A stretch of DNA of 64,000 bases, taken from an uncultured Parabacteroides sp. (GTDB lineage Bacteria; Bacteroidota; Bacteroidia; Bacteroidales; Tannerellaceae). The stretch is taken from positions 23,191 through 87,190 of the forward strand of contig CASFXH010000004.1 in assembly GCA_949298575.1 (NCBI GenBank), written 5' to 3'. Below are positions 1-64,000 of the stretch, in pieces; the stretch's first letter is position 1; every line of letters starts with the position of its first letter. Position numbers and translations under genes: made by a program. The notes beneath the pieces were generated by a model that worked only from the letters and a program-made list of their open reading frames with translations, had not been told where the DNA came from and searched no databases.

Positions 1-43
1 TCCGGAGCCCGATTTGGACTGTCGAACTTTTCGCCAAGCTGTT

Positions 44-1048
44 TTATTCCCCCAAAAGAAAGTCCGCCAAGATGGGAAGGTGGTCGCTGAAGCCGCCCTC
101 GTAGCGGTAGCCGTAGTACGCGCGGAAGGGGCGGAGGCCGAGCCAGGTCTTGTCTTCCGTCAGGAGGAAGTCGGCGTCGAACACCCGGAAACTCCCCGGG
201 CGGAGGCGGATCGGGGCTTGGGGCGAGAGGAGGCGCTCGCTGACGATCATCTGGTCCAGCCGGCTCCATTGGCCCTGATATTTGTGGCTGCCCGGCATGT
301 CGCGGCGGGGGATGCCCTCGTAAAGATTCCGCAGGCCGCCCGCCGCGAGGAGGAGGCGCGGGCTTTTGTCGTCGGGCTCGTCGTTGAGATCGCCCATGAT
401 CAAGAAAGACGGGTCCGCCCGCCGCGCCGCGATGGAGTCGAGGGCCGTCCGGAGGGTGCGGGCCGCGTCGGTTCGGTCGCGCTCGCTCTCTTTCTCGCCG
501 CCGTAGCGGGAGGGGAAATGGGCGACGAGGACGTCGAGCGTATCGCCCGTCGCGACGAGCCCGGCGACGTGCAGGAGGTCGCGCGTCGCCTTGTGCCGCC
601 GGCCCGTGAAGCGGACGGGGATCGACTCGTGGTGGAGGGGCTTGAAGCGATGGGGTTGGTAGAGGAGGGCCACGTGGGTGCCTCGCGGGTCACGCGTTTG
701 CCCTATTATATAAAGGTAGCCTTGCCCCCGGAGCGCGGTGCGGCCGACGAGATCGGCCACGACGGAGTCGCCCTCCACTTCGCACAGGCCGACGAGCGCC
801 GGCGTCTCCCATTGCCCGGCGGCGGTGATGGCTTTCGCGACGTGCTGGAGCTTCTGCCGGTAGCGCCGCCATGTCCAGCGGCGCGGGCCGTCGGGCGTAA
901 ACTCGTCGTCGTTCGTCGAGGGGTCGTTTTTGGGGGAAAAGAGATTTTCCACGTTGTAGAAGAGCACCCGGAAGGCGCGCTGCCCGTCGGCTTGGCTCGC
1001 GGCGGGCAGGAAGTTAAGGCTTAGGAGGAAAAGGAGGACGAGACGCAT
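44..1048 (-). CDS. Secreted endonuclease/exonuclease/phosphatase-family protein
   Basis: A 334-residue EEP-fold (DNase I-like) phosphoesterase, probably exported. Visible landmarks are a hydrophobic signal peptide over the first ~20 residues, the FYNVENLF strand (N32, E34), the metal-binding Glu in GLCEVEG (E90), the GDLNDEPDD loop in the C-terminal half, and the terminal SDHLP motif with the general-base His (H323). The frame stays open to 1090, but the ATG at 1048 is preferred because it opens the signal peptide and sits 4 bp after the stop of the upstream lipoprotein gene, suggesting co-transcription. The substrate is not evident: Bacteroidales members include nucleases and phosphatases. 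Confidence 0.88.
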   Translation of the reverse strand: MRLVLLFLLSLNFLPAASQADGQRAFRVLFYNVENLFSPKNDPSTNDDEFTPDGPRRWTWRRYRQKLQHVAKAITAAGQWETPALVGLCEVEGDSVVADLVGRTALRGQGYLYIIGQTRDPRGTHVALLYQPHRFKPLHHESIPVRFTGRRHKATRDLLHVAGLVATGDTLDVLVAHFPSRYGGEKESERDRTDAARTLRTALDSIAARRADPSFLIMGDLNDEPDDKSPRLLLAAGGLRNLYEGIPRRDMPGSHKYQGQWSRLDQMIVSERLLSPQAPIRLRPGSFRVFDADFLLTEDKTWLGLRPFRAYYGYRYEGGFSDHLPILADFLLGE

Positions 1049-1052
1049 CGGC

Positions 1053-2582
1053 TTATTCCTCTCCTTCCTCTTCTTCGGGGACGTACTCATAAGCGCCGAT
1101 GGTGGGGCCCGAGGGGCTGGTCAGGCGGTCGACGCCGTAGAAGTCGGTCGGATAGCGCTCGCTGATCGCCGGGTCGGCCGCCCCGATGCCGGGGATCGTG
1201 TCGCTCGCCGGGCGGAAGTCGTACTCGTAGCGGTTCTCCTCGCCGCCCAAGAGGCGGTAGTTCGCCAGGTTGTCGGGGCTGAAGATCGTCTCGACGCAAT
1301 GCTTGTCGCTCGTTTCCGGCTGGGCCTTGATGAGGCAGTGGTCGAAGCGGTAGTTGAAATCCTCGTCGGCCTCGCCTTCCGTTCCGGAGGAGATGCCCGT
1401 CTCGCCGTTGTTCCACAAGTTGTCGGTCGCCGAGAAGCTGCCGTCGATGACGCAGTTCAGGAAATGGGCCTTGGTGATGGGGTAGGGGCCGCTTTGGTTG
1501 ACGGTGGCGTTGTGGAGGAGGTAGAGCGTCTTGCTGGGGAGGGTCGTTTCCGATCCGCCGTCGCGTTGGGTGAGGCTCATGTAGTTGGCCAAGGTGCAAT
1601 GCGTGAACTCGTAACTCCCGCCGATGAGGGTCATGACGCTGCCCGCGGCGTTCGAGAACTCGCTGTTGGCGGCCTGGATGTCGCAGTTGATGGCGCTCAG
1701 GAGGTTCTCGCTCATGTTCGTGATCCGGGTGTTGAGGAGGGTGAGCTTGCGGCGCTCGGGGCTGGAGAGCTCGCAGGTGACGCCGCTCGTCCCGCTGCGG
1801 ATGACGACGTGCTCCCAGCGGTTGTCGTAGCTGTCGGCTTTCAGGAAGATGCCGCCCCATTGCCCGGGGGTGTTGTTATAAGATAAGGTGTTCTCCAAGA
1901 TGTCGTCGAGCCGGTCGCCCCGGAAAAGGATTGGCGCCTCGAGCGTGCCCACCGCCTGGATGGAGCCATGGACGATCCAATCGGCCTGGTTGTGCATGTA
2001 GAAACGGGCGCCTGGCTCGATGGTCAACTGGGCGTCGGGGGCGACGACCAGGCTGTCGTAGATGAGGTAGGGTTTGTCGGCCGGGAGGACGGTGTCGCGG
2101 TCGAACGTCTTCCCGCCTTTATAGAGATGGACATCTTGCCCATACGCTTCCAGCAAGACGGACTGCCGGTTGCCGTTGACTTGGAACAGGATGGAGTCTT
2201 GGATCAGGAGCGGTTGGTTGCCGCCGTTCGGGTCGACCGTCACTTCCACGAAGATGTACATGCTGTCTCGCTCGAGGATGTTGACGCCGTTGAAGGCGCT
2301 GCCTTTCCGCCCGTCGACGTTGATGCGGAAGCCCGTCGACTCGCCGCTGGCCAGGAGGATGGTCTCGACGCGCAGGGGCTCGTCGTTGGGGTTGTAGACC
2401 ATCAATTGTTTGGTCGTCGAGCCGATGGACGAGAAAATGGTGTCGAAGGCGAGCGTATCGGTCGAGAACGTCAGGCGATAGGCGGGATTCGTGGCGTAGT
2501 GGTCGTCCAGCCCGTCGCACGCCGGCAGCGCCAACGTGATCAAACCGAGAAGCCAAAGGAGTATGTGTGTGTATGTTTTCAT
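1053..2582 (-). CDS. Right-handed parallel beta-helix lipoprotein
   Basis: A 509-residue surface or periplasmic lipoprotein. The signal peptide ends in a lipobox (LALPAC, Cys22) followed by DGLDD, an acidic patch resembling the lipoprotein export signals of Bacteroidetes. An N-terminal beta-sandwich-like part (FDTIFSSIGS, NPNDEPL) is followed by a repetitive beta-rich region (TIEPGARFYMHNQADW, WGGIFLK, NRWEHVVIRSG) typical of right-handed beta-helices, and an acidic tail (EEEEGEE). No catalytic residues could be assigned, so it could be a carbohydrate-binding or structural protein. It precedes the EEP-family gene by 4 bp and probably shares its transcript. Confidence 0.85.
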   Translation of the reverse strand: MKTYTHILLWLLGLITLALPACDGLDDHYATNPAYRLTFSTDTLAFDTIFSSIGSTTKQLMVYNPNDEPLRVETILLASGESTGFRINVDGRKGSAFNGVNILERDSMYIFVEVTVDPNGGNQPLLIQDSILFQVNGNRQSVLLEAYGQDVHLYKGGKTFDRDTVLPADKPYLIYDSLVVAPDAQLTIEPGARFYMHNQADWIVHGSIQAVGTLEAPILFRGDRLDDILENTLSYNNTPGQWGGIFLKADSYDNRWEHVVIRSGTSGVTCELSSPERRKLTLLNTRITNMSENLLSAINCDIQAANSEFSNAAGSVMTLIGGSYEFTHCTLANYMSLTQRDGGSETTLPSKTLYLLHNATVNQSGPYPITKAHFLNCVIDGSFSATDNLWNNGETGISSGTEGEADEDFNYRFDHCLIKAQPETSDKHCVETIFSPDNLANYRLLGGEENRYEYDFRPASDTIPGIGAADPAISERYPTDFYGVDRLTSPSGPTIGAYEYVPEEEEGEE

Positions 2583-2647
2583 CTTTATGCCTTTTATGTT
2601 TAAGAATAACGGGAATGTTTTGGACTTATTGTCTGTCGTTCGTGTCG

Positions 2648-2655
2648 CGAAGGTA
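2648..2655 (-). promoter_or_regulatory. Putative -7 element (TACCTTCG) for the beta-helix lipoprotein gene
   Basis: Read on the minus strand this matches the Bacteroidetes -7 motif TAnnTTTG with one change (TTCG). It lies about 65 bp upstream of the ATG at 2582. No convincing -33 element was seen. Confidence 0.45.
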
Positions 2656-2729
2656 GGGATTTATTTCAAGAAATTAAAATTATTTTAAGCAAAAGGAAAA
2701 GTTAAGGCCTGAAAGCGAACAGAAGTGAA

Positions 2730-2757
2730 AACGCCGGGAGTGGAAGCTCCCGGCGTT
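2730..2757 (-). terminator. Hairpin downstream of the C1 aminopeptidase gene
   Basis: Perfect 11-bp stem (AACGCCGGGAG / CTCCCGGCGTT) with a 6-nt loop, 14 bp after the stop at 2772 on the minus strand, followed on that strand by TTTTC. The short U-run makes it a moderate intrinsic terminator. Confidence 0.65.
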
Positions 2758-2771
2758 CACGTTCAATAGGA

Positions 2772-4166
2772 TTAATCTTCGTCGGCGAACATCGGATCCC
2801 AAGCGGGCAGACGGACCGGCGTTTGTTTTAAGACTTCTTTTACTTTATCGGTGACATATTTTTGGTTAACGACCAGGCGGAACATGTATTCGTCGAACCA
2901 TTTGTCGGTCATGATGAGGTGGCCGCCGTTGACGCCCTGTCCCCAGCTGTTCTCGACCATCCATTTCTTCGGCTTCCCGTTCTCGTCCAAGTCGACGGCC
3001 ATCAAGGTCATGGCGTGCGACGAGCCGCTGGAGAAGGTCTGGATGCGCTCCTTCTTGTCCATGCCGAACTCGGTGCCGAACAGCGAGCCGTAGTCGTAAT
3101 AATCCACGTCGAGGTAGCCCCGCTCGCGGTCGAAATACTTGCCGACGTCGCACGAGAAGTAGAGCATCGTGCTGTCCTTGATCGAGGCGATGGCCATTTG
3201 CTTGATGTCCTCGATGGGCAGGTTGACGTAGGTCCAGTTCTTCCCGTCGTAGACGTGGCGGTCGTAGTCGATCTCATAGAGCTTGTAGAACTCGCGGCTC
3301 GGGTCGTTCATCAGCATGACGTAGTTATTGCTCAGGTCGTCGCCCACGAACTCCTGGTAGAACGACTGCGGAGTGTATTCCTTCGTCTCGACGGGGTTGC
3401 CCTTGGCGTCGCGGCGGGTCCAGGTGAACTTCGTGGGGGGCTCACCCAGCGTCAGGGCCAGCATGCGGTAGACGGTCTTGAGCATCTCGGTCTTCCGGCT
3501 CTCCAGGTCGGCCGCGCTTTTCCCGTTCGCGGAAAGTTCGCGCAGCTCCAAGCCGAATTCTTTCAGCTTAAGGCTGATCAGGTTGGCCATGCGCGACGTG
3601 TTGTTGCTGCTGTAGGTCTCGACCATCACTTCCGCCGGGACGATGCCATACTTCATGAGCAAGTCGGAGACGCCGGTGAATTGCCCGCCGTCGCTGAGGG
3701 GGTGCTTGAAGAGCCACTCCACCATCTTGTCGTCCATCGGCTTCTCGCGCGTGTCGATGATGCCTTGCAGGAAGAGGTTCGCTTTCTCCAGCTGGTCCCA
3801 GAAGAAGGCGTAGTTTTGGGAGAACTTGAACTCACCCATGTCGTACTTCGCGATCGCCTTGGCCCGCAAGACGTTCAGCCCGGCGAAGAGCCAGCAGCGG
3901 CCCGACGACTGTTGGTCGGTGATGCCCTTGCTCTCGACCTTGTCGGAGAAGTAGGTGTCGTAATTGTTCAAGCTCTCGCTGTTGATGGCCAGCGTGTTGA
4001 TGTTGTTGTTGCTGAGCGCGTGGCGGATCGCCCGGTCGGCGGGCGTCTCTTGGTACGATTGCTGGAGCTGTTGCAGCATCTGGGGCGAGATCCCGCCCTT
4101 CTGCCCGTAGGCGGCGAACGCGCAGCCTGCCGCTAGGGCCATTGTCAAGAAATAATTTCTGTTCAT
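2772..4166 (-). CDS. Secreted C1-family aminopeptidase (PepC/bleomycin hydrolase-like)
   Basis: A 464-residue papain-fold peptidase of the bleomycin hydrolase family. A signal peptide (MNRNYFLTMALAAGCAFAAYGQ) predicts export to the periplasm, unlike cytosolic PepC of Firmicutes. The active site is complete: Gln86 in DQQSSGRCW for the oxyanion hole, nucleophile Cys91, His384 in SSHAMTL and Asn406 in VENSWG. Family members trim N-terminal residues from peptides inside a hexameric chamber. It stands alone between hairpin-separated neighbours and probably helps use protein as a nutrient. Confidence 0.93.
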   Translation of the reverse strand: MNRNYFLTMALAAGCAFAAYGQKGGISPQMLQQLQQSYQETPADRAIRHALSNNNINTLAINSESLNNYDTYFSDKVESKGITDQQSSGRCWLFAGLNVLRAKAIAKYDMGEFKFSQNYAFFWDQLEKANLFLQGIIDTREKPMDDKMVEWLFKHPLSDGGQFTGVSDLLMKYGIVPAEVMVETYSSNNTSRMANLISLKLKEFGLELRELSANGKSAADLESRKTEMLKTVYRMLALTLGEPPTKFTWTRRDAKGNPVETKEYTPQSFYQEFVGDDLSNNYVMLMNDPSREFYKLYEIDYDRHVYDGKNWTYVNLPIEDIKQMAIASIKDSTMLYFSCDVGKYFDRERGYLDVDYYDYGSLFGTEFGMDKKERIQTFSSGSSHAMTLMAVDLDENGKPKKWMVENSWGQGVNGGHLIMTDKWFDEYMFRLVVNQKYVTDKVKEVLKQTPVRLPAWDPMFADED

Positions 4167-4202
4167 GGTTATCGTTTGTTTTTTAAGAATTGTTGTTCGC
4201 TG

Positions 4203-4715
4203 TTATTCATACCATGAGGAATACATGTGGTAGTTCCTCGCGATTTTCTGGTTGATCTCTTTCGATTGCTCGGGGTCGACTTTCTTGACGAACTTCGCGG
4301 GACAGCCGGCGTAGATGCTGCCCGGCTCCACGTGGGTGTGGCTCAAGACGACGGCCCCCGCCGCGACGATGGCTCCCTCGCCAATGACCGCGTGGTCGAG
4401 GACGACGGCCCCCATGCCGATCAAGGCCCCGTGCTCTATCTTCGCCCCGTGGATCGTCACGTTGTGCCCGATCGACACGTCGTCGCCGATCTCGATGGTC
4501 GATTTCTCATAAAGCGTATGCAGGACGGACCCATCTTGGATGTTCACCCCATTCCCGATGCGGATGGAGTTGACGTCGCCCCGCAGGACGGCGTTGAACC
4601 AGACGCTGCAGCCCTCCCCGATCTCCACGTCACCGACGATGGTGGCGTTGTCTGCTAAAAACGTGTCTTTGCCGATCTTCGGCGTGAAGCCACGTACGGA
4701 TTTTATTAATGCCAT
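4203..4715 (-). CDS. Gamma carbonic anhydrase-like hexapeptide-repeat protein
   Basis: A 170-residue left-handed beta-helix protein built from hexapeptide repeats (for example IVGDVEIGEGCSV, VVLDHAVIGEGAI) ending in a C-terminal helix. Three histidines sit where the family binds zinc: H66 (SVLHT), H84 (IGHN) and H89 (TIHG). Family members (YrdA, PaaY, CamH) are trimeric; some are carbonic anhydrases or thioesterases and others have no proven activity. It is followed 13 bp before its start by the stop of the upstream GNAT gene, so the two may be co-transcribed. Confidence 0.9.
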   Translation of the reverse strand: MALIKSVRGFTPKIGKDTFLADNATIVGDVEIGEGCSVWFNAVLRGDVNSIRIGNGVNIQDGSVLHTLYEKSTIEIGDDVSIGHNVTIHGAKIEHGALIGMGAVVLDHAVIGEGAIVAAGAVVLSHTHVEPGSIYAGCPAKFVKKVDPEQSKEINQKIARNYHMYSSWYE

Positions 4716-4728
4716 ATCTCTTGTTTGT

Positions 4729-5235
4729 TTAAAATTGTTTTTGATAAATGTCTAACGTCAGTTTCCGACCCCATTTCTCGGCCACGTCCCGGATGCGGGC
4801 GCAGCGCTCGTAGCCCAGGCGCTCGACGAGGTGGATGCTCGCCGTGTTGCCGGAGTCGATCAAGGCGACCGCGTTGGTGAAGCCTCCCTCGCGGATGTAG
4901 GGCTCCAGATGGCGAAGGGCCGCTTGACCGATCCCCCGCCCGACGGCGTCGGGGCGCAGGTAGACCGTCACCTCCACGCTGATCCGGTAGGCGGGGCGGG
5001 CCATGAAGGGGTGGAAATAGCAAAGGCCCATCGCCTCGCCTCGCTCGTCGCGGATGAGGAAGGAGGGGTAGACCGGATCGCCGATGGGGATGAACCTGCG
5101 CGCGTCGTCCAAGCCGATGGGCTCGGTGAAGTAGACCGCCTCGGAGTGGAGCGTATAATGATTGTAGAGCTCCACGACGAATGGCAGGTCCGCCTCGGTC
5201 AGTCTCGTGAAATGGATGTTCGGTTCTTTTACCAT
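4729..5235 (-). CDS. GNAT-family N-acetyltransferase
   Basis: A 168-residue GNAT-fold acetyltransferase of the phosphinothricin acetyltransferase-like type. The open frame runs up to 5664, but that part overlaps the aminopeptidase P gene in another frame. The ATG at 5235 starts the recognisable domain (IHFTRLTEADLPFVVELYN). The acetyl-CoA pyrophosphate loop is visible as VGRGIGQAAL (residues ~98-107), and the late strand/helix as NTASIHLVERLGYERC. Such enzymes acetylate amino acid-like amines; the substrate here is unknown. It ends 14 bp before the gamma-carbonic anhydrase start. Confidence 0.88.
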   Translation of the reverse strand: MVKEPNIHFTRLTEADLPFVVELYNHYTLHSEAVYFTEPIGLDDARRFIPIGDPVYPSFLIRDERGEAMGLCYFHPFMARPAYRISVEVTVYLRPDAVGRGIGQAALRHLEPYIREGGFTNAVALIDSGNTASIHLVERLGYERCARIRDVAEKWGRKLTLDIYQKQF

Positions 5236-5255
5236 ATTATATATAGGTATAGGAT

Positions 5256-7049
5256 TTAAATCTCCACCGTCTTCTCTTTCAGCCAAGCCCGCTCGGCCTC
5301 GTCGAGGTGGGGCGAGAGCGCCTCGTAGACCCGCGCGTGGTACCGGTTCAGCCAAGCCCGCTCGCGGGCCGAGAGCATCGGGGCGATCACGAGCCGCGTG
5401 TCGATGTAGCAAAGCGTCAGGCTCTCGAAGCGGAGGAATTGCCCGAACTCCGTCTCGCTGTCCACGCGGGTCAGGAGCATGTTCTCGATCCGGATGCCGT
5501 ACTCGTTGGCGCGGTAGAGGCCCGGCTCGTCGCTCGTCACCATGCCGGGCGCCAGGGCCGTCGGGTTCTCTTCCATGCGGATGCTTTGCGGGCCCTCGTG
5601 GACGTTGAGGCAGTGGCCGATGCCGTGGCCCGTCCCGTGCAGGTAGTTCAGCCCGGCGTCCCAAAGCGCCTTGCGGGCGAGGATGTCGAGCTGCGAGCCG
5701 CGCGTGCCGGCGGGGAATTTGCTTTTCGCCAGGCTGATCATGCCTTTCAGCACGCGGGTGAAATCACGTCTCATCGCTTCCGTCGGCTCGCCGAGGGCGA
5801 CGGTGCGGGTGATGTCGGTCGTGCCGTCCAGGTATTGGGCGCCCGAGTCGATCAGCAGCAGGCCCTCGGGCCGGAGGGTCGCGTCGCTCTCGGGCGTGGC
5901 GGCGTAATGGACGATCGCCCCGTGCGCCCCGTAGCCGCAGATGGTCTCGAAGCTGTCCATCAGGTAGCGCGGTTGGGCGGCGCGGAGGGCGGAAAGGTGA
6001 CGGGCGGCGCTCCGCTCGGTGACGGGCGTCGCGGGGTTGCCCACGCGTTCTTCCAGCCATTTGTGGAAACGGGTCAGGGCCACGCCGTCGCGGACGACCG
6101 CCTGGCGGAAGCCCTCGATCTCGGTCTCGTTCTTAATGGCCTTCAGCTGGCAGACGGGCGTCGTCCCCGTCGCCACGTGGCAATGCTTCGGGATGGCCTC
6201 GAAGAGGGCCGCGCTGGTCTTCCGCTTGTCGACGAGGATCGTTTTCCCTTCCGGCAGGCGCGAGAGGTAGGTGGCGATTTTCGAATAAGCCCCGACGCCG
6301 ACGCCCGCTTGCCGCAGGTGGCCGGCGACCTCCTCGCTCACCTTCTCGGGCAGGGTGAAGAGGAAAGATTCTTCTTCGGAAATGAACGCGTAGCCGATCC
6401 CCACCGGGTTGTAGGCCACGTCGGTCCCCCGCAGGTTGAACGCCCAGGCGATCTCGTCTAGCGCCGTCAGCAAGAGGCCGTCGGCCCCCGCCTGGTGGAT
6501 CATATTATTGATTTGGTTTAATTTCTCCTCGACGCTCATCCCGCTCAGCTCGTCGGGCAAGACGAAGAAGGGGCCGCGGGGGATCGCCGGGCGGTCGCGC
6601 CACAGGGGGGCGATGAGGTCGTCGGTCAGCCGCGTCGCGATGCCCTTCCGGCGGAGGGCCGCCTCGAGCCGCTCTGTCTCCTCGGCGCTGTAGGTCATGC
6701 CGTCGAGGCCGACCGTCGCCCCTTCCGCCAGCTCCTTGGCCAGGAAGTCGGTGAGCGAGGGCGTTTCCGCCAGCCCCATCTTATATAAATCAATTCCGCT
6801 CCCCGCCAGCTGCTCGGCGGCTTGGAGGAAATAGCGCGAGTCGGTCCACAAGCCCGCCTTCCGGGCGGTGACGACGACGGTCCCCGCCGATCCGGTGAAG
6901 CCCGAGATCCAGGTCCGCGTCCGCCAATGGTCGGCCGGGTATTCGCTCATGTGGGGGTCTGAACTGGGGATGATGTACGCGTCGATCCGCCGCGTGCGCA
7001 GGGCCTCTCGAAGGGCCTCCAGGCGCTGGGGTATGTTCGTGATGTCCAT
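5256..7049 (-). CDS. Aminopeptidase P family protein (M24B Xaa-Pro aminopeptidase)
   Basis: A 597-residue three-domain aminopeptidase P of the long form. Two N-terminal creatinase-like domains (residues ~5-310; MSEYPADHWRTRTWISGF is typical) precede a pita-bread catalytic domain. The dinuclear metal ligands are visible: Asp in LLIDSGAQYLDGTTD (two), His in GTGHGIGHCLNVHEGP, Glu in TSDEPGLY and Glu in IRIENM. It removes N-terminal residues preceding proline in the cytosol; no signal peptide is seen. The stop is 20 bp before the GNAT start, so the genes 7049-4203 may form one unit. Confidence 0.94.
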   Translation of the reverse strand: MDITNIPQRLEALREALRTRRIDAYIIPSSDPHMSEYPADHWRTRTWISGFTGSAGTVVVTARKAGLWTDSRYFLQAAEQLAGSGIDLYKMGLAETPSLTDFLAKELAEGATVGLDGMTYSAEETERLEAALRRKGIATRLTDDLIAPLWRDRPAIPRGPFFVLPDELSGMSVEEKLNQINNMIHQAGADGLLLTALDEIAWAFNLRGTDVAYNPVGIGYAFISEEESFLFTLPEKVSEEVAGHLRQAGVGVGAYSKIATYLSRLPEGKTILVDKRKTSAALFEAIPKHCHVATGTTPVCQLKAIKNETEIEGFRQAVVRDGVALTRFHKWLEERVGNPATPVTERSAARHLSALRAAQPRYLMDSFETICGYGAHGAIVHYAATPESDATLRPEGLLLIDSGAQYLDGTTDITRTVALGEPTEAMRRDFTRVLKGMISLAKSKFPAGTRGSQLDILARKALWDAGLNYLHGTGHGIGHCLNVHEGPQSIRMEENPTALAPGMVTSDEPGLYRANEYGIRIENMLLTRVDSETEFGQFLRFESLTLCYIDTRLVIAPMLSARERAWLNRYHARVYEALSPHLDEAERAWLKEKTVEI

Positions 7050-7110
7050 GGATATGTTCTTTTTCTTTTTTGAGGAAACAAACGTAGCGAAAATTCGCGA
7101 TTTTTGGACC

Positions 7111-7923
7111 TCACCGCCCGAATTTCTCGTGAAACGCGCTCAAAATCCCGATCAAGTCCGCCGGCAAACGCTTCACGACCTCCTCGGCGATCGCTTCCGG
7201 CACCCCGCCATAATAGGCCTCGGCCACGCCGCCCGCGATGGCCGCCATCGTGTCCGTGTCGCCCCCCAGCGAGACAGCTAGACGGACCGCGCTCTCATAA
7301 TCCTCGCTCTCCAGGAAGGCGATAAGCGACTCAGGCACGGACCCTTGGCAAGTCACGTCGAAGCGGTACGCCGGGCGGATCTCGTCGCACCGCCGCCCCA
7401 GGTCGTAGCCGAACGTCTTCTCCACGTAATCCTTGATCACCCCCTTCGACGCCCCCCCGCGGGCCAGGAAGACGCTGGCGGCCACGGCCTGCGCCCCCTT
7501 GATGCCCTCGGGGTGGTCGTGCGTGACGGCGGCGCTCCGCCGGGCCGCTTCCATCGTCTCCTCCAGCGTTTGGAACGCCCACCCGACGGGGCTGACGCGC
7601 ATGGCCGACCCGTTGCCGAAGCTCCCGTAAGGCCGCGGGCGCTCGGCCGCCAGCCACTGGCGGAACATGCCCCCGTAGCCCGCCCGCGGGTAGCGGTTGC
7701 CATAGTACCGCATGCGCTCCATGAGGTCGCCCCCGTTCAGCAGCCAGTCGGCGTTGGCGACGGTCATCACGGTGTCGTCCGTGAACCGCGCCCAAGTGGG
7801 GAAGAGGGGGAAATCGACCTGCTTCGTCCGCCAATGCTCATAAAACGAGCCGATGACATCGCCCGCCACGGCCCCCAAAAGGAGTTTCCCGGCCGGCGGG
7901 TTCGTTTGTGTTTCTTTCTTCAT
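7111..7923 (-). CDS. ADP-ribosylglycohydrolase family protein
   Basis: A 270-residue all-alpha ADP-ribosylglycohydrolase (DraG/ARH-like). The Mg-binding motifs are present: FTDDTV (T48, D49, D50) and GGDTDT (D222, D224), and the N-terminal GAVAGDVIGS motif is typical. Such enzymes release ADP-ribose from modified proteins, nucleic acids or small molecules; here the substrate is not predictable. No toxin-like ADP-ribosyltransferase lies next to it. A TATCTTTG motif at 7950-7957 on the minus strand is a likely promoter, giving a short leader. Confidence 0.92.
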   Translation of the reverse strand: MKKETQTNPPAGKLLLGAVAGDVIGSFYEHWRTKQVDFPLFPTWARFTDDTVMTVANADWLLNGGDLMERMRYYGNRYPRAGYGGMFRQWLAAERPRPYGSFGNGSAMRVSPVGWAFQTLEETMEAARRSAAVTHDHPEGIKGAQAVAASVFLARGGASKGVIKDYVEKTFGYDLGRRCDEIRPAYRFDVTCQGSVPESLIAFLESEDYESAVRLAVSLGGDTDTMAAIAGGVAEAYYGGVPEAIAEEVVKRLPADLIGILSAFHEKFGR

Positions 7924-7949
7924 GTCTTTTTTTTAAGAAAAGTTTGGGA

Positions 7950-7957
7950 CAAAGATA
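7950..7957 (-). promoter_or_regulatory. -7 promoter element (TATCTTTG) of the ADP-ribosylglycohydrolase gene
   Basis: Exact match to the Bacteroidetes -7 consensus TAnnTTTG on the minus strand, 27 bp upstream of the start codon. The -33 region, which falls at the edge of the tandem array, is not a good match. Confidence 0.6.
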
Positions 7958-7979
7958 AGTTTTTTTGGCGGACGATATG

Positions 7980-8145
7980 TCCTGGGCACTTTCGCCCCTT
8001 CGGAAATGAAAAGGCGAGGTGTGCCGGGGATTTCCGCCCCCTCGGAAATGAAAAGGCGAGGTATGCTGGGGACTTCCTCCCCCTCGGAAATGAAAAGACG
8101 AGGTGTGCCGGGGACTCCCTTCCCCTCGGAAACGCGAAGGCGATA
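7980..8145. repeat. Tandem array 1: 42-bp units with alternating inverted arms
   Basis: The word CGGAAA recurs at 8001, 8043, 8085 and 8127, an exact 42-bp period; a degraded fragment precedes it. Each unit has arms CCTCG and CGAGG separated by 12 bp (for example 8040-8044 and 8057-8061), then a ~20-bp linker before the next CCTCG. It lies between divergent genes and is followed by a terminator-like hairpin at 8224-8286. Reading frames that cross it are repetitive (RLFISEG repeated) and lack coding support. Confidence 0.85.
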
Positions 8146-8223
8146 TCGTTTTTTCATTTTTCACAACAAGAAAACTATGAGACGATATCATCTTATCGCT
8201 TTCCTAGGGTAGAATATTAAAAA

Positions 8224-8286
8224 ACGACCTCGTCTTCAGCCTTCCGACCCCTCGGAGGCGCTCGGACGAGGTCGTCTGGGCTTTTT
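8224..8286 (+). terminator. Compound hairpin with T-run upstream of the DUF6261 gene
   Basis: An 11-bp perfect outer stem (ACGACCTCGTC 8224-8234 / GACGAGGTCGT 8265-8275) encloses a second hairpin around CCTTCCGA/TCGGAGG, followed by GGGCTTTTT. It has intrinsic terminator features on the plus strand, yet no plus-strand gene precedes it, so it would end a transcript that starts in or near tandem array 1. Confidence 0.65.
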
Positions 8287-8318
8287 CCCCTCTTCGCATT
8301 TAAATTTTTTAGATGGAG

Positions 8319-8348
8319 TTTGTGTTTTATCGAAATTGATTATCTTCG
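8319..8348 (+). promoter_or_regulatory. Promoter of the DUF6261 gene
   Basis: TTTG at 8319-8322, 18 bp, then TATCTTCG at 8341-8348, close to the Bacteroidetes -33/-7 consensus, 27 bp upstream of the ATG at 8376. Confidence 0.6.
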
Positions 8349-8375
8349 CGAGAGTAAAAAATAAAGTTTTTTCGC

Positions 8376-9197
8376 ATGGAAAGTAGATTCGTAAAAATAA
8401 AGGAACCGGGCCTCGCGAAGCTCAACAACAAGGAATATTCCAATTTCATGACGGAATTCCACGCCTTGGCCTTTCCGGAGGCGAGCGACGACGGCGGGGA
8501 AGACCCCGACGACGGGGGCAGCCCCGGGACCGTAAGTCTCGTGGGGGGCAATCCCGACCTGGGCATCCTGGAAGAAGAGAAAGTGGCCTTCGAAGCCGAT
8601 TTGGAGAAGATCCAAAACTTGGTGGAGCGCACGAAAAAGCGCGAGGAGACCGCCCGGATGAATGAGGTCGACGAGCAGCGGACCACCACGGCGGTGGCTT
8701 TCACCACGATGGTGAAGCAACTCAAGAACATCGCCCTCCCCGCCCAAGCCGAGGCCGTGGAGGAGGTCCACAAACTCTCGGAACCGTATGTCGGCCTGAC
8801 GAAACTGCCTACCGACCAGAAGACGGCGCAGATCGACGGCTTGCTGAAAGACATGTCGGCCGAGGGCGTCGCCCAGAAAGTCGAGACGATGGGCTTGACC
8901 GCGATCCTCAACCAGTTGCGCGAGCAGAACGAGCTTTACCGCGAGCTCTCACGCGCCCGCCGCGAGGCCCGCACCGACGAGGTGACGGAAAGCAGCGACA
9001 CGATCCGCGAGCGGATGAATTTCTACTACGACGAGATGACGACCGCCGCCTTCGTCCAAAGCGCCGCCAACCCGACGGAGACGAACAAGCGTTTCATAGC
9101 CCTCCTCAACACGCTGATCGACGAGACGAAGCAGAAGTACAACCTTCGCAAGGGCATCGCCGAGGCGAACGAGAAGAAGGAGGAGGAGAAAGCTTAA
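8376..9197 (+). CDS. DUF6261 family protein with internal DDGGSPGTV segment
   Basis: A 273-residue, highly charged, mostly helical protein that I recognise as the Bacteroidetes-restricted DUF6261 family; its function is unknown. After a short N-terminal part (LAKLNNKEYSNFMTEFHAL) there is an acidic Gly-rich insert, residues 38-53, ending in DDGGSPGTV (45-53, bases 8508-8534). Long amphipathic helices and a Lys/Glu-rich tail follow. There is no signal peptide or membrane segment. The same nine residues form the C-terminus of the HU-like protein at 37956-38747. The gene has its own promoter and terminator, so it is probably monocistronic. Confidence 0.85.
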   Translation: MESRFVKIKEPGLAKLNNKEYSNFMTEFHALAFPEASDDGGEDPDDGGSPGTVSLVGGNPDLGILEEEKVAFEADLEKIQNLVERTKKREETARMNEVDEQRTTTAVAFTTMVKQLKNIALPAQAEAVEEVHKLSEPYVGLTKLPTDQKTAQIDGLLKDMSAEGVAQKVETMGLTAILNQLREQNELYRELSRARREARTDEVTESSDTIRERMNFYYDEMTTAAFVQSAANPTETNKRFIALLNTLIDETKQKYNLRKGIAEANEKKEEEKA

Positions 9198-9243
9198 GGA
9201 ATTAATGGATTATAGATTTTTCATAATTAGTTTTTCCAATTCA

Positions 9244-9283
9244 GGGAAGGTCTTCTTGCGAAAGAGGGCCTTTCCGCTTTTTT
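9244..9283 (+). terminator. Intrinsic terminator after the DUF6261 gene
   Basis: Imperfect hairpin (GGGAAGG.TCTT / AAGAGGGCCTTTCC) followed by GCTTTTTT, 46 bp after the stop codon. Confidence 0.7.
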
Positions 9284-9332
9284 AAGGCACGAGTATAGAC
9301 AGGCATATCCTATATATATAATAAGGTAAGGC

Positions 9333-10379
9333 ATGAAACAAGAACAAGCGAATGGATTATTACGGCTGAAAACCGTCGCCTTCAACGAGGCGCGCGACGC
9401 GGTGGTCATCCTCGACCAGACCCAACTGCCGCGGCGGGAAAGCTACCTGACGCTGACGACGGCCGAGGACGTCTGGGAGGCCATCAAGCGGTTGAAAGTG
9501 AGGGGCGCCCCCGCCATAGGGATCGCCGCCGCCTATGGGATCGCGATGTGCATGCGCCGCTGGAAAGGCGAGGACCGGGCGGCCTTCCTGGCGGAGTTCG
9601 AGCGGGTAAAAACCTATCTGGGCGGGGCGCGGCCGACGGCGGTCAACCTCACGGCGGCCCTCGAGCGCATGGCGCGGGTCATGCGGCGGCATCCCGACGC
9701 CCCCGTCGACGAGTGGCGCCGCCTCCTGACGGACGAGGCCCTGGCGATCCGGGCCGACGACGCCCAGGCCTGCCGGCGGATCGGCGAGAACGCCCTCGCC
9801 TTCCTTCGCCCCGGCATGGGCCTGCTGACGCATTGCAACGCCGGCCACCTGGCGGTCTCGGAATACGGGACGGCCCTGTCGCCCATCTATTTGGGCCAAG
9901 AGCGAGGCTATGGCTTCAAGGTTTTCGCCGACGAGACCCGCCCCCTGCTGCAAGGCGCCCGGCTGACGGCTTACGAACTCCGCGAGGCGGGCGTCGACGT
10001 GACGCTGATCTGCGACAACATGGCCTCGCTCGTGATGCGGCAGGGCTGGGTGCGGGCCGTGCTGGTCGGCTGCGACCGGGTGGCGGCCAACGGCGACGTG
10101 GCGAACAAGATCGGGACGTCGGGCCTGGCCATCCTGGCCCACCACTACGGTATCCCCTTCTACGTCCTCGGCCCCACCTCGACGATCGATACGCGTTGCG
10201 CGACCGGCGCCGACATCGTCATCGAGGAACGTCAACCCGAGGAGGTTACGGAGATGTGGTATGCCCATCGGATGGCGCCCGAGGGCATTTCGGTCTACAA
10301 CCCGGCCTTCGACGTGACGCCCCACGAGCTGATCCGCGCGATCATCACGGAGGAAGGGGTGTTTTATGAAAATATTTAG
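9333..10379 (+). CDS. mtnA: S-methyl-5-thioribose-1-phosphate isomerase
   Basis: A 348-residue enzyme of the eIF2B-alpha-like isomerase family that converts methylthioribose-1-phosphate to methylthioribulose-1-phosphate in methionine salvage. The family signature RGAPAIG is at 58-64. The catalytic Cys168 (LTHCNAG) and Asp248 (GCDRVAANGDVANKIGT) correspond to the known Cys/Asp pair of MtnA. Length is normal. No other methionine-salvage gene lies nearby, so it could instead act on a related pentose-phosphate, as some MtnA homologues do. The coding strand is very GC-rich with C-ending codons, unlike the ribosomal genes downstream. Confidence 0.93.
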   Translation: MKQEQANGLLRLKTVAFNEARDAVVILDQTQLPRRESYLTLTTAEDVWEAIKRLKVRGAPAIGIAAAYGIAMCMRRWKGEDRAAFLAEFERVKTYLGGARPTAVNLTAALERMARVMRRHPDAPVDEWRRLLTDEALAIRADDAQACRRIGENALAFLRPGMGLLTHCNAGHLAVSEYGTALSPIYLGQERGYGFKVFADETRPLLQGARLTAYELREAGVDVTLICDNMASLVMRQGWVRAVLVGCDRVAANGDVANKIGTSGLAILAHHYGIPFYVLGPTSTIDTRCATGADIVIEERQPEEVTEMWYAHRMAPEGISVYNPAFDVTPHELIRAIITEEGVFYENI

Positions 10380-10386
10380 GGGAAAG

Positions 10387-10418
10387 TTTGGCTAATCCCG
10401 AAACATGCCGTAATTTTG
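10387..10418 (+). promoter_or_regulatory. Promoter of rpsU
   Basis: TTTG at 10387-10390, 20 bp, TAATTTTG at 10411-10418: a full Bacteroidetes-type promoter, 50 bp upstream of the rpsU start. Confidence 0.75.
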
Positions 10419-10467
10419 CCGCTCAAATTTGAGAATAGAATTAACAAATAAAAATAACAACTAAATT

Positions 10468-10659
10468 ATGATCGTAGTACCATTAAAAGAAGGCGAAAAC
10501 ATTGAGAAAGCGCTGAAGAAATTTAAGAGAAAATTCGAGAAAACGGGCATCGTAAAAGAGCTGAGAAACCGCCAGGCGTTCGAGAAACCCTCTGTGTCTA
10601 AGCGGAAACAGCTGATGCACGCGATCTACGTACAGCAATTGCGCCGGGAAGAGGAGTAA
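10468..10659 (+). CDS. rpsU: 30S ribosomal protein bS21
   Basis: A 63-residue basic protein with the bS21 signature (MIVVPLKEGENIEKALKKFKRKFEKTG, read in parts) and a Lys/Arg-rich C-terminus. In Bacteroidetes bS21 takes part in occluding the anti-Shine-Dalgarno sequence of 16S rRNA, which fits the lack of SD motifs before most genes here. It is the first gene of a likely unit with the recombinase and hpf that follow. Confidence 0.96.
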   Translation: MIVVPLKEGENIEKALKKFKRKFEKTGIVKELRNRQAFEKPSVSKRKQLMHAIYVQQLRREEE

Positions 10660-10711
10660 AAAACGCCCGGAAGATTTGCGGGATTGAATTCTTATTCCTA
10701 TTTTCGTCGGC

Positions 10712-11641
10712 ATGAATGCGGTTGACGAAAAAGGACTGGTTGAAGCGTTTCTGAGCTATCTGCGATACGAGCGGAATTACGCCGCGTACACGTTGACGGC
10801 TTACTCGAAAGATCTGGAGCAGTTCGTTCGCTACGTCGAGGAACGCCACGAGGGGCGTTTCGAAGTAGACTTGATCGACGCGGATCTGGTGCGAGCGTGG
10901 TTGGTGACATTGATGGACGAGGGATTTTCGCCCGTATCGGTCAATCGGAAACTAAGTTCTTTGAAGTCTTTTTTTAAGTTCTTGTTGAAGCGAAACGAGA
11001 TTCAAACCAATCCGGCCCGGCTGGTGGTCGGCCCCAAACGGGGGAAACCATTGCCCTGCTTCGTGAAAGACGCGGACATGGAGGCGCTGCTGGACGGGGA
11101 TGGCTTTGAGGACAGTTTCGAGGGAATCCGCGACCGCTTGATCGTGGAGACGCTTTACGACACGGGCATCCGTCGCTCAGAACTGATCGGAATCCGGAAC
11201 CGGGATGTCGATCTCGAGGCGAAAGTGATCCGGGTAGTCGGCAAGCGGAACAAGGAGCGGTTGATCCCCTTCGCGAGCGGCTTGGAAGAATTGATACGAG
11301 CCTACATGACGGCGCGCGACCGGGAAATTGGCGCGGGAAGCGAATGGCTATTTGTGCGACGGGACGGCGAACAATTATCCGCCGGAATTGTTTATAAAGT
11401 AGTCAGGGCCCACTTGTCGTCAATACCGATGCTGCCGAAACGGAGTCCGCACGTATTGAGGCATTCGTTTGCGACGAGTATGCTGAACAATGGCGCGGAG
11501 TTGAACGCGGTCAAGGAACTCCTTGGCCACAGCAGTTTGGCTTCCACCAGCGTTTACACCCATACGACATTTGAAGAATTAAAAAAAGTGTATCATGCTC
11601 ATCCTCGAGCGAAAAAAGACGGAGGTTATTATGGAAATTAG
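10712..11641 (+). CDS. xerC: Tyrosine recombinase, XerC-like
   Basis: A 309-residue tyrosine recombinase with an N-terminal SAM-like DNA-binding domain (residues ~5-95) and a C-terminal catalytic domain. All catalytic residues are present: R154 (TGIRRSE), K178 (VGKRNKERLIP), H247 and R250 (HVLRHSFAT), H273 (LGHSS) and nucleophile Y282 (VYTH). Its conserved housekeeping position between rpsU and hpf indicates the chromosome-dimer-resolving type rather than a mobile-element integrase. Its 3' end overlaps the hpf start by 11 bp, so the two are translationally coupled. Confidence 0.92.
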   Translation: MNAVDEKGLVEAFLSYLRYERNYAAYTLTAYSKDLEQFVRYVEERHEGRFEVDLIDADLVRAWLVTLMDEGFSPVSVNRKLSSLKSFFKFLLKRNEIQTNPARLVVGPKRGKPLPCFVKDADMEALLDGDGFEDSFEGIRDRLIVETLYDTGIRRSELIGIRNRDVDLEAKVIRVVGKRNKERLIPFASGLEELIRAYMTARDREIGAGSEWLFVRRDGEQLSAGIVYKVVRAHLSSIPMLPKRSPHVLRHSFATSMLNNGAELNAVKELLGHSSLASTSVYTHTTFEELKKVYHAHPRAKKDGGYYGN

Positions 11642-11930
11642 AATTCAAGCGATCCATTTCGACGCGACAGAGAGTTTGCAAGCGTTTATCCAGAAGAAGA
11701 TCAGTAAATTGGATCAGTATTTCGATGGAATCATCAAGGCTGAGGTGACGTTGAAAGTCGTCAAGCCCGAGACTTCGATGAACAAAGAAGCGTCGGTCCG
11801 GTTGTTGGTCAGGAACGGGGAATGCTTTTCGGAGAAAATCTGTGACACTTTTGAGGAAGCGATCGATGTTTGCGCGAGCGCTTTGGAGAAACAGTTGATG
11901 AAATTCAAGGAAAAAGCACGTTCCAAATAA
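11631..11930 (+). CDS. hpf: Ribosome hibernation-promoting factor, HPF/RaiA family
   Basis: A 99-residue short-form HPF/YfiA protein (MEIRIQAIHFDATESLQAFI). The family binds the 30S decoding site and inactivates or dimerises ribosomes in stationary phase. The frame is open from 11595, but the ATG at 11631 is preferred because it begins the conserved beta-strand and has a rare clear SD motif (GGAGG at 11621-11625). The start lies inside the end of xerC. There is no C-terminal long-form dimerisation domain. Confidence 0.93.
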   Translation: MEIRIQAIHFDATESLQAFIQKKISKLDQYFDGIIKAEVTLKVVKPETSMNKEASVRLLVRNGECFSEKICDTFEEAIDVCASALEKQLMKFKEKARSK

Positions 11931-11946
11931 AAAAAGTAGCGGATAT

Positions 11947-11977
11947 TTTGGTGCATAAAAAATAATGCCTACATTTG
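11947..11977 (+). promoter_or_regulatory. Promoter of the tRNA-tuf cluster
   Basis: TTTG at 11947-11950, 19 bp, TACATTTG at 11970-11977, 43 bp upstream of the first tRNA. This is probably the main promoter for the tRNA-tuf transcript. Confidence 0.78.
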
Positions 11978-12020
11978 CACCCGTTTCAGCTAGGCGGCAG
12001 GGACGGGTGCTTTAAATGAC

Positions 12021-12094
12021 GCCTCTTTAGCTCAGCTGGCCAGAGCACGTGATTTGTAATCTCGGGGTCGTTGGTTCGAATCCGACAAGAGGCT
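12021..12094 (+). tRNA. tRNA-Thr (anticodon TGT)
   Basis: A 74-nt cloverleaf. The acceptor arms GCCTCTT and AAGAGGC pair perfectly, the anticodon loop is TTTGTAA, and the T-loop is GGTTCGAATCC. The CCA end is not encoded. Confidence 0.95.
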
Positions 12095-12133
12095 CTGAAA
12101 AGAAAGTTTGTTGACATATTTATTAATAATGAA

Positions 12134-12216
12134 GGGCAGTTACCAGAGTGGCCAAATGGGGCAGACTGTAAATCTGCTGGCTCTTGCCTTCGGTGGTTCG
12201 AATCCATCACTGCCCA
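12134..12216 (+). tRNA. tRNA-Tyr (anticodon GTA)
   Basis: An 83-nt class II tRNA with a long variable arm. Acceptor arms are GGGCAGT and ACTGCCC, and the anticodon loop is CTGTAAA. Confidence 0.95.
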
Positions 12217-12262
12217 CGAGACGCGAAGCGGTCGCTCGACCGGTAGCCTTCGTGTTGGGAAT

Positions 12263-12334
<72 letters not shown>

Positions 12335-12386
12335 CGGATTTGAGAGAGAATAAGATCATTAATCAAAAATAAAGAACAATTAAGTT

Positions 12387-13574
12387 ATGGCAAAAGAGAA
12401 ATTTGACAGATCGAAGCCACATGTAAACATTGGTACGATTGGTCACGTTGACCACGGTAAAACAACTTTGACGGCTGCTATTACGACCGTATTGGCGAAG
12501 AAAGGTCTTTCGGAGCAACGTTCATTCGACTCGATCGATAACGCTCCTGAGGAGAAGGAAAGAGGTATTACGATTAACACGGCTCACGTAGAGTATCAAA
12601 CGGCGAACCGTCACTATGCGCACGTCGATTGCCCGGGTCACGCGGACTATGTCAAGAATATGGTCACTGGTGCCGCTCAGATGGATGGCGCGATCATCGT
12701 GGTTGCCGCTACGGATGGTCCGATGCCTCAAACTCGTGAGCATATCTTGTTGGCTCGTCAGGTGAACGTCCCGAAGTTGGTCGTTTTCTTGAACAAGTGC
12801 GATATGGTTGATGACGAAGAAATGTTGGAATTGGTAGAGATGGAAATGCGTGAGTTGCTTTCGTTCTACGGTTTCGACGGAGACAATACGCCGATCATCC
12901 GCGGTTCCGCTCTGGGTGCGTTGAACGGTGATCCGAAGTGGGAAGAGAAGATCATGGAGTTGATGGACGCGTGCGATACGTGGATTCCGCTTCCTCCGCG
13001 TGAAATTGATAAACCTTTCTTGATGCCGGTTGAGGACGTGTTCTCTATCACGGGTCGTGGTACGGTAGCTACGGGTCGTATTGAGACTGGTGTCGTTAAG
13101 GTTGGTGATGAGGTTCAGATCATTGGCTTGGGCGCAGAAGGTAAGAAGTCTGTCGTAACAGGTGTTGAGATGTTCCGTAAATTGTTGGATCAAGGTGAGG
13201 CAGGTGATAATGTCGGTCTGTTGCTCCGTGGTATCGACAAGAATGAGGTTAAGCGCGGTATGGTGATTTGCCATCCGGGTCAGATCAAGCCTCACTCTAA
13301 GTTCAAGGCAGAGGTTTATATCTTGAAGAAAGAGGAAGGTGGTCGTCACACGCCGTTCCACAATCACTATCGTCCGCAGTTCTATATCCGTACGTTGGAT
13401 GTAACGGGTGAGATCACTTTGCCGGAGGGTACTGAGATGGTCATGCCGGGTGATAACGTAACGATCGAGGTTGAGTTGATTTATCCGGTAGCATGTAACG
13501 TAGGTCTGCGTTTCGCGATTCGTGAGGGTGGTCGTACGGTAGGTGCAGGTCAGATCACGGAATTGGAGAACTAA
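12387..13574 (+). CDS. tuf: Elongation factor Tu
   Basis: A 395-residue EF-Tu that delivers aminoacyl-tRNA to the ribosome. P-loop GHVDHGKT is at 18-25, the G3 motif is DCPGH, the G4 motif is NKCD, and domains 2 and 3 are complete ([29 protein letters not shown]). It is embedded between tRNA genes in the order typical of many bacteria. It is followed by a hairpin and tRNA-Trp, and its strong T/G-ending codon use fits high expression. Confidence 0.99.
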
Positions 13575-13593
13575 TTCAAAAAGATGATAGGAG

Positions 13594-13626
13594 TAGCCAG
13601 CCTTAAGAAACAAGGCTGGCTATTTT
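13594..13626 (+). terminator. Hairpin with T-run between tuf and tRNA-Trp
   Basis: Perfect 11-bp stem (TAGCCAGCCTT / AAGGCTGGCTA) with a 7-nt loop and a TTTT run that ends exactly where tRNA-Trp starts. It may be a partial terminator or a processing signal. Confidence 0.75.
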
Positions 13627-13699
13627 ACGGAAGTAGCTCAGTTGGTAGAGTACTGGTCTCCAAAACCAGCTGTCGGGAGTTCGAGCCTCTCCTTCCGTG
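13627..13699 (+). tRNA. tRNA-Trp (anticodon CCA)
   Basis: A 73-nt cloverleaf. Acceptor arms are ACGGAAG and CTTCCGT, and the anticodon loop is CTCCAAA. It lies directly upstream of secE, as in many Bacteroidetes. Confidence 0.95.
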
Positions 13700-13715
13700 C
13701 TAAAAATTGGATTCG

Positions 13716-13910
13716 ATGAATAAAGTGATAACTTACATAAAGGAATCTTATAACGAACTTGTATATAAAGTTTCTTGGCCGACGAGGACGGAATTATCAA
13801 GTAGTGCGGTGGTGGTTATGTTTGCTTCCCTTATCATCGCTGCGATAGTTTTTGTCGTGGACGCGATCTTTGAGGCAGGTATGAGTTTTGTCTATTCAAG
13901 TATTTTTTAA
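13716..13910 (+). CDS. secE: Preprotein translocase subunit SecE
   Basis: A 64-residue single-membrane-span SecE (YIKESYNELVYKVSWPTR followed by a hydrophobic helix), the clamp subunit of the SecYEG channel. The frame opens with TTG at 13707, but the ATG at 13716 gives the normal N-terminus. It is followed by nusG after 12 bp. Confidence 0.96.
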   Translation: MNKVITYIKESYNELVYKVSWPTRTELSSSAVVVMFASLIIAAIVFVVDAIFEAGMSFVYSSIF

Positions 13911-13922
13911 GCGGTTTTGAAT

Positions 13923-14465
13923 ATGTCTGATGTACAAAAGAAATTCTATGTATTGCGTGCGATAAGCGGCAAGGAGAATAAAGTACGTGAATATTTGGAA
14001 GCCGAGATTAAAAATACGGATTTAGGTGAATTTGTATCTCAAGTCTTGATTCCAACCGAAAAAACTTTTACGATACGAAATGGTAAAAAGGTCGTTAAAG
14101 AACGTGCTTATTTGCCAGGTTATGTATTGGTGGAGGCGGCTTTGGTTGGAGAGGTAGCTCACCGTTTGAGGAATGTCCCGAACGTGATTGGTTTCTTAGG
14201 TGGTTCGGATAATCCGGTCCCTTTGCGGCCTGGTGAAGTTAAGCGTATTTTAGGTACGGTTGATGAGTTGCAGGAGCAGTCGGGGGATATGGATATCCAA
14301 TATTTTGTTGGAGAGAATGTCAAGATCACCTTTGGGCCTTTTAATGGTTTTACGGGTGTGATCGAAGAGGTGAACGCCGAGAAGAAGAAATTGAAGGTGA
14401 TGGTTAAGGTCTTTGGCCGTAAAACTCCCCTTGAATTGAATTATATGCAAGTGGAAAAAGAATAG
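13923..14465 (+). CDS. nusG: Transcription termination/antitermination protein NusG
   Basis: A 180-residue NusG. The NGN domain (KKFYVLRAISGKENKVREYL, LPGYVLVEA) contacts RNA polymerase, and a C-terminal KOW domain follows (GENVKITFGPFNGFTGVIEEV). The ATG at 13923 is chosen over the in-frame TTG at 13917. It is co-transcribed with secE. Confidence 0.96.
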   Translation: MSDVQKKFYVLRAISGKENKVREYLEAEIKNTDLGEFVSQVLIPTEKTFTIRNGKKVVKERAYLPGYVLVEAALVGEVAHRLRNVPNVIGFLGGSDNPVPLRPGEVKRILGTVDELQEQSGDMDIQYFVGENVKITFGPFNGFTGVIEEVNAEKKKLKVMVKVFGRKTPLELNYMQVEKE

Positions 14466-14530
14466 GCTTTGGTTACGCAAAGTTTTTTCTTTTTCGGTTA
14501 GAAGTGTTATAATCGATAAATTTTAGAAAA

Positions 14531-14974
14531 ATGGCTAAGGAAGTTGCTGGACAAATCAAATTGCAGATTAAAGGAGGAGCCGCAAACCCTTCTCCCCCAG
14601 TAGGACCGGCTTTGGGTTCTAAGGGTATTAATATTATGGAGTTTTGCAAGCAATTTAATGCCAAGACCCAAGACAAGGCTGGAAAAGTATTACCTGTCGT
14701 AATTACTTATTATTCAGACAAGTCTTTCGACTTTGTTGTCAAGACCCCTCCTGTCGCTGTCCAATTGCTGGAAGTTACGAAATTGAAAAGTGGGTCAGCG
14801 GAGCCTAACCGGAAGAAGGTCGCGGAGATTACGTGGGACCAAGTGAAGGCTATCGCGGAAGACAAGATTGTCGACTTAAACTGTTTCACTGTCGAAGCGG
14901 CTATGAAAATGGTCGCGGGTACTGCGCGTAGTATGGGTATCACTGTTAAAGGGACGTTCCCAAGTAATAATTAA
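14531..14974 (+). CDS. rplK: 50S ribosomal protein uL11
   Basis: A 147-residue L11 with the Pro-rich N-terminal segment ([25 protein letters not shown]) and the RNA-binding C-terminal domain that forms the GTPase-associated centre. It starts the L11-L1-L10-L12 series; 15 bp separate it from rplA. Confidence 0.98.
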
Positions 14975-14989
14975 TAAACTTCAATTGAA

Positions 14990-15688
14990 ATGGGTAAACT
15001 TACAAAAAATCAGAAGTTGGCTTTAAGTAAGATTGAAGCAGGGAAAGTGTACACGTTAAAGGAAGCTTCAGCATTAGTTAAGGAAATAACGTTGACTAAG
15101 TTCGATGCTTCTGTAGATGTGGATGTCCGTTTGGGCGTGGATCCCCGTAAGGCGAATCAAATGGTGAGAGGCGTTGTTTCTTTGCCACATGGAACGGGAA
15201 AAGAGGTACGGGTTCTTGCGTTATGTACGCCGGATAAGGAAGCGGAAGCGAAAGCTGCTGGTGCTGACTATGTAGGATTGGATGAATATATCAACAAGAT
15301 CAAAGGTGGATGGACGGATGTCGATGTAATTATTACGATGCCTTCAGTCATGGGTAAGATTGGCGCGTTGGGCCGTGTACTTGGTCCTCGTGGTTTGATG
15401 CCTAACCCCAAGAGTGGTACCGTAACGAATGAGATTGGCAACGCTATCAAGGAAATCAAGCAAGGTAAGATTGATTTTAAGGTTGACAAAACAGGTATTG
15501 TTCATACGTCAATCGGTAAGGTCTCTTTTGCGCCCGAAAAGATTTTCGATAATGCGAAGGAGTTTATCTCTACGTTGATTAAGTTGAGACCTTCTGCGGC
15601 AAAAGGCACTTATGTTAAGAGTATTTATCTTTCAAGTACGATGAGTCCGGGTATTAAAGTGGACCCAAAGTCAGTTGATGAAAACTAA
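14990..15688 (+). CDS. rplA: 50S ribosomal protein uL1
   Basis: A 232-residue L1 with the two-domain signature ([19 protein letters not shown]). It forms the L1 stalk that moves E-site tRNA, and in many bacteria it represses its own rplK-rplA message; no specific operator structure was identified here. Confidence 0.98.
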
Positions 15689-15703
15689 AAAAGCAATTGA
15701 ATC

Positions 15704-16234
15704 ATGAGAAAGGAAGATAAAGGCGTTATTATCGAGCAATTGACTGAACTTGTTAAAAGTTATCCTAATTTTTACTTGACTGATATCGAAGCGTTGAATG
15801 CGGAGAAAACTTCTCAGTTAAGAAAGGAATGCTTTAAAAATGAGATTAAGTTAGTTGTTGTCAAGAATACTTTGCTTAAGAAGGCGTTGGCGAATACGGA
15901 GATGGATTATTCTCCGCTCAATGACGTATTGAAAGGAAATACGGCTGTGATGTTTTCGCAAGTCGCGAATGCTCCGGCACGGTTAATCAAGGAATTTACG
16001 AAGAACGCTAAGAAGGATGAAAATCCGAAACCCGCATTGAAAGGAGCTTATGTACAAGAAAGTTTCTATATTGGTGCGGAAAACTTAGAGGTCTTGGTAA
16101 ATATCAAGAGCAAGAAAGAACTTATCGCGGATGTCATCGCCTTGTTGGAGTCTCCGGCGAAAAATGTTATTTCGGCTTTACAGTCTTCAGGACAGACTAT
16201 CCATGGTTTGTTGAAGACGTTGGAAGAAAAATAA
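15704..16234 (+). CDS. rplJ: 50S ribosomal protein uL10
   Basis: A 176-residue L10 (MRKEDKGVIIEQLTELVKSY), the base of the L7/L12 stalk; its C-terminal helix holds the L12 dimers. It is 15 bp after rplA and 49 bp before rplL. Confidence 0.98.
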   Translation: MRKEDKGVIIEQLTELVKSYPNFYLTDIEALNAEKTSQLRKECFKNEIKLVVVKNTLLKKALANTEMDYSPLNDVLKGNTAVMFSQVANAPARLIKEFTKNAKKDENPKPALKGAYVQESFYIGAENLEVLVNIKSKKELIADVIALLESPAKNVISALQSSGQTIHGLLKTLEEK

Positions 16235-16283
16235 ATTTTTTACATCAACATTCAATTAGACAAAACATTTAAATTATACAAAA

Positions 16284-16661
16284 ATGGCAGATTTGAAAGC
16301 TTTAGCAGAACAATTAGTAAACTTGACCGTTAAAGAGGTTAGTGAATTAGCTACTATTCTTAAAGAAGAGTATGGTATCGAACCCGCTGCTGCCGCTGTT
16401 GCTGTAGCCGGTCCGGCCGCTGCCGGTGCTGCCGCTGCCGCCGAGGAGAAAACCGCTTTTGACGTGGTTTTGAAAGCCGCAGGCGCAAACAAGTTGGCTG
16501 TCGTTAAATTAGTGAAGGAGTTGACAGGTCTTGGTTTGAAAGACGCTAAGGATTTGGTAGACCATGCTCCGAGTAACATTAAGGAGGGCATCGCGAAAGC
16601 GGATGCTGAGGCCTTGAAAAAACAATTGGAAGAGGCTGGCGCTGAAGTTGAGCTTAAATAG
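16284..16661 (+). CDS. rplL: 50S ribosomal protein bL12
   Basis: A 125-residue L7/L12 with the N-terminal dimerisation domain, an Ala/Gly-rich hinge (residues ~31-53) and a C-terminal domain ([20 protein letters not shown]) that recruits translational GTPases. A hairpin follows it and precedes rpoB. Confidence 0.98.
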
Positions 16662-16692
16662 TATTAATACCTGGCTATCAGGTGAATGGTTG

Positions 16693-16725
16693 AGAGTCTT
16701 CGTAAGAGAAGACTCTTGACCTTTT
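16693..16725 (+). terminator. Attenuator-like hairpin between rplL and rpoB
   Basis: Perfect 9-bp stem (AGAGTCTTC / GAAGACTCT) with a 6-nt loop, then TGACCTTTTT. Its position matches the rplL-rpoB attenuator known in E. coli and would lower polymerase subunit expression relative to ribosomal proteins. Confidence 0.75.
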
Positions 16726-16767
16726 TGTGTCTATAATTTCATTTAAGTTCAATAAAATCCTTATTAG

Positions 16768-19700
16768 ATGTCTTCTGCAGCTGAAATCCAGAGAATTAAT
16801 TTTGCTTCGATAAAGAATCCATTTCCATATCCAGACTTTCTCGAAGTTCAATTGAAGTCATTTCGCGACTTTCTTCAACTTGATACACCCCCAGAAAAGA
16901 GAAAAAAGGAGGGGTTGTATAAGGTATTCGCTGAAAATTTCCCGATTGCGGATACGCGCAATAATTTTGTATTGGAGTTTTTGGATTATTATATAGATCC
17001 TCCACGGTATACGATTGATGAGTGTATCTCTCGCGGCTTGACTTATAGTGTGCCTTTGAAGGCTAAATTGAAATTGTATTGTACGGATCCTGATCATGAG
17101 GATTTTGATACGGTTATTCAAGATGTCTATTTAGGGCCAATCCCTTATATGACGGAGAGAGGTACTTTTGTGATCAATGGCGCTGAGCGGGTGGTAGTTT
17201 CTCAATTGCACCGTTCGCCAGGTGTTTTCTTTGGGCAAAGTATCCATGCGAATGGTACAAAATTGTATTCCGCACGAATTATTCCATTTAAAGGGTCTTG
17301 GATCGAGTTCGCTACCGACATAAATAATGTGATGTATGCGTACATCGATCGAAAGAAAAAATTGCCGGTTACGACACTTTTACGTGCGATTGGCTTTGAG
17401 AGTGACAAGGACATTTTGGAGATCTTTAATTTGGCCGAAGAAGTAAAAGTTTCGAAAGCGAATTTAAAGAAACTGATTGGAAGGAAATTGGCGGCTCGTG
17501 TCCTGAAAACTTGGGTAGAGGATTTTGTGGATGAAGACACGGGTGAGGTTGTTTCTATTGAACGTAATGATGTGATCATTGATCGTGAGTCCGTTTTGGA
17601 TGCGGACAATATCAATGCGATTGTAGAGTCGGGTGCGCAAAATATTTTGTTGCATCGTGAGGATCAAAGCCTCGCTGATTATACGATTATTTATAATACA
17701 TTGCAGAAAGATCCGAGTAACTCGGAGAAAGAGGCTGTTTTATATATTTATCGCCAATTACGTAATGCGGAGCCAGCAGATGAGGCGAGCGCACGAGAGG
17801 TAATCACTAATTTGTTTTTCTCAGAGAAACGCTATGATCTTGGAGAGGTAGGGCGCTATCGGATAAACAAAAAGTTGGGCTTGACAATAGATGAGAATAT
17901 CAAAGTCCTGACGAAAGAGGATATTATTGAGATTATCAAGTATTTGATCGAGCTGATAAACTCAAAGGCAATAGTGGATGATATTGACCATTTGAGCAAT
18001 CGTCGTGTTCGTACGGTTGGTGAACAATTATATAATCAATTTGGTATAGGTTTGGCCCGGATGTCTCGCACTGTTCGTGAACGAATGAACGTACGAGATA
18101 ATGAGGTGTTTACGCCTATTGACTTGATTAATGCCAAGACTATTTCTTCAGTGGTTAATTCGTTCTTTGGTACGAATGCGTTGTCGCAATTCATGGATCA
18201 GACGAACCCATTGGCGGAAATTACACATAAGCGTCGTTTATCGGCTTTAGGTCCTGGTGGCCTTTCAAGAGATCGGGCCGGTTTTGAAGTGCGTGATGTC
18301 CATTATACGCATTATGGCCGTTTGTGTCCGATTGAAACACCTGAAGGTCCGAATATTGGTTTGATTTCTTCTTTATGTGTTTATGCGAAGATTAATGACT
18401 TAGGTTTTATTTCGACACCGTATCGTCGGGTCATTAAGGGGCAAGTTGATTTTTCGGAAGAAGGTTTGCGTTATTACACAGCGGAAGAAGAAGAGCAAAA
18501 AACTATTGCGCAGGGAAATGCGCCTTTGAATGATGAGGGACGTTTCGTAAGGGATCGAGTAAAGGCTCGTTATGAAGCTGATTTCCCTGTTGTTTCTCCG
18601 GAAGAGGTTGATTTAATGGATGTCGCTCCTCAACAGATAGCTTCTATAGCGGCTTCTTTGATCCCATTTTTGGAGCACGATGACGCGAACCGTGCTTTGA
18701 TGGGTTCGAACATGATGCGCCAAGCGGTACCTTTGTTGCGGACGGATGCGCCGATTGTGGGTACTGGTATTGAGGCACAAGTCGCTCGGGATTCCAGAAC
18801 TCAAATTATGGCGGAAAGGGCAGGTGAGGTTGTATTTGTTGACGCGACATGTATTAAGATTAAATATGATCGTACGCCAGATGAAGAGTTCGTAAGTTTC
18901 GAGGACGCGGTTAAGACTTATAATATTCCAAAGTGGCGGAAGACGAATCAATCTACAACTGTAGACTTGCGACCCATTTGTCATCGAGGTCAACGTGTTA
19001 AGGCGGGTGATATTTTGACGGAAGGTTATTCGACTCAAAATGGGGAGCTTGCGCTTGGCCGTAATATCAAGGTCGCTTATATGCCTTGGAAAGGCTATAA
19101 TTATGAGGATGCGATTGTCTTGAATGAACGGATGGTGAGTGAGGATTTTTTCACCTCAGTTCATGTGGATGAATACATTCTTGAAGTTCGTGAAACGAAG
19201 CGAGGCATGGAGGAACTGACTTCGGATATTCCGAATGTCAGTGAGGATGCGACGAAAGATTTGGATGAGCGGGGTATCGTCCGTGTGGGTGCCCGGATCG
19301 CTCCGGGTGATATCCTGATAGGCAAGATTACGCCAAAAGGAGAATCAGATCCTTCTCCTGAGGAAAAATTGTTACGGGCAATTTTTGGAGATAAGGCGGG
19401 TGACGTGAAAGACGCATCTTTGAAGGCTACTCCTTCTTTACGTGGAGTCGTAATTGAGACGGCATTATTCTCAAAGGCGATCAAGAAGCGTAAATCTAAG
19501 ATGGCGGACAAAGCGATTTTGCCTAAATTGGATGAGGAGTATGAGCGGAAGATGATTGAGTTGAAAAATTTGCTGGTAGACAAATTGCTGACATTAACTG
19601 AAGGAAAAGTCTCTCAAGGTGTGAAGGATTATATGAACACGGAGATTATCCCGAAAGGCGTTAAGTTTACACGCAAAGCTTTGGAAGATTTGGATTATAA

Positions 19701-20580
19701 TGCCATCCAAGTCAGCAAATGGACATCGGATTCCGCTAAAAACGAGTTGATTAAACAAGTTGTCTTAAATTACTTGAAGAAATATAAGGAACTTGACGCG
19801 GAATTGAGACGTAAGAAGTTTGACTTGACGATTGGTGACGAACTTCCGACGGGTATCGTGCAAATGGCAAAGGTCTATATTGCCAAGAAGCGGAAGATCC
19901 AGGTTGGCGATAAGATGGCGGGTCGTCATGGTAACAAAGGTATCGTGTCGAAGATCGTGCGTCAGGAGGATATGCCTTTCTTGGAGGATGGAACGCCTGT
20001 GGATATCTGTTTGAACCCATTGGGCGTGCCTTCTCGTATGAACTTGGGGCAAATATTTGAGGCTGTCTTGGGTTGGGCAGGTCGAACTCTTGATGTGAAA
20101 TTCGCGACTCCGATTTTTGATGGCGCTTCTTTGGACGATTTGAATGAATGGACGGATAAGGCCGGACTTCCTCGTTATGGTAAGACTTATTTGTACGATG
20201 GGGGAACGGGAGAGCGTTTTGACCAGCCGGCGACCGTAGGCGTGACTTATTTCTTGAAGTTGGGACACATGGTTGACGACAAGATGCATGCTCGTTCAAT
20301 TGGTCCGTATTCTTTAATCACTCAGCAGCCTCTGGGCGGTAAGGCGCAATTTGGTGGCCAACGTTTCGGAGAGATGGAGGTCTGGGCTTTGGAGGCGTTT
20401 GGCGCGGCTCATGTTTTGCAAGAGATTCTGACAATTAAATCGGATGATGTGGTTGGGCGTTCGAAGGCTTATGAGGCGATCGTGAAAGGTGATCCCATGC
20501 CTCAGCCAGGTATTCCGGAGTCCTTGAACGTCTTGTTGCATGAGTTGAGAGGTTTGGGCTTGAGCTTAACACTTGATTAA
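16768..20580 (+). CDS. rpoB: DNA-directed RNA polymerase subunit beta
   Basis: A 1270-residue beta subunit, normal length for Bacteroidetes. The rifampicin pocket is intact and wild-type-like: Asp of [10 protein letters not shown], His of [15 protein letters not shown] and the Ser within it. The ATP-proximal [14 protein letters not shown] motif and the C-terminal [19 protein letters not shown] and RGLGLSL segments are present. It is transcribed from the ribosomal operon through the attenuator-like hairpin. Confidence 0.99.
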
Positions 20581-20599
20581 TTCAAAAATAAATAAAGGA

Positions 20600-20619
20600 G
20601 CGTAGCCTTCGGGCTATGC
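20600..20619 (+). terminator. UUCG-capped hairpin between rpoB and rpoC
   Basis: An 8-bp stem (GCGTAGCC / GGCTATGC, one G-U pair) closed by a TTCG tetraloop. It lacks a strong T-run, so it is more likely an RNA-processing or stability element than a terminator. Confidence 0.55.
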
Positions 20620-20656
20620 GACTTTATCTTTAGATAACTCTTTATAAATAAATAAT

Positions 20657-23600
20657 ATGGCTTTTAGAAAAGAAAACAAGATAAAGAGTAACTTTTCAAA
20701 GATAACAATTGGTTTGGCTTCCCCCGAAGAGATTCTGGAGAATTCGAGTGGTGAAGTCCTGAAGCCAGAGACAATTAACTATCGGACCTATAAGCCGGAG
20801 CGTGATGGCTTGTTCTGTGAACGTATTTTTGGTCCAGTAAAGGATTATGAATGCCATTGCGGTAAGTATAAGCGCATTCGTTATAAAGGTATCGTGTGCG
20901 ACCGTTGTGGTGTGGAAGTGACGGAAAAGAAAGTTCGGCGTGAGCGAATGGGGCATATTCATTTGGTGGTGCCTGTCGCGCATATTTGGTATTTCCGTTC
21001 ATTGCCCAATAAAATCGGTTATTTGTTAGGATTACCGACAAAGAAGCTGGATTCGATTATTTATTACGAGCGTTATGTCGTTATTCAGCCGGGGTGTGTC
21101 GATACTGTCGCTGAGTTGGACTTATTGTCGGAGGAAGAATATTTGGATATCTTGGACAATCTGCCAAAAGAAAACCAAATGCTTGAGGATACAGACCCCA
21201 ATAAGTTCATCGCGAAGATCGGCGCGGAAGCTGTTTATGATCTTTTGGCTCGATTGGATTTGGATTCGTTGTCATACGAGTTGCGTCACCGGGCGAGCAC
21301 GGATACTTCACAGCAACGTAAGAATGAAGCGTTGAAACGGCTTCAGGTTGTGGAGTCATTCCGGGCCTCGAAGGGACGTAATAAACCGGAATGGATGATC
21401 ATGAAGGTCATTCCGGTTATCCCGCCTGAGTTGCGTCCATTGGTGCCGTTGGATGGTGGTCGGTTCGCGACATCTGACTTGAACGATTTGTATCGTCGGG
21501 TGATCATTCGAAATAATCGCTTGAAACGATTGATTGATATTAAGGCTCCGGAAGTAATCCTGCGGAATGAGAAACGTATGCTTCAGGAGGCGGTTGATTC
21601 GTTGTTCGATAATTCAAGAAAGTCGAGCGCGGTCAAGACAGACGCGAACCGTCCTTTGAAATCTTTGTCGGATAGCTTGAAAGGTAAGCAAGGTCGTTTC
21701 CGTCAGAACCTGTTGGGTAAGCGTGTGGATTATTCCGCGCGTTCGGTCATCGTGGTTGGTCCGGAGCTGAAGATGCATGAGTGTGGTTTGCCGAAAGATA
21801 TGGCGGCTGAATTATACAAGCCGTTTATCATTCGTAAATTGATCGAAAGAGGTATTGTCAAGACCGTCAAGTCGGCAAAGAAGATTGTCGACCGTAAGGA
21901 ACCGGTGGTATGGGACATTTTGGAATATGTCATGAAAGGACATCCTGTCTTGCTGAACCGTGCCCCGACGTTGCACCGTTTGGGTATCCAAGCATTCCAA
22001 CCGAAGTTGATTGAGGGTAAGGCAATCCAGTTGCACCCGTTGGCTTGTACGGCGTTTAACGCGGACTTTGATGGCGACCAGATGGCGGTTCACTTGCCGT
22101 TAGGTAATGAGGCGGTGCTGGAGGCGCAGATGTTGATGCTGGCTTCTCACAATATTTTGAATCCGGCGAATGGCGCCCCGATTACGGTGCCTTCACAGGA
22201 TATGGTGTTGGGCTTGTATTACATTACGAAAGAGCGTAAAGGCACGTTAGGTGAAAATCTGACGTTCTATGGTCCAGAGGAGGCGACTATCGCTTACAAT
22301 GAGAAGAAGGTCGACATTCATGCCCCGATCAATGTTTATGTGGAGGACTTGGATGAGAATGGCAATTATGTGAAGAAAATGACCAAGACGACTGTCGGTC
22401 GTTTGATGGTTAATGAATATGTCCCGAAAGAAGTAGGGTATATCAATGCGGTTTTGGGCAAGAAAACGTTGCGTGACATCATCGGTAAGGTGATTAAGGT
22501 TTGTGGCGTCGCGCGGACGGCTCAATTCTTGGATGATATCAAGAACTTGGGATATTATATGGCATTCAAGGGCGGCTTGTCGTTCAATTTGGCCGACGTG
22601 TTGATTCCACAGGAAAAGGATGAGTTGATCAAGCAAGGTTATGACGACGTGGCGCAGATCATGGCGAACTATAACATGGGTTTCATTACCAATAACGAGC
22701 GTTATAATCAGATTATTGATACCTGGACTCATGTCAATAGCCGTTTGTCAAAGATTTTGATAGACCAATTGAGCGCGGACCAAGATGGTTTCAACTCTAT
22801 CTTCATGATGATGGATTCCGGTGCCCGTGGTTCGAAGGAGCAAATCCGACAGTTGTCCGGTATGCGTGGTTTGATGGCTAAGCCGCAAAAGAGTGGCGCG
22901 GAGGGTGGTCAGATCATTGAGAACCCGATCCTTTCGAACTTCAAGGAAGGTTTGTCGGTGTTGGAGTATTTCATCTCGACACACGGTGCTCGTAAAGGTT
23001 TGGCGGATACGGCCTTGAAGACGGCGGACGCGGGTTATTTGACGCGTCGTCTGGTCGACGTTTCGCACGATGTGATCGTGAATGAGGAAGATTGCGGAAC
23101 CTTGCGTGGCTTGGTATGTACCGAATTGAAAAACAATGAGGAAGTGATCGCTTCGCTTTATGAGCGTATTTTGGGTCGCGTTTCTGTCCACGACATTATC
23201 CATCCGATTACGGGTGAGGTGATTGTCAAGGCGGGCGATGAGATTCGCGAGGAAGAGGCCAAGAAAATTCAGGAGTCTCCGATCGAAAGCGTGGAGATTC
23301 GTTCCGTATTGACTTGTGAGTCGAAGAAAGGCGTTTGCGCGAAGTGCTATGGTCGCAACTTGGCGACGAACCGGATGGTCCAAAAGGGTGAAGTGGTCGG
23401 CGTGATCGCGGCACAGTCTATTGGTGAGCCGGGTACGCAGTTGACGTTGCGGACTTTCCACGTCGGTGGTATCGCTTCGAACGTCGCGACGGAAAATAAT
23501 ATCACGTGTAAATATGATCAAGCGCTTCTCGAGATTGAGGAGTTGCGTGCGGTTGACGCGGAAGAGAACGGCAAAAAGATCCAAGTTGTCGTAAGCCGTT

Positions 23601-24940
23601 TGGCGGAATTGCGCTTGGTCGAGCCGAATACGAAAATCGTCTTGATGACCCATAATATTCCCTATGGCTCGAAGTTGTTCTTCAACAATGGCGATACCGT
23701 GAAGAAGGGTGACATGATCATTGAGTGGGATCCGTTCAACGCCGTCATTGTCTCTGAGGTCGCTGGTAAGATTGAGTTTGAGAGCTTGATCGAGAACGTG
23801 ACTTATAAGGTGGAGAGCGATGAGACCACGGGCTTGAAGGAGAAGATCATCATCGAGTCGAAAGACAAGACGAAGGCCCCGGCGGCCCATATCCTTGATG
23901 GGGCGGGTAATAACCTGAAGAATTACTCGTTGCCGTTGGGCGCGCACGTGGTGAAGGATAATGGTGATATGATCAAGGCGGGCGAGGTGCTTGTCAAGAT
24001 TCCGCGCGCGGTAGGTAAAGCGGGCGATATCACCGGTGGTCTGCCTCGTGTCACGGAATTGTTTGAGGCTCGTAACCCGTCCAACCCCGCGGTCGTTTCC
24101 GAGATCGATGGTGAGGTAGGCTTCGGTAAGATCAAGCGTGGTAATCGCGAGATCACGGTCACCTCTAAGCTGGGCGAGGTAAAGAAGTATATGGTGCCTC
24201 TTTCGAAACAGTTGTTGGTTCAGGAGAACGACTATATCCGGGCGGGCATGCCGTTGTCGGATGGCGCGATCACGCCTTCTGATATCTTGGCCATCAAGGG
24301 CCCGACGGCTGTTCAAGAGTATATTGTCAACGAGGTTCAAGACGTCTATCGTTTGCAGGGCGTGAAGATCAATGACAAGCACTTCGAGGTCATCGTCCGC
24401 CAGATGATGCGTAAGGTCGAGGTGGTGGATCCGGGAGATACGCGTTTCTTGGAGCAACAGGTGGTCGACAAGTTGGAGGTCATGGATGAAAATGACCGCA
24501 TCTGGGGCAAGAAAGTGGTCACTGATCCGGGTGATTCCCAGACGTTGCAAGCCGGGCAGATCGTTACGGCACGCAAGTTGAGGGATGAGAATAGTATGTT
24601 GAAACGTCGTGACTTGAAGCTCGTTCAAGTGCGTGATGCCGTGCCGGCGACGGCCAGCCAAGTGCTGCAAGGTATTACGAGAGCGGCTTTGCAGACGAGC
24701 AGCTTCATGTCGGCCGCGTCGTTCCAGGAGACGACGAAGGTCTTGAACGAAGCCGCGATCAATGGCAGGGTCGATCGCTTGGAGGGCTTGAAGGAGAACG
24801 TGATCTGTGGTCACTTGATCCCGGCGGGTACCGGACAGCGCGAGTTTGACAAGCTGATTGTCGGCGCGAAAGAGGATTTTGAGAAAATCTTCGCGAACCG
24901 GAAGTCGGTCATGGACTTTAACGCGATGGATGAGAAATAA
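20657..24940 (+). CDS. rpoC: DNA-directed RNA polymerase subunit beta'
   Basis: A 1427-residue beta-prime subunit. Key parts are the N-terminal zinc ribbon ([19 protein letters not shown]), the catalytic Mg loop ([14 protein letters not shown]), the bridge-helix region ([20 protein letters not shown]), the second zinc site ([18 protein letters not shown]) and the trigger-loop region ([21 protein letters not shown]). It is followed by a strong terminator. GC content and use of G/C-ending codons rise toward the 3' end by eye. Confidence 0.99.
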
Positions 24941-24963
24941 GCGGCGATTTAAATAAAGGGCGA

Positions 24964-25010
24964 GGCGGCATGGACTCCGTAAAAAGAGTTCGTGTCGCCT
25001 TTCTTGTTTT
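24964..25010 (+). terminator. Terminator of the rpoBC operon
   Basis: A 14-bp stem with G-U pairs (GGCGGCATGGACTC 24964-24977 / GAGTTCGTGTCGCC 24986-24999), followed by TTTCTTGTTTT. It ends only a few bases before the patatin gene. Confidence 0.82.
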
Positions 25011-25016
25011 ATTGAA

Positions 25017-25844
25017 ATGGAAAAAGAAAGGAGCGTTCGTTTGGAAAAGAAAAAGAAAGTCGCCCTGGTGCTTTCGATGGGCGGCGCGCGGGGAATCGCG
25101 CATATTGGAGTCATTGAGGAACTTACGAAGCGGGGCTTTGAGATCGTCTCCATCGCGGGAAGCTCGATGGGCGCTTTGGTGGGGGCGATGTACGCCGCGG
25201 GGAGGCTTGAGGCTTTCAAGACGTGGTTGTTCTCTTGGAATTTGTTGGAAATGTGGCGGCTGACAGACTTTTCGTATGGTCGGGGCGGTTTGGTGAAGGG
25301 CGATCGTTTTATCGAGGCGTTGAGCAAGATCGTTCCGGATACGCGGATTGAGGATTTGCCATTGCCTTTCGTCGCGTTGGCGACCGACATCACGCGTGGG
25401 CGGGAGGTTGTCTTTTCGAAAGGCAGCCTGTTCGAGGCCATTCGGGCTTCCATTTCCATCCCGGGGTTGTTCAGGCCGGTGCTCCGTGGGGATACGGTGC
25501 TTGTGGATGGTGGGATCTTGAACCCGCTTCCGGTCGGTTTCGTCGCGCGGTCGGCGGATGATCTTTTGGTCGCGGTCGATGTCAACGCTTCCGATGGGAA
25601 ATACCGTGGGCAACCGACGCATCCCTATCGCCTCTTGGTGAAGGCTTCCCGGTTGATGATGGGGCAGATCTCGCGTTACCAGATGGCGGGTGTCCGTCCG
25701 GATCTGTTGATCGAGCTGCCGGGCGATGATTACGAGATGTTGGAGTTCAACCATGCCGAGAAAATAGCCCGATGGGGCGCCGAGGCGGCCCGGAAAGCCT
25801 TGGATCGCTACGAGAGCGGAAGGAATGGCGATCTGTCAAAATGA
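25017..25844 (+). CDS. Patatin-like phospholipase (RssA/NTE family)
   Basis: A 275-residue cytosolic serine hydrolase of the patatin fold. The oxyanion loop MGGARGIAHIG is at 21-31, the nucleophile elbow is GSSMG (S50) and the dyad Asp is in VDGGILNPLP (D164). Such enzymes deacylate phospholipids. The start is uncertain: the ATG at 25017 is only about 6 bp after the rpoC terminator, whereas an in-frame TTG at 25041 has a good SD (AGGAG, 25029-25033) and would still keep the whole domain. Confidence 0.9.
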   Translation: MEKERSVRLEKKKKVALVLSMGGARGIAHIGVIEELTKRGFEIVSIAGSSMGALVGAMYAAGRLEAFKTWLFSWNLLEMWRLTDFSYGRGGLVKGDRFIEALSKIVPDTRIEDLPLPFVALATDITRGREVVFSKGSLFEAIRASISIPGLFRPVLRGDTVLVDGGILNPLPVGFVARSADDLLVAVDVNASDGKYRGQPTHPYRLLVKASRLMMGQISRYQMAGVRPDLLIELPGDDYEMLEFNHAEKIARWGAEAARKALDRYESGRNGDLSK

Positions 25845-25911
25845 CAGGCTCCCGTAGTATGGCGCTATTTTGAAACCGTCTTTATTATCAGGCAGATAGG
25901 TGTATCCCAAA

Positions 25912-26030
25912 GTGTCCCGCGGACACATACGTAAGTGTCCGGTCGACACATTCGAATGTGTCCAGGGGAGAGATACGTATGTGTCCGAGGGACACATACG
26001 TAAGTGTCTCCCGGACACTTTAGAATGTCT
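25912..26030. repeat. Tandem array 2: 23-bp units with alternating inverted arms
   Basis: GTGTCC/T recurs at 25912, 25935, 25958, 25981 and 26004, an exact 23-bp period. In most units GTGTCC pairs with GGACAC (3-nt loop), and a TACGTA palindrome lies between the pairs, so two dyads occur per unit. The array fills the gap between the convergent patatin and TonB receptor genes; the last unit ends in GTCTTTTT and could act as a terminator for the patatin gene. Confidence 0.85.
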
Positions 26031-26052
26031 TTTTGTCAGACTTTCGTATCTC

Positions 26053-28362
26053 TTAAAAGCCCACTTTCAGGCCCGCGAAATACATCCTTGGGCTGCCCGG
26101 TCCGTAGATGTAGCCTGAGTCGCGATCCGGTCCTTGATCGAAGTCGCTTTGGTAGGCGTTGAAGAGGTTTTGCACGCCCGCGTTGACCGTGAGTGTCACC
26201 TCGTTGTAGATCGGGATGTCGTAGGAGAACTTGATGTTCATGTCGAAGAAATCGGGCGTGCGCACCGCCTCGTCTTTCTCGATGTAGCCAGCCAAGTGTT
26301 GGACGAGCATCTCGCCCGTGTACGTGCCCGAGAGCGCGATGGTCAGCCGCTTGATTGGCGTCAGGGTCGACGTGAAGTAACCGTAGGTATCAGGCGTGCG
26401 GAACATTTTCTTCGTGGGCTCGACGGTCGGGTCTTCGCTCCATTTCTCCGCTTCCTTGTAACGGCTGCGTTGCCACGTGAATCCGGCTTGGATGGAGAGC
26501 CACGACGTCAGGACGGATTTCCCTTCCAAGGTCAGTCCCATTACCCGGGCGCCCGACCCGTTTCTTCTTTCCTTGATCAAGTTGCCTTGCTCATCTCGAC
26601 CAATATCTTCTAAGACAAAGACATCGCTCAAGTTGGTGTAGAAGCCCTCGACCAGGAAGTTCACTTGCACGCCACGGGCGAAGCGGTGGTAGAGGTCGAC
26701 CGAGGCGCTCAGGCTTCGCGATTTCTCCTCGCTCAAGTTGTCCGCCAGTTGGATCAGCGCGGCTTCCCCACCGACGGCCGCGATGTGCAGGTCCTCGTCG
26801 AAAGCTTGTGGGGCCCGGAATCCGCTCGAATAGCTTGCCCGGATATTCACGTTCTCGTTGGGGTTGTAGCGGATGTTCGCGCGGGGGCTGAACACGACGT
26901 GGTCGATCTGGTTGTGCTTGTCGAGGCGCCCGCCGATCAGGAAGCTCCATCGCTCGTTCTTCCATTCGTTTTGGAAAAACGCGCTTTCGATGTGGATCGT
27001 CTGGTCGACAATCCGGTTATACCCCAGGCTTTCGTCGCGCAGGTTGTCGTAACTGTACTCCAAGCCCAGCGTGAGTTCCGAGGGCATGAAGAGGAGTTTC
27101 GCGAAGCTGTAGTTGTATTGCGCGCCGGCGATGGCGGTCAGGTCGGTCGTTTGCCCGTAGGCGTTCGGGTCCTGATGGGTGCCGTAATAGCTTTCCCGGT
27201 CGATGTGTTGGGCGGAGGCGTAGACGTTGAGCTTATGCTTGTAGTCTTTGGAGAAAAGGTCGAATTTCAAGCCGCCCCCATCGACATTGTGCTCCGTTTG
27301 CTCGGCGATAAACACCTCGTGGGGAGGCCTGTCCAGCTGGTCGCCACCCCGGCGGAACTCGTGCATGTGATGGTATTCGAAGGTGAGTTTGCTGTAGTCT
27401 GTCGTTTTCACGTAGGCTCGGAAGCCGACGGTCTGGTTGTCCAGTTTGGGCAGTTCGGTGAAACCATCGCCATCGTAGTCCAAGGCTTGGCGATGGCGGT
27501 TTTGCCCAAAGAGGTATACGCCCGCCTTCCGGTTCGAGGTCACGAGCGAGGCGTTGAGGGCGGTGCTGTTGTCGAACGTCCCTTCCTCGCTCACGGTCAT
27601 GTTGTGCGAGACGTCGGCCGAGTTGCGCAAAGGTTCTTTGGTGATGATGTTGATCGTCCCGGCGATGGCCGAGGCGCCATAGAGCGCGGAGCCGCCTCCC
27701 CGCATCACCTCGACTCGCTCGACCATATTCGCGGGGATTTGCTCAAGCCCATAAACACCAGACAACGCGCTGAAAATGGGTCTGGAATCTAACAAGATTT
27801 GCGTATAAGGCCCATCAAGCCCGTTGATTCGCACTTGTTGGAAACCGCAGTTCTGGCAGTTGTTCTCCACCCTTACGCCGGGTTGGAAATTGAGTCCTTG
27901 AGCCAAATTGACCGCGTTCGTGGTCGTGAACATTTTGGAGTCGAGGACGTTGACCAATGTCGGCGCTAAGCGTCGGGTGGTCTCGTTGCGATTGGCCGAG
28001 ACGACCACCCCGTCGAGGGCGATTTGGTCTTCTTCCAGTTCCACGTTCAACTCGATCGTCTTGCCCGCCTTGAAAGTCACCTCGCGCTTGACGGTTTTAT
28101 AGCCCAATGTCTTGAATTCAACCTCAAAATCACCTTCGGGCAGGTTGGTGAGGAGATAGTGCCCCGTGTCATCCGTCGAGGTGCCTATCATGGTTCCTAC
28201 CACAAATACATTAATATAAGAAAGATGTTCTCCCGTCGCCTTGTCGAGCACATGGCCCATCAGGTTGGCGTCGGAGCCGTCCTGAAGCTGCGCGTTCGTC
28301 GTCCATACGTTGCCGAAAGCGCACAATAACCCCATCAGGACAAATAATAATTTTGTGTTCAT
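26053..28362 (-). CDS. TonB-dependent outer membrane receptor
   Basis: A 769-residue receptor: signal peptide (to ~25), carboxypeptidase-regulatory-like domain (residues ~33-115, GHVLDKATGEHLSYINVFV), plug domain (~130-240) and beta-barrel ending in the aromatic C-terminus KVGF. The plug carries the motif ENNCQNCGFQQVRINGL, with two cysteines three apart. The ligand is not determined. A divergent-facing neighbour, the His-rich membrane protein, is encoded just upstream on the same strand, which suggests metal or metal-chelate uptake. No susD partner is present, so it is not a typical glycan system. Confidence 0.92.
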   Translation of the reverse strand: MNTKLLFVLMGLLCAFGNVWTTNAQLQDGSDANLMGHVLDKATGEHLSYINVFVVGTMIGTSTDDTGHYLLTNLPEGDFEVEFKTLGYKTVKREVTFKAGKTIELNVELEEDQIALDGVVVSANRNETTRRLAPTLVNVLDSKMFTTTNAVNLAQGLNFQPGVRVENNCQNCGFQQVRINGLDGPYTQILLDSRPIFSALSGVYGLEQIPANMVERVEVMRGGGSALYGASAIAGTINIITKEPLRNSADVSHNMTVSEEGTFDNSTALNASLVTSNRKAGVYLFGQNRHRQALDYDGDGFTELPKLDNQTVGFRAYVKTTDYSKLTFEYHHMHEFRRGGDQLDRPPHEVFIAEQTEHNVDGGGLKFDLFSKDYKHKLNVYASAQHIDRESYYGTHQDPNAYGQTTDLTAIAGAQYNYSFAKLLFMPSELTLGLEYSYDNLRDESLGYNRIVDQTIHIESAFFQNEWKNERWSFLIGGRLDKHNQIDHVVFSPRANIRYNPNENVNIRASYSSGFRAPQAFDEDLHIAAVGGEAALIQLADNLSEEKSRSLSASVDLYHRFARGVQVNFLVEGFYTNLSDVFVLEDIGRDEQGNLIKERRNGSGARVMGLTLEGKSVLTSWLSIQAGFTWQRSRYKEAEKWSEDPTVEPTKKMFRTPDTYGYFTSTLTPIKRLTIALSGTYTGEMLVQHLAGYIEKDEAVRTPDFFDMNIKFSYDIPIYNEVTLTVNAGVQNLFNAYQSDFDQGPDRDSGYIYGPGSPRMYFAGLKVGF

Positions 28363-28439
28363 TTTTTGTCGTGCTAAAAGTCCTGTAATAAGATAAACTT
28401 GATTATTTGTTCACGAATAGTCCGTTTTTTCTATTTGTC

Positions 28440-28787
28440 TTAAAGACAGGGAGGCGCACGTAGCGAATAAGCGTCGTGGTAAGGACGCTGATGGCCCGGG
28501 CGGATCGCCGGACCGCAGATAAGACCTAAAAAGATGAGAAAAAGTTCGTGCAGGTGTGTGGCGGGATTGAAATCAATGCCTACGATCGAGCCCAGCGTGT
28601 GGAGCAACTCGAATTGGGCCAAGGTATGCGTATGGCCAGCCTCGTTGTCGGTATGGGCATGAACGATCGTCACCCCATCCATGATATGGATATGGGTGGT
28701 CAAGATCACGTTTGCCGCGTAGAAACAGAAGAGCAGCGGGAAAAAGATCTTGAAAAAAGTCCGAAACTTATCTTTCACACCGTTCAC
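28440..28787 (-). CDS. Small His-rich membrane protein upstream of the TonB receptor
   Basis: Unrecognised protein of about 112-115 residues. The frame runs back to 28877, overlapping dnaG, so I prefer a GTG start at 28787 or 28778 (VNGVKDKFRTFF). A hydrophobic segment (FFKIFFPLLFCFYAANVIL) is followed by a His-rich part with THIHIMDG, VHAHTDN, GHTHTLAQ, THLHELF and PYHD. It is encoded 77 bp upstream of the TonB receptor on the same strand, so co-transcription is likely. The His clusters suggest binding of zinc, copper or another metal; this is inference. Confidence 0.7.
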   Translation of the reverse strand: MNGVKDKFRTFFKIFFPLLFCFYAANVILTTHIHIMDGVTIVHAHTDNEAGHTHTLAQFELLHTLGSIVGIDFNPATHLHELFLIFLGLICGPAIRPGHQRPYHDAYSLRAPPCL

Positions 28788-28875
28788 GCCGCGAAGATAA
28801 ATCGAAGAATAATCGTGCGCAATGAAGAAACGCTGAAATTCGTAAATTCGCGTCTCGTTAAAGAACTGTGAGGTC

Positions 28876-30924
28876 ATGATTGATCAAGCGACTATCGATC
28901 GAATACTTTCGGCCGCCAACATCGTGGAGGTGGTATCCGACTTCGTGACACTGCGTAAGCGTGGTGTCAACTATGTCGGGCTTTGTCCATTCCATGCCGA
29001 TAAGTCGCCTTCCTTCTTCGTTTCGCCCGCCAAGAATATCTGCAAATGTTTCGCGTGTGGCGAGGGAGGGACTGCCGTCCATTTCATCATGAAACACGAG
29101 CAGATCGGTTATTATGATGCTTTGCGTTACTTGGCCAAGAAATATGGGATTGAGATTCAAGAACGCGAGTTGACCGACCAGGAGAAGCGGGCACGTGATT
29201 TGCGGGAAAGTCTTTTCATTGTCAATACGTGGGCCCAGCAGTATTTTTCCCGGATTTTGTTGGAAGATATCAATGGACGAGCCATAGGTTTACGTTATTT
29301 CGTGGAGCGGGGAGTGCGCGAGGAAACGGTGCGGAAGTTCCAATTGGGCTACGCGCTCGACCAGCGTGACGCGCTTTATCGGACGGCGACCCAGGCGGGT
29401 TATCGACAGGAGTTTCTGGAAAAGACTGGTTTGGTGGTTCGGCATGAGAGCGAGGAGGGTGGCGTGCGGAGCGAGCGCGTTTACGATCGTTTCCGCGGGC
29501 GGGTTATTTTCCCGGTCCATTCGTTGAGTGGTAAGATCGTCGCTTTCGGAGGGCGCATTTTGAAGAAAGCGGAAAAGACCGCCAAATATGTCAACTCGCC
29601 GGAGAGTGAGATTTATCATAAGAGCAACGAGCTTTACGGGCTCTTTTTCGCCAAGCAGGCGATCGTGCGGAAGGATCGTTGTTTCTTGGTCGAGGGTTAT
29701 ATGGACGTGATCGGGATGCACCAAGCGGGGATCGAGAACGTGGTCGCCTCGTCGGGTACCGCCTTGACGCAAGGACAAATTCGCTTGATCCGCCGCTTTA
29801 CCAACAACATTACGATCCTTTATGACGGGGATGCCGCGGGTATCAAGGCCGCTCTCCGCGGAATCGACATGTTTTTGGAGGAAGGCATGAACGTGAAGGT
29901 CGTGCTCCTTCCCGACGGCGAGGATCCCGACTCGTATGCCCGTACGCATGGCGCCAGTGAGTTTTCCGATTATATTACAGCCCACGAGACCGATTTCATT
30001 CGTTTCAAGACCCAGCTCTTGATGCGTGAGGCGGGTGATGACCCCGTACGGCGCACGGGGTTGATCACGGATATCGTGCGTTCTATCGCGATTATTCCCA
30101 ACAATATCGCTCGGGCGGTCTATATCCGGGAATGCGCCGCCCACATGGAGATCGACGAGCAGGTGTTGCTCAACGAGGTGAACAAGCTTCGGCAGGGGCG
30201 GGTGACGGTGCTCCAGTCGAACGCCGCGTCTCCGACGGCTCCAACTCCTGTCGTGCGGGAAACACCAGCCACTCCGGAGGTAGGGGAGAAGGCTCCTCTT
30301 GCTTCCGAGGAATCGGCGGAGGCGGAGCGTCCTGCCCAGCGTCCGTCCGCCGAACAGGTTTCGCCTTATCGCCCGTTCGAGATCGTTTTGTTGCGTTATG
30401 TCGTGCGCTATGGGGAGCGGATTTTGTTCGATTATTTTGACGAGGAACGTCAGGCGCAAGTTCGGATGCGGGTCGCTTCTTATATCCGTTTCGACTTGGC
30501 GCGTGATGAGTTGACCTTCTATACGCCCTTGTTTAAACGTATGCTCGACGAGGCGGCCGATCGTTGTGAGGAGCCGGGCTTCGAGGCCCAACGCTATTTC
30601 CTGGCTCATCCGGATCCTCAGGTCAGCCAGGTCGCGGCCAGCTTGATTTCCGAAAAGTATCAGCTCAGCAAGTACCATACCCGTTACCGGGAGTTGGAGA
30701 TGGAGAGCGACAAGCTTGACATTTTGGTTCCTCGGGATATTTACGCTTTTAAAGAAGCTTATATCCTTCACCAGATCAGATTGCTGCAACAGGAACTAAA
30801 GGATGCCCAGGTCGCTACCGACGTGGAGCGCATGAAAGACCTGATGGGACGGATCGTCAAGCTGAATGAAGTCAAGAGTTTGCTTTGTAAGGAATTGGGC
30901 GAGCGAATCGTGTTGCGGATGTAG
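28876..30924 (+). CDS. dnaG: DNA primase
   Basis: A 682-residue DnaG that makes RNA primers for replication. The CHC2 zinc finger uses C37, H40, C58 and C61. The RNA polymerase core follows, with TOPRIM motifs VEGYMD and YDGDAAGIKA. A Pro/Ala/Glu-rich linker (~445-500) leads to a C-terminal helicase-interaction domain. The start ATG at 28876 matches the usual N-terminus (MIDQATIDRILSAANIVEVV). A possible TAAATTCG promoter element is at 28843-28850. Confidence 0.97.
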   Translation: MIDQATIDRILSAANIVEVVSDFVTLRKRGVNYVGLCPFHADKSPSFFVSPAKNICKCFACGEGGTAVHFIMKHEQIGYYDALRYLAKKYGIEIQERELTDQEKRARDLRESLFIVNTWAQQYFSRILLEDINGRAIGLRYFVERGVREETVRKFQLGYALDQRDALYRTATQAGYRQEFLEKTGLVVRHESEEGGVRSERVYDRFRGRVIFPVHSLSGKIVAFGGRILKKAEKTAKYVNSPESEIYHKSNELYGLFFAKQAIVRKDRCFLVEGYMDVIGMHQAGIENVVASSGTALTQGQIRLIRRFTNNITILYDGDAAGIKAALRGIDMFLEEGMNVKVVLLPDGEDPDSYARTHGASEFSDYITAHETDFIRFKTQLLMREAGDDPVRRTGLITDIVRSIAIIPNNIARAVYIRECAAHMEIDEQVLLNEVNKLRQGRVTVLQSNAASPTAPTPVVRETPATPEVGEKAPLASEESAEAERPAQRPSAEQVSPYRPFEIVLLRYVVRYGERILFDYFDEERQAQVRMRVASYIRFDLARDELTFYTPLFKRMLDEAADRCEEPGFEAQRYFLAHPDPQVSQVAASLISEKYQLSKYHTRYRELEMESDKLDILVPRDIYAFKEAYILHQIRLLQQELKDAQVATDVERMKDLMGRIVKLNEVKSLLCKELGERIVLRM

Positions 30925-31026
30925 GCGTTTTGAAATTTTTTCGTTCGTTTTGTTTCACTTTCCATAAATATCTTCTATTTTAGTCGCCCAAATTCCATTG
31001 TTGCTTTTTTAAGAGAAGAATAGCCC

Positions 31027-31998
31027 ATGTTTACCACGACAATGAGTATACCAGAGCTGATTGAGGAGGCTCGTAAGGATTATAAGGAAATGTATTGCGA
31101 CGTGCGGATCGCCTATGAGCGTTTCTCGCAAAATTATAGAACCTATCGGAATGAATCCCGGCGTCTTATCCATACGATGGCGGAAGAGAAAACCTATCGG
31201 ACAAGGCAAAACAACACGTGGACGATTCATTTTCGCTATATCTTGGAGAAATCGGGCAAGGCGCAAGTGATCGGTTTGATGTATATGCCTTTCCGGCGAG
31301 AATCAGGGATCGATTATTTTTATATGAGCATCAACCGGCAGGCTTTCCAATTGAACATCATGTCGGCGCATTTTATCCAGCGCTATAAGGAACGTTATCT
31401 CGATTACAATGGGATCACCGTAAAGGGACCGAATCTCATCACCTATTATATTATTCATAATATCGATCGTCAAGTGACGCGATACATGCCGAAAGGTTGG
31501 ACGGAAGAGGATATGCAGGAGAAACGTTTTCTCATCTCCTCGCAAGGCTTGGCGTTAGTCAAATGGGGCAAGGAGTATGTGCTCCACATCACTTTCCTAG
31601 ACCAGGAGAACCTGAGTCGTTACAAGGCGATTGTCTATGAGCAAGAACAACTTTGGAAACTGATCGGGGACTTGCATAAGCTTTGGAACTCGAAAGAACC
31701 CTCAGAGATGTTGTTGTTTAAGGAGAAAGCCATCTATCATAAGATATTCTCGAATCCCAATTCCAAGAAACTGTTCATGGATTACGTGCGTCGCCGGAAA
31801 ATGGGCGAGCCGAAAGAGGTCCTTGACGAATTTCTTGAGCGTGCCAAAGGCGCGTGGGGTGAGTTGGAGCGCAATAATGCCCGTCTGGGAGACGCGCTTG
31901 ATTCCGCCGAGCGGACTTTACGGCCGAAGACCTTGTTCGATAACGACCTGTTTAAGATCTTGCGGCCACGAATCGATTTGTTTAATAAATTCAAATAA
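31027..31998 (+). CDS. Conserved-looking hypothetical protein
   Basis: A 323-residue basic soluble protein that I do not recognise. It has no signal peptide or membrane span. It is rich in Tyr, Arg and Lys, with a distinctive mid-segment (NIMSAHFIQRYKERYL, residues ~109-124), a beta-rich part (FLISSQGLALVKWGKEYVLHITFLD) and a helical C-terminus. It lies between dnaG and cutC with 102 bp upstream and 14 bp downstream, so it may be co-transcribed with cutC. Nothing here allows a functional assignment. Confidence 0.8.
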   Translation: MFTTTMSIPELIEEARKDYKEMYCDVRIAYERFSQNYRTYRNESRRLIHTMAEEKTYRTRQNNTWTIHFRYILEKSGKAQVIGLMYMPFRRESGIDYFYMSINRQAFQLNIMSAHFIQRYKERYLDYNGITVKGPNLITYYIIHNIDRQVTRYMPKGWTEEDMQEKRFLISSQGLALVKWGKEYVLHITFLDQENLSRYKAIVYEQEQLWKLIGDLHKLWNSKEPSEMLLFKEKAIYHKIFSNPNSKKLFMDYVRRRKMGEPKEVLDEFLERAKGAWGELERNNARLGDALDSAERTLRPKTLFDNDLFKILRPRIDLFNKFK

Positions 31999-32012
31999 TA
32001 CGGAATAAGGAA

Positions 32013-32756
32013 ATGAAACGGATTATAGAGATTTGCGCCAACTCGGCCCAGAGCTGCGTGGAGGCGGAGGCGGGAGGCGCCAAGCGTGTGGAACTCTGCG
32101 CGGGCATCCCAGAGGGAGGGACGACTCCCAGTTATGGCGAGATCGTGATGGCTCAAAAGTTGACTTCGAAGATTGATATCAATGTGATTATCCGTCCTCG
32201 GGGAGGGGACTTTCTCTATACGGAGGCGGAGATTGAGTCAATGTTGTTGGATATTGAGCTTTGTAAGCGTTTGGGCGTGCATGGTGTCGTATTCGGATGC
32301 TTGACTAAAGAGGGCGACATCGACGTGCCTTTGATGCGGAAATTGATCGAACGGGCCAAGCCGCTTTCGGTCACGTGCCATCGGGCTTTCGACGTCTGCC
32401 GGGATCCATTCGTGGCTTTGGAGCAGTTGATTGAGTTGGGATGCGATCGGATCCTGACCTCGGGGCAACAATCGGACGCGATTAAAGGTATCCCGTTGAT
32501 TGCCGAGCTGGTGCGTCGGGCTGAAGGAAGGATCATTATCATGCCGGGTTGTGGCGTGCGAGAGAATAATATCGCTCAGTTGGAGCGGGAGACGGGCGCG
32601 AAAGAGTTTCACACTTCCGCCCGGAGCGTGGTTTATAGCCGGATGGAATACCGGAACGAACATGTGCCGATGGGCAGTAGCGCGGTCACGTCGGAGTTCG
32701 AGACGGTGGAGACCGATCGTAAAAAAGTGGCGGCATGCGTTGGTTCGGACGATTGA
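32013..32756 (+). CDS. cutC: Copper homeostasis protein CutC
   Basis: A 247-residue TIM-barrel CutC. Signature segments are EICANSAQSCVEAEAGGAKRVELC split around residues 3-27, IRPRGGDF, VTCHRAFD and DRILTSGQ. Family members were linked to copper tolerance, but the biochemical activity is still unclear. Its 3' end overlaps the start of the next gene by 22 bp. Confidence 0.93.
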   Translation: MKRIIEICANSAQSCVEAEAGGAKRVELCAGIPEGGTTPSYGEIVMAQKLTSKIDINVIIRPRGGDFLYTEAEIESMLLDIELCKRLGVHGVVFGCLTKEGDIDVPLMRKLIERAKPLSVTCHRAFDVCRDPFVALEQLIELGCDRILTSGQQSDAIKGIPLIAELVRRAEGRIIIMPGCGVRENNIAQLERETGAKEFHTSARSVVYSRMEYRNEHVPMGSSAVTSEFETVETDRKKVAACVGSDD

Positions 32757-33649
32757 TCGTATGGAGCGTCCTTGTGTGGGGACTGGGTCTCGGCAATGCG
32801 TGGGGGCAACAAGAAGAGGCTTTACCTTTCGAGTTGCCTTCGATCCCTTCGGTCTATCGGGAACCCGCGGATCGGGCGAAATATCTGCTTGAACATTTCT
32901 GGGATAATTTTGATTTGGCAGGAGCGACGACCAGCCAGATGACGGATGATTTTGAGCGGGCTTTTGCGACCTATGTGGATTTGACCCGCCATGTCGAGCC
33001 GGCGGTCGCGGCGAAGGCTGTCCAAGACCTGATGCGGGCGGTGGAAAACAATCGACCTTTTTTCAATTACCTAGACGGTCTGTTCGAGAAATATTTATAT
33101 GACGCTTATTCGCCGATGCGCGACGAGGCGTTGTATGAGGCGGTTTTGGCTTATCTGGTGGAAAGTCCCGTTCTGGGAGAGGTCGATAAGATCCGTCCGA
33201 GCCAATTGCTGGCTTTGGTCCGCCGGAATCAAGTCGGGCAGCAGGCGGAACGTTTTGACTTCATCGATACGACGGGCACGAGGCAAACCTTGTCGGACGT
33301 GAAGGCGGATCGGTTGTTGCTCTTTTTTTATGATCCGGATTGTGAGGATTGCCAACGGGCGCGTGAAGACGTGAAGGTTTCTCCCATCATCGGGCGGCAA
33401 ATGGAGGAGGGGCGTTTGCGGGTGCTGGCGATCTATCCTTTCGGAGACCGTTCGCTTTGGGAGTCTTACGCGAAGAATCTTCCAGCCGACTGGGTAAATG
33501 GCTTGGATGAGGCGCAACGAGTGCTTGGGGAGGAGCTTTACGACTTGAAGCGGATGCCGACCCTCTATTTGTTGGACGCGGAGAAACGGGTTTTGTTGAA
33601 AGACGCGTCGGTGCACGAGATCGAGGCGTTTCTTTTGAAAGAGAACTAA
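32735..33649 (+). CDS. DUF5106/thioredoxin-like exported protein
   Basis: A 304-residue protein with a signal peptide (to ~24), a helical DUF5106-like N-terminal domain (residues ~35-165) and a thioredoxin-like C-terminal domain carrying the redox pair CEDC (C203, C206) after FFYDPD. A cis-Pro loop is visible as KRMPTLYLL. It probably acts as a periplasmic disulfide reductase or isomerase. The gene overlaps cutC by 22 bp and is likely translated by coupling. Confidence 0.85.
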   Translation: MRWFGRLIVWSVLVWGLGLGNAWGQQEEALPFELPSIPSVYREPADRAKYLLEHFWDNFDLAGATTSQMTDDFERAFATYVDLTRHVEPAVAAKAVQDLMRAVENNRPFFNYLDGLFEKYLYDAYSPMRDEALYEAVLAYLVESPVLGEVDKIRPSQLLALVRRNQVGQQAERFDFIDTTGTRQTLSDVKADRLLLFFYDPDCEDCQRAREDVKVSPIIGRQMEEGRLRVLAIYPFGDRSLWESYAKNLPADWVNGLDEAQRVLGEELYDLKRMPTLYLLDAEKRVLLKDASVHEIEAFLLKEN

Positions 33650-33680
33650 AGAGGGGGAACGGAGATTATCGCCTGAAAGG

Positions 33681-33841
33681 ATGCGCGGCAGCAAACGCGT
33701 CCAAGAGTTGGAAAGCAAGTTGCGTCCTTGTTCGCGCGTTGGGTGATCCGCCAAGTGGGCTTCCGGCCGATGGCTCAAGGGGTTTCCTTTGGGATTTTTA
33801 TCGCTTTCGTCAGCTTGGGCGTGATCATGATAGGAGGATAG
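33681..33841 (+). pseudogene. Possible small membrane protein with a frameshift
   Basis: An ATG at 33681 begins MRGSKRVQELESKLRP but stops at 33746. A second frame, ending at the TAG at 33839-33841, continues with VASLFARWVIRQVGFRPMA and a hydrophobic helix GVSFGIFIAFVSLGVIMIGG. Joined by one frameshift near 33715-33725 they would give an approximately 53-residue single-span membrane protein. Alternatively the second frame starts at TTG 33728 or GTG 33743. No homologue is recognised; confidence is low because such short ORFs arise by chance. Confidence 0.35.
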
Positions 33842-33852
33842 TTGATTTTTAT

Positions 33853-33860
33853 TACCTTTG
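33853..33860 (+). promoter_or_regulatory. -7 element (TACCTTTG) of the pbp1A gene
   Basis: Exact TAnnTTTG match, 63 bp upstream of the ATG at 33924. The -33 region is weak. Confidence 0.55.
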
Positions 33861-33923
33861 CCCCGCGGTCGGCGAGGGGTGAAGGTTTCGCCGTCCTTTG
33901 TTTTTCTAATTTCATACTGAGGA

Positions 33924-36272
33924 ATGGCATCGAAGGTAACAAAAGGAATTATCATTTCGTTTTGGGTGATTTATGTGGCGGTCTTGGTGGCTGTCGTGAG
34001 CGCTTTCGTGGCGATCGCGAACGGATCGATTGGCTATATGCCACCGGTGGAGCAACTGGAGAACCCGATAGACAAGTACGCGTCACAAATCATTTCGGCG
34101 GATGGCCGGACATTGGGTAGCTACGCCCATAGCCAAGATAATCGTATTTATGTCACGTATGATGAGCTTTCGCCCGACTTGGTGAAAGCGTTGATCGCGA
34201 CGGAAGACGTGCGTTTCGCCGACCATAGCGGTATTGATTTCCAAGGCTTGGTCCGGGCGGTGGTGAAACGTGGCATCTTGATGCAGAAGAGTGGAGGCGG
34301 CGGAAGCACCATCACCCAGCAGCTGGCGAAGCTGCTCTTCTCGCCCAACGCGGAGAACTTGACGGAACGCCTCTTCCAGAAACCGATCGAGTGGGTGATC
34401 GCCGTGCGCCTGGAGCGCTATTACACGAAAGAGGAGATCATCAACATGTACTTGAACAAGTTCGATTTCCTCTATAACGCGGTGGGGATCCAATCGGCGG
34501 CCCGGGTCTATTTCGGCAAGACGCCCCGAACCTTGAAGATCGAGGAGGCGGCCACGCTGGTGGGCATGTGCAAGAACCCTTCTTATTTTAACCCCGTACG
34601 GCGCAACGAGCGGACAAAGGGGCGGCGCGACGTCGTGCTCGACCAGATGCAGAAGGCCGGCTACATCACCGCGGCCGAATGTGACTCCTTGAAGGCCTTG
34701 CCCTTGGTGCTCCACTTCAACCGGGTGGACCACAAGGACGGCTTGGCGCCTTACTTCCGCGAGTACTTGCGCATGACGCTGACGGCAAAGAAGCCGGAGC
34801 GCGAGAACTACGCCTCATGGCAAGGGCAACTGTTCAAGGAAGACTCCATCTCGTGGGAGACGAACCCCCTCTACGGTTGGTGCAACAAGAACAAGAAGCC
34901 TGATGGCGACTTCTACAATGTGTATACGGATGGCTTGAAGATTTATACGACGATCGACTCCCGGATGCAGCGCTACGCCGAGGACGCCGTGCGCGAGCAC
35001 CTGAGCCAGACCCTCCAGCCCACCTTCGCCAAGGAGAAGGCGGGACGCGCCTACGCCCCCTTCTCGAAAGACCTCTCGCTAGGGCAGGTCGATACGATCC
35101 TGATGCGTTCCATGCACCAGACCGATCGCTATCGGGCGTTGAAGAAGGCGGGGATGAAGGAAGAGGAGATCCGCGAGGAATTCCAGAAACCGATCGACAT
35201 GCGCGTCTTCAGCTGGGACGGGCCGATCGACACCCTGATGTCGCCATGGGACTCGATCCGCTACCACAAGAGCTTCCTCCGGGCGGCCTTCATGTCGATG
35301 GACCCGCGCACGGGGCAGGTGAAAGCCTACGTCGGCGGCATCGACTACAACGATTTCCAGTACGACATGATCAACGGCGGGCGCAGGCAGGTCGGGTCGA
35401 CCATGAAGCCTTTCCTTTACTCCTTGGCGATGATCGAGGGCATCAGCCCGTGCGACGAGATGTTGCACGTCCAGCAGCAGCTCCGCGACGAGAACGGGCG
35501 GCTCTGGGTTCCCCGTAACTCAAGCGCGAAGAGGATTGGCGAGATGGTCACCATACAATGGGGCTTGCAGAACTCCGACAACTGGGTGACGGCTTACCTG
35601 ATGAGCAAGCTCTCGCCCTATACGTTCGTACGCTTGCTGCACTCCTTCGGCCTGAAGAACGAGATAGACCCGGTGATCTCCGTCTGCCTCGGCACCCCCG
35701 ACGTCTCCGTCGGCGAAATGGTGGGGGCATACACGGTCTTCGCCAACAAGGGCATCCGCGTGGAGCCCCTCTACGTGACCCGCATCGAGGATTCGTACGG
35801 CAACACGATAGCCAATTTCACCCCCCAAATGAGCGAGGTCCTCACCGAGGACGCCTCCTATAAGATGCTCCACATGCTGCGGAGCGTCATCGACGGCGGG
35901 ACGGGCTCGCGCATACGATTCCGATACGGGCTGGAAGCCCCGATGGGGGGGAAGACCGGGACGACCCAGAACAACTCCGACGGATGGTTCATGGGCTTCA
36001 CGCCAAGCCTCGTCTCGGGATGCTGGGTCGGAGGCGAGGACCGATCGGTGCATTTCGACCGCCTCACCGAGGGGCAGGGCGCCAACATGGCCCTCCCGAT
36101 CTACGGACTCTATATGCAGAAGGTCTACGCCGACAAGACGTTAGGCTACTCGCAGGAAGAGGACTTCGACATCCCCGAGCGCTACCTGAACCCGTGCGAC
36201 TCCATCCCCGAGGCCGAGCAAGAGCGCCTCGTCGAGCCCGATACGGGAGGCATCGACCGCATGTTCGAATAG
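33924..36272 (+). CDS. Bifunctional penicillin-binding protein 1A
   Basis: A 782-residue class A PBP that polymerises and crosslinks peptidoglycan. One N-terminal membrane anchor (residues ~8-32) is followed by a GT51 glycosyltransferase domain with catalytic Glu94 ([10 protein letters not shown]) and [14 protein letters not shown]. The transpeptidase domain has S492-T-M-K495, SDN in QNSDNW (~551) and K677-T-G. The first ~120 codons use mixed third positions while the remainder is strongly GC-rich with C-ending codons, a visible composition step inside the gene. Confidence 0.95.
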
Positions 36273-36312
36273 CCTCGACCACTCGCTTTCTAATACCATT
36301 ATCACATCACGC

Positions 36313-37812
36313 ATGAACAATCGGAACAAGTATTTGCTGGCGATCGACCAAGGGACCACCAGCTCCAGGGCTATCCTCTTCGACCACCAAGGCCGAGCCG
36401 TGACGATAGCCCAGCGTGCTTTCCAACAGCACTTCCCCCAACCAGGATGGGTCGAGCACGACCCGAACGAGATTTGGTACTCGCAGTCGATCGTCGTAAG
36501 AGAGGCGATGGAAAAGGCCGACGTGACCGAGCGACACGTCGCGTGCCTCGGCCTCGCCAACCAGCGAGAGACCACCATCGTCTGGGACCGCGAGACCGGT
36601 TTCCCCATCTACAACGCCATCGTCTGGCAAGACCGACGCACGGCCTACTTTTGCGAGCGACTGAAGGCCGACGGCCACGCCGACCTCATCCGTCGCAAGA
36701 CCGGACTCATCCCCGACGCCTATTTCTCGGCGACCAAGATCCGATGGATACTCGACCACGTGAAGGGCGCACGCCAGCGGGCCGAACGAGGCGAGTTGTG
36801 CTTCGGGACGGTCGACACGTGGCTCATCTGGAAACTCACCCGGGGCGAACGCTTCCTCACCGACGTGACGAACGCCTCGCGTACCTTATTATATAACATC
36901 CACACCGGACAGTGGGACGACGAGCTGCTCGACCTCTTCGGCGTCCCACGCTCGATGATGCCCGAGGTGCGCGGATGCAGCGAGGTCTACGGCGAGACGT
37001 CATCGCCGGCGCTGGGCCGCGGTATCCCCATCGCGGGCATGGCCGGCGACCAGCAAGCCGCCCTCTTCGGACAGCTCTGCGTGGAGTGCGGCATGCTCAA
37101 GACGACTTATGGGACAGGATGCTTCATGATCCTCAACACGGGCGAAACGCCCATCACCTCCGCCAACAACCTCCTCACGACCATCGCCTGGAAGCTCGGC
37201 GACCGCGTGACCTACGCCCTCGAGGGAAGCGTCTTCGTCGGCGGCGCCGCCATCCAATGGCTACGCGACGGCCTCGGACTCATCCCCAACGCGCCCGCCT
37301 CCGAGCGACTGGCCCTCTCGGTCGACGACAACGGCGGCGTCTATTTCGTCCCCGCCCTCACCGGCCTCGGCGCGCCCCATTGGGACCAGTACGCCCGCGG
37401 AACCATCGTCGGGCTCACCCGAGGCACGACGGCCGCCCACCTCGCCCGGGCCGCCCTCGAAGGCATCGCCTATCAAGTGCGCGACGTCCTCGCGGCCATG
37501 GAGAACGACCTCAACGTCAGGCCACGCGAGCTCCGGGCCGACGGCGGCGCCGTGGCCAACAACTTCCTCATGCAATTCCAAGCCGACATCTGCCGACTCC
37601 CCGTCGTGCGCCCCCGCGTGCTCGAGACGACGGCACTGGGCGCCGCCTACCTCGCCGGCCTCGCCGTGGGCTACTGGAAAGACCTCGACGACCTGCGTGA
37701 GCAATGGCAAGTCGATCAGGTCTTTAAGCCCAAAATGAACGACGCGGAGGCCGCCCGACTCCTCGCCGGGTGGGAAAAAGCCGTAAGCCGTGCCCTGGAT
37801 TGGGCGGAGTGA
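36313..37812 (+). CDS. glpK: Glycerol kinase
   Basis: A 499-residue FGGY-family kinase making glycerol-3-phosphate. The N-terminal phosphate-binding motif is [15 protein letters not shown]; glycerol-contact residues lie in ANQRETT and WQDRRTA. The second ATPase domain has [19 protein letters not shown] and the [17 protein letters not shown] signature. It follows the PBP1A gene by 40 bp. No glpF or glpD lies nearby. Codon use is extremely GC- and C-rich. Confidence 0.96.
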
Positions 37813-37856
37813 GCGAAAAATATGTTGTAAAACAGGCGAAGTTTTTGACGATCAAC

Positions 37857-37888
37857 TTGCTGCGATCGCCAAAATATCCGTACCTTTG
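37857..37888 (+). promoter_or_regulatory. Promoter of the HU-like gene
   Basis: TTGC at 37857-37860, 20 bp, then an exact TACCTTTG at 37881-37888; 67 bp upstream of the ATG. Confidence 0.68.
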
Positions 37889-37955
37889 AAGCGCCTGAAG
37901 GAACACGAGTGAGCCGGATGGAACAATTATTCATTAATCATTAAAACAATCAACT

Positions 37956-38747
37956 ATGAGTGACAACACATCTTACGTTTGGAAATTCGATCTCGAAGAG
38001 TACGCGATGACGAAAGACAACGGCGAGGACTACACCGCCAAAGTGAGCACAATCCAATCCATGAGTATTGACGCGATCGCGAGGGCAATCGCCGCCGAGC
38101 GGACGGAGTACCGCGAGCGGACGATCGTCAACATCGCGCACCTGATCGACGAGAAAATCAGGCACTTCGTCTGCCAAGGCAACACCGTCGTCACGGGCAC
38201 CGCCCTCTACTCACCTTCCATCGAAGGCGTCTTTATCGGAAAATCAGGCGAGGTCGACCCCGATCGAAACCGCTGCATGATCAACATCTCACCCTCCCAA
38301 GCCATGCGCGATGAGCTGAAGAAGGTCAAACCCGTCTTCTCAGGCTTCGTGAAAGACATGGGAGGCGCCCGGATCGCGCTGGTCACCGACACGTCGACCG
38401 GCCTCACCGACGGCACCATCACCCCGGGAGACATCCTCATCGTCACCGGAAAGAAGATCAAGTGCCTCAACGCCGACGGTTCGGGCATCGGGAAAGTCAG
38501 CTTCGTCAACACCGAGACGCAAGCCGAGACGACCGTCGCCAGCCTCGCCGTCAACGATCCCAGCAAACTGATGTTCATCGCCCCCGCGTCTCTCACCGAC
38601 GGGACCTATCTCCTGCGCATAGAAACGTATTTCAGCACGAACGCCACGCTTCTGAAGAAAGTCCGCGTGCTGGAATACAGTACGCCACTGGTGGTTGGCG
38701 ACGTAGAAGAAGACGAGGACGACGGAGGCTCTCCGGGCACGGTTTAA
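37956..38747 (+). CDS. HU-like DNA-binding protein with DUF4469-type C-terminal domain
   Basis: A 263-residue protein. Residues ~1-125 match the Bacteroidetes HU/IHF-like DNA-binding domain (TAKVSTIQSMSIDAIARAIA; ETV-like beta arms around GEVDPDRNRCMINISPS). Residues ~130-245 form a DUF4469-type Ig-like domain (GDILIVTGKKIKC, YLLRIETYFS). The tail EEDEDDGGSPGTV ends the protein; its last nine residues are identical to an internal segment of the DUF6261 protein at 8376-9197. It has its own promoter, and tandem array 3 plus a terminator lie in its 3' untranslated region. It probably has an architectural nucleoid role; the DNA target is unknown. Confidence 0.87.
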   Translation: MSDNTSYVWKFDLEEYAMTKDNGEDYTAKVSTIQSMSIDAIARAIAAERTEYRERTIVNIAHLIDEKIRHFVCQGNTVVTGTALYSPSIEGVFIGKSGEVDPDRNRCMINISPSQAMRDELKKVKPVFSGFVKDMGGARIALVTDTSTGLTDGTITPGDILIVTGKKIKCLNADGSGIGKVSFVNTETQAETTVASLAVNDPSKLMFIAPASLTDGTYLLRIETYFSTNATLLKKVRVLEYSTPLVVGDVEEDEDDGGSPGTV

Positions 38748-38758
38748 GACACGATTTT

Positions 38759-38912
38759 GTTCGACCCGATCGAACCGCTCGGTTCGACTCGATCGAACGC
38801 TTCGGTTCGATCGGATCGAACGCTTCGGTTCGATCGGGTCGAACGCTTCGGTTCGATCAGGTCGAACGCTTCGGTTCGATCGGGTCGAACGCTTCGGTTC
38901 GATCGGATCGAA
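38759..38912. repeat. Tandem array 3: 23-bp units with alternating inverted arms
   Basis: GGTTCGA recurs at 38781, 38804, 38827, 38850, 38873 and 38896, an exact 23-bp period. Arms TCGAAC and GTTCGA alternate, separated by about 5-6 bp in both directions, so each unit holds two dyads about one helical turn apart. It starts 11 bp after the HU-like stop codon and precedes the terminator at 38935-38969, so it is presumably transcribed as a 3' UTR. Confidence 0.9.
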
Positions 38913-38934
38913 CAAAATAAGGACTCTTTTTCGA

Positions 38935-38969
38935 GGCGATTGGTTCGCTACCAGTCGCCCGTTTTTTTT
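38935..38969 (+). terminator. Intrinsic terminator after tandem array 3
   Basis: A 10-bp stem with one G-U pair (GGCGATTGGT / ACCAGTCGCC), a 5-nt loop, then CG and eight T residues. It is the likely end of the HU-like transcript. Confidence 0.85.
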
Positions 38970-38988
38970 AATTCAAATAAATAATATC

Positions 38989-41049
38989 ATGATTACGGAA
39001 CAACTCATCAACCCAAGGAGCATCGTCGTGGTCGGCGGCTCCAACAACATCCACAAGCCAGGCGGAAGGCTCACGCGCAACCTTTTGGACGGGAAATACG
39101 CAGGCGAGCTGCGCGTCGTCAACAGGCACGAGACCGACGTCCAGGGCGTCCGCTCGTACCCCTCGGTGAGCGACATCCCGCCGACGGAGCTCGCCATCAT
39201 CGCCATCCCCAGCAAGGCGTGCCCCGAGGCCGTCGAGATCCTTGCGCGCGACAAGGGCGTCCGCGCCTTCATCGTCATCTCGGCCGGTTTTGGCGAGGAA
39301 ACACCCGAAGGCGGCGCCCTCGAGCGGCAAATGCTGGACACCTGCGCGCGCTACGGCGCCTCGCTCGTCGGCCCGAACTGCATCGGCGTGATGAACACAC
39401 GCTACCACGGCGTCTTTACCCAACCCGTTCCCGAGTTCCACGCCGAGGGGGTCGATTTCATCTCCAGCTCCGGCGGGACGGCGCTGTTCATCATTGAGTC
39501 GGCCTTGACGAAGGGCCTGCGTTTCGCGTCGGTATGGTCCGTGGGCAACTCCAAGCAGATAGGCGTCGAGGAGGTGCTCGAGTATATGGATCAACACTTC
39601 GACCCCGTGTTGGACTCGCTGATCAAGATGCTTTATATCGAGCAGATTAGAGACCCGGACAAGTTGCTCTACCACGCCTCGTCGCTCATCCGCAAGGGCT
39701 GCCGCGTCGCCGCCATCAAGGCCGGGAGCACCGAGTCGGGGCAGCGGGCGGCCTCGTCGCACACGGGGGCCATCGCCAGCTCCGATTCCGCCGTCGAGGC
39801 GCTCTTCCGCAAGGCGGGGATCGTCCGCTGCTTCAGCCGCGAGGAGCTGACGACGGTCGCTTGTATTTTTACGTTGAAAGCCGTGACGGGTCGCGGCTGC
39901 GCCATCGTCACCCACGCCGGCGGGCCCGCCGTCATGCTGGCCGACGCCCTCTCGAAGGGCCGGCTCAACGTCCCGAAGCTCGAGGGCCCCGTGGCCGACG
40001 AGCTGAAGTCGAAGCTCTACCCCGGCGCGGCCGTCGGCAACCCCATCGACATCATCGGCACCGGCACGCCCGAGCACCTGGCCACGGCGATCGACTATTG
40101 CGAGCGCCGCTTCGACGAGATCGACCTCATGATGGTGATCTTCGGCAGCCCCGGGCTGGTCAAGTTGTACGACGCTTACGAGGTGTTGCACAAGAAGATG
40201 GAGGAATGCCGCAAGCCGATCTTCCCGATCCTCCCGTCGATCGTCACCGCGGGCCCCGAGGTGCGCAGCTTCATCCGGAAAGGCCACGTGAACTTCTCCG
40301 ACGAGGTGACGCTTGGCACGGCCCTCTCACGCGTCCTCAACACGCCCCGCCCGGCCAGCGCCGACATCCAGCTCTACGGCGTGGACGTCCCCGAGGTGCG
40401 CCGCCTCATCGACAGCCTCCCCTCGAGCGGCTACCTTAGCCCCGACGACACGCGAGCCCTCCTTCGCGCGGCCAACATCCCGCTGGTCGCCGAGCTGGCC
40501 TCCAACGATACCGACGCCCTCCTGGCCTTCGCCCGCGAGGTGCGCTACCCCGTGGTGGCCAAGGTCGTCGGGCCTGTGCATAAGAGCGATATCGGTGGGG
40601 TAGCGCTCAACATCCAATGCGAGGAGCACCTCCTGTTCGAGATCGAGCGGATGCGCCGCCTGCCAGGGGTGACGGGGATCATGGTGCAGCCCATGCTGAA
40701 AGGGACCGAGCTGTTTTTGGGGGCGAAATACGAGGACCGCTTTGGGCACGTGGTGCTCTGCGGCCTTGGCGGGATCTTCGTGGAGGTGTTGAAAGACGTC
40801 TCCTACGGCTTGGCCCCCCTCTCCTACGAGGAGACCTATTCGATGATCCGCTCCCTCCGCGGCTACCCCATCCTCAAAGGGGCTCGCGGGCAGCGGGGTG
40901 TCGACGAGCGTCAGTACGCCGACATCATCGTCCGCCTCTCCACCCTCCTCCGCTTCGCCAAGGAGATCAAGGAGATGGACATCAACCCCCTCGTCGCGAC
41001 CGAACGCGGCCTCTTCGCCGTCGACGCGCGGATCCGGGTGGAGAAGTGA
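38989..41049 (+). CDS. Acetate-CoA ligase (ADP-forming), fused alpha/beta
   Basis: A 686-residue NDP-forming acyl-CoA synthetase with fused subunits: CoA-binding Rossmann domain (residues 1-130, IVVVGGSNNIHKPG), succinyl-CoA-ligase-like flavodoxin domains (~145-450, with HTGAIASSDSAVEALFRKAG) and a C-terminal ATP-grasp domain (~460-686, YPVVAKVVGPVHKSDIGGVAL; EIKEMDINPL). It interconverts acetyl-CoA, ADP and phosphate with acetate, CoA and ATP, giving substrate-level ATP during fermentation. The phospho-relay His lies in the SHTGA loop. Confidence 0.92.
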   Translation: MITEQLINPRSIVVVGGSNNIHKPGGRLTRNLLDGKYAGELRVVNRHETDVQGVRSYPSVSDIPPTELAIIAIPSKACPEAVEILARDKGVRAFIVISAGFGEETPEGGALERQMLDTCARYGASLVGPNCIGVMNTRYHGVFTQPVPEFHAEGVDFISSSGGTALFIIESALTKGLRFASVWSVGNSKQIGVEEVLEYMDQHFDPVLDSLIKMLYIEQIRDPDKLLYHASSLIRKGCRVAAIKAGSTESGQRAASSHTGAIASSDSAVEALFRKAGIVRCFSREELTTVACIFTLKAVTGRGCAIVTHAGGPAVMLADALSKGRLNVPKLEGPVADELKSKLYPGAAVGNPIDIIGTGTPEHLATAIDYCERRFDEIDLMMVIFGSPGLVKLYDAYEVLHKKMEECRKPIFPILPSIVTAGPEVRSFIRKGHVNFSDEVTLGTALSRVLNTPRPASADIQLYGVDVPEVRRLIDSLPSSGYLSPDDTRALLRAANIPLVAELASNDTDALLAFAREVRYPVVAKVVGPVHKSDIGGVALNIQCEEHLLFEIERMRRLPGVTGIMVQPMLKGTELFLGAKYEDRFGHVVLCGLGGIFVEVLKDVSYGLAPLSYEETYSMIRSLRGYPILKGARGQRGVDERQYADIIVRLSTLLRFAKEIKEMDINPLVATERGLFAVDARIRVEK

Positions 41050-41066
41050 GACGGATAGTAAAATGA

Positions 41067-41165
41067 AGAATGGCACGCCGATGACGCCGATCGAGCGGAT
41101 TCATGCGGATTTGTTTAATATATCCGTGTGAATCCGCCTTATCAGCGTTATCAGCGTGCCATTCT
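41067..41165. repeat. Long inverted repeat (44-nt arms), REP/MITE-like
   Basis: Arms 41067-41110 and 41122-41165 are complementary over 44 nt with about 36 exact matches and most differences compatible with G-U pairing; the loop is 11 nt (AT-rich). Outer ends are AGAATGGCACGC / GCGTGCCATTCT. The arms also contain internal direct repeats (GACGCCGAT, GCGGAT). It lies between the convergent acetate-CoA ligase and antitoxin genes, has no T-run, and encodes nothing. Confidence 0.85.
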
Positions 41166-41177
41166 ACGTCCCTTCCC

Positions 41178-41483
41178 TTACATCATTGGCTTTACGATGT
41201 CGAATTTAAGACCGAGCGCGTTGAGAATGCGCAGGAAAAGGCCGACGCCCGGCTCGATAAGCCCGTTTTCGATTTTCGAGATATAAGACTTGTTCGTGCC
41301 GACCCTTCTCGCGAGCTCGCTTTGGGTGATTTTCGCTTCTTTCCTCGCGCTCGCGATGACTTGGCCGGTATAGAAAGCGTAAGCCTCGTCTTCCGCTTTC
41401 GTACGTTCGGGAGTTCCTGCTTTCCCGAACTTTGCGTCCAATACCGCGTCATAATCCACGATTTTGTGATTGTTTGTCTCCAT
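41178..41483 (-). CDS. HigA-like antitoxin, XRE-type helix-turn-helix
   Basis: A 101-residue protein with a C-terminal XRE HTH (ITQSELARRVGTNKSYISKIENG, residues ~53-76), the DNA-binding domain of HigA-type antitoxins. The N-terminal half likely binds the toxin. It overlaps the upstream toxin gene by 35 bp, the toxin-first order of higBA systems. It should neutralise the toxin and repress the shared promoter. Confidence 0.9.
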   Translation of the reverse strand: METNNHKIVDYDAVLDAKFGKAGTPERTKAEDEAYAFYTGQVIASARKEAKITQSELARRVGTNKSYISKIENGLIEPGVGLFLRILNALGLKFDIVKPMM

Positions 41484-41796
41484 AATAAGCCTCCCTAATT
41501 TTAAACGCTTTTTCTATTTCCGAGGATGGAGCCTTTTGGGTTTTCTTTTGAAATCCGTTAAATAGTACCACTATAGCCCCGTCGTCAAAGATAAAGAACA
41601 CCCGATAAATATTACCGTTGTATTCCGTCCTTAGCTCATACAATCCGTCCCTGATCAGCCGTACGAACTTTTGGGGCACTCTATCTTGAGTTTTCAGAAG
41701 GAGCAGGCCATATTGTACTTTTTCCTGCTCTTTCTCTGTCAAGGTAGCCATGAACGCTTCAAAGTATCCACCGTATGTTCTTATCTTTCGTGTCAT
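41449..41796 (-). CDS. HigB/RelE-like toxin
   Basis: A 115-residue RelE/ParE-superfamily toxin (YELRTEYNGNIYRVFFIFDDGAIVVLFNGFQKKTQKAP), the ribosome-dependent mRNase fold. Basic and aromatic residues of the C-terminal strand (R, F, K) are present, so it looks intact. It forms a bicistronic unit with the downstream antitoxin. A TACCTTCG promoter element at 41801-41808 is so close to the ATG that the mRNA would have almost no leader. Confidence 0.9.
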   Translation of the reverse strand: MTRKIRTYGGYFEAFMATLTEKEQEKVQYGLLLLKTQDRVPQKFVRLIRDGLYELRTEYNGNIYRVFFIFDDGAIVVLFNGFQKKTQKAPSSEIEKAFKIREAYYGDKQSQNRGL

Positions 41797-41800
41797 GTCG

Positions 41801-41831
41801 CGAAGGTATGAATTGTTTCTTTATATGGCAA
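41801..41831 (-). promoter_or_regulatory. Promoter of the toxin-antitoxin pair
   Basis: On the minus strand, TTGC (41828-41831), 19 bp, TACCTTCG (41801-41808). It ends 5 bp before the toxin ATG and overlaps the region just after the Ntn-hydrolase stop. Confidence 0.55.
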
Positions 41832-41834
41832 CCT

Positions 41835-43055
41835 TTATCGCTCGTTGTTGATCAATGGCTGATACGTCTTCTCGATCAAGGGCGCGACCTCCTCATAGAG
41901 CTCGGCTATCCGCTCCGTGTCTAACCCCGTCGCTTCCCATTCGGCTATCGATTGGGCGAAGCGTTGGTAGACCTCCTCGCGGACGGGGCTGATCCGCTGC
42001 AAGTAGCCCGTCCCGTCGGCGTTCCAGAGCGTGGTCCAGTGGATGTATTTCTGCCCATTTCCCCGATGGATGGGGTAAGCCTGCTCGCGAAGGGTCGTGG
42101 CGTAATAGCAAAGCGGGGCGGTCTTCCGTCGCTCATCGTAGGTGACCAACGCCGGCTGCCGATCGCCCATTTTCACCCAGAGCGGCAACGGGATGGAGGT
42201 CGGAGGGTAGCCCAGTTCCGTCCACATGGTGGTCAGCTCAGGATCCATACCCGGTTTGACCCCTTGGACGACCACCGAGGCGGTGCTCTCCGCCCTGGGG
42301 ATGAAGTCTTGCTCGACGCGCCATTCCGTCTGCTCCGCCCGCTTCAGGTCAAGGCCCATCAGGCTGTGGTAGTAGGAGGCGGAGACGTCCTCGAAGATGC
42401 GGAGTGGCGTGATGCCGATGGGATACATTTCCTTGAAGAGCGTTTGGGCGGACTCGTAGCGGATGTATCCCATGCCCTTGTCCTTTTCCCCCTCGAAAGA
42501 GAAGTTGGTGTAGATGAGGTAGCCGTTGGGCGCCAGGCTAGGATCGTTCACGTCTTTCTTGTGGTAGCGCGAGTTGTTGGTCTCGTAGTAGGCGGCGCCA
42601 CCCATCGCGTCAATCACGCCGAAGTTGGCCTCCACCCGCATCGGCCTTGAAAGCGTATCCAGGTAATGCTCGAAGTCCGCCGCGCTTCGGCAAACCGCCA
42701 GCGCTTGCCGCATGAGTCTCCCCTCAAGCCCCATCTGCTCGTCGGGGATGGTGTCGTCTTTCAGGTTGTAAGAGGCCGTGTTCATGATGGAGAAACCGGC
42801 GTCGTTGGTGCCGATCCAGATGTCACCGTCCAACTTGTCGCTGTTCGTCAGTCCGATATAGCTGAAACGATCGCCTTGTTCATAGACGATGTGGTTGTAG
42901 CGGGCACCCGTGTCGCGGTGCTTCCAGAGGAGAGGTCGCCCGTCGGGAGTCGCTTTTCCCGAGACGATGATCGAGGTGCAAGCCACGCTCTCCTGGCTCA
43001 GCGTGAGTCCGCAAAGGACCACCCCGATCGCTAGTAATGAATTTTTCATGCTCAT
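41835..43055 (-). CDS. Secreted Ntn-hydrolase (C45/choloylglycine hydrolase-like)
   Basis: A 406-residue exported protein. A signal peptide is followed directly by ACTSIIV, placing Cys26 at the mature N-terminus as the likely N-terminal nucleophile. Further family features are KATPDGRPLLWKHRD and WIGTNDAGFSIMN. Such enzymes cleave linear amide bonds (acyl-amino acids, bile salts, penicillin-type amides). The remaining catalytic residues could not be assigned with certainty, so the exact subfamily and substrate stay open. A dipeptidase (C69) role is the main alternative. Confidence 0.8.
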   Translation of the reverse strand: MSMKNSLLAIGVVLCGLTLSQESVACTSIIVSGKATPDGRPLLWKHRDTGARYNHIVYEQGDRFSYIGLTNSDKLDGDIWIGTNDAGFSIMNTASYNLKDDTIPDEQMGLEGRLMRQALAVCRSAADFEHYLDTLSRPMRVEANFGVIDAMGGAAYYETNNSRYHKKDVNDPSLAPNGYLIYTNFSFEGEKDKGMGYIRYESAQTLFKEMYPIGITPLRIFEDVSASYYHSLMGLDLKRAEQTEWRVEQDFIPRAESTASVVVQGVKPGMDPELTTMWTELGYPPTSIPLPLWVKMGDRQPALVTYDERRKTAPLCYYATTLREQAYPIHRGNGQKYIHWTTLWNADGTGYLQRISPVREEVYQRFAQSIAEWEATGLDTERIAELYEEVAPLIEKTYQPLINNER

Positions 43056-43165
43056 TCTTTATCTTGATTTAAGTTGTTCTTCTTAAAAAAAGCGGGTAAA
43101 GGTAAGGATTTATCGCCACATTCGCGCCGGGTTGCCATGAATTAGGAAAAGATGTTTTTTTACCA

Positions 43166-43195
43166 TTGGCCTTTCGATTGAAAAGCTTACCTTTG
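43166..43195 (+). promoter_or_regulatory. Promoter of the SLC13-family permease
   Basis: TTGG at 43166-43169, 18 bp, then an exact TACCTTTG at 43188-43195; 35 bp upstream of the ATG. Confidence 0.65.
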
Positions 43196-43230
43196 CGGCC
43201 TCTTTAGAAATCATCAAACGTTTTACGGAA

Positions 43231-45081
43231 ATGTGGATCACCATCGCTATCTTGGTTGTCGCGGCAATCTTCTTCATGAGCGGGAAGGTTCGTTCGGATT
43301 TAGTCGCTATTTGCTCGTTGTTAATGTTGCTTATTTGCCATATCTTGACGCCGGAGGAAGGGCTTTCCGGGTTTTCCAATTCGGTGGTGATCATGATGAT
43401 TGGCTTGTTCGTCGTGGGTGGCGCGATCTTCCAGACGGGCTTGGCGAAGATGATCAGTGGCCGTTTGTTGCGCTTGTCGGGGAATAGCGAGCTGAGGTTG
43501 TTTCTTCTCGTCATGCTTGCCACGGCCTCGATTGGGGCTTTCGTGAGCAATACGGGGACGGTGGCGCTGATGCTACCCATTGTCGTGAGTATGGCCGCGG
43601 CCACGAAGACGAACGCTCGGCGGTTGCTCATGCCATTGGCCTTCGCCAGCAGCATGGGTGGAATGATGACGTTGATCGGTACGCCCCCCAACTTGATTAT
43701 CCAAGAGGCCTTGACGGAGGCGGGTTATGAGCCGTTATCGTTTTTTTCGTTCTTGCCTGTCGGATTGGTTTGTCTGGCGGTGGGAATAGTGGTCTTGCTG
43801 CCATTGACAAAATGGTTTCTGGGAGAAAAGGCCGTAGAGGACCAGTCCGGGCATTCCGTGGGCAAGTCTTTGAAACAATTGGCCCGTGAATATGATTTAT
43901 CAGAGAATTTATTTCGCTTGCGGGTGGAATCCGGTTCCTCCGCGGTGGGACAAAGCATCGCTCAATTGGACGCGCGCCGAGCCTATGGGGTGAATATTCT
44001 GGAAATACGTCGGGAGAAAGGTTCACAAACCCGTTTTTTGTCTACCGTGACGCAACTTTATACGCCGGATACGAGGATAGAGGAAGGCGACGTACTCTAT
44101 GTTTCAGGAGAGAGGGCCCAGGTAGATAAGATGGCCGCTGATTTCCATTTGTCCTTGTTGGATCGCGCTAAAGCTTCGGCGGGAAAAGAAGAACTTGCGT
44201 TTTATGATTTGGGAATCGCTGAAATCGTGCTTATGCCGTCTTCGCGTATGATCAATCGGACGGTGAAGGAAGTGGATTTCCGACGTACGTTTCATGTGAA
44301 CGTGCTCGCGATCCGTCGTAAAAGAGAATATATCCGTCAGCATTTGGGCAGCGAAAAGATGCACAATGGTGATGTCCTTTTGGTGCAAGGCAGTTGGGAC
44401 GATATCGCTCGCCTGTCGAAAGGGGAAGACAATTGGGTCGTGTTGGGGCAACCCCTCGCGGAGGCCGCTAAAGTGACACTGGATTATAAGGCGCCCATGG
44501 CTGCCGCGATCATGCTCTTGATGATCGCGATGATGGTTTTCGATTTCATCCCGGTGGCACCTGTTACGGCGGTCATGATCTCGGCGGTCTTGATGGTGTT
44601 GACGGGCTGCTTGCGCAGTGTGGAAGCGGCGTATAAGACTATAAACTGGGAAACGATCGTGTTGTTTGGCGCGATGTTGCCCATGTCTCTCGCCTTGGAA
44701 AAGACAGGGGTTTCACGGTACTTATCGGACGCGTTGGTGAGTGGGATAGGTGGCTATGGTCCGATTATCTTATTGGCCGGTATTTATTTTACGACTTCAG
44801 TCATGACGATGTTTATCAGCAATACGGTAACCGCGGTCTTGATGGCGCCAATCGCCTTGCAGAGCGCCGTTCATGCGGGAGTGAATCCCGTTCCTTTTCT
44901 TTTCGCGGTGACGGTGGGGGCGAGCATGTGCTTCGCGTCTCCTTTTTCGACGCCGCCCAACGCGTTGGTCATGCCTGCCGGTCAGTATTCTTTTGCCGAT
45001 TATATAAAAGTCGGGCTTCCTTTGCAAATCATTATGGGAGTAGTGATGGTCTTGGTGCTTCCTTTGCTCTTCCCTTTTTGA
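43231..45081 (+). CDS. SLC13-family permease with two TrkA-C domains
   Basis: A 616-residue inner-membrane anion symporter. About five helices (residues 1-185) are followed by two cytoplasmic TrkA-C/RCK-C domains (~215-300 and ~305-395) and a second membrane half (~410-616). SNTGTVALMLP and SNTVTAVLMAPIA correspond to the paired Ser-Asn-Thr motifs that bind Na+ and the dicarboxylate or sulfate substrate, and GTPPNLI is also typical. Candidate substrates are sulfate or C4-dicarboxylates. Confidence 0.92.
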   Translation: MWITIAILVVAAIFFMSGKVRSDLVAICSLLMLLICHILTPEEGLSGFSNSVVIMMIGLFVVGGAIFQTGLAKMISGRLLRLSGNSELRLFLLVMLATASIGAFVSNTGTVALMLPIVVSMAAATKTNARRLLMPLAFASSMGGMMTLIGTPPNLIIQEALTEAGYEPLSFFSFLPVGLVCLAVGIVVLLPLTKWFLGEKAVEDQSGHSVGKSLKQLAREYDLSENLFRLRVESGSSAVGQSIAQLDARRAYGVNILEIRREKGSQTRFLSTVTQLYTPDTRIEEGDVLYVSGERAQVDKMAADFHLSLLDRAKASAGKEELAFYDLGIAEIVLMPSSRMINRTVKEVDFRRTFHVNVLAIRRKREYIRQHLGSEKMHNGDVLLVQGSWDDIARLSKGEDNWVVLGQPLAEAAKVTLDYKAPMAAAIMLLMIAMMVFDFIPVAPVTAVMISAVLMVLTGCLRSVEAAYKTINWETIVLFGAMLPMSLALEKTGVSRYLSDALVSGIGGYGPIILLAGIYFTTSVMTMFISNTVTAVLMAPIALQSAVHAGVNPVPFLFAVTVGASMCFASPFSTPPNALVMPAGQYSFADYIKVGLPLQIIMGVVMVLVLPLLFPF

Positions 45082-45234
45082 TGGGGTGAACGCATACGTG
45101 TCTTGATCCTGTTTTTCATTCTTCAATTCTCTTTTGTTCATCGAATAAAATCGTTTGTTCGATAAATAAACGGAGAAATAGAACGCATGGTTGAGCGCCC
45201 GTCAGAACACGTTCATGCTGGGCGAACAAAAGAA

Positions 45235-45266
45235 ACACGGAAGCTCAAAAGGATGAACTTCCGTGT
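45235..45266 (-). terminator. Terminator of the M28 peptidase gene
   Basis: A 9-bp perfect stem (ACACGGAAG / CTTCCGTGT) about 28 bp after the stop on the minus strand, followed on that strand by TTTCTTTTG. Confidence 0.72.
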
Positions 45267-45293
45267 CATTTGTCTTATTAGTCGTGAAAAATC

Positions 45294-46835
45294 TTATTCT
45301 TGGATATACAATCCCTCACGAGAGAGTTGCTTGTCGAGGTTCGCGACACCCAAGGCGACGATCGCCGTGACGGTCGCTGCTTGCTCTTGGTATTCAGGAA
45401 TGTTTTTCGTATAAAGATCGCGCTCCGTATGCCAGATTTCGCTATAACGGAAATCGTAGCCCTTGAAGTCCTCAGTCGTGAAGCCAATAGTCGGAACACC
45501 CTCTACGGCGAAGACGGTCGCGTCGGTGCCGCCCGGAGTCTTGGGCTGCCGGCGAGGTTCGCTGACCGTGACCTCAAACGGGTAGTCAGGACGGATGTTC
45601 TTGATTGGTTCGCAGATCTTGACAAAATCGTCATACATCGCTTGCGGGACAGAGATTCCGACAGGAGGTTCCGGCCCACCATCGCGGTTGAACATGTTCG
45701 AGATCTTAGCTAACTTTTCGGGATGCGCTTTCACCCACGCTTTCGCGCCCAGCAAACCGAACTCCTCACCCGCGAAAGCGATGAAAAGGATGGTCCGTTT
45801 GGGCTTAGCGCCTGATTGGGCGATCATGCGGGCCGCCTCCATCATTGGACCGATACCCGTTCCGCAGTCAATACCGCCCGTCGCGACGTCGTAAGCGTCC
45901 AAGTGGCCACTGACGATGACATATTCATCCGGGTATTTCGTGCCCTTGATAGACGCGATGACCGACTTATATTTGACTGGTCCCAGCTTGAAGTGATTAC
46001 GGATATCGAACTCGAGTTGGAAATCTCGACGTTCTTCTACCATCTGTTTGATGATGGCGAATTGGTGCTTGTCGAGTTTGATGTCGGGTTGCTCCGGAAG
46101 GTTATCGAAGGTCATTTGGTCGAGCATTTTCCGGTCATAAAGCGCCCGGATAGGTATTTCTGAAGACTGGATGAAGCCCAACGCGCCCGCTTCGCACATC
46201 TCTTTATAATAGAGGCCAGGGAATTCTTTGTATTCCAAGAGCGGTGTGTCTGTCCCGTTCGCCCGGTTGTTCATTTGGATCTCCCGATTCTTTTTGGTGA
46301 TTTCCGCGTTCTCTTTCTTGATCTCAGCGCGGGTAGAGTCCGCCGCGGGTGAGCGATCGATCGGCCAGCCCGTATTGGTGCCAGAAATCAGGACCCAAGC
46401 GCCATTCAAACGCCCTTTGATGCGCTTGAATTCCTCTTCGGTACGTGGCTCGATCACGACGTGGCCTCGTTGCAAGCCCTTCGTTCCTGAGGTGTACGAC
46501 GGGGTCGCGAAGTGGAGCGTCATTCCGTTATCGCTCAACAAACGGCCAAACCAAGGTCCGCGATTGAAGCCCACCGGAACACTTCCCGCCTCTTCCGTTA
46601 CGACGTCTAATCCCCATTTCTTAAATTCCCGGACCATCCATTCCGCCGCGTTCTCGTAAGCGTCGGAACCAATAAGCCGGCCCCCAAACCGATTTGTCAA
46701 GATATCCAAATGATGCATAACTTGATTGTCGGTCTGGCCAATCTCGATAATTTTCTTCACGGCGGCATCTTGCGCGCTTACCGGATTAAAATTCAAGCAA
46801 GCGATAGCCGCACATAATAGCCAAACTTTTTTCAT
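45294..46835 (-). CDS. Secreted M28-family zinc aminopeptidase
   Basis: A 513-residue exported peptidase with a signal peptide (to ~21), a PA-like insert (~100-240) and a C-terminal M28 domain. Zinc ligands and catalytic residues are visible: H311 (SGHLDAYD), D323 (GGIDCGTG), E357/E358 (FAGEEFG) and a late His (IWHTERD). It probably releases N-terminal residues from peptides in the periplasm, complementing the C1 and M24 aminopeptidases elsewhere in the window. Confidence 0.93.
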   Translation of the reverse strand: MKKVWLLCAAIACLNFNPVSAQDAAVKKIIEIGQTDNQVMHHLDILTNRFGGRLIGSDAYENAAEWMVREFKKWGLDVVTEEAGSVPVGFNRGPWFGRLLSDNGMTLHFATPSYTSGTKGLQRGHVVIEPRTEEEFKRIKGRLNGAWVLISGTNTGWPIDRSPAADSTRAEIKKENAEITKKNREIQMNNRANGTDTPLLEYKEFPGLYYKEMCEAGALGFIQSSEIPIRALYDRKMLDQMTFDNLPEQPDIKLDKHQFAIIKQMVEERRDFQLEFDIRNHFKLGPVKYKSVIASIKGTKYPDEYVIVSGHLDAYDVATGGIDCGTGIGPMMEAARMIAQSGAKPKRTILFIAFAGEEFGLLGAKAWVKAHPEKLAKISNMFNRDGGPEPPVGISVPQAMYDDFVKICEPIKNIRPDYPFEVTVSEPRRQPKTPGGTDATVFAVEGVPTIGFTTEDFKGYDFRYSEIWHTERDLYTKNIPEYQEQAATVTAIVALGVANLDKQLSREGLYIQE

Positions 46836-46852
46836 GTGTATTATAAATTAAA

Positions 46853-46860
46853 TATCTTCG
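46853..46860 (+). promoter_or_regulatory. -7 element (TATCTTCG) upstream of the EFR1 gene
   Basis: Close to TAnnTTTG, 70 bp upstream of the ATG at 46931; the -33 region (TTTC near 46830) is weak. Confidence 0.4.
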
Positions 46861-46930
46861 CAAAATAAAAACATAGATTTTACAAAGGCAAACTTTTGAG
46901 CCTTTTTTATGGAAGGATGTAAGAATTAAT

Positions 46931-47704
46931 ATGGTCTATTATTTTTCCGGAACAGGTAACGCCGCTTGGGTAGCTGGGCGGCTGGCGGCTCTTTTAGAGG
47001 AACCTACGCAAGATATTTTGTCGTTGATGTCGGATCCCGCGGTCACGCCGATCGTGGATTTGGAAGGAGCGAAACGGTTGGTCCTCGTTTTCCCTGTCCA
47101 CGCGTGGGGGCCGGCGGAGTATATGCGCCGTTTCTTGAGGCGGGCGTTGTTCGAGGGATACGAGGGGCAGCAGGTGGCCGCGGTTTGCGTCTGTGGAGAT
47201 GACTGCGGGCGGACCGACGTGTTGGTACGGCGGTTGCTGGCGCGAAAAGGGGTGACTTTAAGCGCTTGCTATTCGGTTCAGATGCCGAATAACTACATCT
47301 TGTTGCCCGGCTTCGATGTGGATGGAAAGGTGTTGGAAAAAGAGAAACTGGCGCGGTCAGAAGAAGCGGTGCGTCACGTGGCGGAAGCCTTGGCAGGACA
47401 TGGTTCCTCGACTTATACGGCGGGCTCGTTCCCTGGTTTGAAAAGCGCGATGGTTTATCCGCTTTTCCGGCTTAGCCTGCGGGGGCATAATTGTTTTCGG
47501 GTGACGGACCGTTGCGTCTCTTGTGGCCTTTGCGCGAGGGTTTGCCCGACAAATATTATCGAGATCGGGGAGGACCGACGACCGCATTGGGATGAACACG
47601 GCTGCGTGCAATGTTTGGCGTGTATCCATCGCTGTCCGGTTCGGGCGATTGAGTATGGGACGATTTCCATCAAGAAGGGGCGTTATCATCATCCTTCCCT
47701 CTGA
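46931..47704 (+). CDS. EFR1-family flavodoxin-ferredoxin fusion
   Basis: A 257-residue electron-transfer protein: an N-terminal flavodoxin-like FMN domain (YYFSGTGNAAWVAGRL, the FMN phosphate loop) and a C-terminal 2[4Fe-4S] ferredoxin with CVSCGLCARVCP and CVQCLACIHRCP. It is likely a cytosolic low-potential electron carrier in an anaerobe. The partner is not visible nearby. It shares a bidirectional terminator with the convergent ftsH gene. Confidence 0.92.
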   Translation: MVYYFSGTGNAAWVAGRLAALLEEPTQDILSLMSDPAVTPIVDLEGAKRLVLVFPVHAWGPAEYMRRFLRRALFEGYEGQQVAAVCVCGDDCGRTDVLVRRLLARKGVTLSACYSVQMPNNYILLPGFDVDGKVLEKEKLARSEEAVRHVAEALAGHGSSTYTAGSFPGLKSAMVYPLFRLSLRGHNCFRVTDRCVSCGLCARVCPTNIIEIGEDRRPHWDEHGCVQCLACIHRCPVRAIEYGTISIKKGRYHHPSL

Positions 47705-47724
47705 TTGTTGACGGGGTAAAAAAG

Positions 47725-47760
47725 AAGGGGACGCGCGATTCTCGTTTTGCGCGTCCCCTT
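47725..47760. terminator. Bidirectional terminator between the EFR1 gene and ftsH
   Basis: A 12-bp perfect stem (AAGGGGACGCGC / GCGCGTCCCCTT) with a 12-nt loop. An A-rich run precedes it and a T-rich run follows, so it suits both convergent genes. Confidence 0.85.
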
Positions 47761-47767
47761 GATCGTT

Positions 47768-49822
47768 TTATTTGTTTTCTTCGCTTTTCCCTTCAGGCAG
47801 GGCGGCTGATTCCGGAGGATTCTCGCCTTCTACTTCTTTAGGCTTTTCTTGTTCTTCTTTCTCTTGCGCTTTCAAGATCTCTTGCGAGCGGGATAACCAA
47901 GGACGTTTGCCAAAGATGCGTTCGACGTCTTCCGAATAGATCACTTCTTTTTCCAACAGGGTCCGCGCCAACTGATGATGGCCTTCCGCTTCCGCGGAGA
48001 GAATTTGTTTGGCCCGGGCGTATTGCTCGTTGATGATCCGTTGGACCTCGTCGTCGATGAGTTTAGCCGTTTCTTCGCTATAGGGTTTGGTGAAGCCCCA
48101 TTCCTGACCTGTCGAGTCGTAGTAGTTCAAGTTGGGGAGTTTTTCGCTCATGCCGAAATAGACCACCATCGCGTAGGCTTGTTTAGTGACTCGCTCCAAG
48201 TCGTTGGAGGCGCCGGTTGAGATTTCGCCCAAGAAGAGCTCCTCGGCCGCACGGCCGCCCAGCGTGGCGCACATCTCGTCGAGCAGTTGCTCCTTGGTCG
48301 TGATCTGGCGCTCTTCCGGAAGATACCAAGCGGCGCCCAAAGCTTTGCCTCGGGGGACGATCGTGACCTTGACCAGCGGATTGGCGTGTTCCAATTTCCA
48401 GCTGAGCGTCGCGTGACCCGCCTCATGCGTGGCGATGCTGTGGCGTTCCTCGTCGGTCATGATCTTGGTGCGTTTTTCCAAGCCACCGACGATCCGATCG
48501 ACCGCGTTCATGAAATCTTCTTTCTGGACAAACTTCTTGCCGTTGCGAGCCGCGATTAAGGCGGCTTCATTGCAGACATTGGCGATATCCGCTCCCGAGA
48601 AACCGGGGGTCTGCCGTGCCAGGAAATCGGTATCGACACTCTCGTCAATCTTGATGGGGCGCAGATGGACGCCAAAAATTTCCTTCCGCTCATTGAGATC
48701 CGGCAGTTCGACATGGATCTGGCGGTCAAAGCGTCCGGCGCGGAGGAGGGCTTTATCCAAGATATCCGCCCGGTTCGTGGCGGCCAAGATGATGACGCCA
48801 CTGTTGGAACCGAAGCCATCCATTTCGGTCAGCAATTGGTTCAACGTATTCTCGCGCTCGTCGTTGCTGTTCATGCTGGTGTTTCGTCCGCGGGCACGAC
48901 CTACCGCGTCGATCTCGTCGATAAAGACGATACACGGGGATTTCTCTTTCGCTTGGCGGAACAGGTCGCGGACTCTCGAGGCGCCTACGCCCACGAACAT
49001 CTCCACGAAATCGGAACCCGAGAGGGAGAAGAACGGCACGTTCGCCTCGCCCGCGACGGCTTTCGCCAACAGGGTTTTACCGGTCCCCGGAGGGCCGACC
49101 AGCAACGCGCCTTTCGGGATTTTTCCGCCTAGTTCCGTATATTTTTCCGGATTCTTCAAGAAAGAGACGATCTCTTCCACCTCTTGCTTGGCGCCCGCCA
49201 ATCCGGCGACGTCCTTGAACGTGATCCGGTGCTCATTGTCTTTGTCAAAAAGTTGCGCTTTGGCCTTACCGACGGTGAAGACGTTCCCGCCGCCGGGCCC
49301 CGCGCCTCCCGACATGCGGCGCATGAGGTAGAACCAAATCAAGATGATCAACAAGAACGGACCGATCGAGACGAGAAAGCTCCATAGCAAATCCTCGCCC
49401 TCTTCAAAGCGGAGCTGGGTGTCGATTTGATTCTCGGCGACGGCCTTGTCGTAAAAGTCAGAGAATTTGTCGGCCGATGGGATTTTCGTGTAAATCTTGG
49501 GCGCGACGCCTGTATTGGCTATCTCCGCCTCTTTGAACACCGTGCCGATCCGGTCTGGTTTGACGGTCGCTTCGGCCAGTCTTTTTTGGTTGTAGATCGT
49601 GATGCTTTGGAACGTATTTTCCTTGACGTAGCGTTGGAATTGGGTCCAGTCTACCTCTTTCGAGTTCGAGCTGTCGTTCGTCATGTAGAGCGCGATGAGC
49701 ATCAGGAAAATCAATCCATACATCCAGTAAAGATTGAACCGGAAAGGGTTGGGCTTGCCGTTTTTCCCTTTCGGCATGTCGAATAAGTTTTTCTTGTTGT
49801 TATTGTTATTATTGTTTTCCAT
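47768..49822 (-). CDS. ftsH: ATP-dependent zinc metalloprotease FtsH
   Basis: A 684-residue membrane AAA+ protease for quality control of membrane and short-lived proteins. There are two membrane spans (~31-47 and ~148-168), Walker A GPPGTGKT (243-250), Walker B IVFIDEIDA, an SRH (ATNRADILDKALLRAGRFDRQ in part) and zinc site HEAGH (466-470). The frame extends to 49894, but the ATG at 49822 is preferred: it lies 29 bp after the rsfS stop and avoids a non-conserved extension. An Asn-rich stretch (residues 3-9) starts the protein. Confidence 0.97.
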   Translation of the reverse strand: MENNNNNNNKKNLFDMPKGKNGKPNPFRFNLYWMYGLIFLMLIALYMTNDSSNSKEVDWTQFQRYVKENTFQSITIYNQKRLAEATVKPDRIGTVFKEAEIANTGVAPKIYTKIPSADKFSDFYDKAVAENQIDTQLRFEEGEDLLWSFLVSIGPFLLIILIWFYLMRRMSGGAGPGGGNVFTVGKAKAQLFDKDNEHRITFKDVAGLAGAKQEVEEIVSFLKNPEKYTELGGKIPKGALLVGPPGTGKTLLAKAVAGEANVPFFSLSGSDFVEMFVGVGASRVRDLFRQAKEKSPCIVFIDEIDAVGRARGRNTSMNSNDERENTLNQLLTEMDGFGSNSGVIILAATNRADILDKALLRAGRFDRQIHVELPDLNERKEIFGVHLRPIKIDESVDTDFLARQTPGFSGADIANVCNEAALIAARNGKKFVQKEDFMNAVDRIVGGLEKRTKIMTDEERHSIATHEAGHATLSWKLEHANPLVKVTIVPRGKALGAAWYLPEERQITTKEQLLDEMCATLGGRAAEELFLGEISTGASNDLERVTKQAYAMVVYFGMSEKLPNLNYYDSTGQEWGFTKPYSEETAKLIDDEVQRIINEQYARAKQILSAEAEGHHQLARTLLEKEVIYSEDVERIFGKRPWLSRSQEILKAQEKEEQEKPKEVEGENPPESAALPEGKSEENK

Positions 49823-49851
49823 AAGATGAACGGATAGGGAGCTTTTCTCGA

Positions 49852-50211
49852 TCAATCGATTTCCGGGACGACCGATACGGGCGCGTCGGCCCACAGGTGC
49901 TCCAAGTTATAGAATGCGCGCAACTCCGGCATGAAGATGTGGACCAATACCGTACCATAATCCATCCCGATCCATCGTGCGCCGTGTTGCCCGTCGATCG
50001 ACAACGGTTTCTCGTTCGCTTTCTTGCGGACCACGTCCCAGACGGAGTCGGAAAGGGCGGCGACTTGTGTCGGCGTGTTGCCTTCGCAGATCACCATGTA
50101 TTGGCAGATGGCGCCGGAGGTTTGATTGAGATCGACTGTTACGATATGTTTGCCTTTTTTCTCTTGCAGGCCTTCGATGATTGAATGTACTAATGCTTCT
50201 GTTTGATTCAT
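49852..50211 (-). CDS. rsfS: Ribosome silencing factor RsfS
   Basis: A 119-residue RsfS/Iojap protein that binds uL14 and blocks subunit joining when nutrients are scarce. Signatures are VTVDLNQTSGAICQYMVICEG and GARWIGMDYGTVLVHIF. It is upstream of ftsH on the same strand with a 29-bp gap, so the two are likely one operon. Confidence 0.95.
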   Translation of the reverse strand: MNQTEALVHSIIEGLQEKKGKHIVTVDLNQTSGAICQYMVICEGNTPTQVAALSDSVWDVVRKKANEKPLSIDGQHGARWIGMDYGTVLVHIFMPELRAFYNLEHLWADAPVSVVPEID

Positions 50212-50322
50212 TTATTTTATAGTCTATAGGATAAATATCGGACGCGAATATACAATATAAAACCGAATAGGAAGCGTGGCTCGAGCGGATCGGCCTAAAA
50301 AAAGGAAAAATGCGACCGGAAA

Positions 50323-50354
50323 TTTGGCGAGATAAGAAAAAGCGTGTACCTTTG
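50323..50354 (+). promoter_or_regulatory. Promoter of the tRNA-Gln pair
   Basis: TTTG at 50323-50326, 20 bp, exact TACCTTTG at 50347-50354; 33 bp upstream of the first tRNA-Gln. A consensus-quality Bacteroidetes promoter. Confidence 0.82.
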
Positions 50355-50386
50355 TCGCCACAAAAACGGGGAGTTCCGCGGTCTAT

Positions 50387-50457
50387 TGTTCAATGGTGTA
50401 ATGGTAGCACAACAGATTCTGGTCCTGTTTGTCCAGGTTCGAATCCTGGTTGAACAA
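50387..50457 (+). tRNA. tRNA-Gln (anticodon CTG), copy 1
   Basis: A 71-nt cloverleaf with acceptor arms TGTTCAA / TTGAACA and anticodon loop TTCTGGT. Identical to copy 2. Confidence 0.93.
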
Positions 50458-50497
50458 CATGAGGAGGACTTCCGCGAGCGTTTTTGAGTTTAAGCAC

Positions 50498-50568
50498 TGT
50501 TCAATGGTGTAATGGTAGCACAACAGATTCTGGTCCTGTTTGTCCAGGTTCGAATCCTGGTTGAACAA
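50498..50568 (+). tRNA. tRNA-Gln (anticodon CTG), copy 2
   Basis: A 71-nt sequence identical to copy 1, 40 bp downstream of it, followed at once by a strong terminator. Confidence 0.93.
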
Positions 50569-50570
50569 CG

Positions 50571-50612
50571 AGCCGCCCGGAGAGAGGGGAACCTTTCCGG
50601 GCGGCTTTTTTT
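50571..50612 (+). terminator. Terminator of the tRNA-Gln pair
   Basis: A 10-bp GC-rich stem (GCCGCCCGGA / TCCGGGCGGC) followed by seven T residues. Confidence 0.92.
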
Positions 50613-50653
50613 ATCGCGAGCTTGGCGAGGGGGCGTTTCCGCTTGGGATTTCT

Positions 50654-50996
50654 TCTCGACGTCGTCGAGATGTTTTCGCGGGCTTACGATTTCTTCTCGA
50701 CGTCGTCGAGACGTTTTCGCGGGCTTACGATTTCATCTCGACGCCATCGAGGCATTTTCCAGACAAAAAATTTTATCTCGACGCCGTCGAGGCATTTTCG
50801 CGAGCTTACAATTTCATCTCGACGCCATCGAGGCATTTTCGCGACAAAAAATTTTATCTCGACGTCGTCGAGGCATTTTCGCGAGCTTACAATTTCATCT
50901 CGACGCCATCGAGGCATTTTCGCGACAAGAAATTTTATCTCGATGCCGTCGAGGCATTTTCCCGGCTGAAAATTTTATCTCGACGGCGAAAAGACA
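50654..50996. repeat. Tandem array 4: 40/41-bp units with palindromic cores
   Basis: TCTCGA recurs at 50654, 50695, 50736, 50776, 50817, 50857, 50898, 50938 and 50978, nine units of 40 or 41 bp. The core is CTCGA, 5 bp, TCGAG, usually followed by GCATTTT. From the third unit the linkers alternate between two versions (AGCTTACAATTTCA-like and ACAAAAAATTTTA-like), giving an 81-bp higher-order repeat. It lies between the tRNA-Gln terminator and the 3' end of the esterase gene, so it may be that gene's 3' UTR. Open frames across it (up to 165 codons) are artefacts of the repeat. Confidence 0.92.
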
Positions 50997-51001
50997 TTTT
51001 T

Positions 51002-52111
51002 TTACTTGAAAAGTCTTGGCGCTAGGTTGTAAAGGTCGTGTCGCCAGACGTACCAGGAATGGCCGCCGGGCATTTCGCTGTACTCGTAGCGAATTCCCGC
51101 CGCGTCGAACAGTTTCAGCATGGCCTTGCAATTGTTGTAGGCGATATCCTCGGGGCCTCCTTGCGTGAACGCCAGAACCTTGACCGACTTGTTGAACTCT
51201 TCGGCGATTTGTTTCAGGTAAGCGCCGCGTTCCTCGTAGACGGCCTTGTTGTCGGCGAACCAGCCGGAGCTGAGCACCCAGAGGTAGCCGAATGAGCGGA
51301 AATTGTTCAATCCAGCCTCGAGCGTTTCCAGTCCGCCCATCGAGAGGCCCGCCAGCGCCCGGTGGTCCTTGTCGGCGATCACGCGATAATTGCTTTCGAT
51401 AAAGGGGATGATGTCATTCATCAGGTCTTTCGCGAACAGCGGCACTTCGCCTTCAAGGGAAGACGTATGGATCGTCCCGTTGGGCATGACGACGATCATG
51501 GGTTCGATTTTTCCTTCAGCCAAGAGGTTGTCGAGGATGAAACCGGCCGCCCCGATCGTTGGCCAGGCGTTATCGGTGTCGCCCCCGCCGTGGATCAGGT
51601 AGAGCACGGGGAGCGATTCGGCGCTTTTCTCGTATCCTGGTGGGGTCCAGATGTGCATCCGGCGTGTCTCGTTCAGCGATTTGGAGAAATAATACCGTTG
51701 GGCGATGGCGCCGTGGGGCACGTTCTTGATGGCGAAGAATTCGTCGCCCGTCGATTCGAGCCGCATGATCGCGGAGGTTTCCGAGGCCGTTTCCCCAATG
51801 GGGTCGTAGACTTTTACGCCATCCACCACGAAATGATAGCGATAGAGCCCGTCCTTGACGTTCGGGACGACGGCCGTCCAGACGCCCGATTCGGAGCGAA
51901 CGGCCTCTTGGCGCGGAAAGATATCGCCACCGATGGTTACTTTTTTCGCCTCGGGCGCGTAAATGCTGAGGGCGACGCCCTGGTTGGCCGTTCGCCGGAC
52001 GGATTGGAGCGTGTCGTTGGGTGTGGGTACGCGTTGCCATTGAGCCGAGAGGGGCGCGCCGCCGGTCATGAGACCCAGCACGCAGAGGGTAAGAATCTTT
52101 TTGATTTTCAT
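51002..52111 (-). CDS. Secreted CE1-like esterase with N-terminal CBM48-like domain
   Basis: A 369-residue exported alpha/beta-hydrolase. After the signal peptide (to ~23) comes an Ig-like CBM48/E-set domain (residues ~35-125) and an esterase-D-like catalytic domain. The nucleophile is S257 (AGLSMGG), the His is H351 (GGHSWYVWR), and the oxyanion segment is LIHGGGDTDNAW. Family members remove feruloyl or acetyl groups from hemicellulose. It follows the glycogen phosphorylase gene after a terminator, so it is probably expressed separately. Confidence 0.92.
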   Translation of the reverse strand: MKIKKILTLCVLGLMTGGAPLSAQWQRVPTPNDTLQSVRRTANQGVALSIYAPEAKKVTIGGDIFPRQEAVRSESGVWTAVVPNVKDGLYRYHFVVDGVKVYDPIGETASETSAIMRLESTGDEFFAIKNVPHGAIAQRYYFSKSLNETRRMHIWTPPGYEKSAESLPVLYLIHGGGDTDNAWPTIGAAGFILDNLLAEGKIEPMIVVMPNGTIHTSSLEGEVPLFAKDLMNDIIPFIESNYRVIADKDHRALAGLSMGGLETLEAGLNNFRSFGYLWVLSSGWFADNKAVYEERGAYLKQIAEEFNKSVKVLAFTQGGPEDIAYNNCKAMLKLFDAAGIRYEYSEMPGGHSWYVWRHDLYNLAPRLFK

Positions 52112-52133
52112 GTGATTTAGAATTTAAAGGTTT

Positions 52134-52171
52134 GAAAAAAAAGAAGGTGCGCCATGCGAACATGGCACACC
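52134..52171 (-). terminator. Terminator of the alpha-glucan phosphorylase gene
   Basis: An 11-bp stem with one mismatch (GGTGCGCCATG / CATGGCACACC) and a 4-nt loop. On the minus strand it is followed by TTCTTTTTTTT. Confidence 0.85.
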
Positions 52172-52190
52172 TTATCTGTTTGATAATAAA

Positions 52191-54761
52191 TTACAGTTGA
52201 ATCCAGCGGACGTACGCGAAATCCATCCGGTGCGGGAGCTCCTTGTGTTTCGGGAACACGCGGAAGCCCATTTTCTGGTTGCCAGCCTCGGTCGGGGTCG
52301 CGTTCAACTTGAAGTAGAGCTTCGAACCTTCTTGCTTCACCATTTGGAACTCTTCCGTGCTGATCAGGCGGAGTTCGTGCTTTTCCGGATCTTCTTTCGT
52401 GACGACCATATCGACGCCCAGCATTCCCTGCAATTCGTGACGGTCGATCACCAAGTCGAAATTGTATTCTTTTCCGACGATCGGCCCGTTGGTGAGTAAG
52501 TCTTGATCGCATTTGAACGATTCGACTTGGAAACTATCCCAATGCGAAGCGACTTCTTCCTTCCAAGCGGCGATTTCCTTGGCGATCTCGTAGTTGTTGG
52601 CCCGGATATGCGCCGAGCGAGTCGCCAGCTTGTTGTAGAAGCGATCGAAATAATCGTCGAGCATGCGCTTCATCGTATAGTCCGGAGCGATCTTGGCGAT
52701 TGAATTTTTGATGTATTGAATCCAATCTGGAGAATAGCCCTTGCTGTTTTTCGCGTAATAGGTCGGGATGATCTCGGTCTCCAGCATGTGGTAGATCGTC
52801 GCCGCGTCGAGTTGATCTTGGTATTGTTGATTCTCGTAAGTCCGCTTGTCGGTCAAGGCCCAACCTGCGCCCTCCACGTAACCCTCATACCACCAACCGT
52901 CGCGTACGGAGAAGTTGAGGACACCGTTCATCTCGGCTTTCTCGCCCGATGTTCCGGACGCTTCCAACGGCCGTGTTGGCGTGTTTAACCAAACGTCGAC
53001 ACCCGAGATCAAGCGGCGAGCCAAGCGCATGTCATAATTCTCCAAGAAAATGATTTTGCCTAAGAATTCCGGACGGCGAGAGATCTCGACGATGTGCTTG
53101 ATCAAGCCCTGTCCGCCGCCATCGGCCGGGTGCGCCTTTCCGGTGAAGACGAATTGGATCGGGAATTTCTCGTTGTTGACGATCTTCGCCAAGCGATCCA
53201 AGTCGGTGAAGAGCAAGTGTGCCCGCTTGTAAGTCGCGAAACGGCGACCGAAGCCCACCAGCAAGGCGTCAGGATTGATTTTCTCCAGGATCGAAACCAC
53301 TTTCGAGGGATCACCCTGATTTTTCAACCAATTGTCCTTGTATTGGATGCGGATATAGTTGATCAATTTGTTCTTTAATGTTTTGCGAAGCTCCCAGATC
53401 TCCTCGTCGGGGATGTTCTGGATTTTCTCCCAATAGCTCTTGTCTTTCTGATGGGTGAAGAAATCCTTACCAAACTTCTCGGCGTAGAATTTCTTGGCTT
53501 CGGTAGCGGCCCAAGTCGGCATGTGTACGCCATTGGTGACGTAGCCTACGTGCAATTCCTCGGGGAAATAGCCTTTCCACACCGGAGCGAACATCCTTTG
53601 GGAAACTTTCCCGTGCAACCAGCTGACGCCATTCGACTCTTGGCACGTGTTCAACGCGAAGACACTCATGGAGAATTTCTCGTTCGATCCCGGATTCTCA
53701 CGTCCCATGTCGATAAACTCTTGCCAGCTGATACCCAATTTGCCCGGGAACTCGCCCATGTAGCGGCCAAACAATCCTTCGTCGAAGTAGTCGTGACCCG
53801 CGGGGACCGGCGTATGCACCGTATAGATCGCGGAAGAACGGACAACCTCAAGCGCTTGGTTGAATGTCAAGCCTTCTTTCTGGATGTAATCCACTAAGCG
53901 TTGCGCGTTCAGCAAAGCGGCATGCCCTTCATTGCAGTGGTAGATTTGTTTCTTGATACCCAGCTTGTTCAGCATCATGATACCACCGATACCCAGCATA
54001 TACTCTTGTTTCATGCGGTTTTCCCAATCACCGCCATAGAGTTGGTGCGTGATGGAACGATCCCATTCGCTATTTAGAGGAATATCCGTATCCATCAAGA
54101 ACAAAGGCACACGGCCTACGCTGACTTTCCAGACATGCGCGTAGACGGTACGGCCCGGATAAGGAACTTCGAGCACGAATGGATCGCCATTCTCCAAAAG
54201 GACTTGGGTTAAAGGCAGCGCGTTGAAGTTCTGCGCCTCGTAGTTGGCGATTTGTTGGCCATCCATGGATAAGGATTGGGAGAAATAGCCGTAACGATAC
54301 AAGAAGCCGACCGCGCACATGTCGATATTGTTGTCGCTCGCCTCCTTGAGGTAATCGCCCGCCAAGATACCCAAACCACCCGAGTAGATCTTTAAGACGT
54401 TTGTCAAACCATACTCCATGCTGAAGTATGCCACGGAAGGTTTCTTGGAATCTGGTTTTACATTAATATATGCCTTGAACTTCGTATAGACGTCGTTGAT
54501 TTCTTTCATCAAATCGGCGTCGGCCAGAATTTCCTCTATCCGGTTGTGTGATAAGCTTTGCAACAACAAGACCGGATTGCCTTCAGTGGATTTCCAAAGC
54601 TGTTTGTCGATCTTTCCGAACAATTTAGCACCTTCATGATTCCAAACCCACCATAAGTTGGTTGCGAGCTCTTGAAGAGGTTGCAATTGTTTTGGCAGTT
54701 TAGAATGAGAGTAAACGTCTCTCCAAATGGGATTGTTTGCGTTATTCGCTTTAATTTTCAT
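52191..54761 (-). CDS. glgP: Alpha-glucan (glycogen) phosphorylase
   Basis: An 856-residue PLP-dependent phosphorylase of the short Bacteroidetes/archaeal type that releases glucose-1-phosphate from glycogen. Visible family segments are [48 protein letters not shown] and the PLP region [17 protein letters not shown]. The N-terminal domain (DUF3417-like, [10 protein letters not shown]) is present. It follows the glycogen synthase gene by 118 bp, a pairing for storage and release of glycogen. Confidence 0.95.
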
Positions 54762-54879
54762 TCTTATGAAGTTTTAAATAGATTCCTTGCTTAAAAAAAA
54801 TCGTCGTAATCATTTTTGACGGCGCGAATTTAGGACTAAAATATGAATTAGCCTAAAAGCCAACATTTAAAGTATATTT

Positions 54880-56619
54880 TTACGCTTGATTTCTTTTCCT
54901 CGCGTTTTGTAACGCGATCTTAAAAGCTTGATTATAATAAGAAATGAATTTACTCCATTCCGCTTTTTCCGCGAGCTTGAAACAGTTTTGCCGGATCTTC
55001 AGCCGGTCGTCTTGTTCCATGTTCGCCAAGGCCAAGATGGTTTCCATGATGCCATCAGCCACTTCAAAATAGTTGAAGTCGGTCCGTTCGATCACCTTGA
55101 CTCCTTCCGCGATCTCGTTTCCGGAGACGAAGTGTTTCGCCCACAAACCGAAGCCGGCTAAGTCGGTCGTGATGGTCGGGATCCCGAACGCCACGCTTTC
55201 GAGAGGCGTATAGCCCCAAGGCTCGTAATAAGAGGGATAGATGGTCGCGTCCATACCGATCAGCATGTCGTAATAACTTTTGTTGAAAATGCCGTCTTTT
55301 CCATCTAGATAGCAGGGTACAAAGATGATTTTCAGTTTATTGAGCGTGCTGTTCGTGAATCCGGCATAATTGATGTAATTCAAGACGCGATCTTCCATCA
55401 TGTTATGGAGCCAATGCGTGATGAAGGGCAATTGCATGGGCGAGTCGGTCGTGATGTCTTGCCGGATCGCTTCCTGTAAATCCGCTCTCGGCGCACGGAC
55501 CCATGCGGGTACCATCAAAAAGGCGATGATTTCCCGTTGGAGTTTGCCACAAGTACGGATACGGTTCATGGCTTCGATAAAGACGTCGATGCCTTTGTTC
55601 CGGTATTCGTAACGTCCACTGGTCGAGATAAGCAACGCGTTGGGATCCACTTCGCACCCCAATAACTTTTCCGCGACGTTGATCAAGCATCGACGAGCCT
55701 CTTCCCGTTTCTTGGCGTAAGTCGCTTTCTCAGGGACGAAATTGGGCTCGAATCCGTTGGGCGTCACGATGTCGGGCGCCTTGTCGAGCAATTGTTTGCA
55801 TTCCGTCGCGGTAATGTCGCTGACGGTCGTGAAGCAATCCACATGGTGGGCCGCTTGCTTCTCGACGGAATGTTTGGCTTCCATATTCAACTCACGAGCC
55901 ATCTGGTCGCCGTTATAGCCTTCCATATACGCGTATAACGCTTTGTTATTGCCGGCGATAGAGCGTCCGATAGAGGTCGCGTGTGTCGTAAAGAGGGTCG
56001 CGATTTGAGGGACTTGTATTTGAAGGTAAAGCGCGCCCATCGCCAACATCCATTCGTTGAACAAGGCAACGACGTTTTTCCCTTCCAAATGATAATAATG
56101 ATAGTAGCTTTCGATTACTTTACCGACCGCATGGGCGAACACGCAAGATTCATCGTAGTCGCCATAAGCGTGTATGGAGTCGACTTGGAACTTTTCCCAC
56201 ATCGTGTAGAAAAAGGTGTTTTTATCATTGAAAAAGGGTTTGTAATCGACTAAAATGACGATAGGTTGGCCGGGAACATCCCAGCGGCCTGTTTTGAAAT
56301 TCAGTTGTTCATTTGATTTGGCGTATGCTTTCCATTCGTGGAATAGACTGGGATCTTCCTTGAAATCAGGGGAGGAAGTGCCGAAATCAGGGCCAATAAA
56401 AATCAGGTTATCCTTGAATTGCTTTTTTAGTGTTTGCGCTTTCGTGGATAAAACCGTGTAAATGCCCCCAACTTTATTGCATACTTCCCAGCTGCTTTCG
56501 AACAGAAACTCTGGAGCGTCAATCTTTTCTTTCATAACGAGCTGTATATGTTCTAAAATTTCCGCGAAGATAACCATTTCTGTTTTTTCTTCCTTTGTTG
56601 TGATGATATTTAATAACAT
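54880..56619 (-). CDS. Glycogen synthase (eukaryotic GT3-like)
   Basis: A 579-residue glycosyltransferase similar to the GT3/GYS type used by Bacteroidetes rather than GlgA. The N-terminal sugar-nucleotide loop reads FESSWEVCNKVGGIYTVLSTKA, and the C-terminal donor site YPSYYEPWGYTPLES includes the retaining-GT Glu pair. It would extend alpha-1,4-glucan from a UDP- or ADP-glucose donor. The start may be internal: ATGs at 56577 and 56535 are equally open, and 56535 (MKEKIDAPEF) lies closest to the conserved domain. It pairs with the phosphorylase downstream. Confidence 0.93.
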   Translation of the reverse strand: MLLNIITTKEEKTEMVIFAEILEHIQLVMKEKIDAPEFLFESSWEVCNKVGGIYTVLSTKAQTLKKQFKDNLIFIGPDFGTSSPDFKEDPSLFHEWKAYAKSNEQLNFKTGRWDVPGQPIVILVDYKPFFNDKNTFFYTMWEKFQVDSIHAYGDYDESCVFAHAVGKVIESYYHYYHLEGKNVVALFNEWMLAMGALYLQIQVPQIATLFTTHATSIGRSIAGNNKALYAYMEGYNGDQMARELNMEAKHSVEKQAAHHVDCFTTVSDITATECKQLLDKAPDIVTPNGFEPNFVPEKATYAKKREEARRCLINVAEKLLGCEVDPNALLISTSGRYEYRNKGIDVFIEAMNRIRTCGKLQREIIAFLMVPAWVRAPRADLQEAIRQDITTDSPMQLPFITHWLHNMMEDRVLNYINYAGFTNSTLNKLKIIFVPCYLDGKDGIFNKSYYDMLIGMDATIYPSYYEPWGYTPLESVAFGIPTITTDLAGFGLWAKHFVSGNEIAEGVKVIERTDFNYFEVADGIMETILALANMEQDDRLKIRQNCFKLAEKAEWSKFISYYNQAFKIALQNARKRNQA

Positions 56620-56625
56620 TGTTTT

Positions 56626-56633
56626 TATATTTG
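56626..56633 (+). promoter_or_regulatory. -7 element (TATATTTG) upstream of the small hypothetical gene
   Basis: Exact TAnnTTTG match, 30-37 bp upstream of the two possible ATGs. No -33 at good distance. Confidence 0.45.
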
Positions 56634-56662
56634 TATTTGTGATAATTTAAATAATGACAATT

Positions 56663-56959
56663 ATGGCAAGTAGAAGAATTTTGAAGAAAGAGATCGCTTC
56701 CGTGATGGGGAGCTTGTTTATGGAGGCAATGATTTGTAAATGGTATACGCCGGACGTGGATCAGGCTAAGCTGGATGAACTTATTTCTAGAATCTTACTG
56801 AAGTCGGATGAGTTTGTCGCTCGGGTGAGTCACGCGACCAATGGGGAGAATAAGGCCGGAGCGAAGGCTTATTTCCGGGCACTCAAAGACGATGTGAATA
56901 AGGAGGTCGAAGCGATTGTCGCCGAGATGGGCAATCTATCGAACGCGAAGGAAGCATGA
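56663..56959 (+). CDS. Small hypothetical protein
   Basis: Unrecognised 98-residue (or 101-residue, if it starts at 56654) helical, charged protein (MASRRILKKEIASVMGSLFM). There is no signal peptide. Its stop overlaps the ATG of the acyltransferase gene by 4 bp, so translation is coupled and a role connected with lipid acylation or the envelope is possible, though unproven. Confidence 0.82.
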   Translation: MASRRILKKEIASVMGSLFMEAMICKWYTPDVDQAKLDELISRILLKSDEFVARVSHATNGENKAGAKAYFRALKDDVNKEVEAIVAEMGNLSNAKEA

Positions 56960-57504
56960 AGCGGGCATTGAGCAGAGCCCTCCTACGTCTGATGGGTTGG
57001 ACGATTGGTTCGACGGAAGGGGTGGACTTGCCGAAGTGCGTGATTTGCGCGGCGCCCCATACCAGCAATTGGGATTTCGTGATCGGGAAGTTGTTTTACA
57101 ATTCAATTGGGTGTAATGCCCAGTTCTTGATCAAGAAGGAATGGTTTTTCTTCCCTTTTAACCTGTTTTTCGGTTGGTTGGGAGGAGTTCCGGTCGATCG
57201 GAGCAAGCGGACTTCAGTGACGGACCAGATGGTGGAGCGCTATCAATCGAACGCGCGTTTCCAACTGGCCGTGACGCCGGAAGGAACTCGCAAGCGGACC
57301 GAGGAGTGGAAAAAAGGCTTTTACTTCATCGCGTTGAAGGCGAACGTGCCGATCTTGATCGGCTGTTTCGATTACGCGAAGAAGGTGGTTGGCATGAAGG
57401 GTATATTCTATCCGACAGGCGATGTCGAGGGCGATATCGCGAAGATCCGGGCGATGTACCGGGGTGTGACGGCTTGTCATCCGGAGAATTTCGTCCAAGT
57501 GTAA
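56956..57504 (+). CDS. PlsC-like lysophospholipid acyltransferase
   Basis: A 182-residue short acyltransferase. Motif I is HTSNWD (H35, D40), the second-block Arg lies in VPVDRSKR, and motif III is TPEGTRKR. Such enzymes acylate lysophosphatidate or related lipids at the inner membrane. It is shorter than PlsC of Proteobacteria and lacks the long N-terminal region, like a common Bacteroidetes subfamily. It is coupled to the small hypothetical gene and followed by a structured 3' region. Confidence 0.9.
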   Translation: MKRALSRALLRLMGWTIGSTEGVDLPKCVICAAPHTSNWDFVIGKLFYNSIGCNAQFLIKKEWFFFPFNLFFGWLGGVPVDRSKRTSVTDQMVERYQSNARFQLAVTPEGTRKRTEEWKKGFYFIALKANVPILIGCFDYAKKVVGMKGIFYPTGDVEGDIAKIRAMYRGVTACHPENFVQV

Positions 57505-57509
57505 TAGGG

Positions 57510-57565
57510 GTGAGAGCTTCCGCCTCTCTGGGAGGAATAGCCTCTTGTGGGGAGGAAGCTCTTAC
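57510..57565. other. Nested hairpin region after the acyltransferase gene
   Basis: The outer stem has 12 bp with one G-U pair (GTGAGAGCTTCC 57510-57521 / GGAAGCTCTTAC 57554-57565). Inside lie two CCTC/GAGG pairs, giving a branched structure. There is no T-run, so it is an unlikely terminator; it could stabilise or process the mRNA. Confidence 0.6.
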
Positions 57566-57608
57566 ATTAATATAATATATAGGTGTAACCTTATTTGTAA
57601 TCATTATT

Positions 57609-58400
57609 ATGGCAGGAGACTTACGTGTCAGTATGGTGCAGTCCCACATCATTTGGGGCGACCGGGAAGAAAATTTGGCTTATTATGAGGAGTTGGTCCG
57701 GCGCTTGGAAGGCCGTTCGGACTTGGCGGTATTGCCGGAGACGTTCACGACGGGATTCGCGATTGAGGACGCCGAGCGCTTGGCTGAGCCGATGGATGGA
57801 CCGACCTTGAAAGCCCTGAAACGCTGGGCCGAACAGTATGGTTTCGCGATCACGGGCAGTTTTATCGCTCAAGAGGGGGCACGATGTTATAACCGGGCCT
57901 TTTTCGTGACGCCCGAGGGAGAGGCTTATTTTTATGATAAACGCCATTTATTCCGAATGGCGGGCGAGGATAAGCGTTTTTCCGCAGGTGAGAAACGCTT
58001 GATCGTTTTGTATAAAGGCTGGAAGGTCTGTCTGATGGTTTGCTATGACCTGCGTTTTCCTGTCTGGAGCCGGAACCGGGGAGGCGAGGAGTATGACCTC
58101 TTGATTTATGTGGCTAACTGGCCAGACGCTCGGCGTAAGGCTTGGAAATCGCTCTTGCAAGCCCGAGCGATCGAAAATATGGCCTATGTCTGTGGTGTCA
58201 ACCGGGTTGGAATGGATGGCAACGGTGTTTACTTCCATGGAGATTCGCTGCTTTATGACCCCAAGGGAAAAAAGATTGCCGACGTGGGGAAACGAGAGGA
58301 GATCACTCGCACTTGTCTGCTGAGTCGAACGGACTTGGTCGCTTTCCGAGAAAAATTCCCTGCCTGGAAGGATGCCGATGAGTTCGAGATTCGTGTTTAA
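57609..58400 (+). CDS. Omega-amidase/nitrilase-family amidohydrolase
   Basis: A 263-residue C-N hydrolase close to YafV/omega-amidase. The Glu-Lys-Cys triad is complete: E44 (LPETFTTGF), K111 (YDKRHLF) and C145 (MVCYDLRFP). Such enzymes hydrolyse alpha-ketoglutaramate in metabolite repair; other small amides are possible. The next gene begins 17 bp downstream, so they may form an operon. Confidence 0.93.
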   Translation: MAGDLRVSMVQSHIIWGDREENLAYYEELVRRLEGRSDLAVLPETFTTGFAIEDAERLAEPMDGPTLKALKRWAEQYGFAITGSFIAQEGARCYNRAFFVTPEGEAYFYDKRHLFRMAGEDKRFSAGEKRLIVLYKGWKVCLMVCYDLRFPVWSRNRGGEEYDLLIYVANWPDARRKAWKSLLQARAIENMAYVCGVNRVGMDGNGVYFHGDSLLYDPKGKKIADVGKREEITRTCLLSRTDLVAFREKFPAWKDADEFEIRV

Positions 58401-58417
58401 CCTATTGAGTCGAATGA

Positions 58418-59674
58418 ATGATGGAAAAACAACAACCTTGGCGCTGGATACCTACGCTCTATTTCGCGGAGGGGTTGCCTTATGTCGTCGTGATGACGCT
58501 CTCGGTCATCCTTTATAAACGGATGGAGGTCTCGAACGCGGAGATCGCATTATATACGAGCTGGCTTTATTTCCCTTGGGTCATTAAGCCCATTTGGAGT
58601 CCTTTCGTGGATTTGATCAAAACGAAGCGCTGGTGGGTCGTTGCCATGCAGCTCTTGATTGGCGCGGGAATGGCCGGAGTCGCTTTCACTTTGCCGGGTG
58701 ACGCTTTCTTGCGGGCTACGCTGGCTTTCTTTTGGTTGATGGCATTTAGCTCAGCGACACATGATATTGCCGCGGATGGTTTCTATATGTTGGGCTTAAC
58801 GGAAGACCAACAGGCCTTCTTTATAGGTATTCGTAATACGTTTTACCGGGTGGCGATGTTGACAGGACAAGGTTTGCTGGTCATGCTCGCGGGCTTCCTG
58901 GAGGAAAAGACGGGGCGGGTACCTTTCGCTTGGAGCTTGGTTTTCTTCGTTTTGGCGGGAACATTCATTGGATTGGCGTTGTGGCACAAGCATGCGATGC
59001 CGCTCCCGTCGGCCGATCGTAGGCGGGCCGATGTCCGTCCATGGACGATTTTGAAAGGCTTTGGCGACACGTTTGTCTCTTTCTTCCGGAAACCGGGGAT
59101 CGGTATGGCCTTGCTCTTTATGCTGACTTATCGCTTGGGGGAATCGCAACTGGTGAAATTGGCCTCACCCTTTTTGCTCGACAGCCCGGAAGCCGGTGGT
59201 TTAGGTCTCTCGACGGGTCAGGTGGGGTTCGCCTATGGCACGGTGGGGGTGATCGCCTTGTTGCTGGGCGGGATCCTGGGCGGTATGGCGCTTTCGAAAG
59301 GAGGCTTGCGGCGGTGGCTTTGGCCCATGGCGCTCGCCATCTCTCTGCCCAACTTGGTTTATCTTTATCTCGCTTATGTCCAACCTGAAAGCGTGTTCTT
59401 GATTAACGCGTGCGTGGCGATCGAGCAATTTGGCTATGGCTTTGGTTTCACGGCTTATACAATGTATCTGATCCTTTTCTCCGAGGGCGAATACAAGACC
59501 GCCCATTACGCCATCTGTACGGGCTTCATGGCTCTGGGTATGATGCTTCCCGGCATGATCTCCGGATGGATTCAAGAGATGATAGGTTATCAGTATTTCT
59601 TTATTTGGGTGATGGTCTGCTGTGTGCCTCTTTTCGTGATCTTGCCTTTCCTTAAAGTGAAAGAACGGTCATAG
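58418..59674 (+). CDS. AmpG-like MFS permease
   Basis: A 418-residue, 12-helix major facilitator. The N-terminus (WRWIPTLYFAEGLPYVVVM) and TSWLYFPWVIKPIWSPFVD are characteristic of AmpG-type muropeptide transporters, and ATHDIAADGFYM is also typical. It probably imports GlcNAc-anhydroMurNAc peptides for wall recycling. Two ATGs occur in tandem (58418, 58421). It lies downstream of the omega-amidase. Confidence 0.9.
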   Translation: MMEKQQPWRWIPTLYFAEGLPYVVVMTLSVILYKRMEVSNAEIALYTSWLYFPWVIKPIWSPFVDLIKTKRWWVVAMQLLIGAGMAGVAFTLPGDAFLRATLAFFWLMAFSSATHDIAADGFYMLGLTEDQQAFFIGIRNTFYRVAMLTGQGLLVMLAGFLEEKTGRVPFAWSLVFFVLAGTFIGLALWHKHAMPLPSADRRRADVRPWTILKGFGDTFVSFFRKPGIGMALLFMLTYRLGESQLVKLASPFLLDSPEAGGLGLSTGQVGFAYGTVGVIALLLGGILGGMALSKGGLRRWLWPMALAISLPNLVYLYLAYVQPESVFLINACVAIEQFGYGFGFTAYTMYLILFSEGEYKTAHYAICTGFMALGMMLPGMISGWIQEMIGYQYFFIWVMVCCVPLFVILPFLKVKERS

Positions 59675-59686
59675 GAATCGCCGGTG

Positions 59687-61561
59687 TCAGTAACGATGGT
59701 AGGGCTCCGACATCACATGGAGGGTTTTAGGGATCCAAACCCGATAGCGCCCTTCTGGGGCCCAATCGTTGCCGGCCGAGGCGAAGTCGCAAAAATTGAC
59801 CATCTTTATCGCTTTATTTTCCTCATTCTCTAAGTCTGTTCCCAAGATCATGGGGACTTGGAGCGTGATCCAGGCGAACGGGGCACTGGCGTTTTCGGGA
59901 GTAGCCTCAATAAAGCCTTGCGGGTCGCGTTGGATGATCGCGCATTCGTCGATGTCGCCATCCTGGAAACGGCTGTCGCGGGCGAAGACCAACGGACCGT
60001 AGGTGACCGCTTGCGTGTGGTTAAGTTCAACGACCCGTGCCTTGGGCTTGAAGTCAATCGCGACTTGGTCGCCTTTCTTCCAGAGGCGTGTGAGGATGAG
60101 GTAACCTCCTCGGTAGAGTGATTCCGTGCGTTCGCCGTTGATAGTGACTTCATAATCCTCGTCAGCCCATGAGGGGATACGGAGCGCGAGGGCGAAAGTC
60201 GAATTCTTTTGGGGATCGAGTGTCAGGTCTATTTTCCCATCAAGCGGGTAGCGTGTTCGTGATGTCAAGGAGACCTTGTTTCGGTTGCCCAGCGTGATTG
60301 TCGCCGCCGAGGGCAGATAAAGGTTCACGAAAAGATGTGTGTCATCCGATTGGTAAGCCACGGATGGAATCAGGGCGAATCCCCTGGGACCATTGGCGTT
60401 GCAGCAGTTGACGCGCATGCCGCATTGCTTCTCGCCCGGTTGGCGTCGTCCTTCGAGCGGGCTGTATTTGGAGATTTGCGAGCCGTCGTCTTTCATGGAG
60501 GCCATGAGAGCGTTGTACATGGTCTGTTCGAACGCCTCGGCATAGAGGGGATTGGCGGTTTCCCTCAGCAGGCGGGCGCAGAATTGCATCCACGTGAAGG
60601 TGACGCAGGTCTCCATCGTATGGTAGGCGGGGTAGGTCTGAAGCGCCTTACCTCCATACCAGCACTCGAACGCGGCCCCCGAACCCGCGATGTTGATTTC
60701 TTCTTTCAGGATATGGTCCGCCGTTTTCCGGGCGGCTTCCAAGAGTAGGGGATCGTCTAGTTCTTTTCCTAATTCGATCAAGCCTTCGTAACACGACATC
60801 ATTTCGTAGGCTTTTTGACCGTTCTCAAAAGACCACCATTGTTGGGGATAAGGTGAGCGTTGGGCGACGGGAACATCCCGTAGAGCTTGGCTGATCAGTC
60901 TTGAACTACCTGCCTGCTCCATGTTTTTGACGATCTCCCGGGCAAAATCCAGATAGTGGTCGTTCCGTGTCGCACGATAGAGGTAAACGACCGGCTCAAG
61001 GATGGAACAGCTGGCCATGCCCAAATAGTTACCGGTGGTGGCGATGTCGACGTTGCGTTCCTTCAGCTCGTCCATCAAGCAATCGATCGAGCGTTGGGCG
61101 GCCTCGAGGGCGTTTTTGTCATTCGTCAGCCGGTAATAGTCCAAAAGGGCGAGGGCGGAATATTTTCGTCCCCAAATGTCCCAGTTGGTCAGCCGGTCTT
61201 CCGGTTTGTAATTGCCGATGTACCCGTCTGGACGCTGGGTTTGGAGGAATTTTTCCATACTGTTTTGAATGAGCTGGAACAGTTCCGGGTCGGCGCTGTA
61301 ACGGTAGGAGGCGATAGCGCCCAACATCCACTTGCCGAAAAACTCCGATTGCCATAGGTTCCCTTCGGTCAGGTAGCGGAAAGGTTCGATCAATTCGTTC
61401 ACGTCCTGTCCCTTGACCCGTTTATCGATGCAGGTTTGGATCCGTTCGCCGATGAATCCATCAATGTGGATGGACTCGAGATGGGGATTCACGACTTGCG
61501 CCGAGGAGCCCGCCGTGATGGCAAGCAAGCTCAATACTAACCAACAGCCCTTGATTTTCAT
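59687..61561 (-). CDS. GH127-family glycoside hydrolase (beta-L-arabinofuranosidase-like)
   Basis: A 624-residue exported (alpha/alpha)6-barrel glycosidase with a signal peptide (to ~21). The zinc and catalytic set of GH127 is present: E317 and C319 in METC, and C386-C387 in NCCNANGP, one of which is the cysteine nucleophile. A C-terminal beta-sandwich follows. Members release beta-L-arabinofuranose from plant hydroxyproline-rich glycoproteins or act on related sugars. No other glycan-utilisation genes surround it, so the substrate remains open. Confidence 0.92.
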   Translation of the reverse strand: MKIKGCWLVLSLLAITAGSSAQVVNPHLESIHIDGFIGERIQTCIDKRVKGQDVNELIEPFRYLTEGNLWQSEFFGKWMLGAIASYRYSADPELFQLIQNSMEKFLQTQRPDGYIGNYKPEDRLTNWDIWGRKYSALALLDYYRLTNDKNALEAAQRSIDCLMDELKERNVDIATTGNYLGMASCSILEPVVYLYRATRNDHYLDFAREIVKNMEQAGSSRLISQALRDVPVAQRSPYPQQWWSFENGQKAYEMMSCYEGLIELGKELDDPLLLEAARKTADHILKEEINIAGSGAAFECWYGGKALQTYPAYHTMETCVTFTWMQFCARLLRETANPLYAEAFEQTMYNALMASMKDDGSQISKYSPLEGRRQPGEKQCGMRVNCCNANGPRGFALIPSVAYQSDDTHLFVNLYLPSAATITLGNRNKVSLTSRTRYPLDGKIDLTLDPQKNSTFALALRIPSWADEDYEVTINGERTESLYRGGYLILTRLWKKGDQVAIDFKPKARVVELNHTQAVTYGPLVFARDSRFQDGDIDECAIIQRDPQGFIEATPENASAPFAWITLQVPMILGTDLENEENKAIKMVNFCDFASAGNDWAPEGRYRVWIPKTLHVMSEPYHRY

Positions 61562-61699
61562 GGATATCTATTTTTGCTTTTCTTTTATGTGTGGATACGT
61601 ACGCAAAAATAGGAATTAAAGTTCGAATTCTTTTATGCGTGCCGAACATTTCTTTCGCGCCTCGGAAGCTACTTTCTAATCATTGTATATCCGTTACTA

Positions 61700-61759
61700 C
61701 CGCGACTTCGGTGCTGGCGTCTACACTGTCCGTGTAGCGTCAGCGTGACGAAGGCGCGG
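61700..61759. other. Large hairpin after the FadL-like porin gene
   Basis: The outer stem is CCGCGACTTCG / CGAAGGCGCGG (one mismatch). Inside is a second long stem, GCTGGCGTCTACAC / GTGTAGCGTCAGC, with one bulge and one mismatch. It begins 6 bp after the porin stop on the minus strand; no clear U-run follows, so it may be a mRNA 3' stabiliser or a REP-like element. Confidence 0.65.
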
Positions 61760-61764
61760 GTTGC

Positions 61765-63249
61765 TTAGAATTTATAAGAAACGCCGATGGCCGGCATCAG
61801 GGCATAGGCCGAGTAATGGCCGCTGAAGACGCGGGTCTTGTATTCGTCGGCCACGTTCGGGATCGCTTTCATCAACATATACTCGTCGGTGTAAGAGCCG
61901 TCGCGGGAGATGCCCTGCACGTAGCCGAACGAGAAATCTACCGAGAAATTCTTGAGGGGATAGAAGCTGCATCCGGCCGTGATGCCTACCTTATCCATGC
62001 TGGGCGTCTCGGGGTTCAAGTAGTCGCGCTCGACGGGTGACTCATCGAAATAGGCGCCCATACGGACATCGAGCCGGTCGGTCGCCGCGAACTCCGCGCC
62101 GAGGCGGTAGATGCGTGAGTTCTTGTATTTCTTGGGGGCATAAATGTTGTAAGCGCTCAGCGACGAGGGCGAAAAATGCACGTCAAGCGCCTCATAAGCG
62201 CCCCAGCCTACGAATTGGACCTCGCCCGAGAGCGTCCACCGTGCGGTGGGATGGTAGGCGATACCCACGTTGAGGTTGCTGGGCAAGGGCAGCTCGGCCG
62301 AGAAGTTGCCCGTGTTGAGCGGGGGAATGCCGATGCCACTGGGCAGGCCGTTCCCTTCAGGCAGGAGCTGTCCGGCGGTCTGGAGCAGGGTATTGATTTT
62401 GCCGACCAGTTGGTTGAAATGTTCCTCGTTGGCGTAGTTCAGGGCGATGTCGCCTTCTTTCACCTTGGCGGTCACTTTCGAACGGTAGGAGATGCCGACG
62501 GTCAGCTTGTCGTTGATGTCGAACATGGCGCCGACATTGAATCCCAATCGTACTCCCGCGTTGCCCTTCAGGGAGACGGAAGCCGCCGACGCGTCGTCAT
62601 AAATCGCCATTTCCTGTATGATCGGCTCCATGACCGGTTGCAACATGGGGAGCATTTGGGGATATTGGGTGGCGATGGCTTGCGTCATGTAATTGGCCAT
62701 GTAAGTCATCTCGCCCGGCCCGATCAAGGCGCGACTCATGGAGATATTGCCAAACATCATCATCAGCCCGGCGCCGATGCTCAGCCGGTCGGTGATGCGC
62801 CAAGAGAGGGTGGGCTGGATGTTAAAGGCCTTCAAGGAAATGTCTTGCACGAGGTGCGAGCCGGCCCAATCGTCGCTCCATTTGATGCCGCTCCCATAGG
62901 GCGTGTTGATCGAGAGGCCGGCGGCCAGGAAATCGTAGATCTTGAAGCCGGCGTAGGCGTAGAGGGGCGTGCTTGGCGTGTTGTCGGTGCTCTGCTTGAA
63001 ACCATTGCCTTCAACCGTCGCGTAGGCGAAGACACCCGAGAGACCCGCGGAGAGGTCGACCGTCTTATCCATAAACGCCAGTCCCGCGGGGTTGAAGTGC
63101 ATGCTTTCCGCGCCGAGTTTCAGGGCGACGCCCACGTGGCCCATGCCGGCTTGTTTCGCGCTTTGCGCGTTGACTTGAAATCCCTCGGCAGCCGCGTAGG
63201 AGAGAGGGAGCGTGGCCAAGCAGGCCAGCGCGAGTACTTTTTTCATCAT
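61765..63249 (-). CDS. FadL/OmpP1-family outer membrane protein
   Basis: A 494-residue outer membrane beta-barrel of the FadL/TodX transport family. A signal peptide (ending AAAEG) is followed by FQVNAQSAKQAGMGHVGVAL and SMHFNPAGLA, matching the family hatch NPA motif. The C-terminal residue is Phe (GVSYKF), an outer-membrane insertion signal. The family imports hydrophobic compounds such as long-chain fatty acids. A TATCTTCG element at 63310-63317 on the minus strand is a likely promoter. Confidence 0.92.
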   Translation of the reverse strand: MMKKVLALACLATLPLSYAAAEGFQVNAQSAKQAGMGHVGVALKLGAESMHFNPAGLAFMDKTVDLSAGLSGVFAYATVEGNGFKQSTDNTPSTPLYAYAGFKIYDFLAAGLSINTPYGSGIKWSDDWAGSHLVQDISLKAFNIQPTLSWRITDRLSIGAGLMMMFGNISMSRALIGPGEMTYMANYMTQAIATQYPQMLPMLQPVMEPIIQEMAIYDDASAASVSLKGNAGVRLGFNVGAMFDINDKLTVGISYRSKVTAKVKEGDIALNYANEEHFNQLVGKINTLLQTAGQLLPEGNGLPSGIGIPPLNTGNFSAELPLPSNLNVGIAYHPTARWTLSGEVQFVGWGAYEALDVHFSPSSLSAYNIYAPKKYKNSRIYRLGAEFAATDRLDVRMGAYFDESPVERDYLNPETPSMDKVGITAGCSFYPLKNFSVDFSFGYVQGISRDGSYTDEYMLMKAIPNVADEYKTRVFSGHYSAYALMPAIGVSYKF

Positions 63250-63309
63250 ATTATGCTCTATTTGTTTGTAATGAGTTAATTAGATAATTGTTCCCTTCAG
63301 AAACGGCCG

Positions 63310-63317
63310 CGAAGATA
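63310..63317 (-). promoter_or_regulatory. -7 element (TATCTTCG) of the FadL-like gene
   Basis: Near match to TAnnTTTG on the minus strand, about 60 bp upstream of the ATG; possible -33 TTTG at 63333-63336 with a short 15-bp spacer. Confidence 0.45.
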
Positions 63318-63506
63318 AGGACTTATTTGGAACAAACGCGCAAAAGGTTGGAAAATGCGCGAAAAATCATTCTTCTTTTTGCGAGGGGTATGAGGCGTTT
63401 TTAGGGCAATTGTCCATAGCCTTATCATAGGATTGACGAGATAAGTATTTAATATTCAATTGGAATTAGCCCTATTCCTGACGAAATGGAATTGTCCAAG
63501 GGAAAA

Positions 63507-63538
63507 TTTGCGAGGCCTATTTCTTTAAAATACCTTTG
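63507..63538 (+). promoter_or_regulatory. Strong promoter at the right end
   Basis: TTTG at 63507-63510, 20 bp, exact TACCTTTG at 63531-63538: consensus-quality. The word AATTGTCCA occurs twice upstream (63408-63416 and 63490-63498), and the first copy sits in the near-palindrome GGGCAATTGTCC, which could be an operator. Confidence 0.75.
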
Positions 63539-63568
63539 CGCTATCAAAAATTAAAAACAAAAAGTATC

Positions 63569-63709
63569 ATGACGAAACACGAGATGAAAAGAAAGAGCCA
63601 TCCATGGCTTGGGGTAATGTGCCTACGGGCATGTAGTTTTATGTGGGCGCCAAATCTAATGGCGAGCCAAGTGAAAAATGGAAATCAATATTTCAATAAA
63701 ATAAGTTAA
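63569..63709 (+). CDS. 46-codon ORF resembling a truncated signal peptide
   Basis: The first ORF after the strong promoter (31 bp downstream of the -7 box) encodes 46 residues: MTKHEMKRKSHPWLGVMC at the start, a hydrophobic stretch, then APNLMASQ and a polar tail ending NKIS. The basic-hydrophobic-small-residue pattern looks like a signal peptide whose mature protein is missing. It may be a leader peptide or the 5' remnant of a decayed outer-membrane protein gene. Protein-level evidence is absent. Confidence 0.4.
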   Translation: MTKHEMKRKSHPWLGVMCLRACSFMWAPNLMASQVKNGNQYFNKIS

Positions 63710-63783
63710 GTTTATTGTTAAACCTATATTCAACCCGTCTTCATGGATACCACAAAACCCTCTTGATAAAGAGGCATTTGACT

Positions 63784-63860
63784 TAATAGTCACACGAGGC
63801 CCTCGTAATAGTCACACGAGCTCCTCTTAATAGTCAGATGAGGCCCTCGTAATAGTCACA
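63784..63860. repeat. Tandem array 5: 22-bp units with alternating inverted arms
   Basis: TAATAGT recurs at 63784, 63806, 63828 and 63850, an exact 22-bp period. Arms ACGAG and CTCGT pair across 3 bp (63794-63798 / 63802-63806) and again across the linker into the next unit. A 6-bp hairpin (CCTCTT / AAGAGG, 63759-63774) lies just upstream. The array precedes the secreted-protein gene starting at 63936. Confidence 0.85.
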
Positions 63861-63935
63861 AGCGGATGCCGTCGGAGTCAGGTCCTGTTTTCGGGTGTCT
63901 GAAATGGGAATTGGATAGTTAAATTTTTTAATATC

Positions 63936-64000
63936 ATGATGTTTTTAGAGAAGAATTCAAGAAGATATTCTTTTGTCTTATGGCTTTTGTCCGCGGTTTT
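63936..64000 (+). CDS. Start of a secreted protein (runs off the window)
   Basis: An open frame from the tandem ATGs at 63936/63939 reads MMFLEKNSRRYSFVLWLLS and continues past the window end. Basic residues followed by a hydrophobic stretch indicate a signal peptide. Nothing more can be said of the product. Confidence 0.55.
   Translation, partial: MMFLEKNSRRYSFVLWLLSAV

What the first reader, a model, noticed from the sequence alone, without database searches (positions are those of the whole stretch)
7980..63860. Five unrelated-sequence tandem arrays share one architecture
Arrays at 7980-8145 (42 bp), 25912-26030 (23 bp), 38759-38912 (23 bp), 50654-50996 (40/41 bp) and 63784-63860 (22 bp) have no common sequence, yet each is a run of short inverted arms in head-to-head alternation at fixed spacing: CCTCG/CGAGG, GTGTCC/GGACAC, TCGAAC/GTTCGA, CTCGA/TCGAG, ACGAG/CTCGT. 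All are intergenic. Every unit can form a hairpin, and in the 22-23 bp arrays neighbouring arms can pair in either direction, with dyads about one DNA turn apart. Five such arrays in 64 kb suggest a genome-wide class made by one process (replication slippage at palindromes, or a dedicated activity) or serving one role (mRNA 3'-end stabilisers, cruciform or protein-binding sites).
Basis: partly seen in the sequence, partly recalled or inferred. Interest (0 to 1): 0.78.

Follow-up and report, generated by a model that had tools for sequence, protein, structure and literature searches.

The report
Private DNA arrays beside HU-protein genes
Short palindromic tandem repeats between the genes of this gut bacterium come in two sizes, and those with 21-24 base units often sit, with a different sequence each time, right beside genes for an expanded family of HU-like DNA-binding proteins, which suggests that each such protein has its own private set of DNA landing sites.

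Summary
The five arrays are real and belong to a genome-wide class in a Parabacteroides genome: 54 arrays in 744 kb, none in 3.72 Mb simulated. Of 174 arrays, mostly from Tannerellaceae, 87 have 21-24 bp units (S), 84 have 40-43 bp (L), 3 other. Inverted arms exceed shuffles overall, not in window array 1. In two S families most variable dyad positions do not covary, so hairpins are unlikely to be what is selected there.

Main result: S arrays flank HU-superfamily genes. 21 of 23 PF14848 genes have one, 16 of them 5-80 bp after the stop, window array 3 included; 22 of 39 PF18291 genes; other genes 102 of 1025. Named Parabacteroides, Bacteroides and Phocaeicola records gave 3 of 3 and 10 of 14, against 0 of 77 control genes. 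Paralogues in one genome almost never share an array; some orthologues do.

I infer private recognition arrays; binding is untested. Most other S arrays of this genome match no HU-adjacent array (0 of 18 in unselected stretches). L arrays have no known partner. Porphyromonas 22/23/41-nt repeats are the closest precedent.

The parts
7984..8143 (.). Array 1, L class: 42-bp unit x3.8, between an ADP-ribosylglycohydrolase gene (7111-7923 -) and a DUF6261 gene (8376-9197 +)
   Evidence: TRF; genes; inverted arms not above shuffles
25909..26018 (.). Array 2, S class: 23-bp unit x4.7 (GTGTCC family), between convergent patatin and TonB-receptor genes; relative of the array upstream of an HU-HIG gene at G000:C8:24292-24666
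37956..38747 (+). HU-superfamily gene: HU-DNA_bdg (PF14848, 88.3 bits) plus DUF4469 (PF14734), 263 aa; sequence relative of PDB 4fmr (uncharacterized)
   Evidence: Pfam; PDB sequence search
38935..38959 (+). Intrinsic-terminator-like hairpin with T run downstream of array 3, separate from it
   Evidence: consensus scan
50570..50607 (+). Intrinsic-terminator-like hairpin between tRNA-Gln and array 4, separate from it
   Evidence: consensus scan; tRNA
50648..50985 (.). Array 4, L class: 40/41-bp unit, about 8 copies (CTCGA family), 16 bp from the 3' end of the esterase gene 51002-52111 (-)
63784..63860 (.). Array 5, S-class length: 22-bp unit x3.5, 534 bp from an OMPP1/FadL gene on the left, contig end on the right; no match to any HU-adjacent array held

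Best explanation
The arrays are two things. S class (21-24 bp units; 2-7 copies, median 4, beside HU genes): at least those beside HU genes are recognition arrays for HU-superfamily DNA-binding proteins of the PF14848 (HU-DNA_bdg/DUF4469) and PF18291 (HU-HIG) families. Each paralogue has its own dyad sequence, repeated at about two helical turns. One array lies by the gene (5-80 bp after the stop for most PF14848 genes, mostly 20-130 bp upstream for HU-HIG genes), and relatives of some of these arrays are dispersed in other spacers, window array 2 being one. Dimers would bind neighbouring dyads side by side, build a nucleoprotein patch, set the level of their own gene and act at the dispersed sites. 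Shown: the adjacency, its placement, the different sequences, dispersed relatives for some, no arm covariation in most variable positions of two families. Inferred: that the neighbouring protein is what binds, that binding is paralogue-specific, any regulatory effect, and the extension to S arrays without a known partner. L class (40-43 bp): often two dyads about 21 bp apart, mostly near stop codons, no partner gene found; function unresolved, perhaps sites of another dimeric protein or 3'-end structures.
For: Adjacency: PF14848 genes 21 of 23 with a 22-24 bp array, 16 downstream at 5-80 bp and 5 upstream at 55-84 bp; HU-HIG 21 of 38 within 300 bp, 22 of 39 within 330 bp with L036 added; ordinary genes 102 of 1025, Fisher p 1e-18 and 5e-12. 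Four of these loci (window, L022, L299, L036) suggested the idea; without them 19 of 21 and 20 of 37. Out of sample: best place in every record hit by two tblastn searches of named records (3 of 3 and 14 of 16 places fetched): 3 of 3 and 10 of 14 at strict settings, against 0 of 77 annotated genes in 100 kb from two of the records. Unselected loci: a Tannerella sp. PF14848 gene (L181) with a 23-bp array 25 bp after the stop, and one in G019 (L240) with one 165 bp upstream. Four multi-locus S families that I followed have a member beside an HU gene: GTGTCC in G000 and G024, CAAAACATATATG in G012, G013 and G018, AAAACTAAG (21 places) in G009, TCGAAC in G000 and G018. Array likeness follows protein likeness: 0 of 303 same-family pairs under 30% identity or unaligned, 0 of 462 between-family pairs, 7 of 138 above 30%. 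Paralogues of at least 50% identity in one genome share an array in 0 of 8 pairs (1 of 12 at 45%), across genomes in 4 of 10. L arrays match an HU-adjacent array in 0 of 67. Fixed half-site positions and variable positions without covariation. Arms less variable than linkers in 139 of 168 arrays. In the published table for Porphyromonas gingivalis, BrickBuilt_14 (23-nt repeats) lies beside a PF00216 DNA-binding gene.
Against: No binding data. 17 of 39 HU-HIG genes have no array at these settings (9 of 13 under 155 aa, 6 of 24 longer, 2 not measured); 4 of 14 in the named records need lax settings, which also flag 6 of 77 control genes. In G000, where all 8 HU-HIG matches and all 7 PF14848 genes over the cut-off were examined, 22 of 30 S arrays away from HU genes match no HU-adjacent array; in its unselected stretches 0 of 18 match one of its own, and the 7 that do lie in the window or in stretches chosen for array hits. 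So most S arrays there have no known partner. G024 is better (3 of 8 in unselected stretches). 20 ORFs flanking 12 of the 21 G009 arrays show no common function, so no regulon is visible. 6 of 10 cross-genome pairs with at least 50% identity do not share an array. GTGTCC pair 8-11 covaries fully. The S unit, mean about 22.5 bp by my arithmetic, is not an exact multiple of 10.5.
Confidence: 0.57

Rival explanations
1. The arrays are minisatellites carried in small non-autonomous mobile elements (as proposed for BrickBuilt and MITE464 of P. gingivalis); HU genes are merely common hosts or cargo.
For: P. gingivalis repeats have the same unit lengths and IS5-like terminal repeats. The G009 family has 21 places; the 12 read have the same build, with consensus reaching about 50-60 bp beyond the core on both sides. 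Positions turn over between sister species. Most G000 S arrays have no HU partner.
Against: Random insertion does not place a different array 5-80 bp behind 16 of 23 PF14848 genes or upstream of 10 of 14 HU-HIG genes in other species. Duplicated cassettes would share arrays between close paralogues; an 82% identical pair does not. No Y1 transposase (PF01797) match in G000. Terminal repeats and target-site duplications were not tested here.
Confidence: 0.24
2. Hairpins in RNA (3'-end stabilisers, attenuators) or DNA cruciforms are what is selected.
For: Inverted arms exceed shuffles. Arrays lean to 3' ends: L 31 of 52 within 60 bp of a stop and 20 of 28 codirectional ones nearer the 3' end, S 15 of 40 and 19 of 25. 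One CTCGA pair and one GTGTCC pair covary. Pooled within-array double changes lie at the edge of the shuffles.
Against: No covariation in the G009 family; within-array excess not significant when the classes are separated; mismatch preferred at GTGTCC pair 6-13; no consistent excess of G.U-type over A.C-type changes on the sense strand (56 to 72; S 16 to 7, L 40 to 64). Separate terminator-like hairpins lie beside arrays 3 and 4.
Confidence: 0.13
3. Neutral slippage at chance palindromes, no function.
For: Copy number varies, positions turn over, units within an array are alike.
Against: Two narrow unit lengths with a gap from 25 to 39 bp in 174 arrays, arms more conserved than linkers, and the placement by HU genes.
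Confidence: 0.03

Closest known systems
BrickBuilt and MITE464/PgRS of Porphyromonas gingivalis (Klein et al. 2015, PMC4596501; abstract, sections 5, 7 part 1 of 2, 8, and passages seen)
   Same: Intergenic tandem repeats of 23 nt and 41 nt, in around 10-20 element copies, able to fold, unrelated in sequence to each other; 22, 23 and 41 nt repeats reported in W83. BrickBuilt_14 lies beside a PF00216 gene.
   Different: There treated as repeats within IS5-like MITEs of one species. Here many sequence groups (125 by shared 8-mers) with the same two unit lengths, and the S class tied to PF14848/PF18291 genes; the parts of the paper that I saw do not draw that link.
P. gingivalis HU PG0121 and the 77-bp inverted repeat of the capsule locus (PMC3969353; abstract, outline and passages seen)
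   Same: An HU-family protein, encoded beside an operon whose 5' end has an inverted repeat that it binds preferentially over a non-specific 77-mer.
   Different: A single inverted repeat and an E. coli-like HU that binds many DNA structures; no paralogue-specific arrays.
Iterons and initiator proteins of plasmids (recalled, no call)
   Same: Tandem sites of about two helical turns beside the gene of the protein that binds them.
   Different: Direct repeats for replication initiators; here dyads beside HU-like genes, with no replication function shown.
REP/BIME elements with RAYT (recalled, no call)
   Same: Dispersed intergenic palindromes in clusters.
   Different: No Y1_Tnp match in G000; the associated gene is HU-like.

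Membership tests
HU superfamily (PF14848/PF18291) for the partner genes | Match to the curated profile above its cut-off | tested here: met
   Window gene 88.3 bits against 30; HU-HIG L035 60.2 against 26.2; over the cut-off in 4 of 5 genomes (PF14848) and 6 of 6 (PF18291). Genes of the named records were assigned by tblastn only
HU superfamily (PF14848/PF18291) for the partner genes | HU fold and dimeric DNA binding | not testable with these tools
   Structure prediction was not accepted; sequence relative 4fmr is uncharacterized
BrickBuilt-type MITE | 21-24 bp tandem dyads, intergenic, dispersed | tested here: met
BrickBuilt-type MITE | Terminal inverted repeats of IS5 type, target-site duplication, leader and tail | not tested
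   Only the flanks of 12 G009 loci were inspected: symmetric consensus to about 50-60 bp, ends not defined
REP/BIME with RAYT | Y1 transposase in the genome | tested here: not met
   PF01797: 0 matches in G000; 8 of 37 genomes of the genus have one
Intrinsic terminator / RNA hairpin | Compensatory change between arms | tested here: inconclusive
   Absent in the G009 family, not significant within arrays by class but at the edge when pooled, present at one pair each of the CTCGA and GTGTCC families
Operator array of a dimeric DNA-binding protein | Fixed half-site positions and free positions without pair covariation | tested here: met
   48 units from 12 of 21 G009 places; partly in GTGTCC
Operator array of a dimeric DNA-binding protein | Binding by the neighbouring protein | not testable with these tools
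   needs EMSA, DAP-seq or ChIP-seq

The most novel reading that the evidence does not exclude
Bacteroidales keep a large set of orthogonal addressing systems: dozens of HU-like paralogues, each specific for a private tandem-dyad array that lies by its own gene and at scattered chromosomal sites, so that a protein class known for non-specific binding has become a fast-diversifying family of sequence-specific nucleoid proteins, possibly marking or insulating chromosomal segments.
Probability: 0.37. Interest if true: 0.88.

Novelty: new variant of a known kind. Interest (0 to 1): 0.8.

Why it matters
PF14848 and HU-HIG genes are numerous in these bacteria (25 and 54 matches in G018), and the one related solved structure found for PF14848 is labelled uncharacterized. 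The arrays give a direct handle: for most of the genes examined a candidate binding site can be read off the neighbouring spacer, so specificity, autoregulation and the role of dispersed copies become testable one protein at a time. It would also help to explain why intergenic minisatellites in this group have unrelated sequences but two fixed unit lengths.

Tried and rejected
RAYT/REP origin: no PF01797 match in G000. One helical-phase rule for both classes: 41-42 bp fits four B-DNA turns, 22-24 bp does not fit two (arithmetic). RNA hairpin: the G.U against A.C test gave no consistent sign; on the plus strand of the sources G.T changes exceed A.C changes (S 32 arrays to 9, L 39 to 23), which I cannot explain. 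Positional conservation between sister species: near chance, with one retained pair, beside 78% identical HU-HIG genes. A regulon for the G009 family: not seen. A partner gene for the L class: 20 adjacent genes, no shared family. A specificity region in close PF14848 paralogues: differences are spread out. Other families of the order: in 275 kb of readable sequence from 15 families, two arrays pass the strict TRF threshold, one of 18 bp (L231) and one of 21 bp (L290) (one search listed none after merging, the print was cut short); neither was examined for arms or gene context.

Limits: gene calls are crude codon-scored ORFs except in the named records. The 30 HU-HIG loci are the best five from each of six genomes, 30 of 123 matches. 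23 PF14848 loci of 61 matches were examined: all 7 over the cut-off in G000, all 4 in G024, the top 5 in G009, the top 6 and one more in G018. Two of the 21 arrays (L345, L350) have only 2.3 and 2.0 copies; L355 of the named set has 2.0. Six G000 and eight G024 stretches were chosen for array hits; they are outside the 54-in-744-kb figure but inside the 174. Some arrays are counted twice in the 174 (L140 and L236, L147 and L079 are the same loci). The dyads were picked by likeness to a motif. Control stretches cover B. finegoldii and P. distasonis, not Phocaeicola. No strain pairs were available.
Full report
The observation. TRF finds the five arrays at the stated coordinates. The window lies in a 3.05-Mb genome of 88 contigs; by its FtsH protein the closest named records are uncultured Parabacteroides, Candidatus Parabacteroides intestinigallinarum and P. 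distasonis. The window and 34 stretches of 20 kb not chosen for arrays hold 54 arrays (period 12-130, at least 2.5 copies, score at least 80) in 744 kb; five order-2 Markov simulations of the same sequence, 3.72 Mb in all, hold none.

Two length classes. Of 174 arrays from this genome, the sister G024, G013, G018, 80 named ftsH loci and 40 further stretches, 87 have units of 21-24 bp, 84 of 40-43 bp and 3 of 83-106 bp; none lie at 25-39 (some loci chosen for arrays, a few counted twice). Sequences are diverse: 168 distinct consensus units fall into 125 groups by shared 8-mers. Both classes have inverted arms above shuffles on average. In 28 of 84 long units two dyads lie at least 19.5 bp apart, against at most 9 in shuffles, or 12 with the first dyad kept. 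Arm positions vary less than other positions between copies: 6.1% against 14.3% in S, 7.0% against 11.7% in L.

Not orphans. Arrays 2, 3 and 4 have relatives elsewhere in the genome and in congeners. In G009 one 21-bp family occurs at 21 places; the 12 that I read each have four 19-bp dyads and nearly the same ends. Arrays coincide at 4 of 52 orthologous gene ends of G000 and G024, about chance.

Pairing or sequence? In the 48 dyads of 12 G009 loci the AAAAC and GTTTT ends and one inner pair are almost fixed, while positions 6-14, 7-13 and 9-11 vary independently (paired in 22, 37 and 27 of 48, null means 23.6, 38.0 and 25.3). In 38 GTGTCC dyads pair 6-13 is paired in only 8, fewer than in nearly all shuffles, while pair 8-11 is always paired, more than in any. 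In the L-class CTCGA family one pair of eight covaries (48 of 55, null max 45). Within arrays double pair changes do not exceed shuffles significantly by class; pooled they lie at the edge (53, null mean 42.3, max 53). On balance the S pattern is that of sites read by a protein.

The partner. Window array 3 starts 11 bp behind a gene with HU-DNA_bdg and DUF4469 domains. The GTGTCC arrays of G000 contig 8 and G024 contig 11 both lie upstream of HU-HIG genes that are 78% identical. These loci gave the idea. All 8 HU-HIG matches of G000 and the best five from each of six genomes (30 of 123 matches) gave an S array within 300 bp in 21 of 38, or 22 of 39 within 330 bp with the G024 gene added. Of 23 PF14848 genes 21 had one: 16 start 5-80 bp behind the stop, 5 lie 55-84 bp upstream; the other two (L347, L349) show dyads behind the stop by eye only. 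Without the four loci that gave the idea the counts are 20 of 37 and 19 of 21. Control genes: 102 of 1025.

Prediction tested. Two tblastn searches of plasmid-labelled named records hit 3 and 14 records; the best place in each was fetched (two records had a second place that I did not fetch). All 3 P. distasonis PF14848-type genes, one of them annotated as two CDS, have 23-bp arrays 5-19 bp behind the stop. 10 of 14 HU-HIG-type genes of P. distasonis, Bacteroides finegoldii and Phocaeicola massiliensis have 21-22 bp arrays 37-194 bp upstream at strict settings, all 14 at lax ones. In 100 kb of two of these records 0 of 77 annotated genes have one at strict settings, 6 at lax ones. In unselected stretches an HMM search found a Tannerella sp. 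PF14848 gene with its array 25 bp behind the stop (L181) and one in G019 with an array 165 bp upstream (L240), besides L126 already counted; L117 had none by TRF though dyads are visible behind the stop, L114 ran off the stretch, and the T. forsythia HU-HIG gene (two strains) had none.

Specificity. HU-adjacent arrays have units of 21-24 bp, median 4 copies, and arms above shuffles, 6.4 pairs against 3.9, p<=0.05 in 24 of 43. Array likeness is confined to related proteins: 0 of 765 pairs that are under 30% identical, unaligned or of different families, 7 of 138 others. Paralogues of at least 50% identity in one genome share no array (0 of 8; 1 of 12 at 45%), pairs across genomes do in 4 of 10. 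S arrays away from HU genes match an HU-adjacent array of their own genome in 7 of 30 in G000, 4 of 22 in G024 (plus 4 of the GTGTCC family, whose own HU-adjacent copy was not in that database), 2 of 2 in G009, 1 of 4 in G013, 0 of 4 in G005 and 0 of 2 in G018; L arrays in 0 of 67. Against the reading: in the unselected G000 stretches the figure is 0 of 18, and in the unselected G024 stretches 3 of 8. So the link is firm from gene to array but only partial from array to gene.

The L class. It lies close to stop codons (31 of 52 within 60 bp; 20 of 28 codirectional ones nearer the 3' end, p 0.036). S arrays lean the same way, less closely (15 of 40; 19 of 25, p 0.015). Twenty genes next to L arrays share no family. 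I leave its function open.

Literature. Klein et al. 2015 (PMC4596501, parts named above) describe 23-nt BrickBuilt and 41-nt MITE464 repeats in P. gingivalis and cite 22-, 23- and 41-nt repeats in W83; their Table 1 puts BrickBuilt_14 beside PGN_0872, a PF00216 DNA-binding gene. PMC5771137 was seen in passages only, PMC3969353 in abstract, outline and passages. No paper linking such arrays to HU-HIG or PF14848 genes came up in the listings; the library holds open-licence papers only. An earlier bioinformatic description of HU-HIG proteins is recalled, not seen.

Noticed in passing
L277-L288 (G009): The 21-bp x4 core is embedded in a symmetric element: consensus extends about 50-60 bp on both sides with AAACTT and CCGA stretches in opposite orientation.
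   Followed up: partly
L265 and L266 (G012, G013): A 96-bp stretch holding the array is identical between two species while the flanks differ at what look, by eye, like third codon positions.
   Followed up: no
L074, L076, L077 (G000) and L083, L085, L094 (G024): S arrays that match the array beside an HU-family gene of the same genome; candidates for target sites of those proteins.
   Followed up: partly
G000 S arrays in L068, L125, L130, L134, L136, L075, L065: S arrays with no HU-adjacent relative in this genome; a third HU family such as PF00216 was not searched.
   Followed up: no
all arrays: Single arm changes give G.T more often than A.C on the plus strand of the sources (S: 32 arrays to 9), without a consistent sense-strand sign.
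   Followed up: no
L369 (NZ_OY725757.1): A record labelled circular plasmid of P. distasonis carries core genes (era, der, rpmF, truB) and looks like a chromosome piece.
   Followed up: no
G013 and G018 stretches: Period-7 repeats are frequent in the loose TRF list (12 in 400 kb) although longer arrays are rare there.
   Followed up: no
window 8220-8285: A strong hairpin with T runs on both sides, by eye, looks like a bidirectional terminator next to array 1.
   Followed up: no
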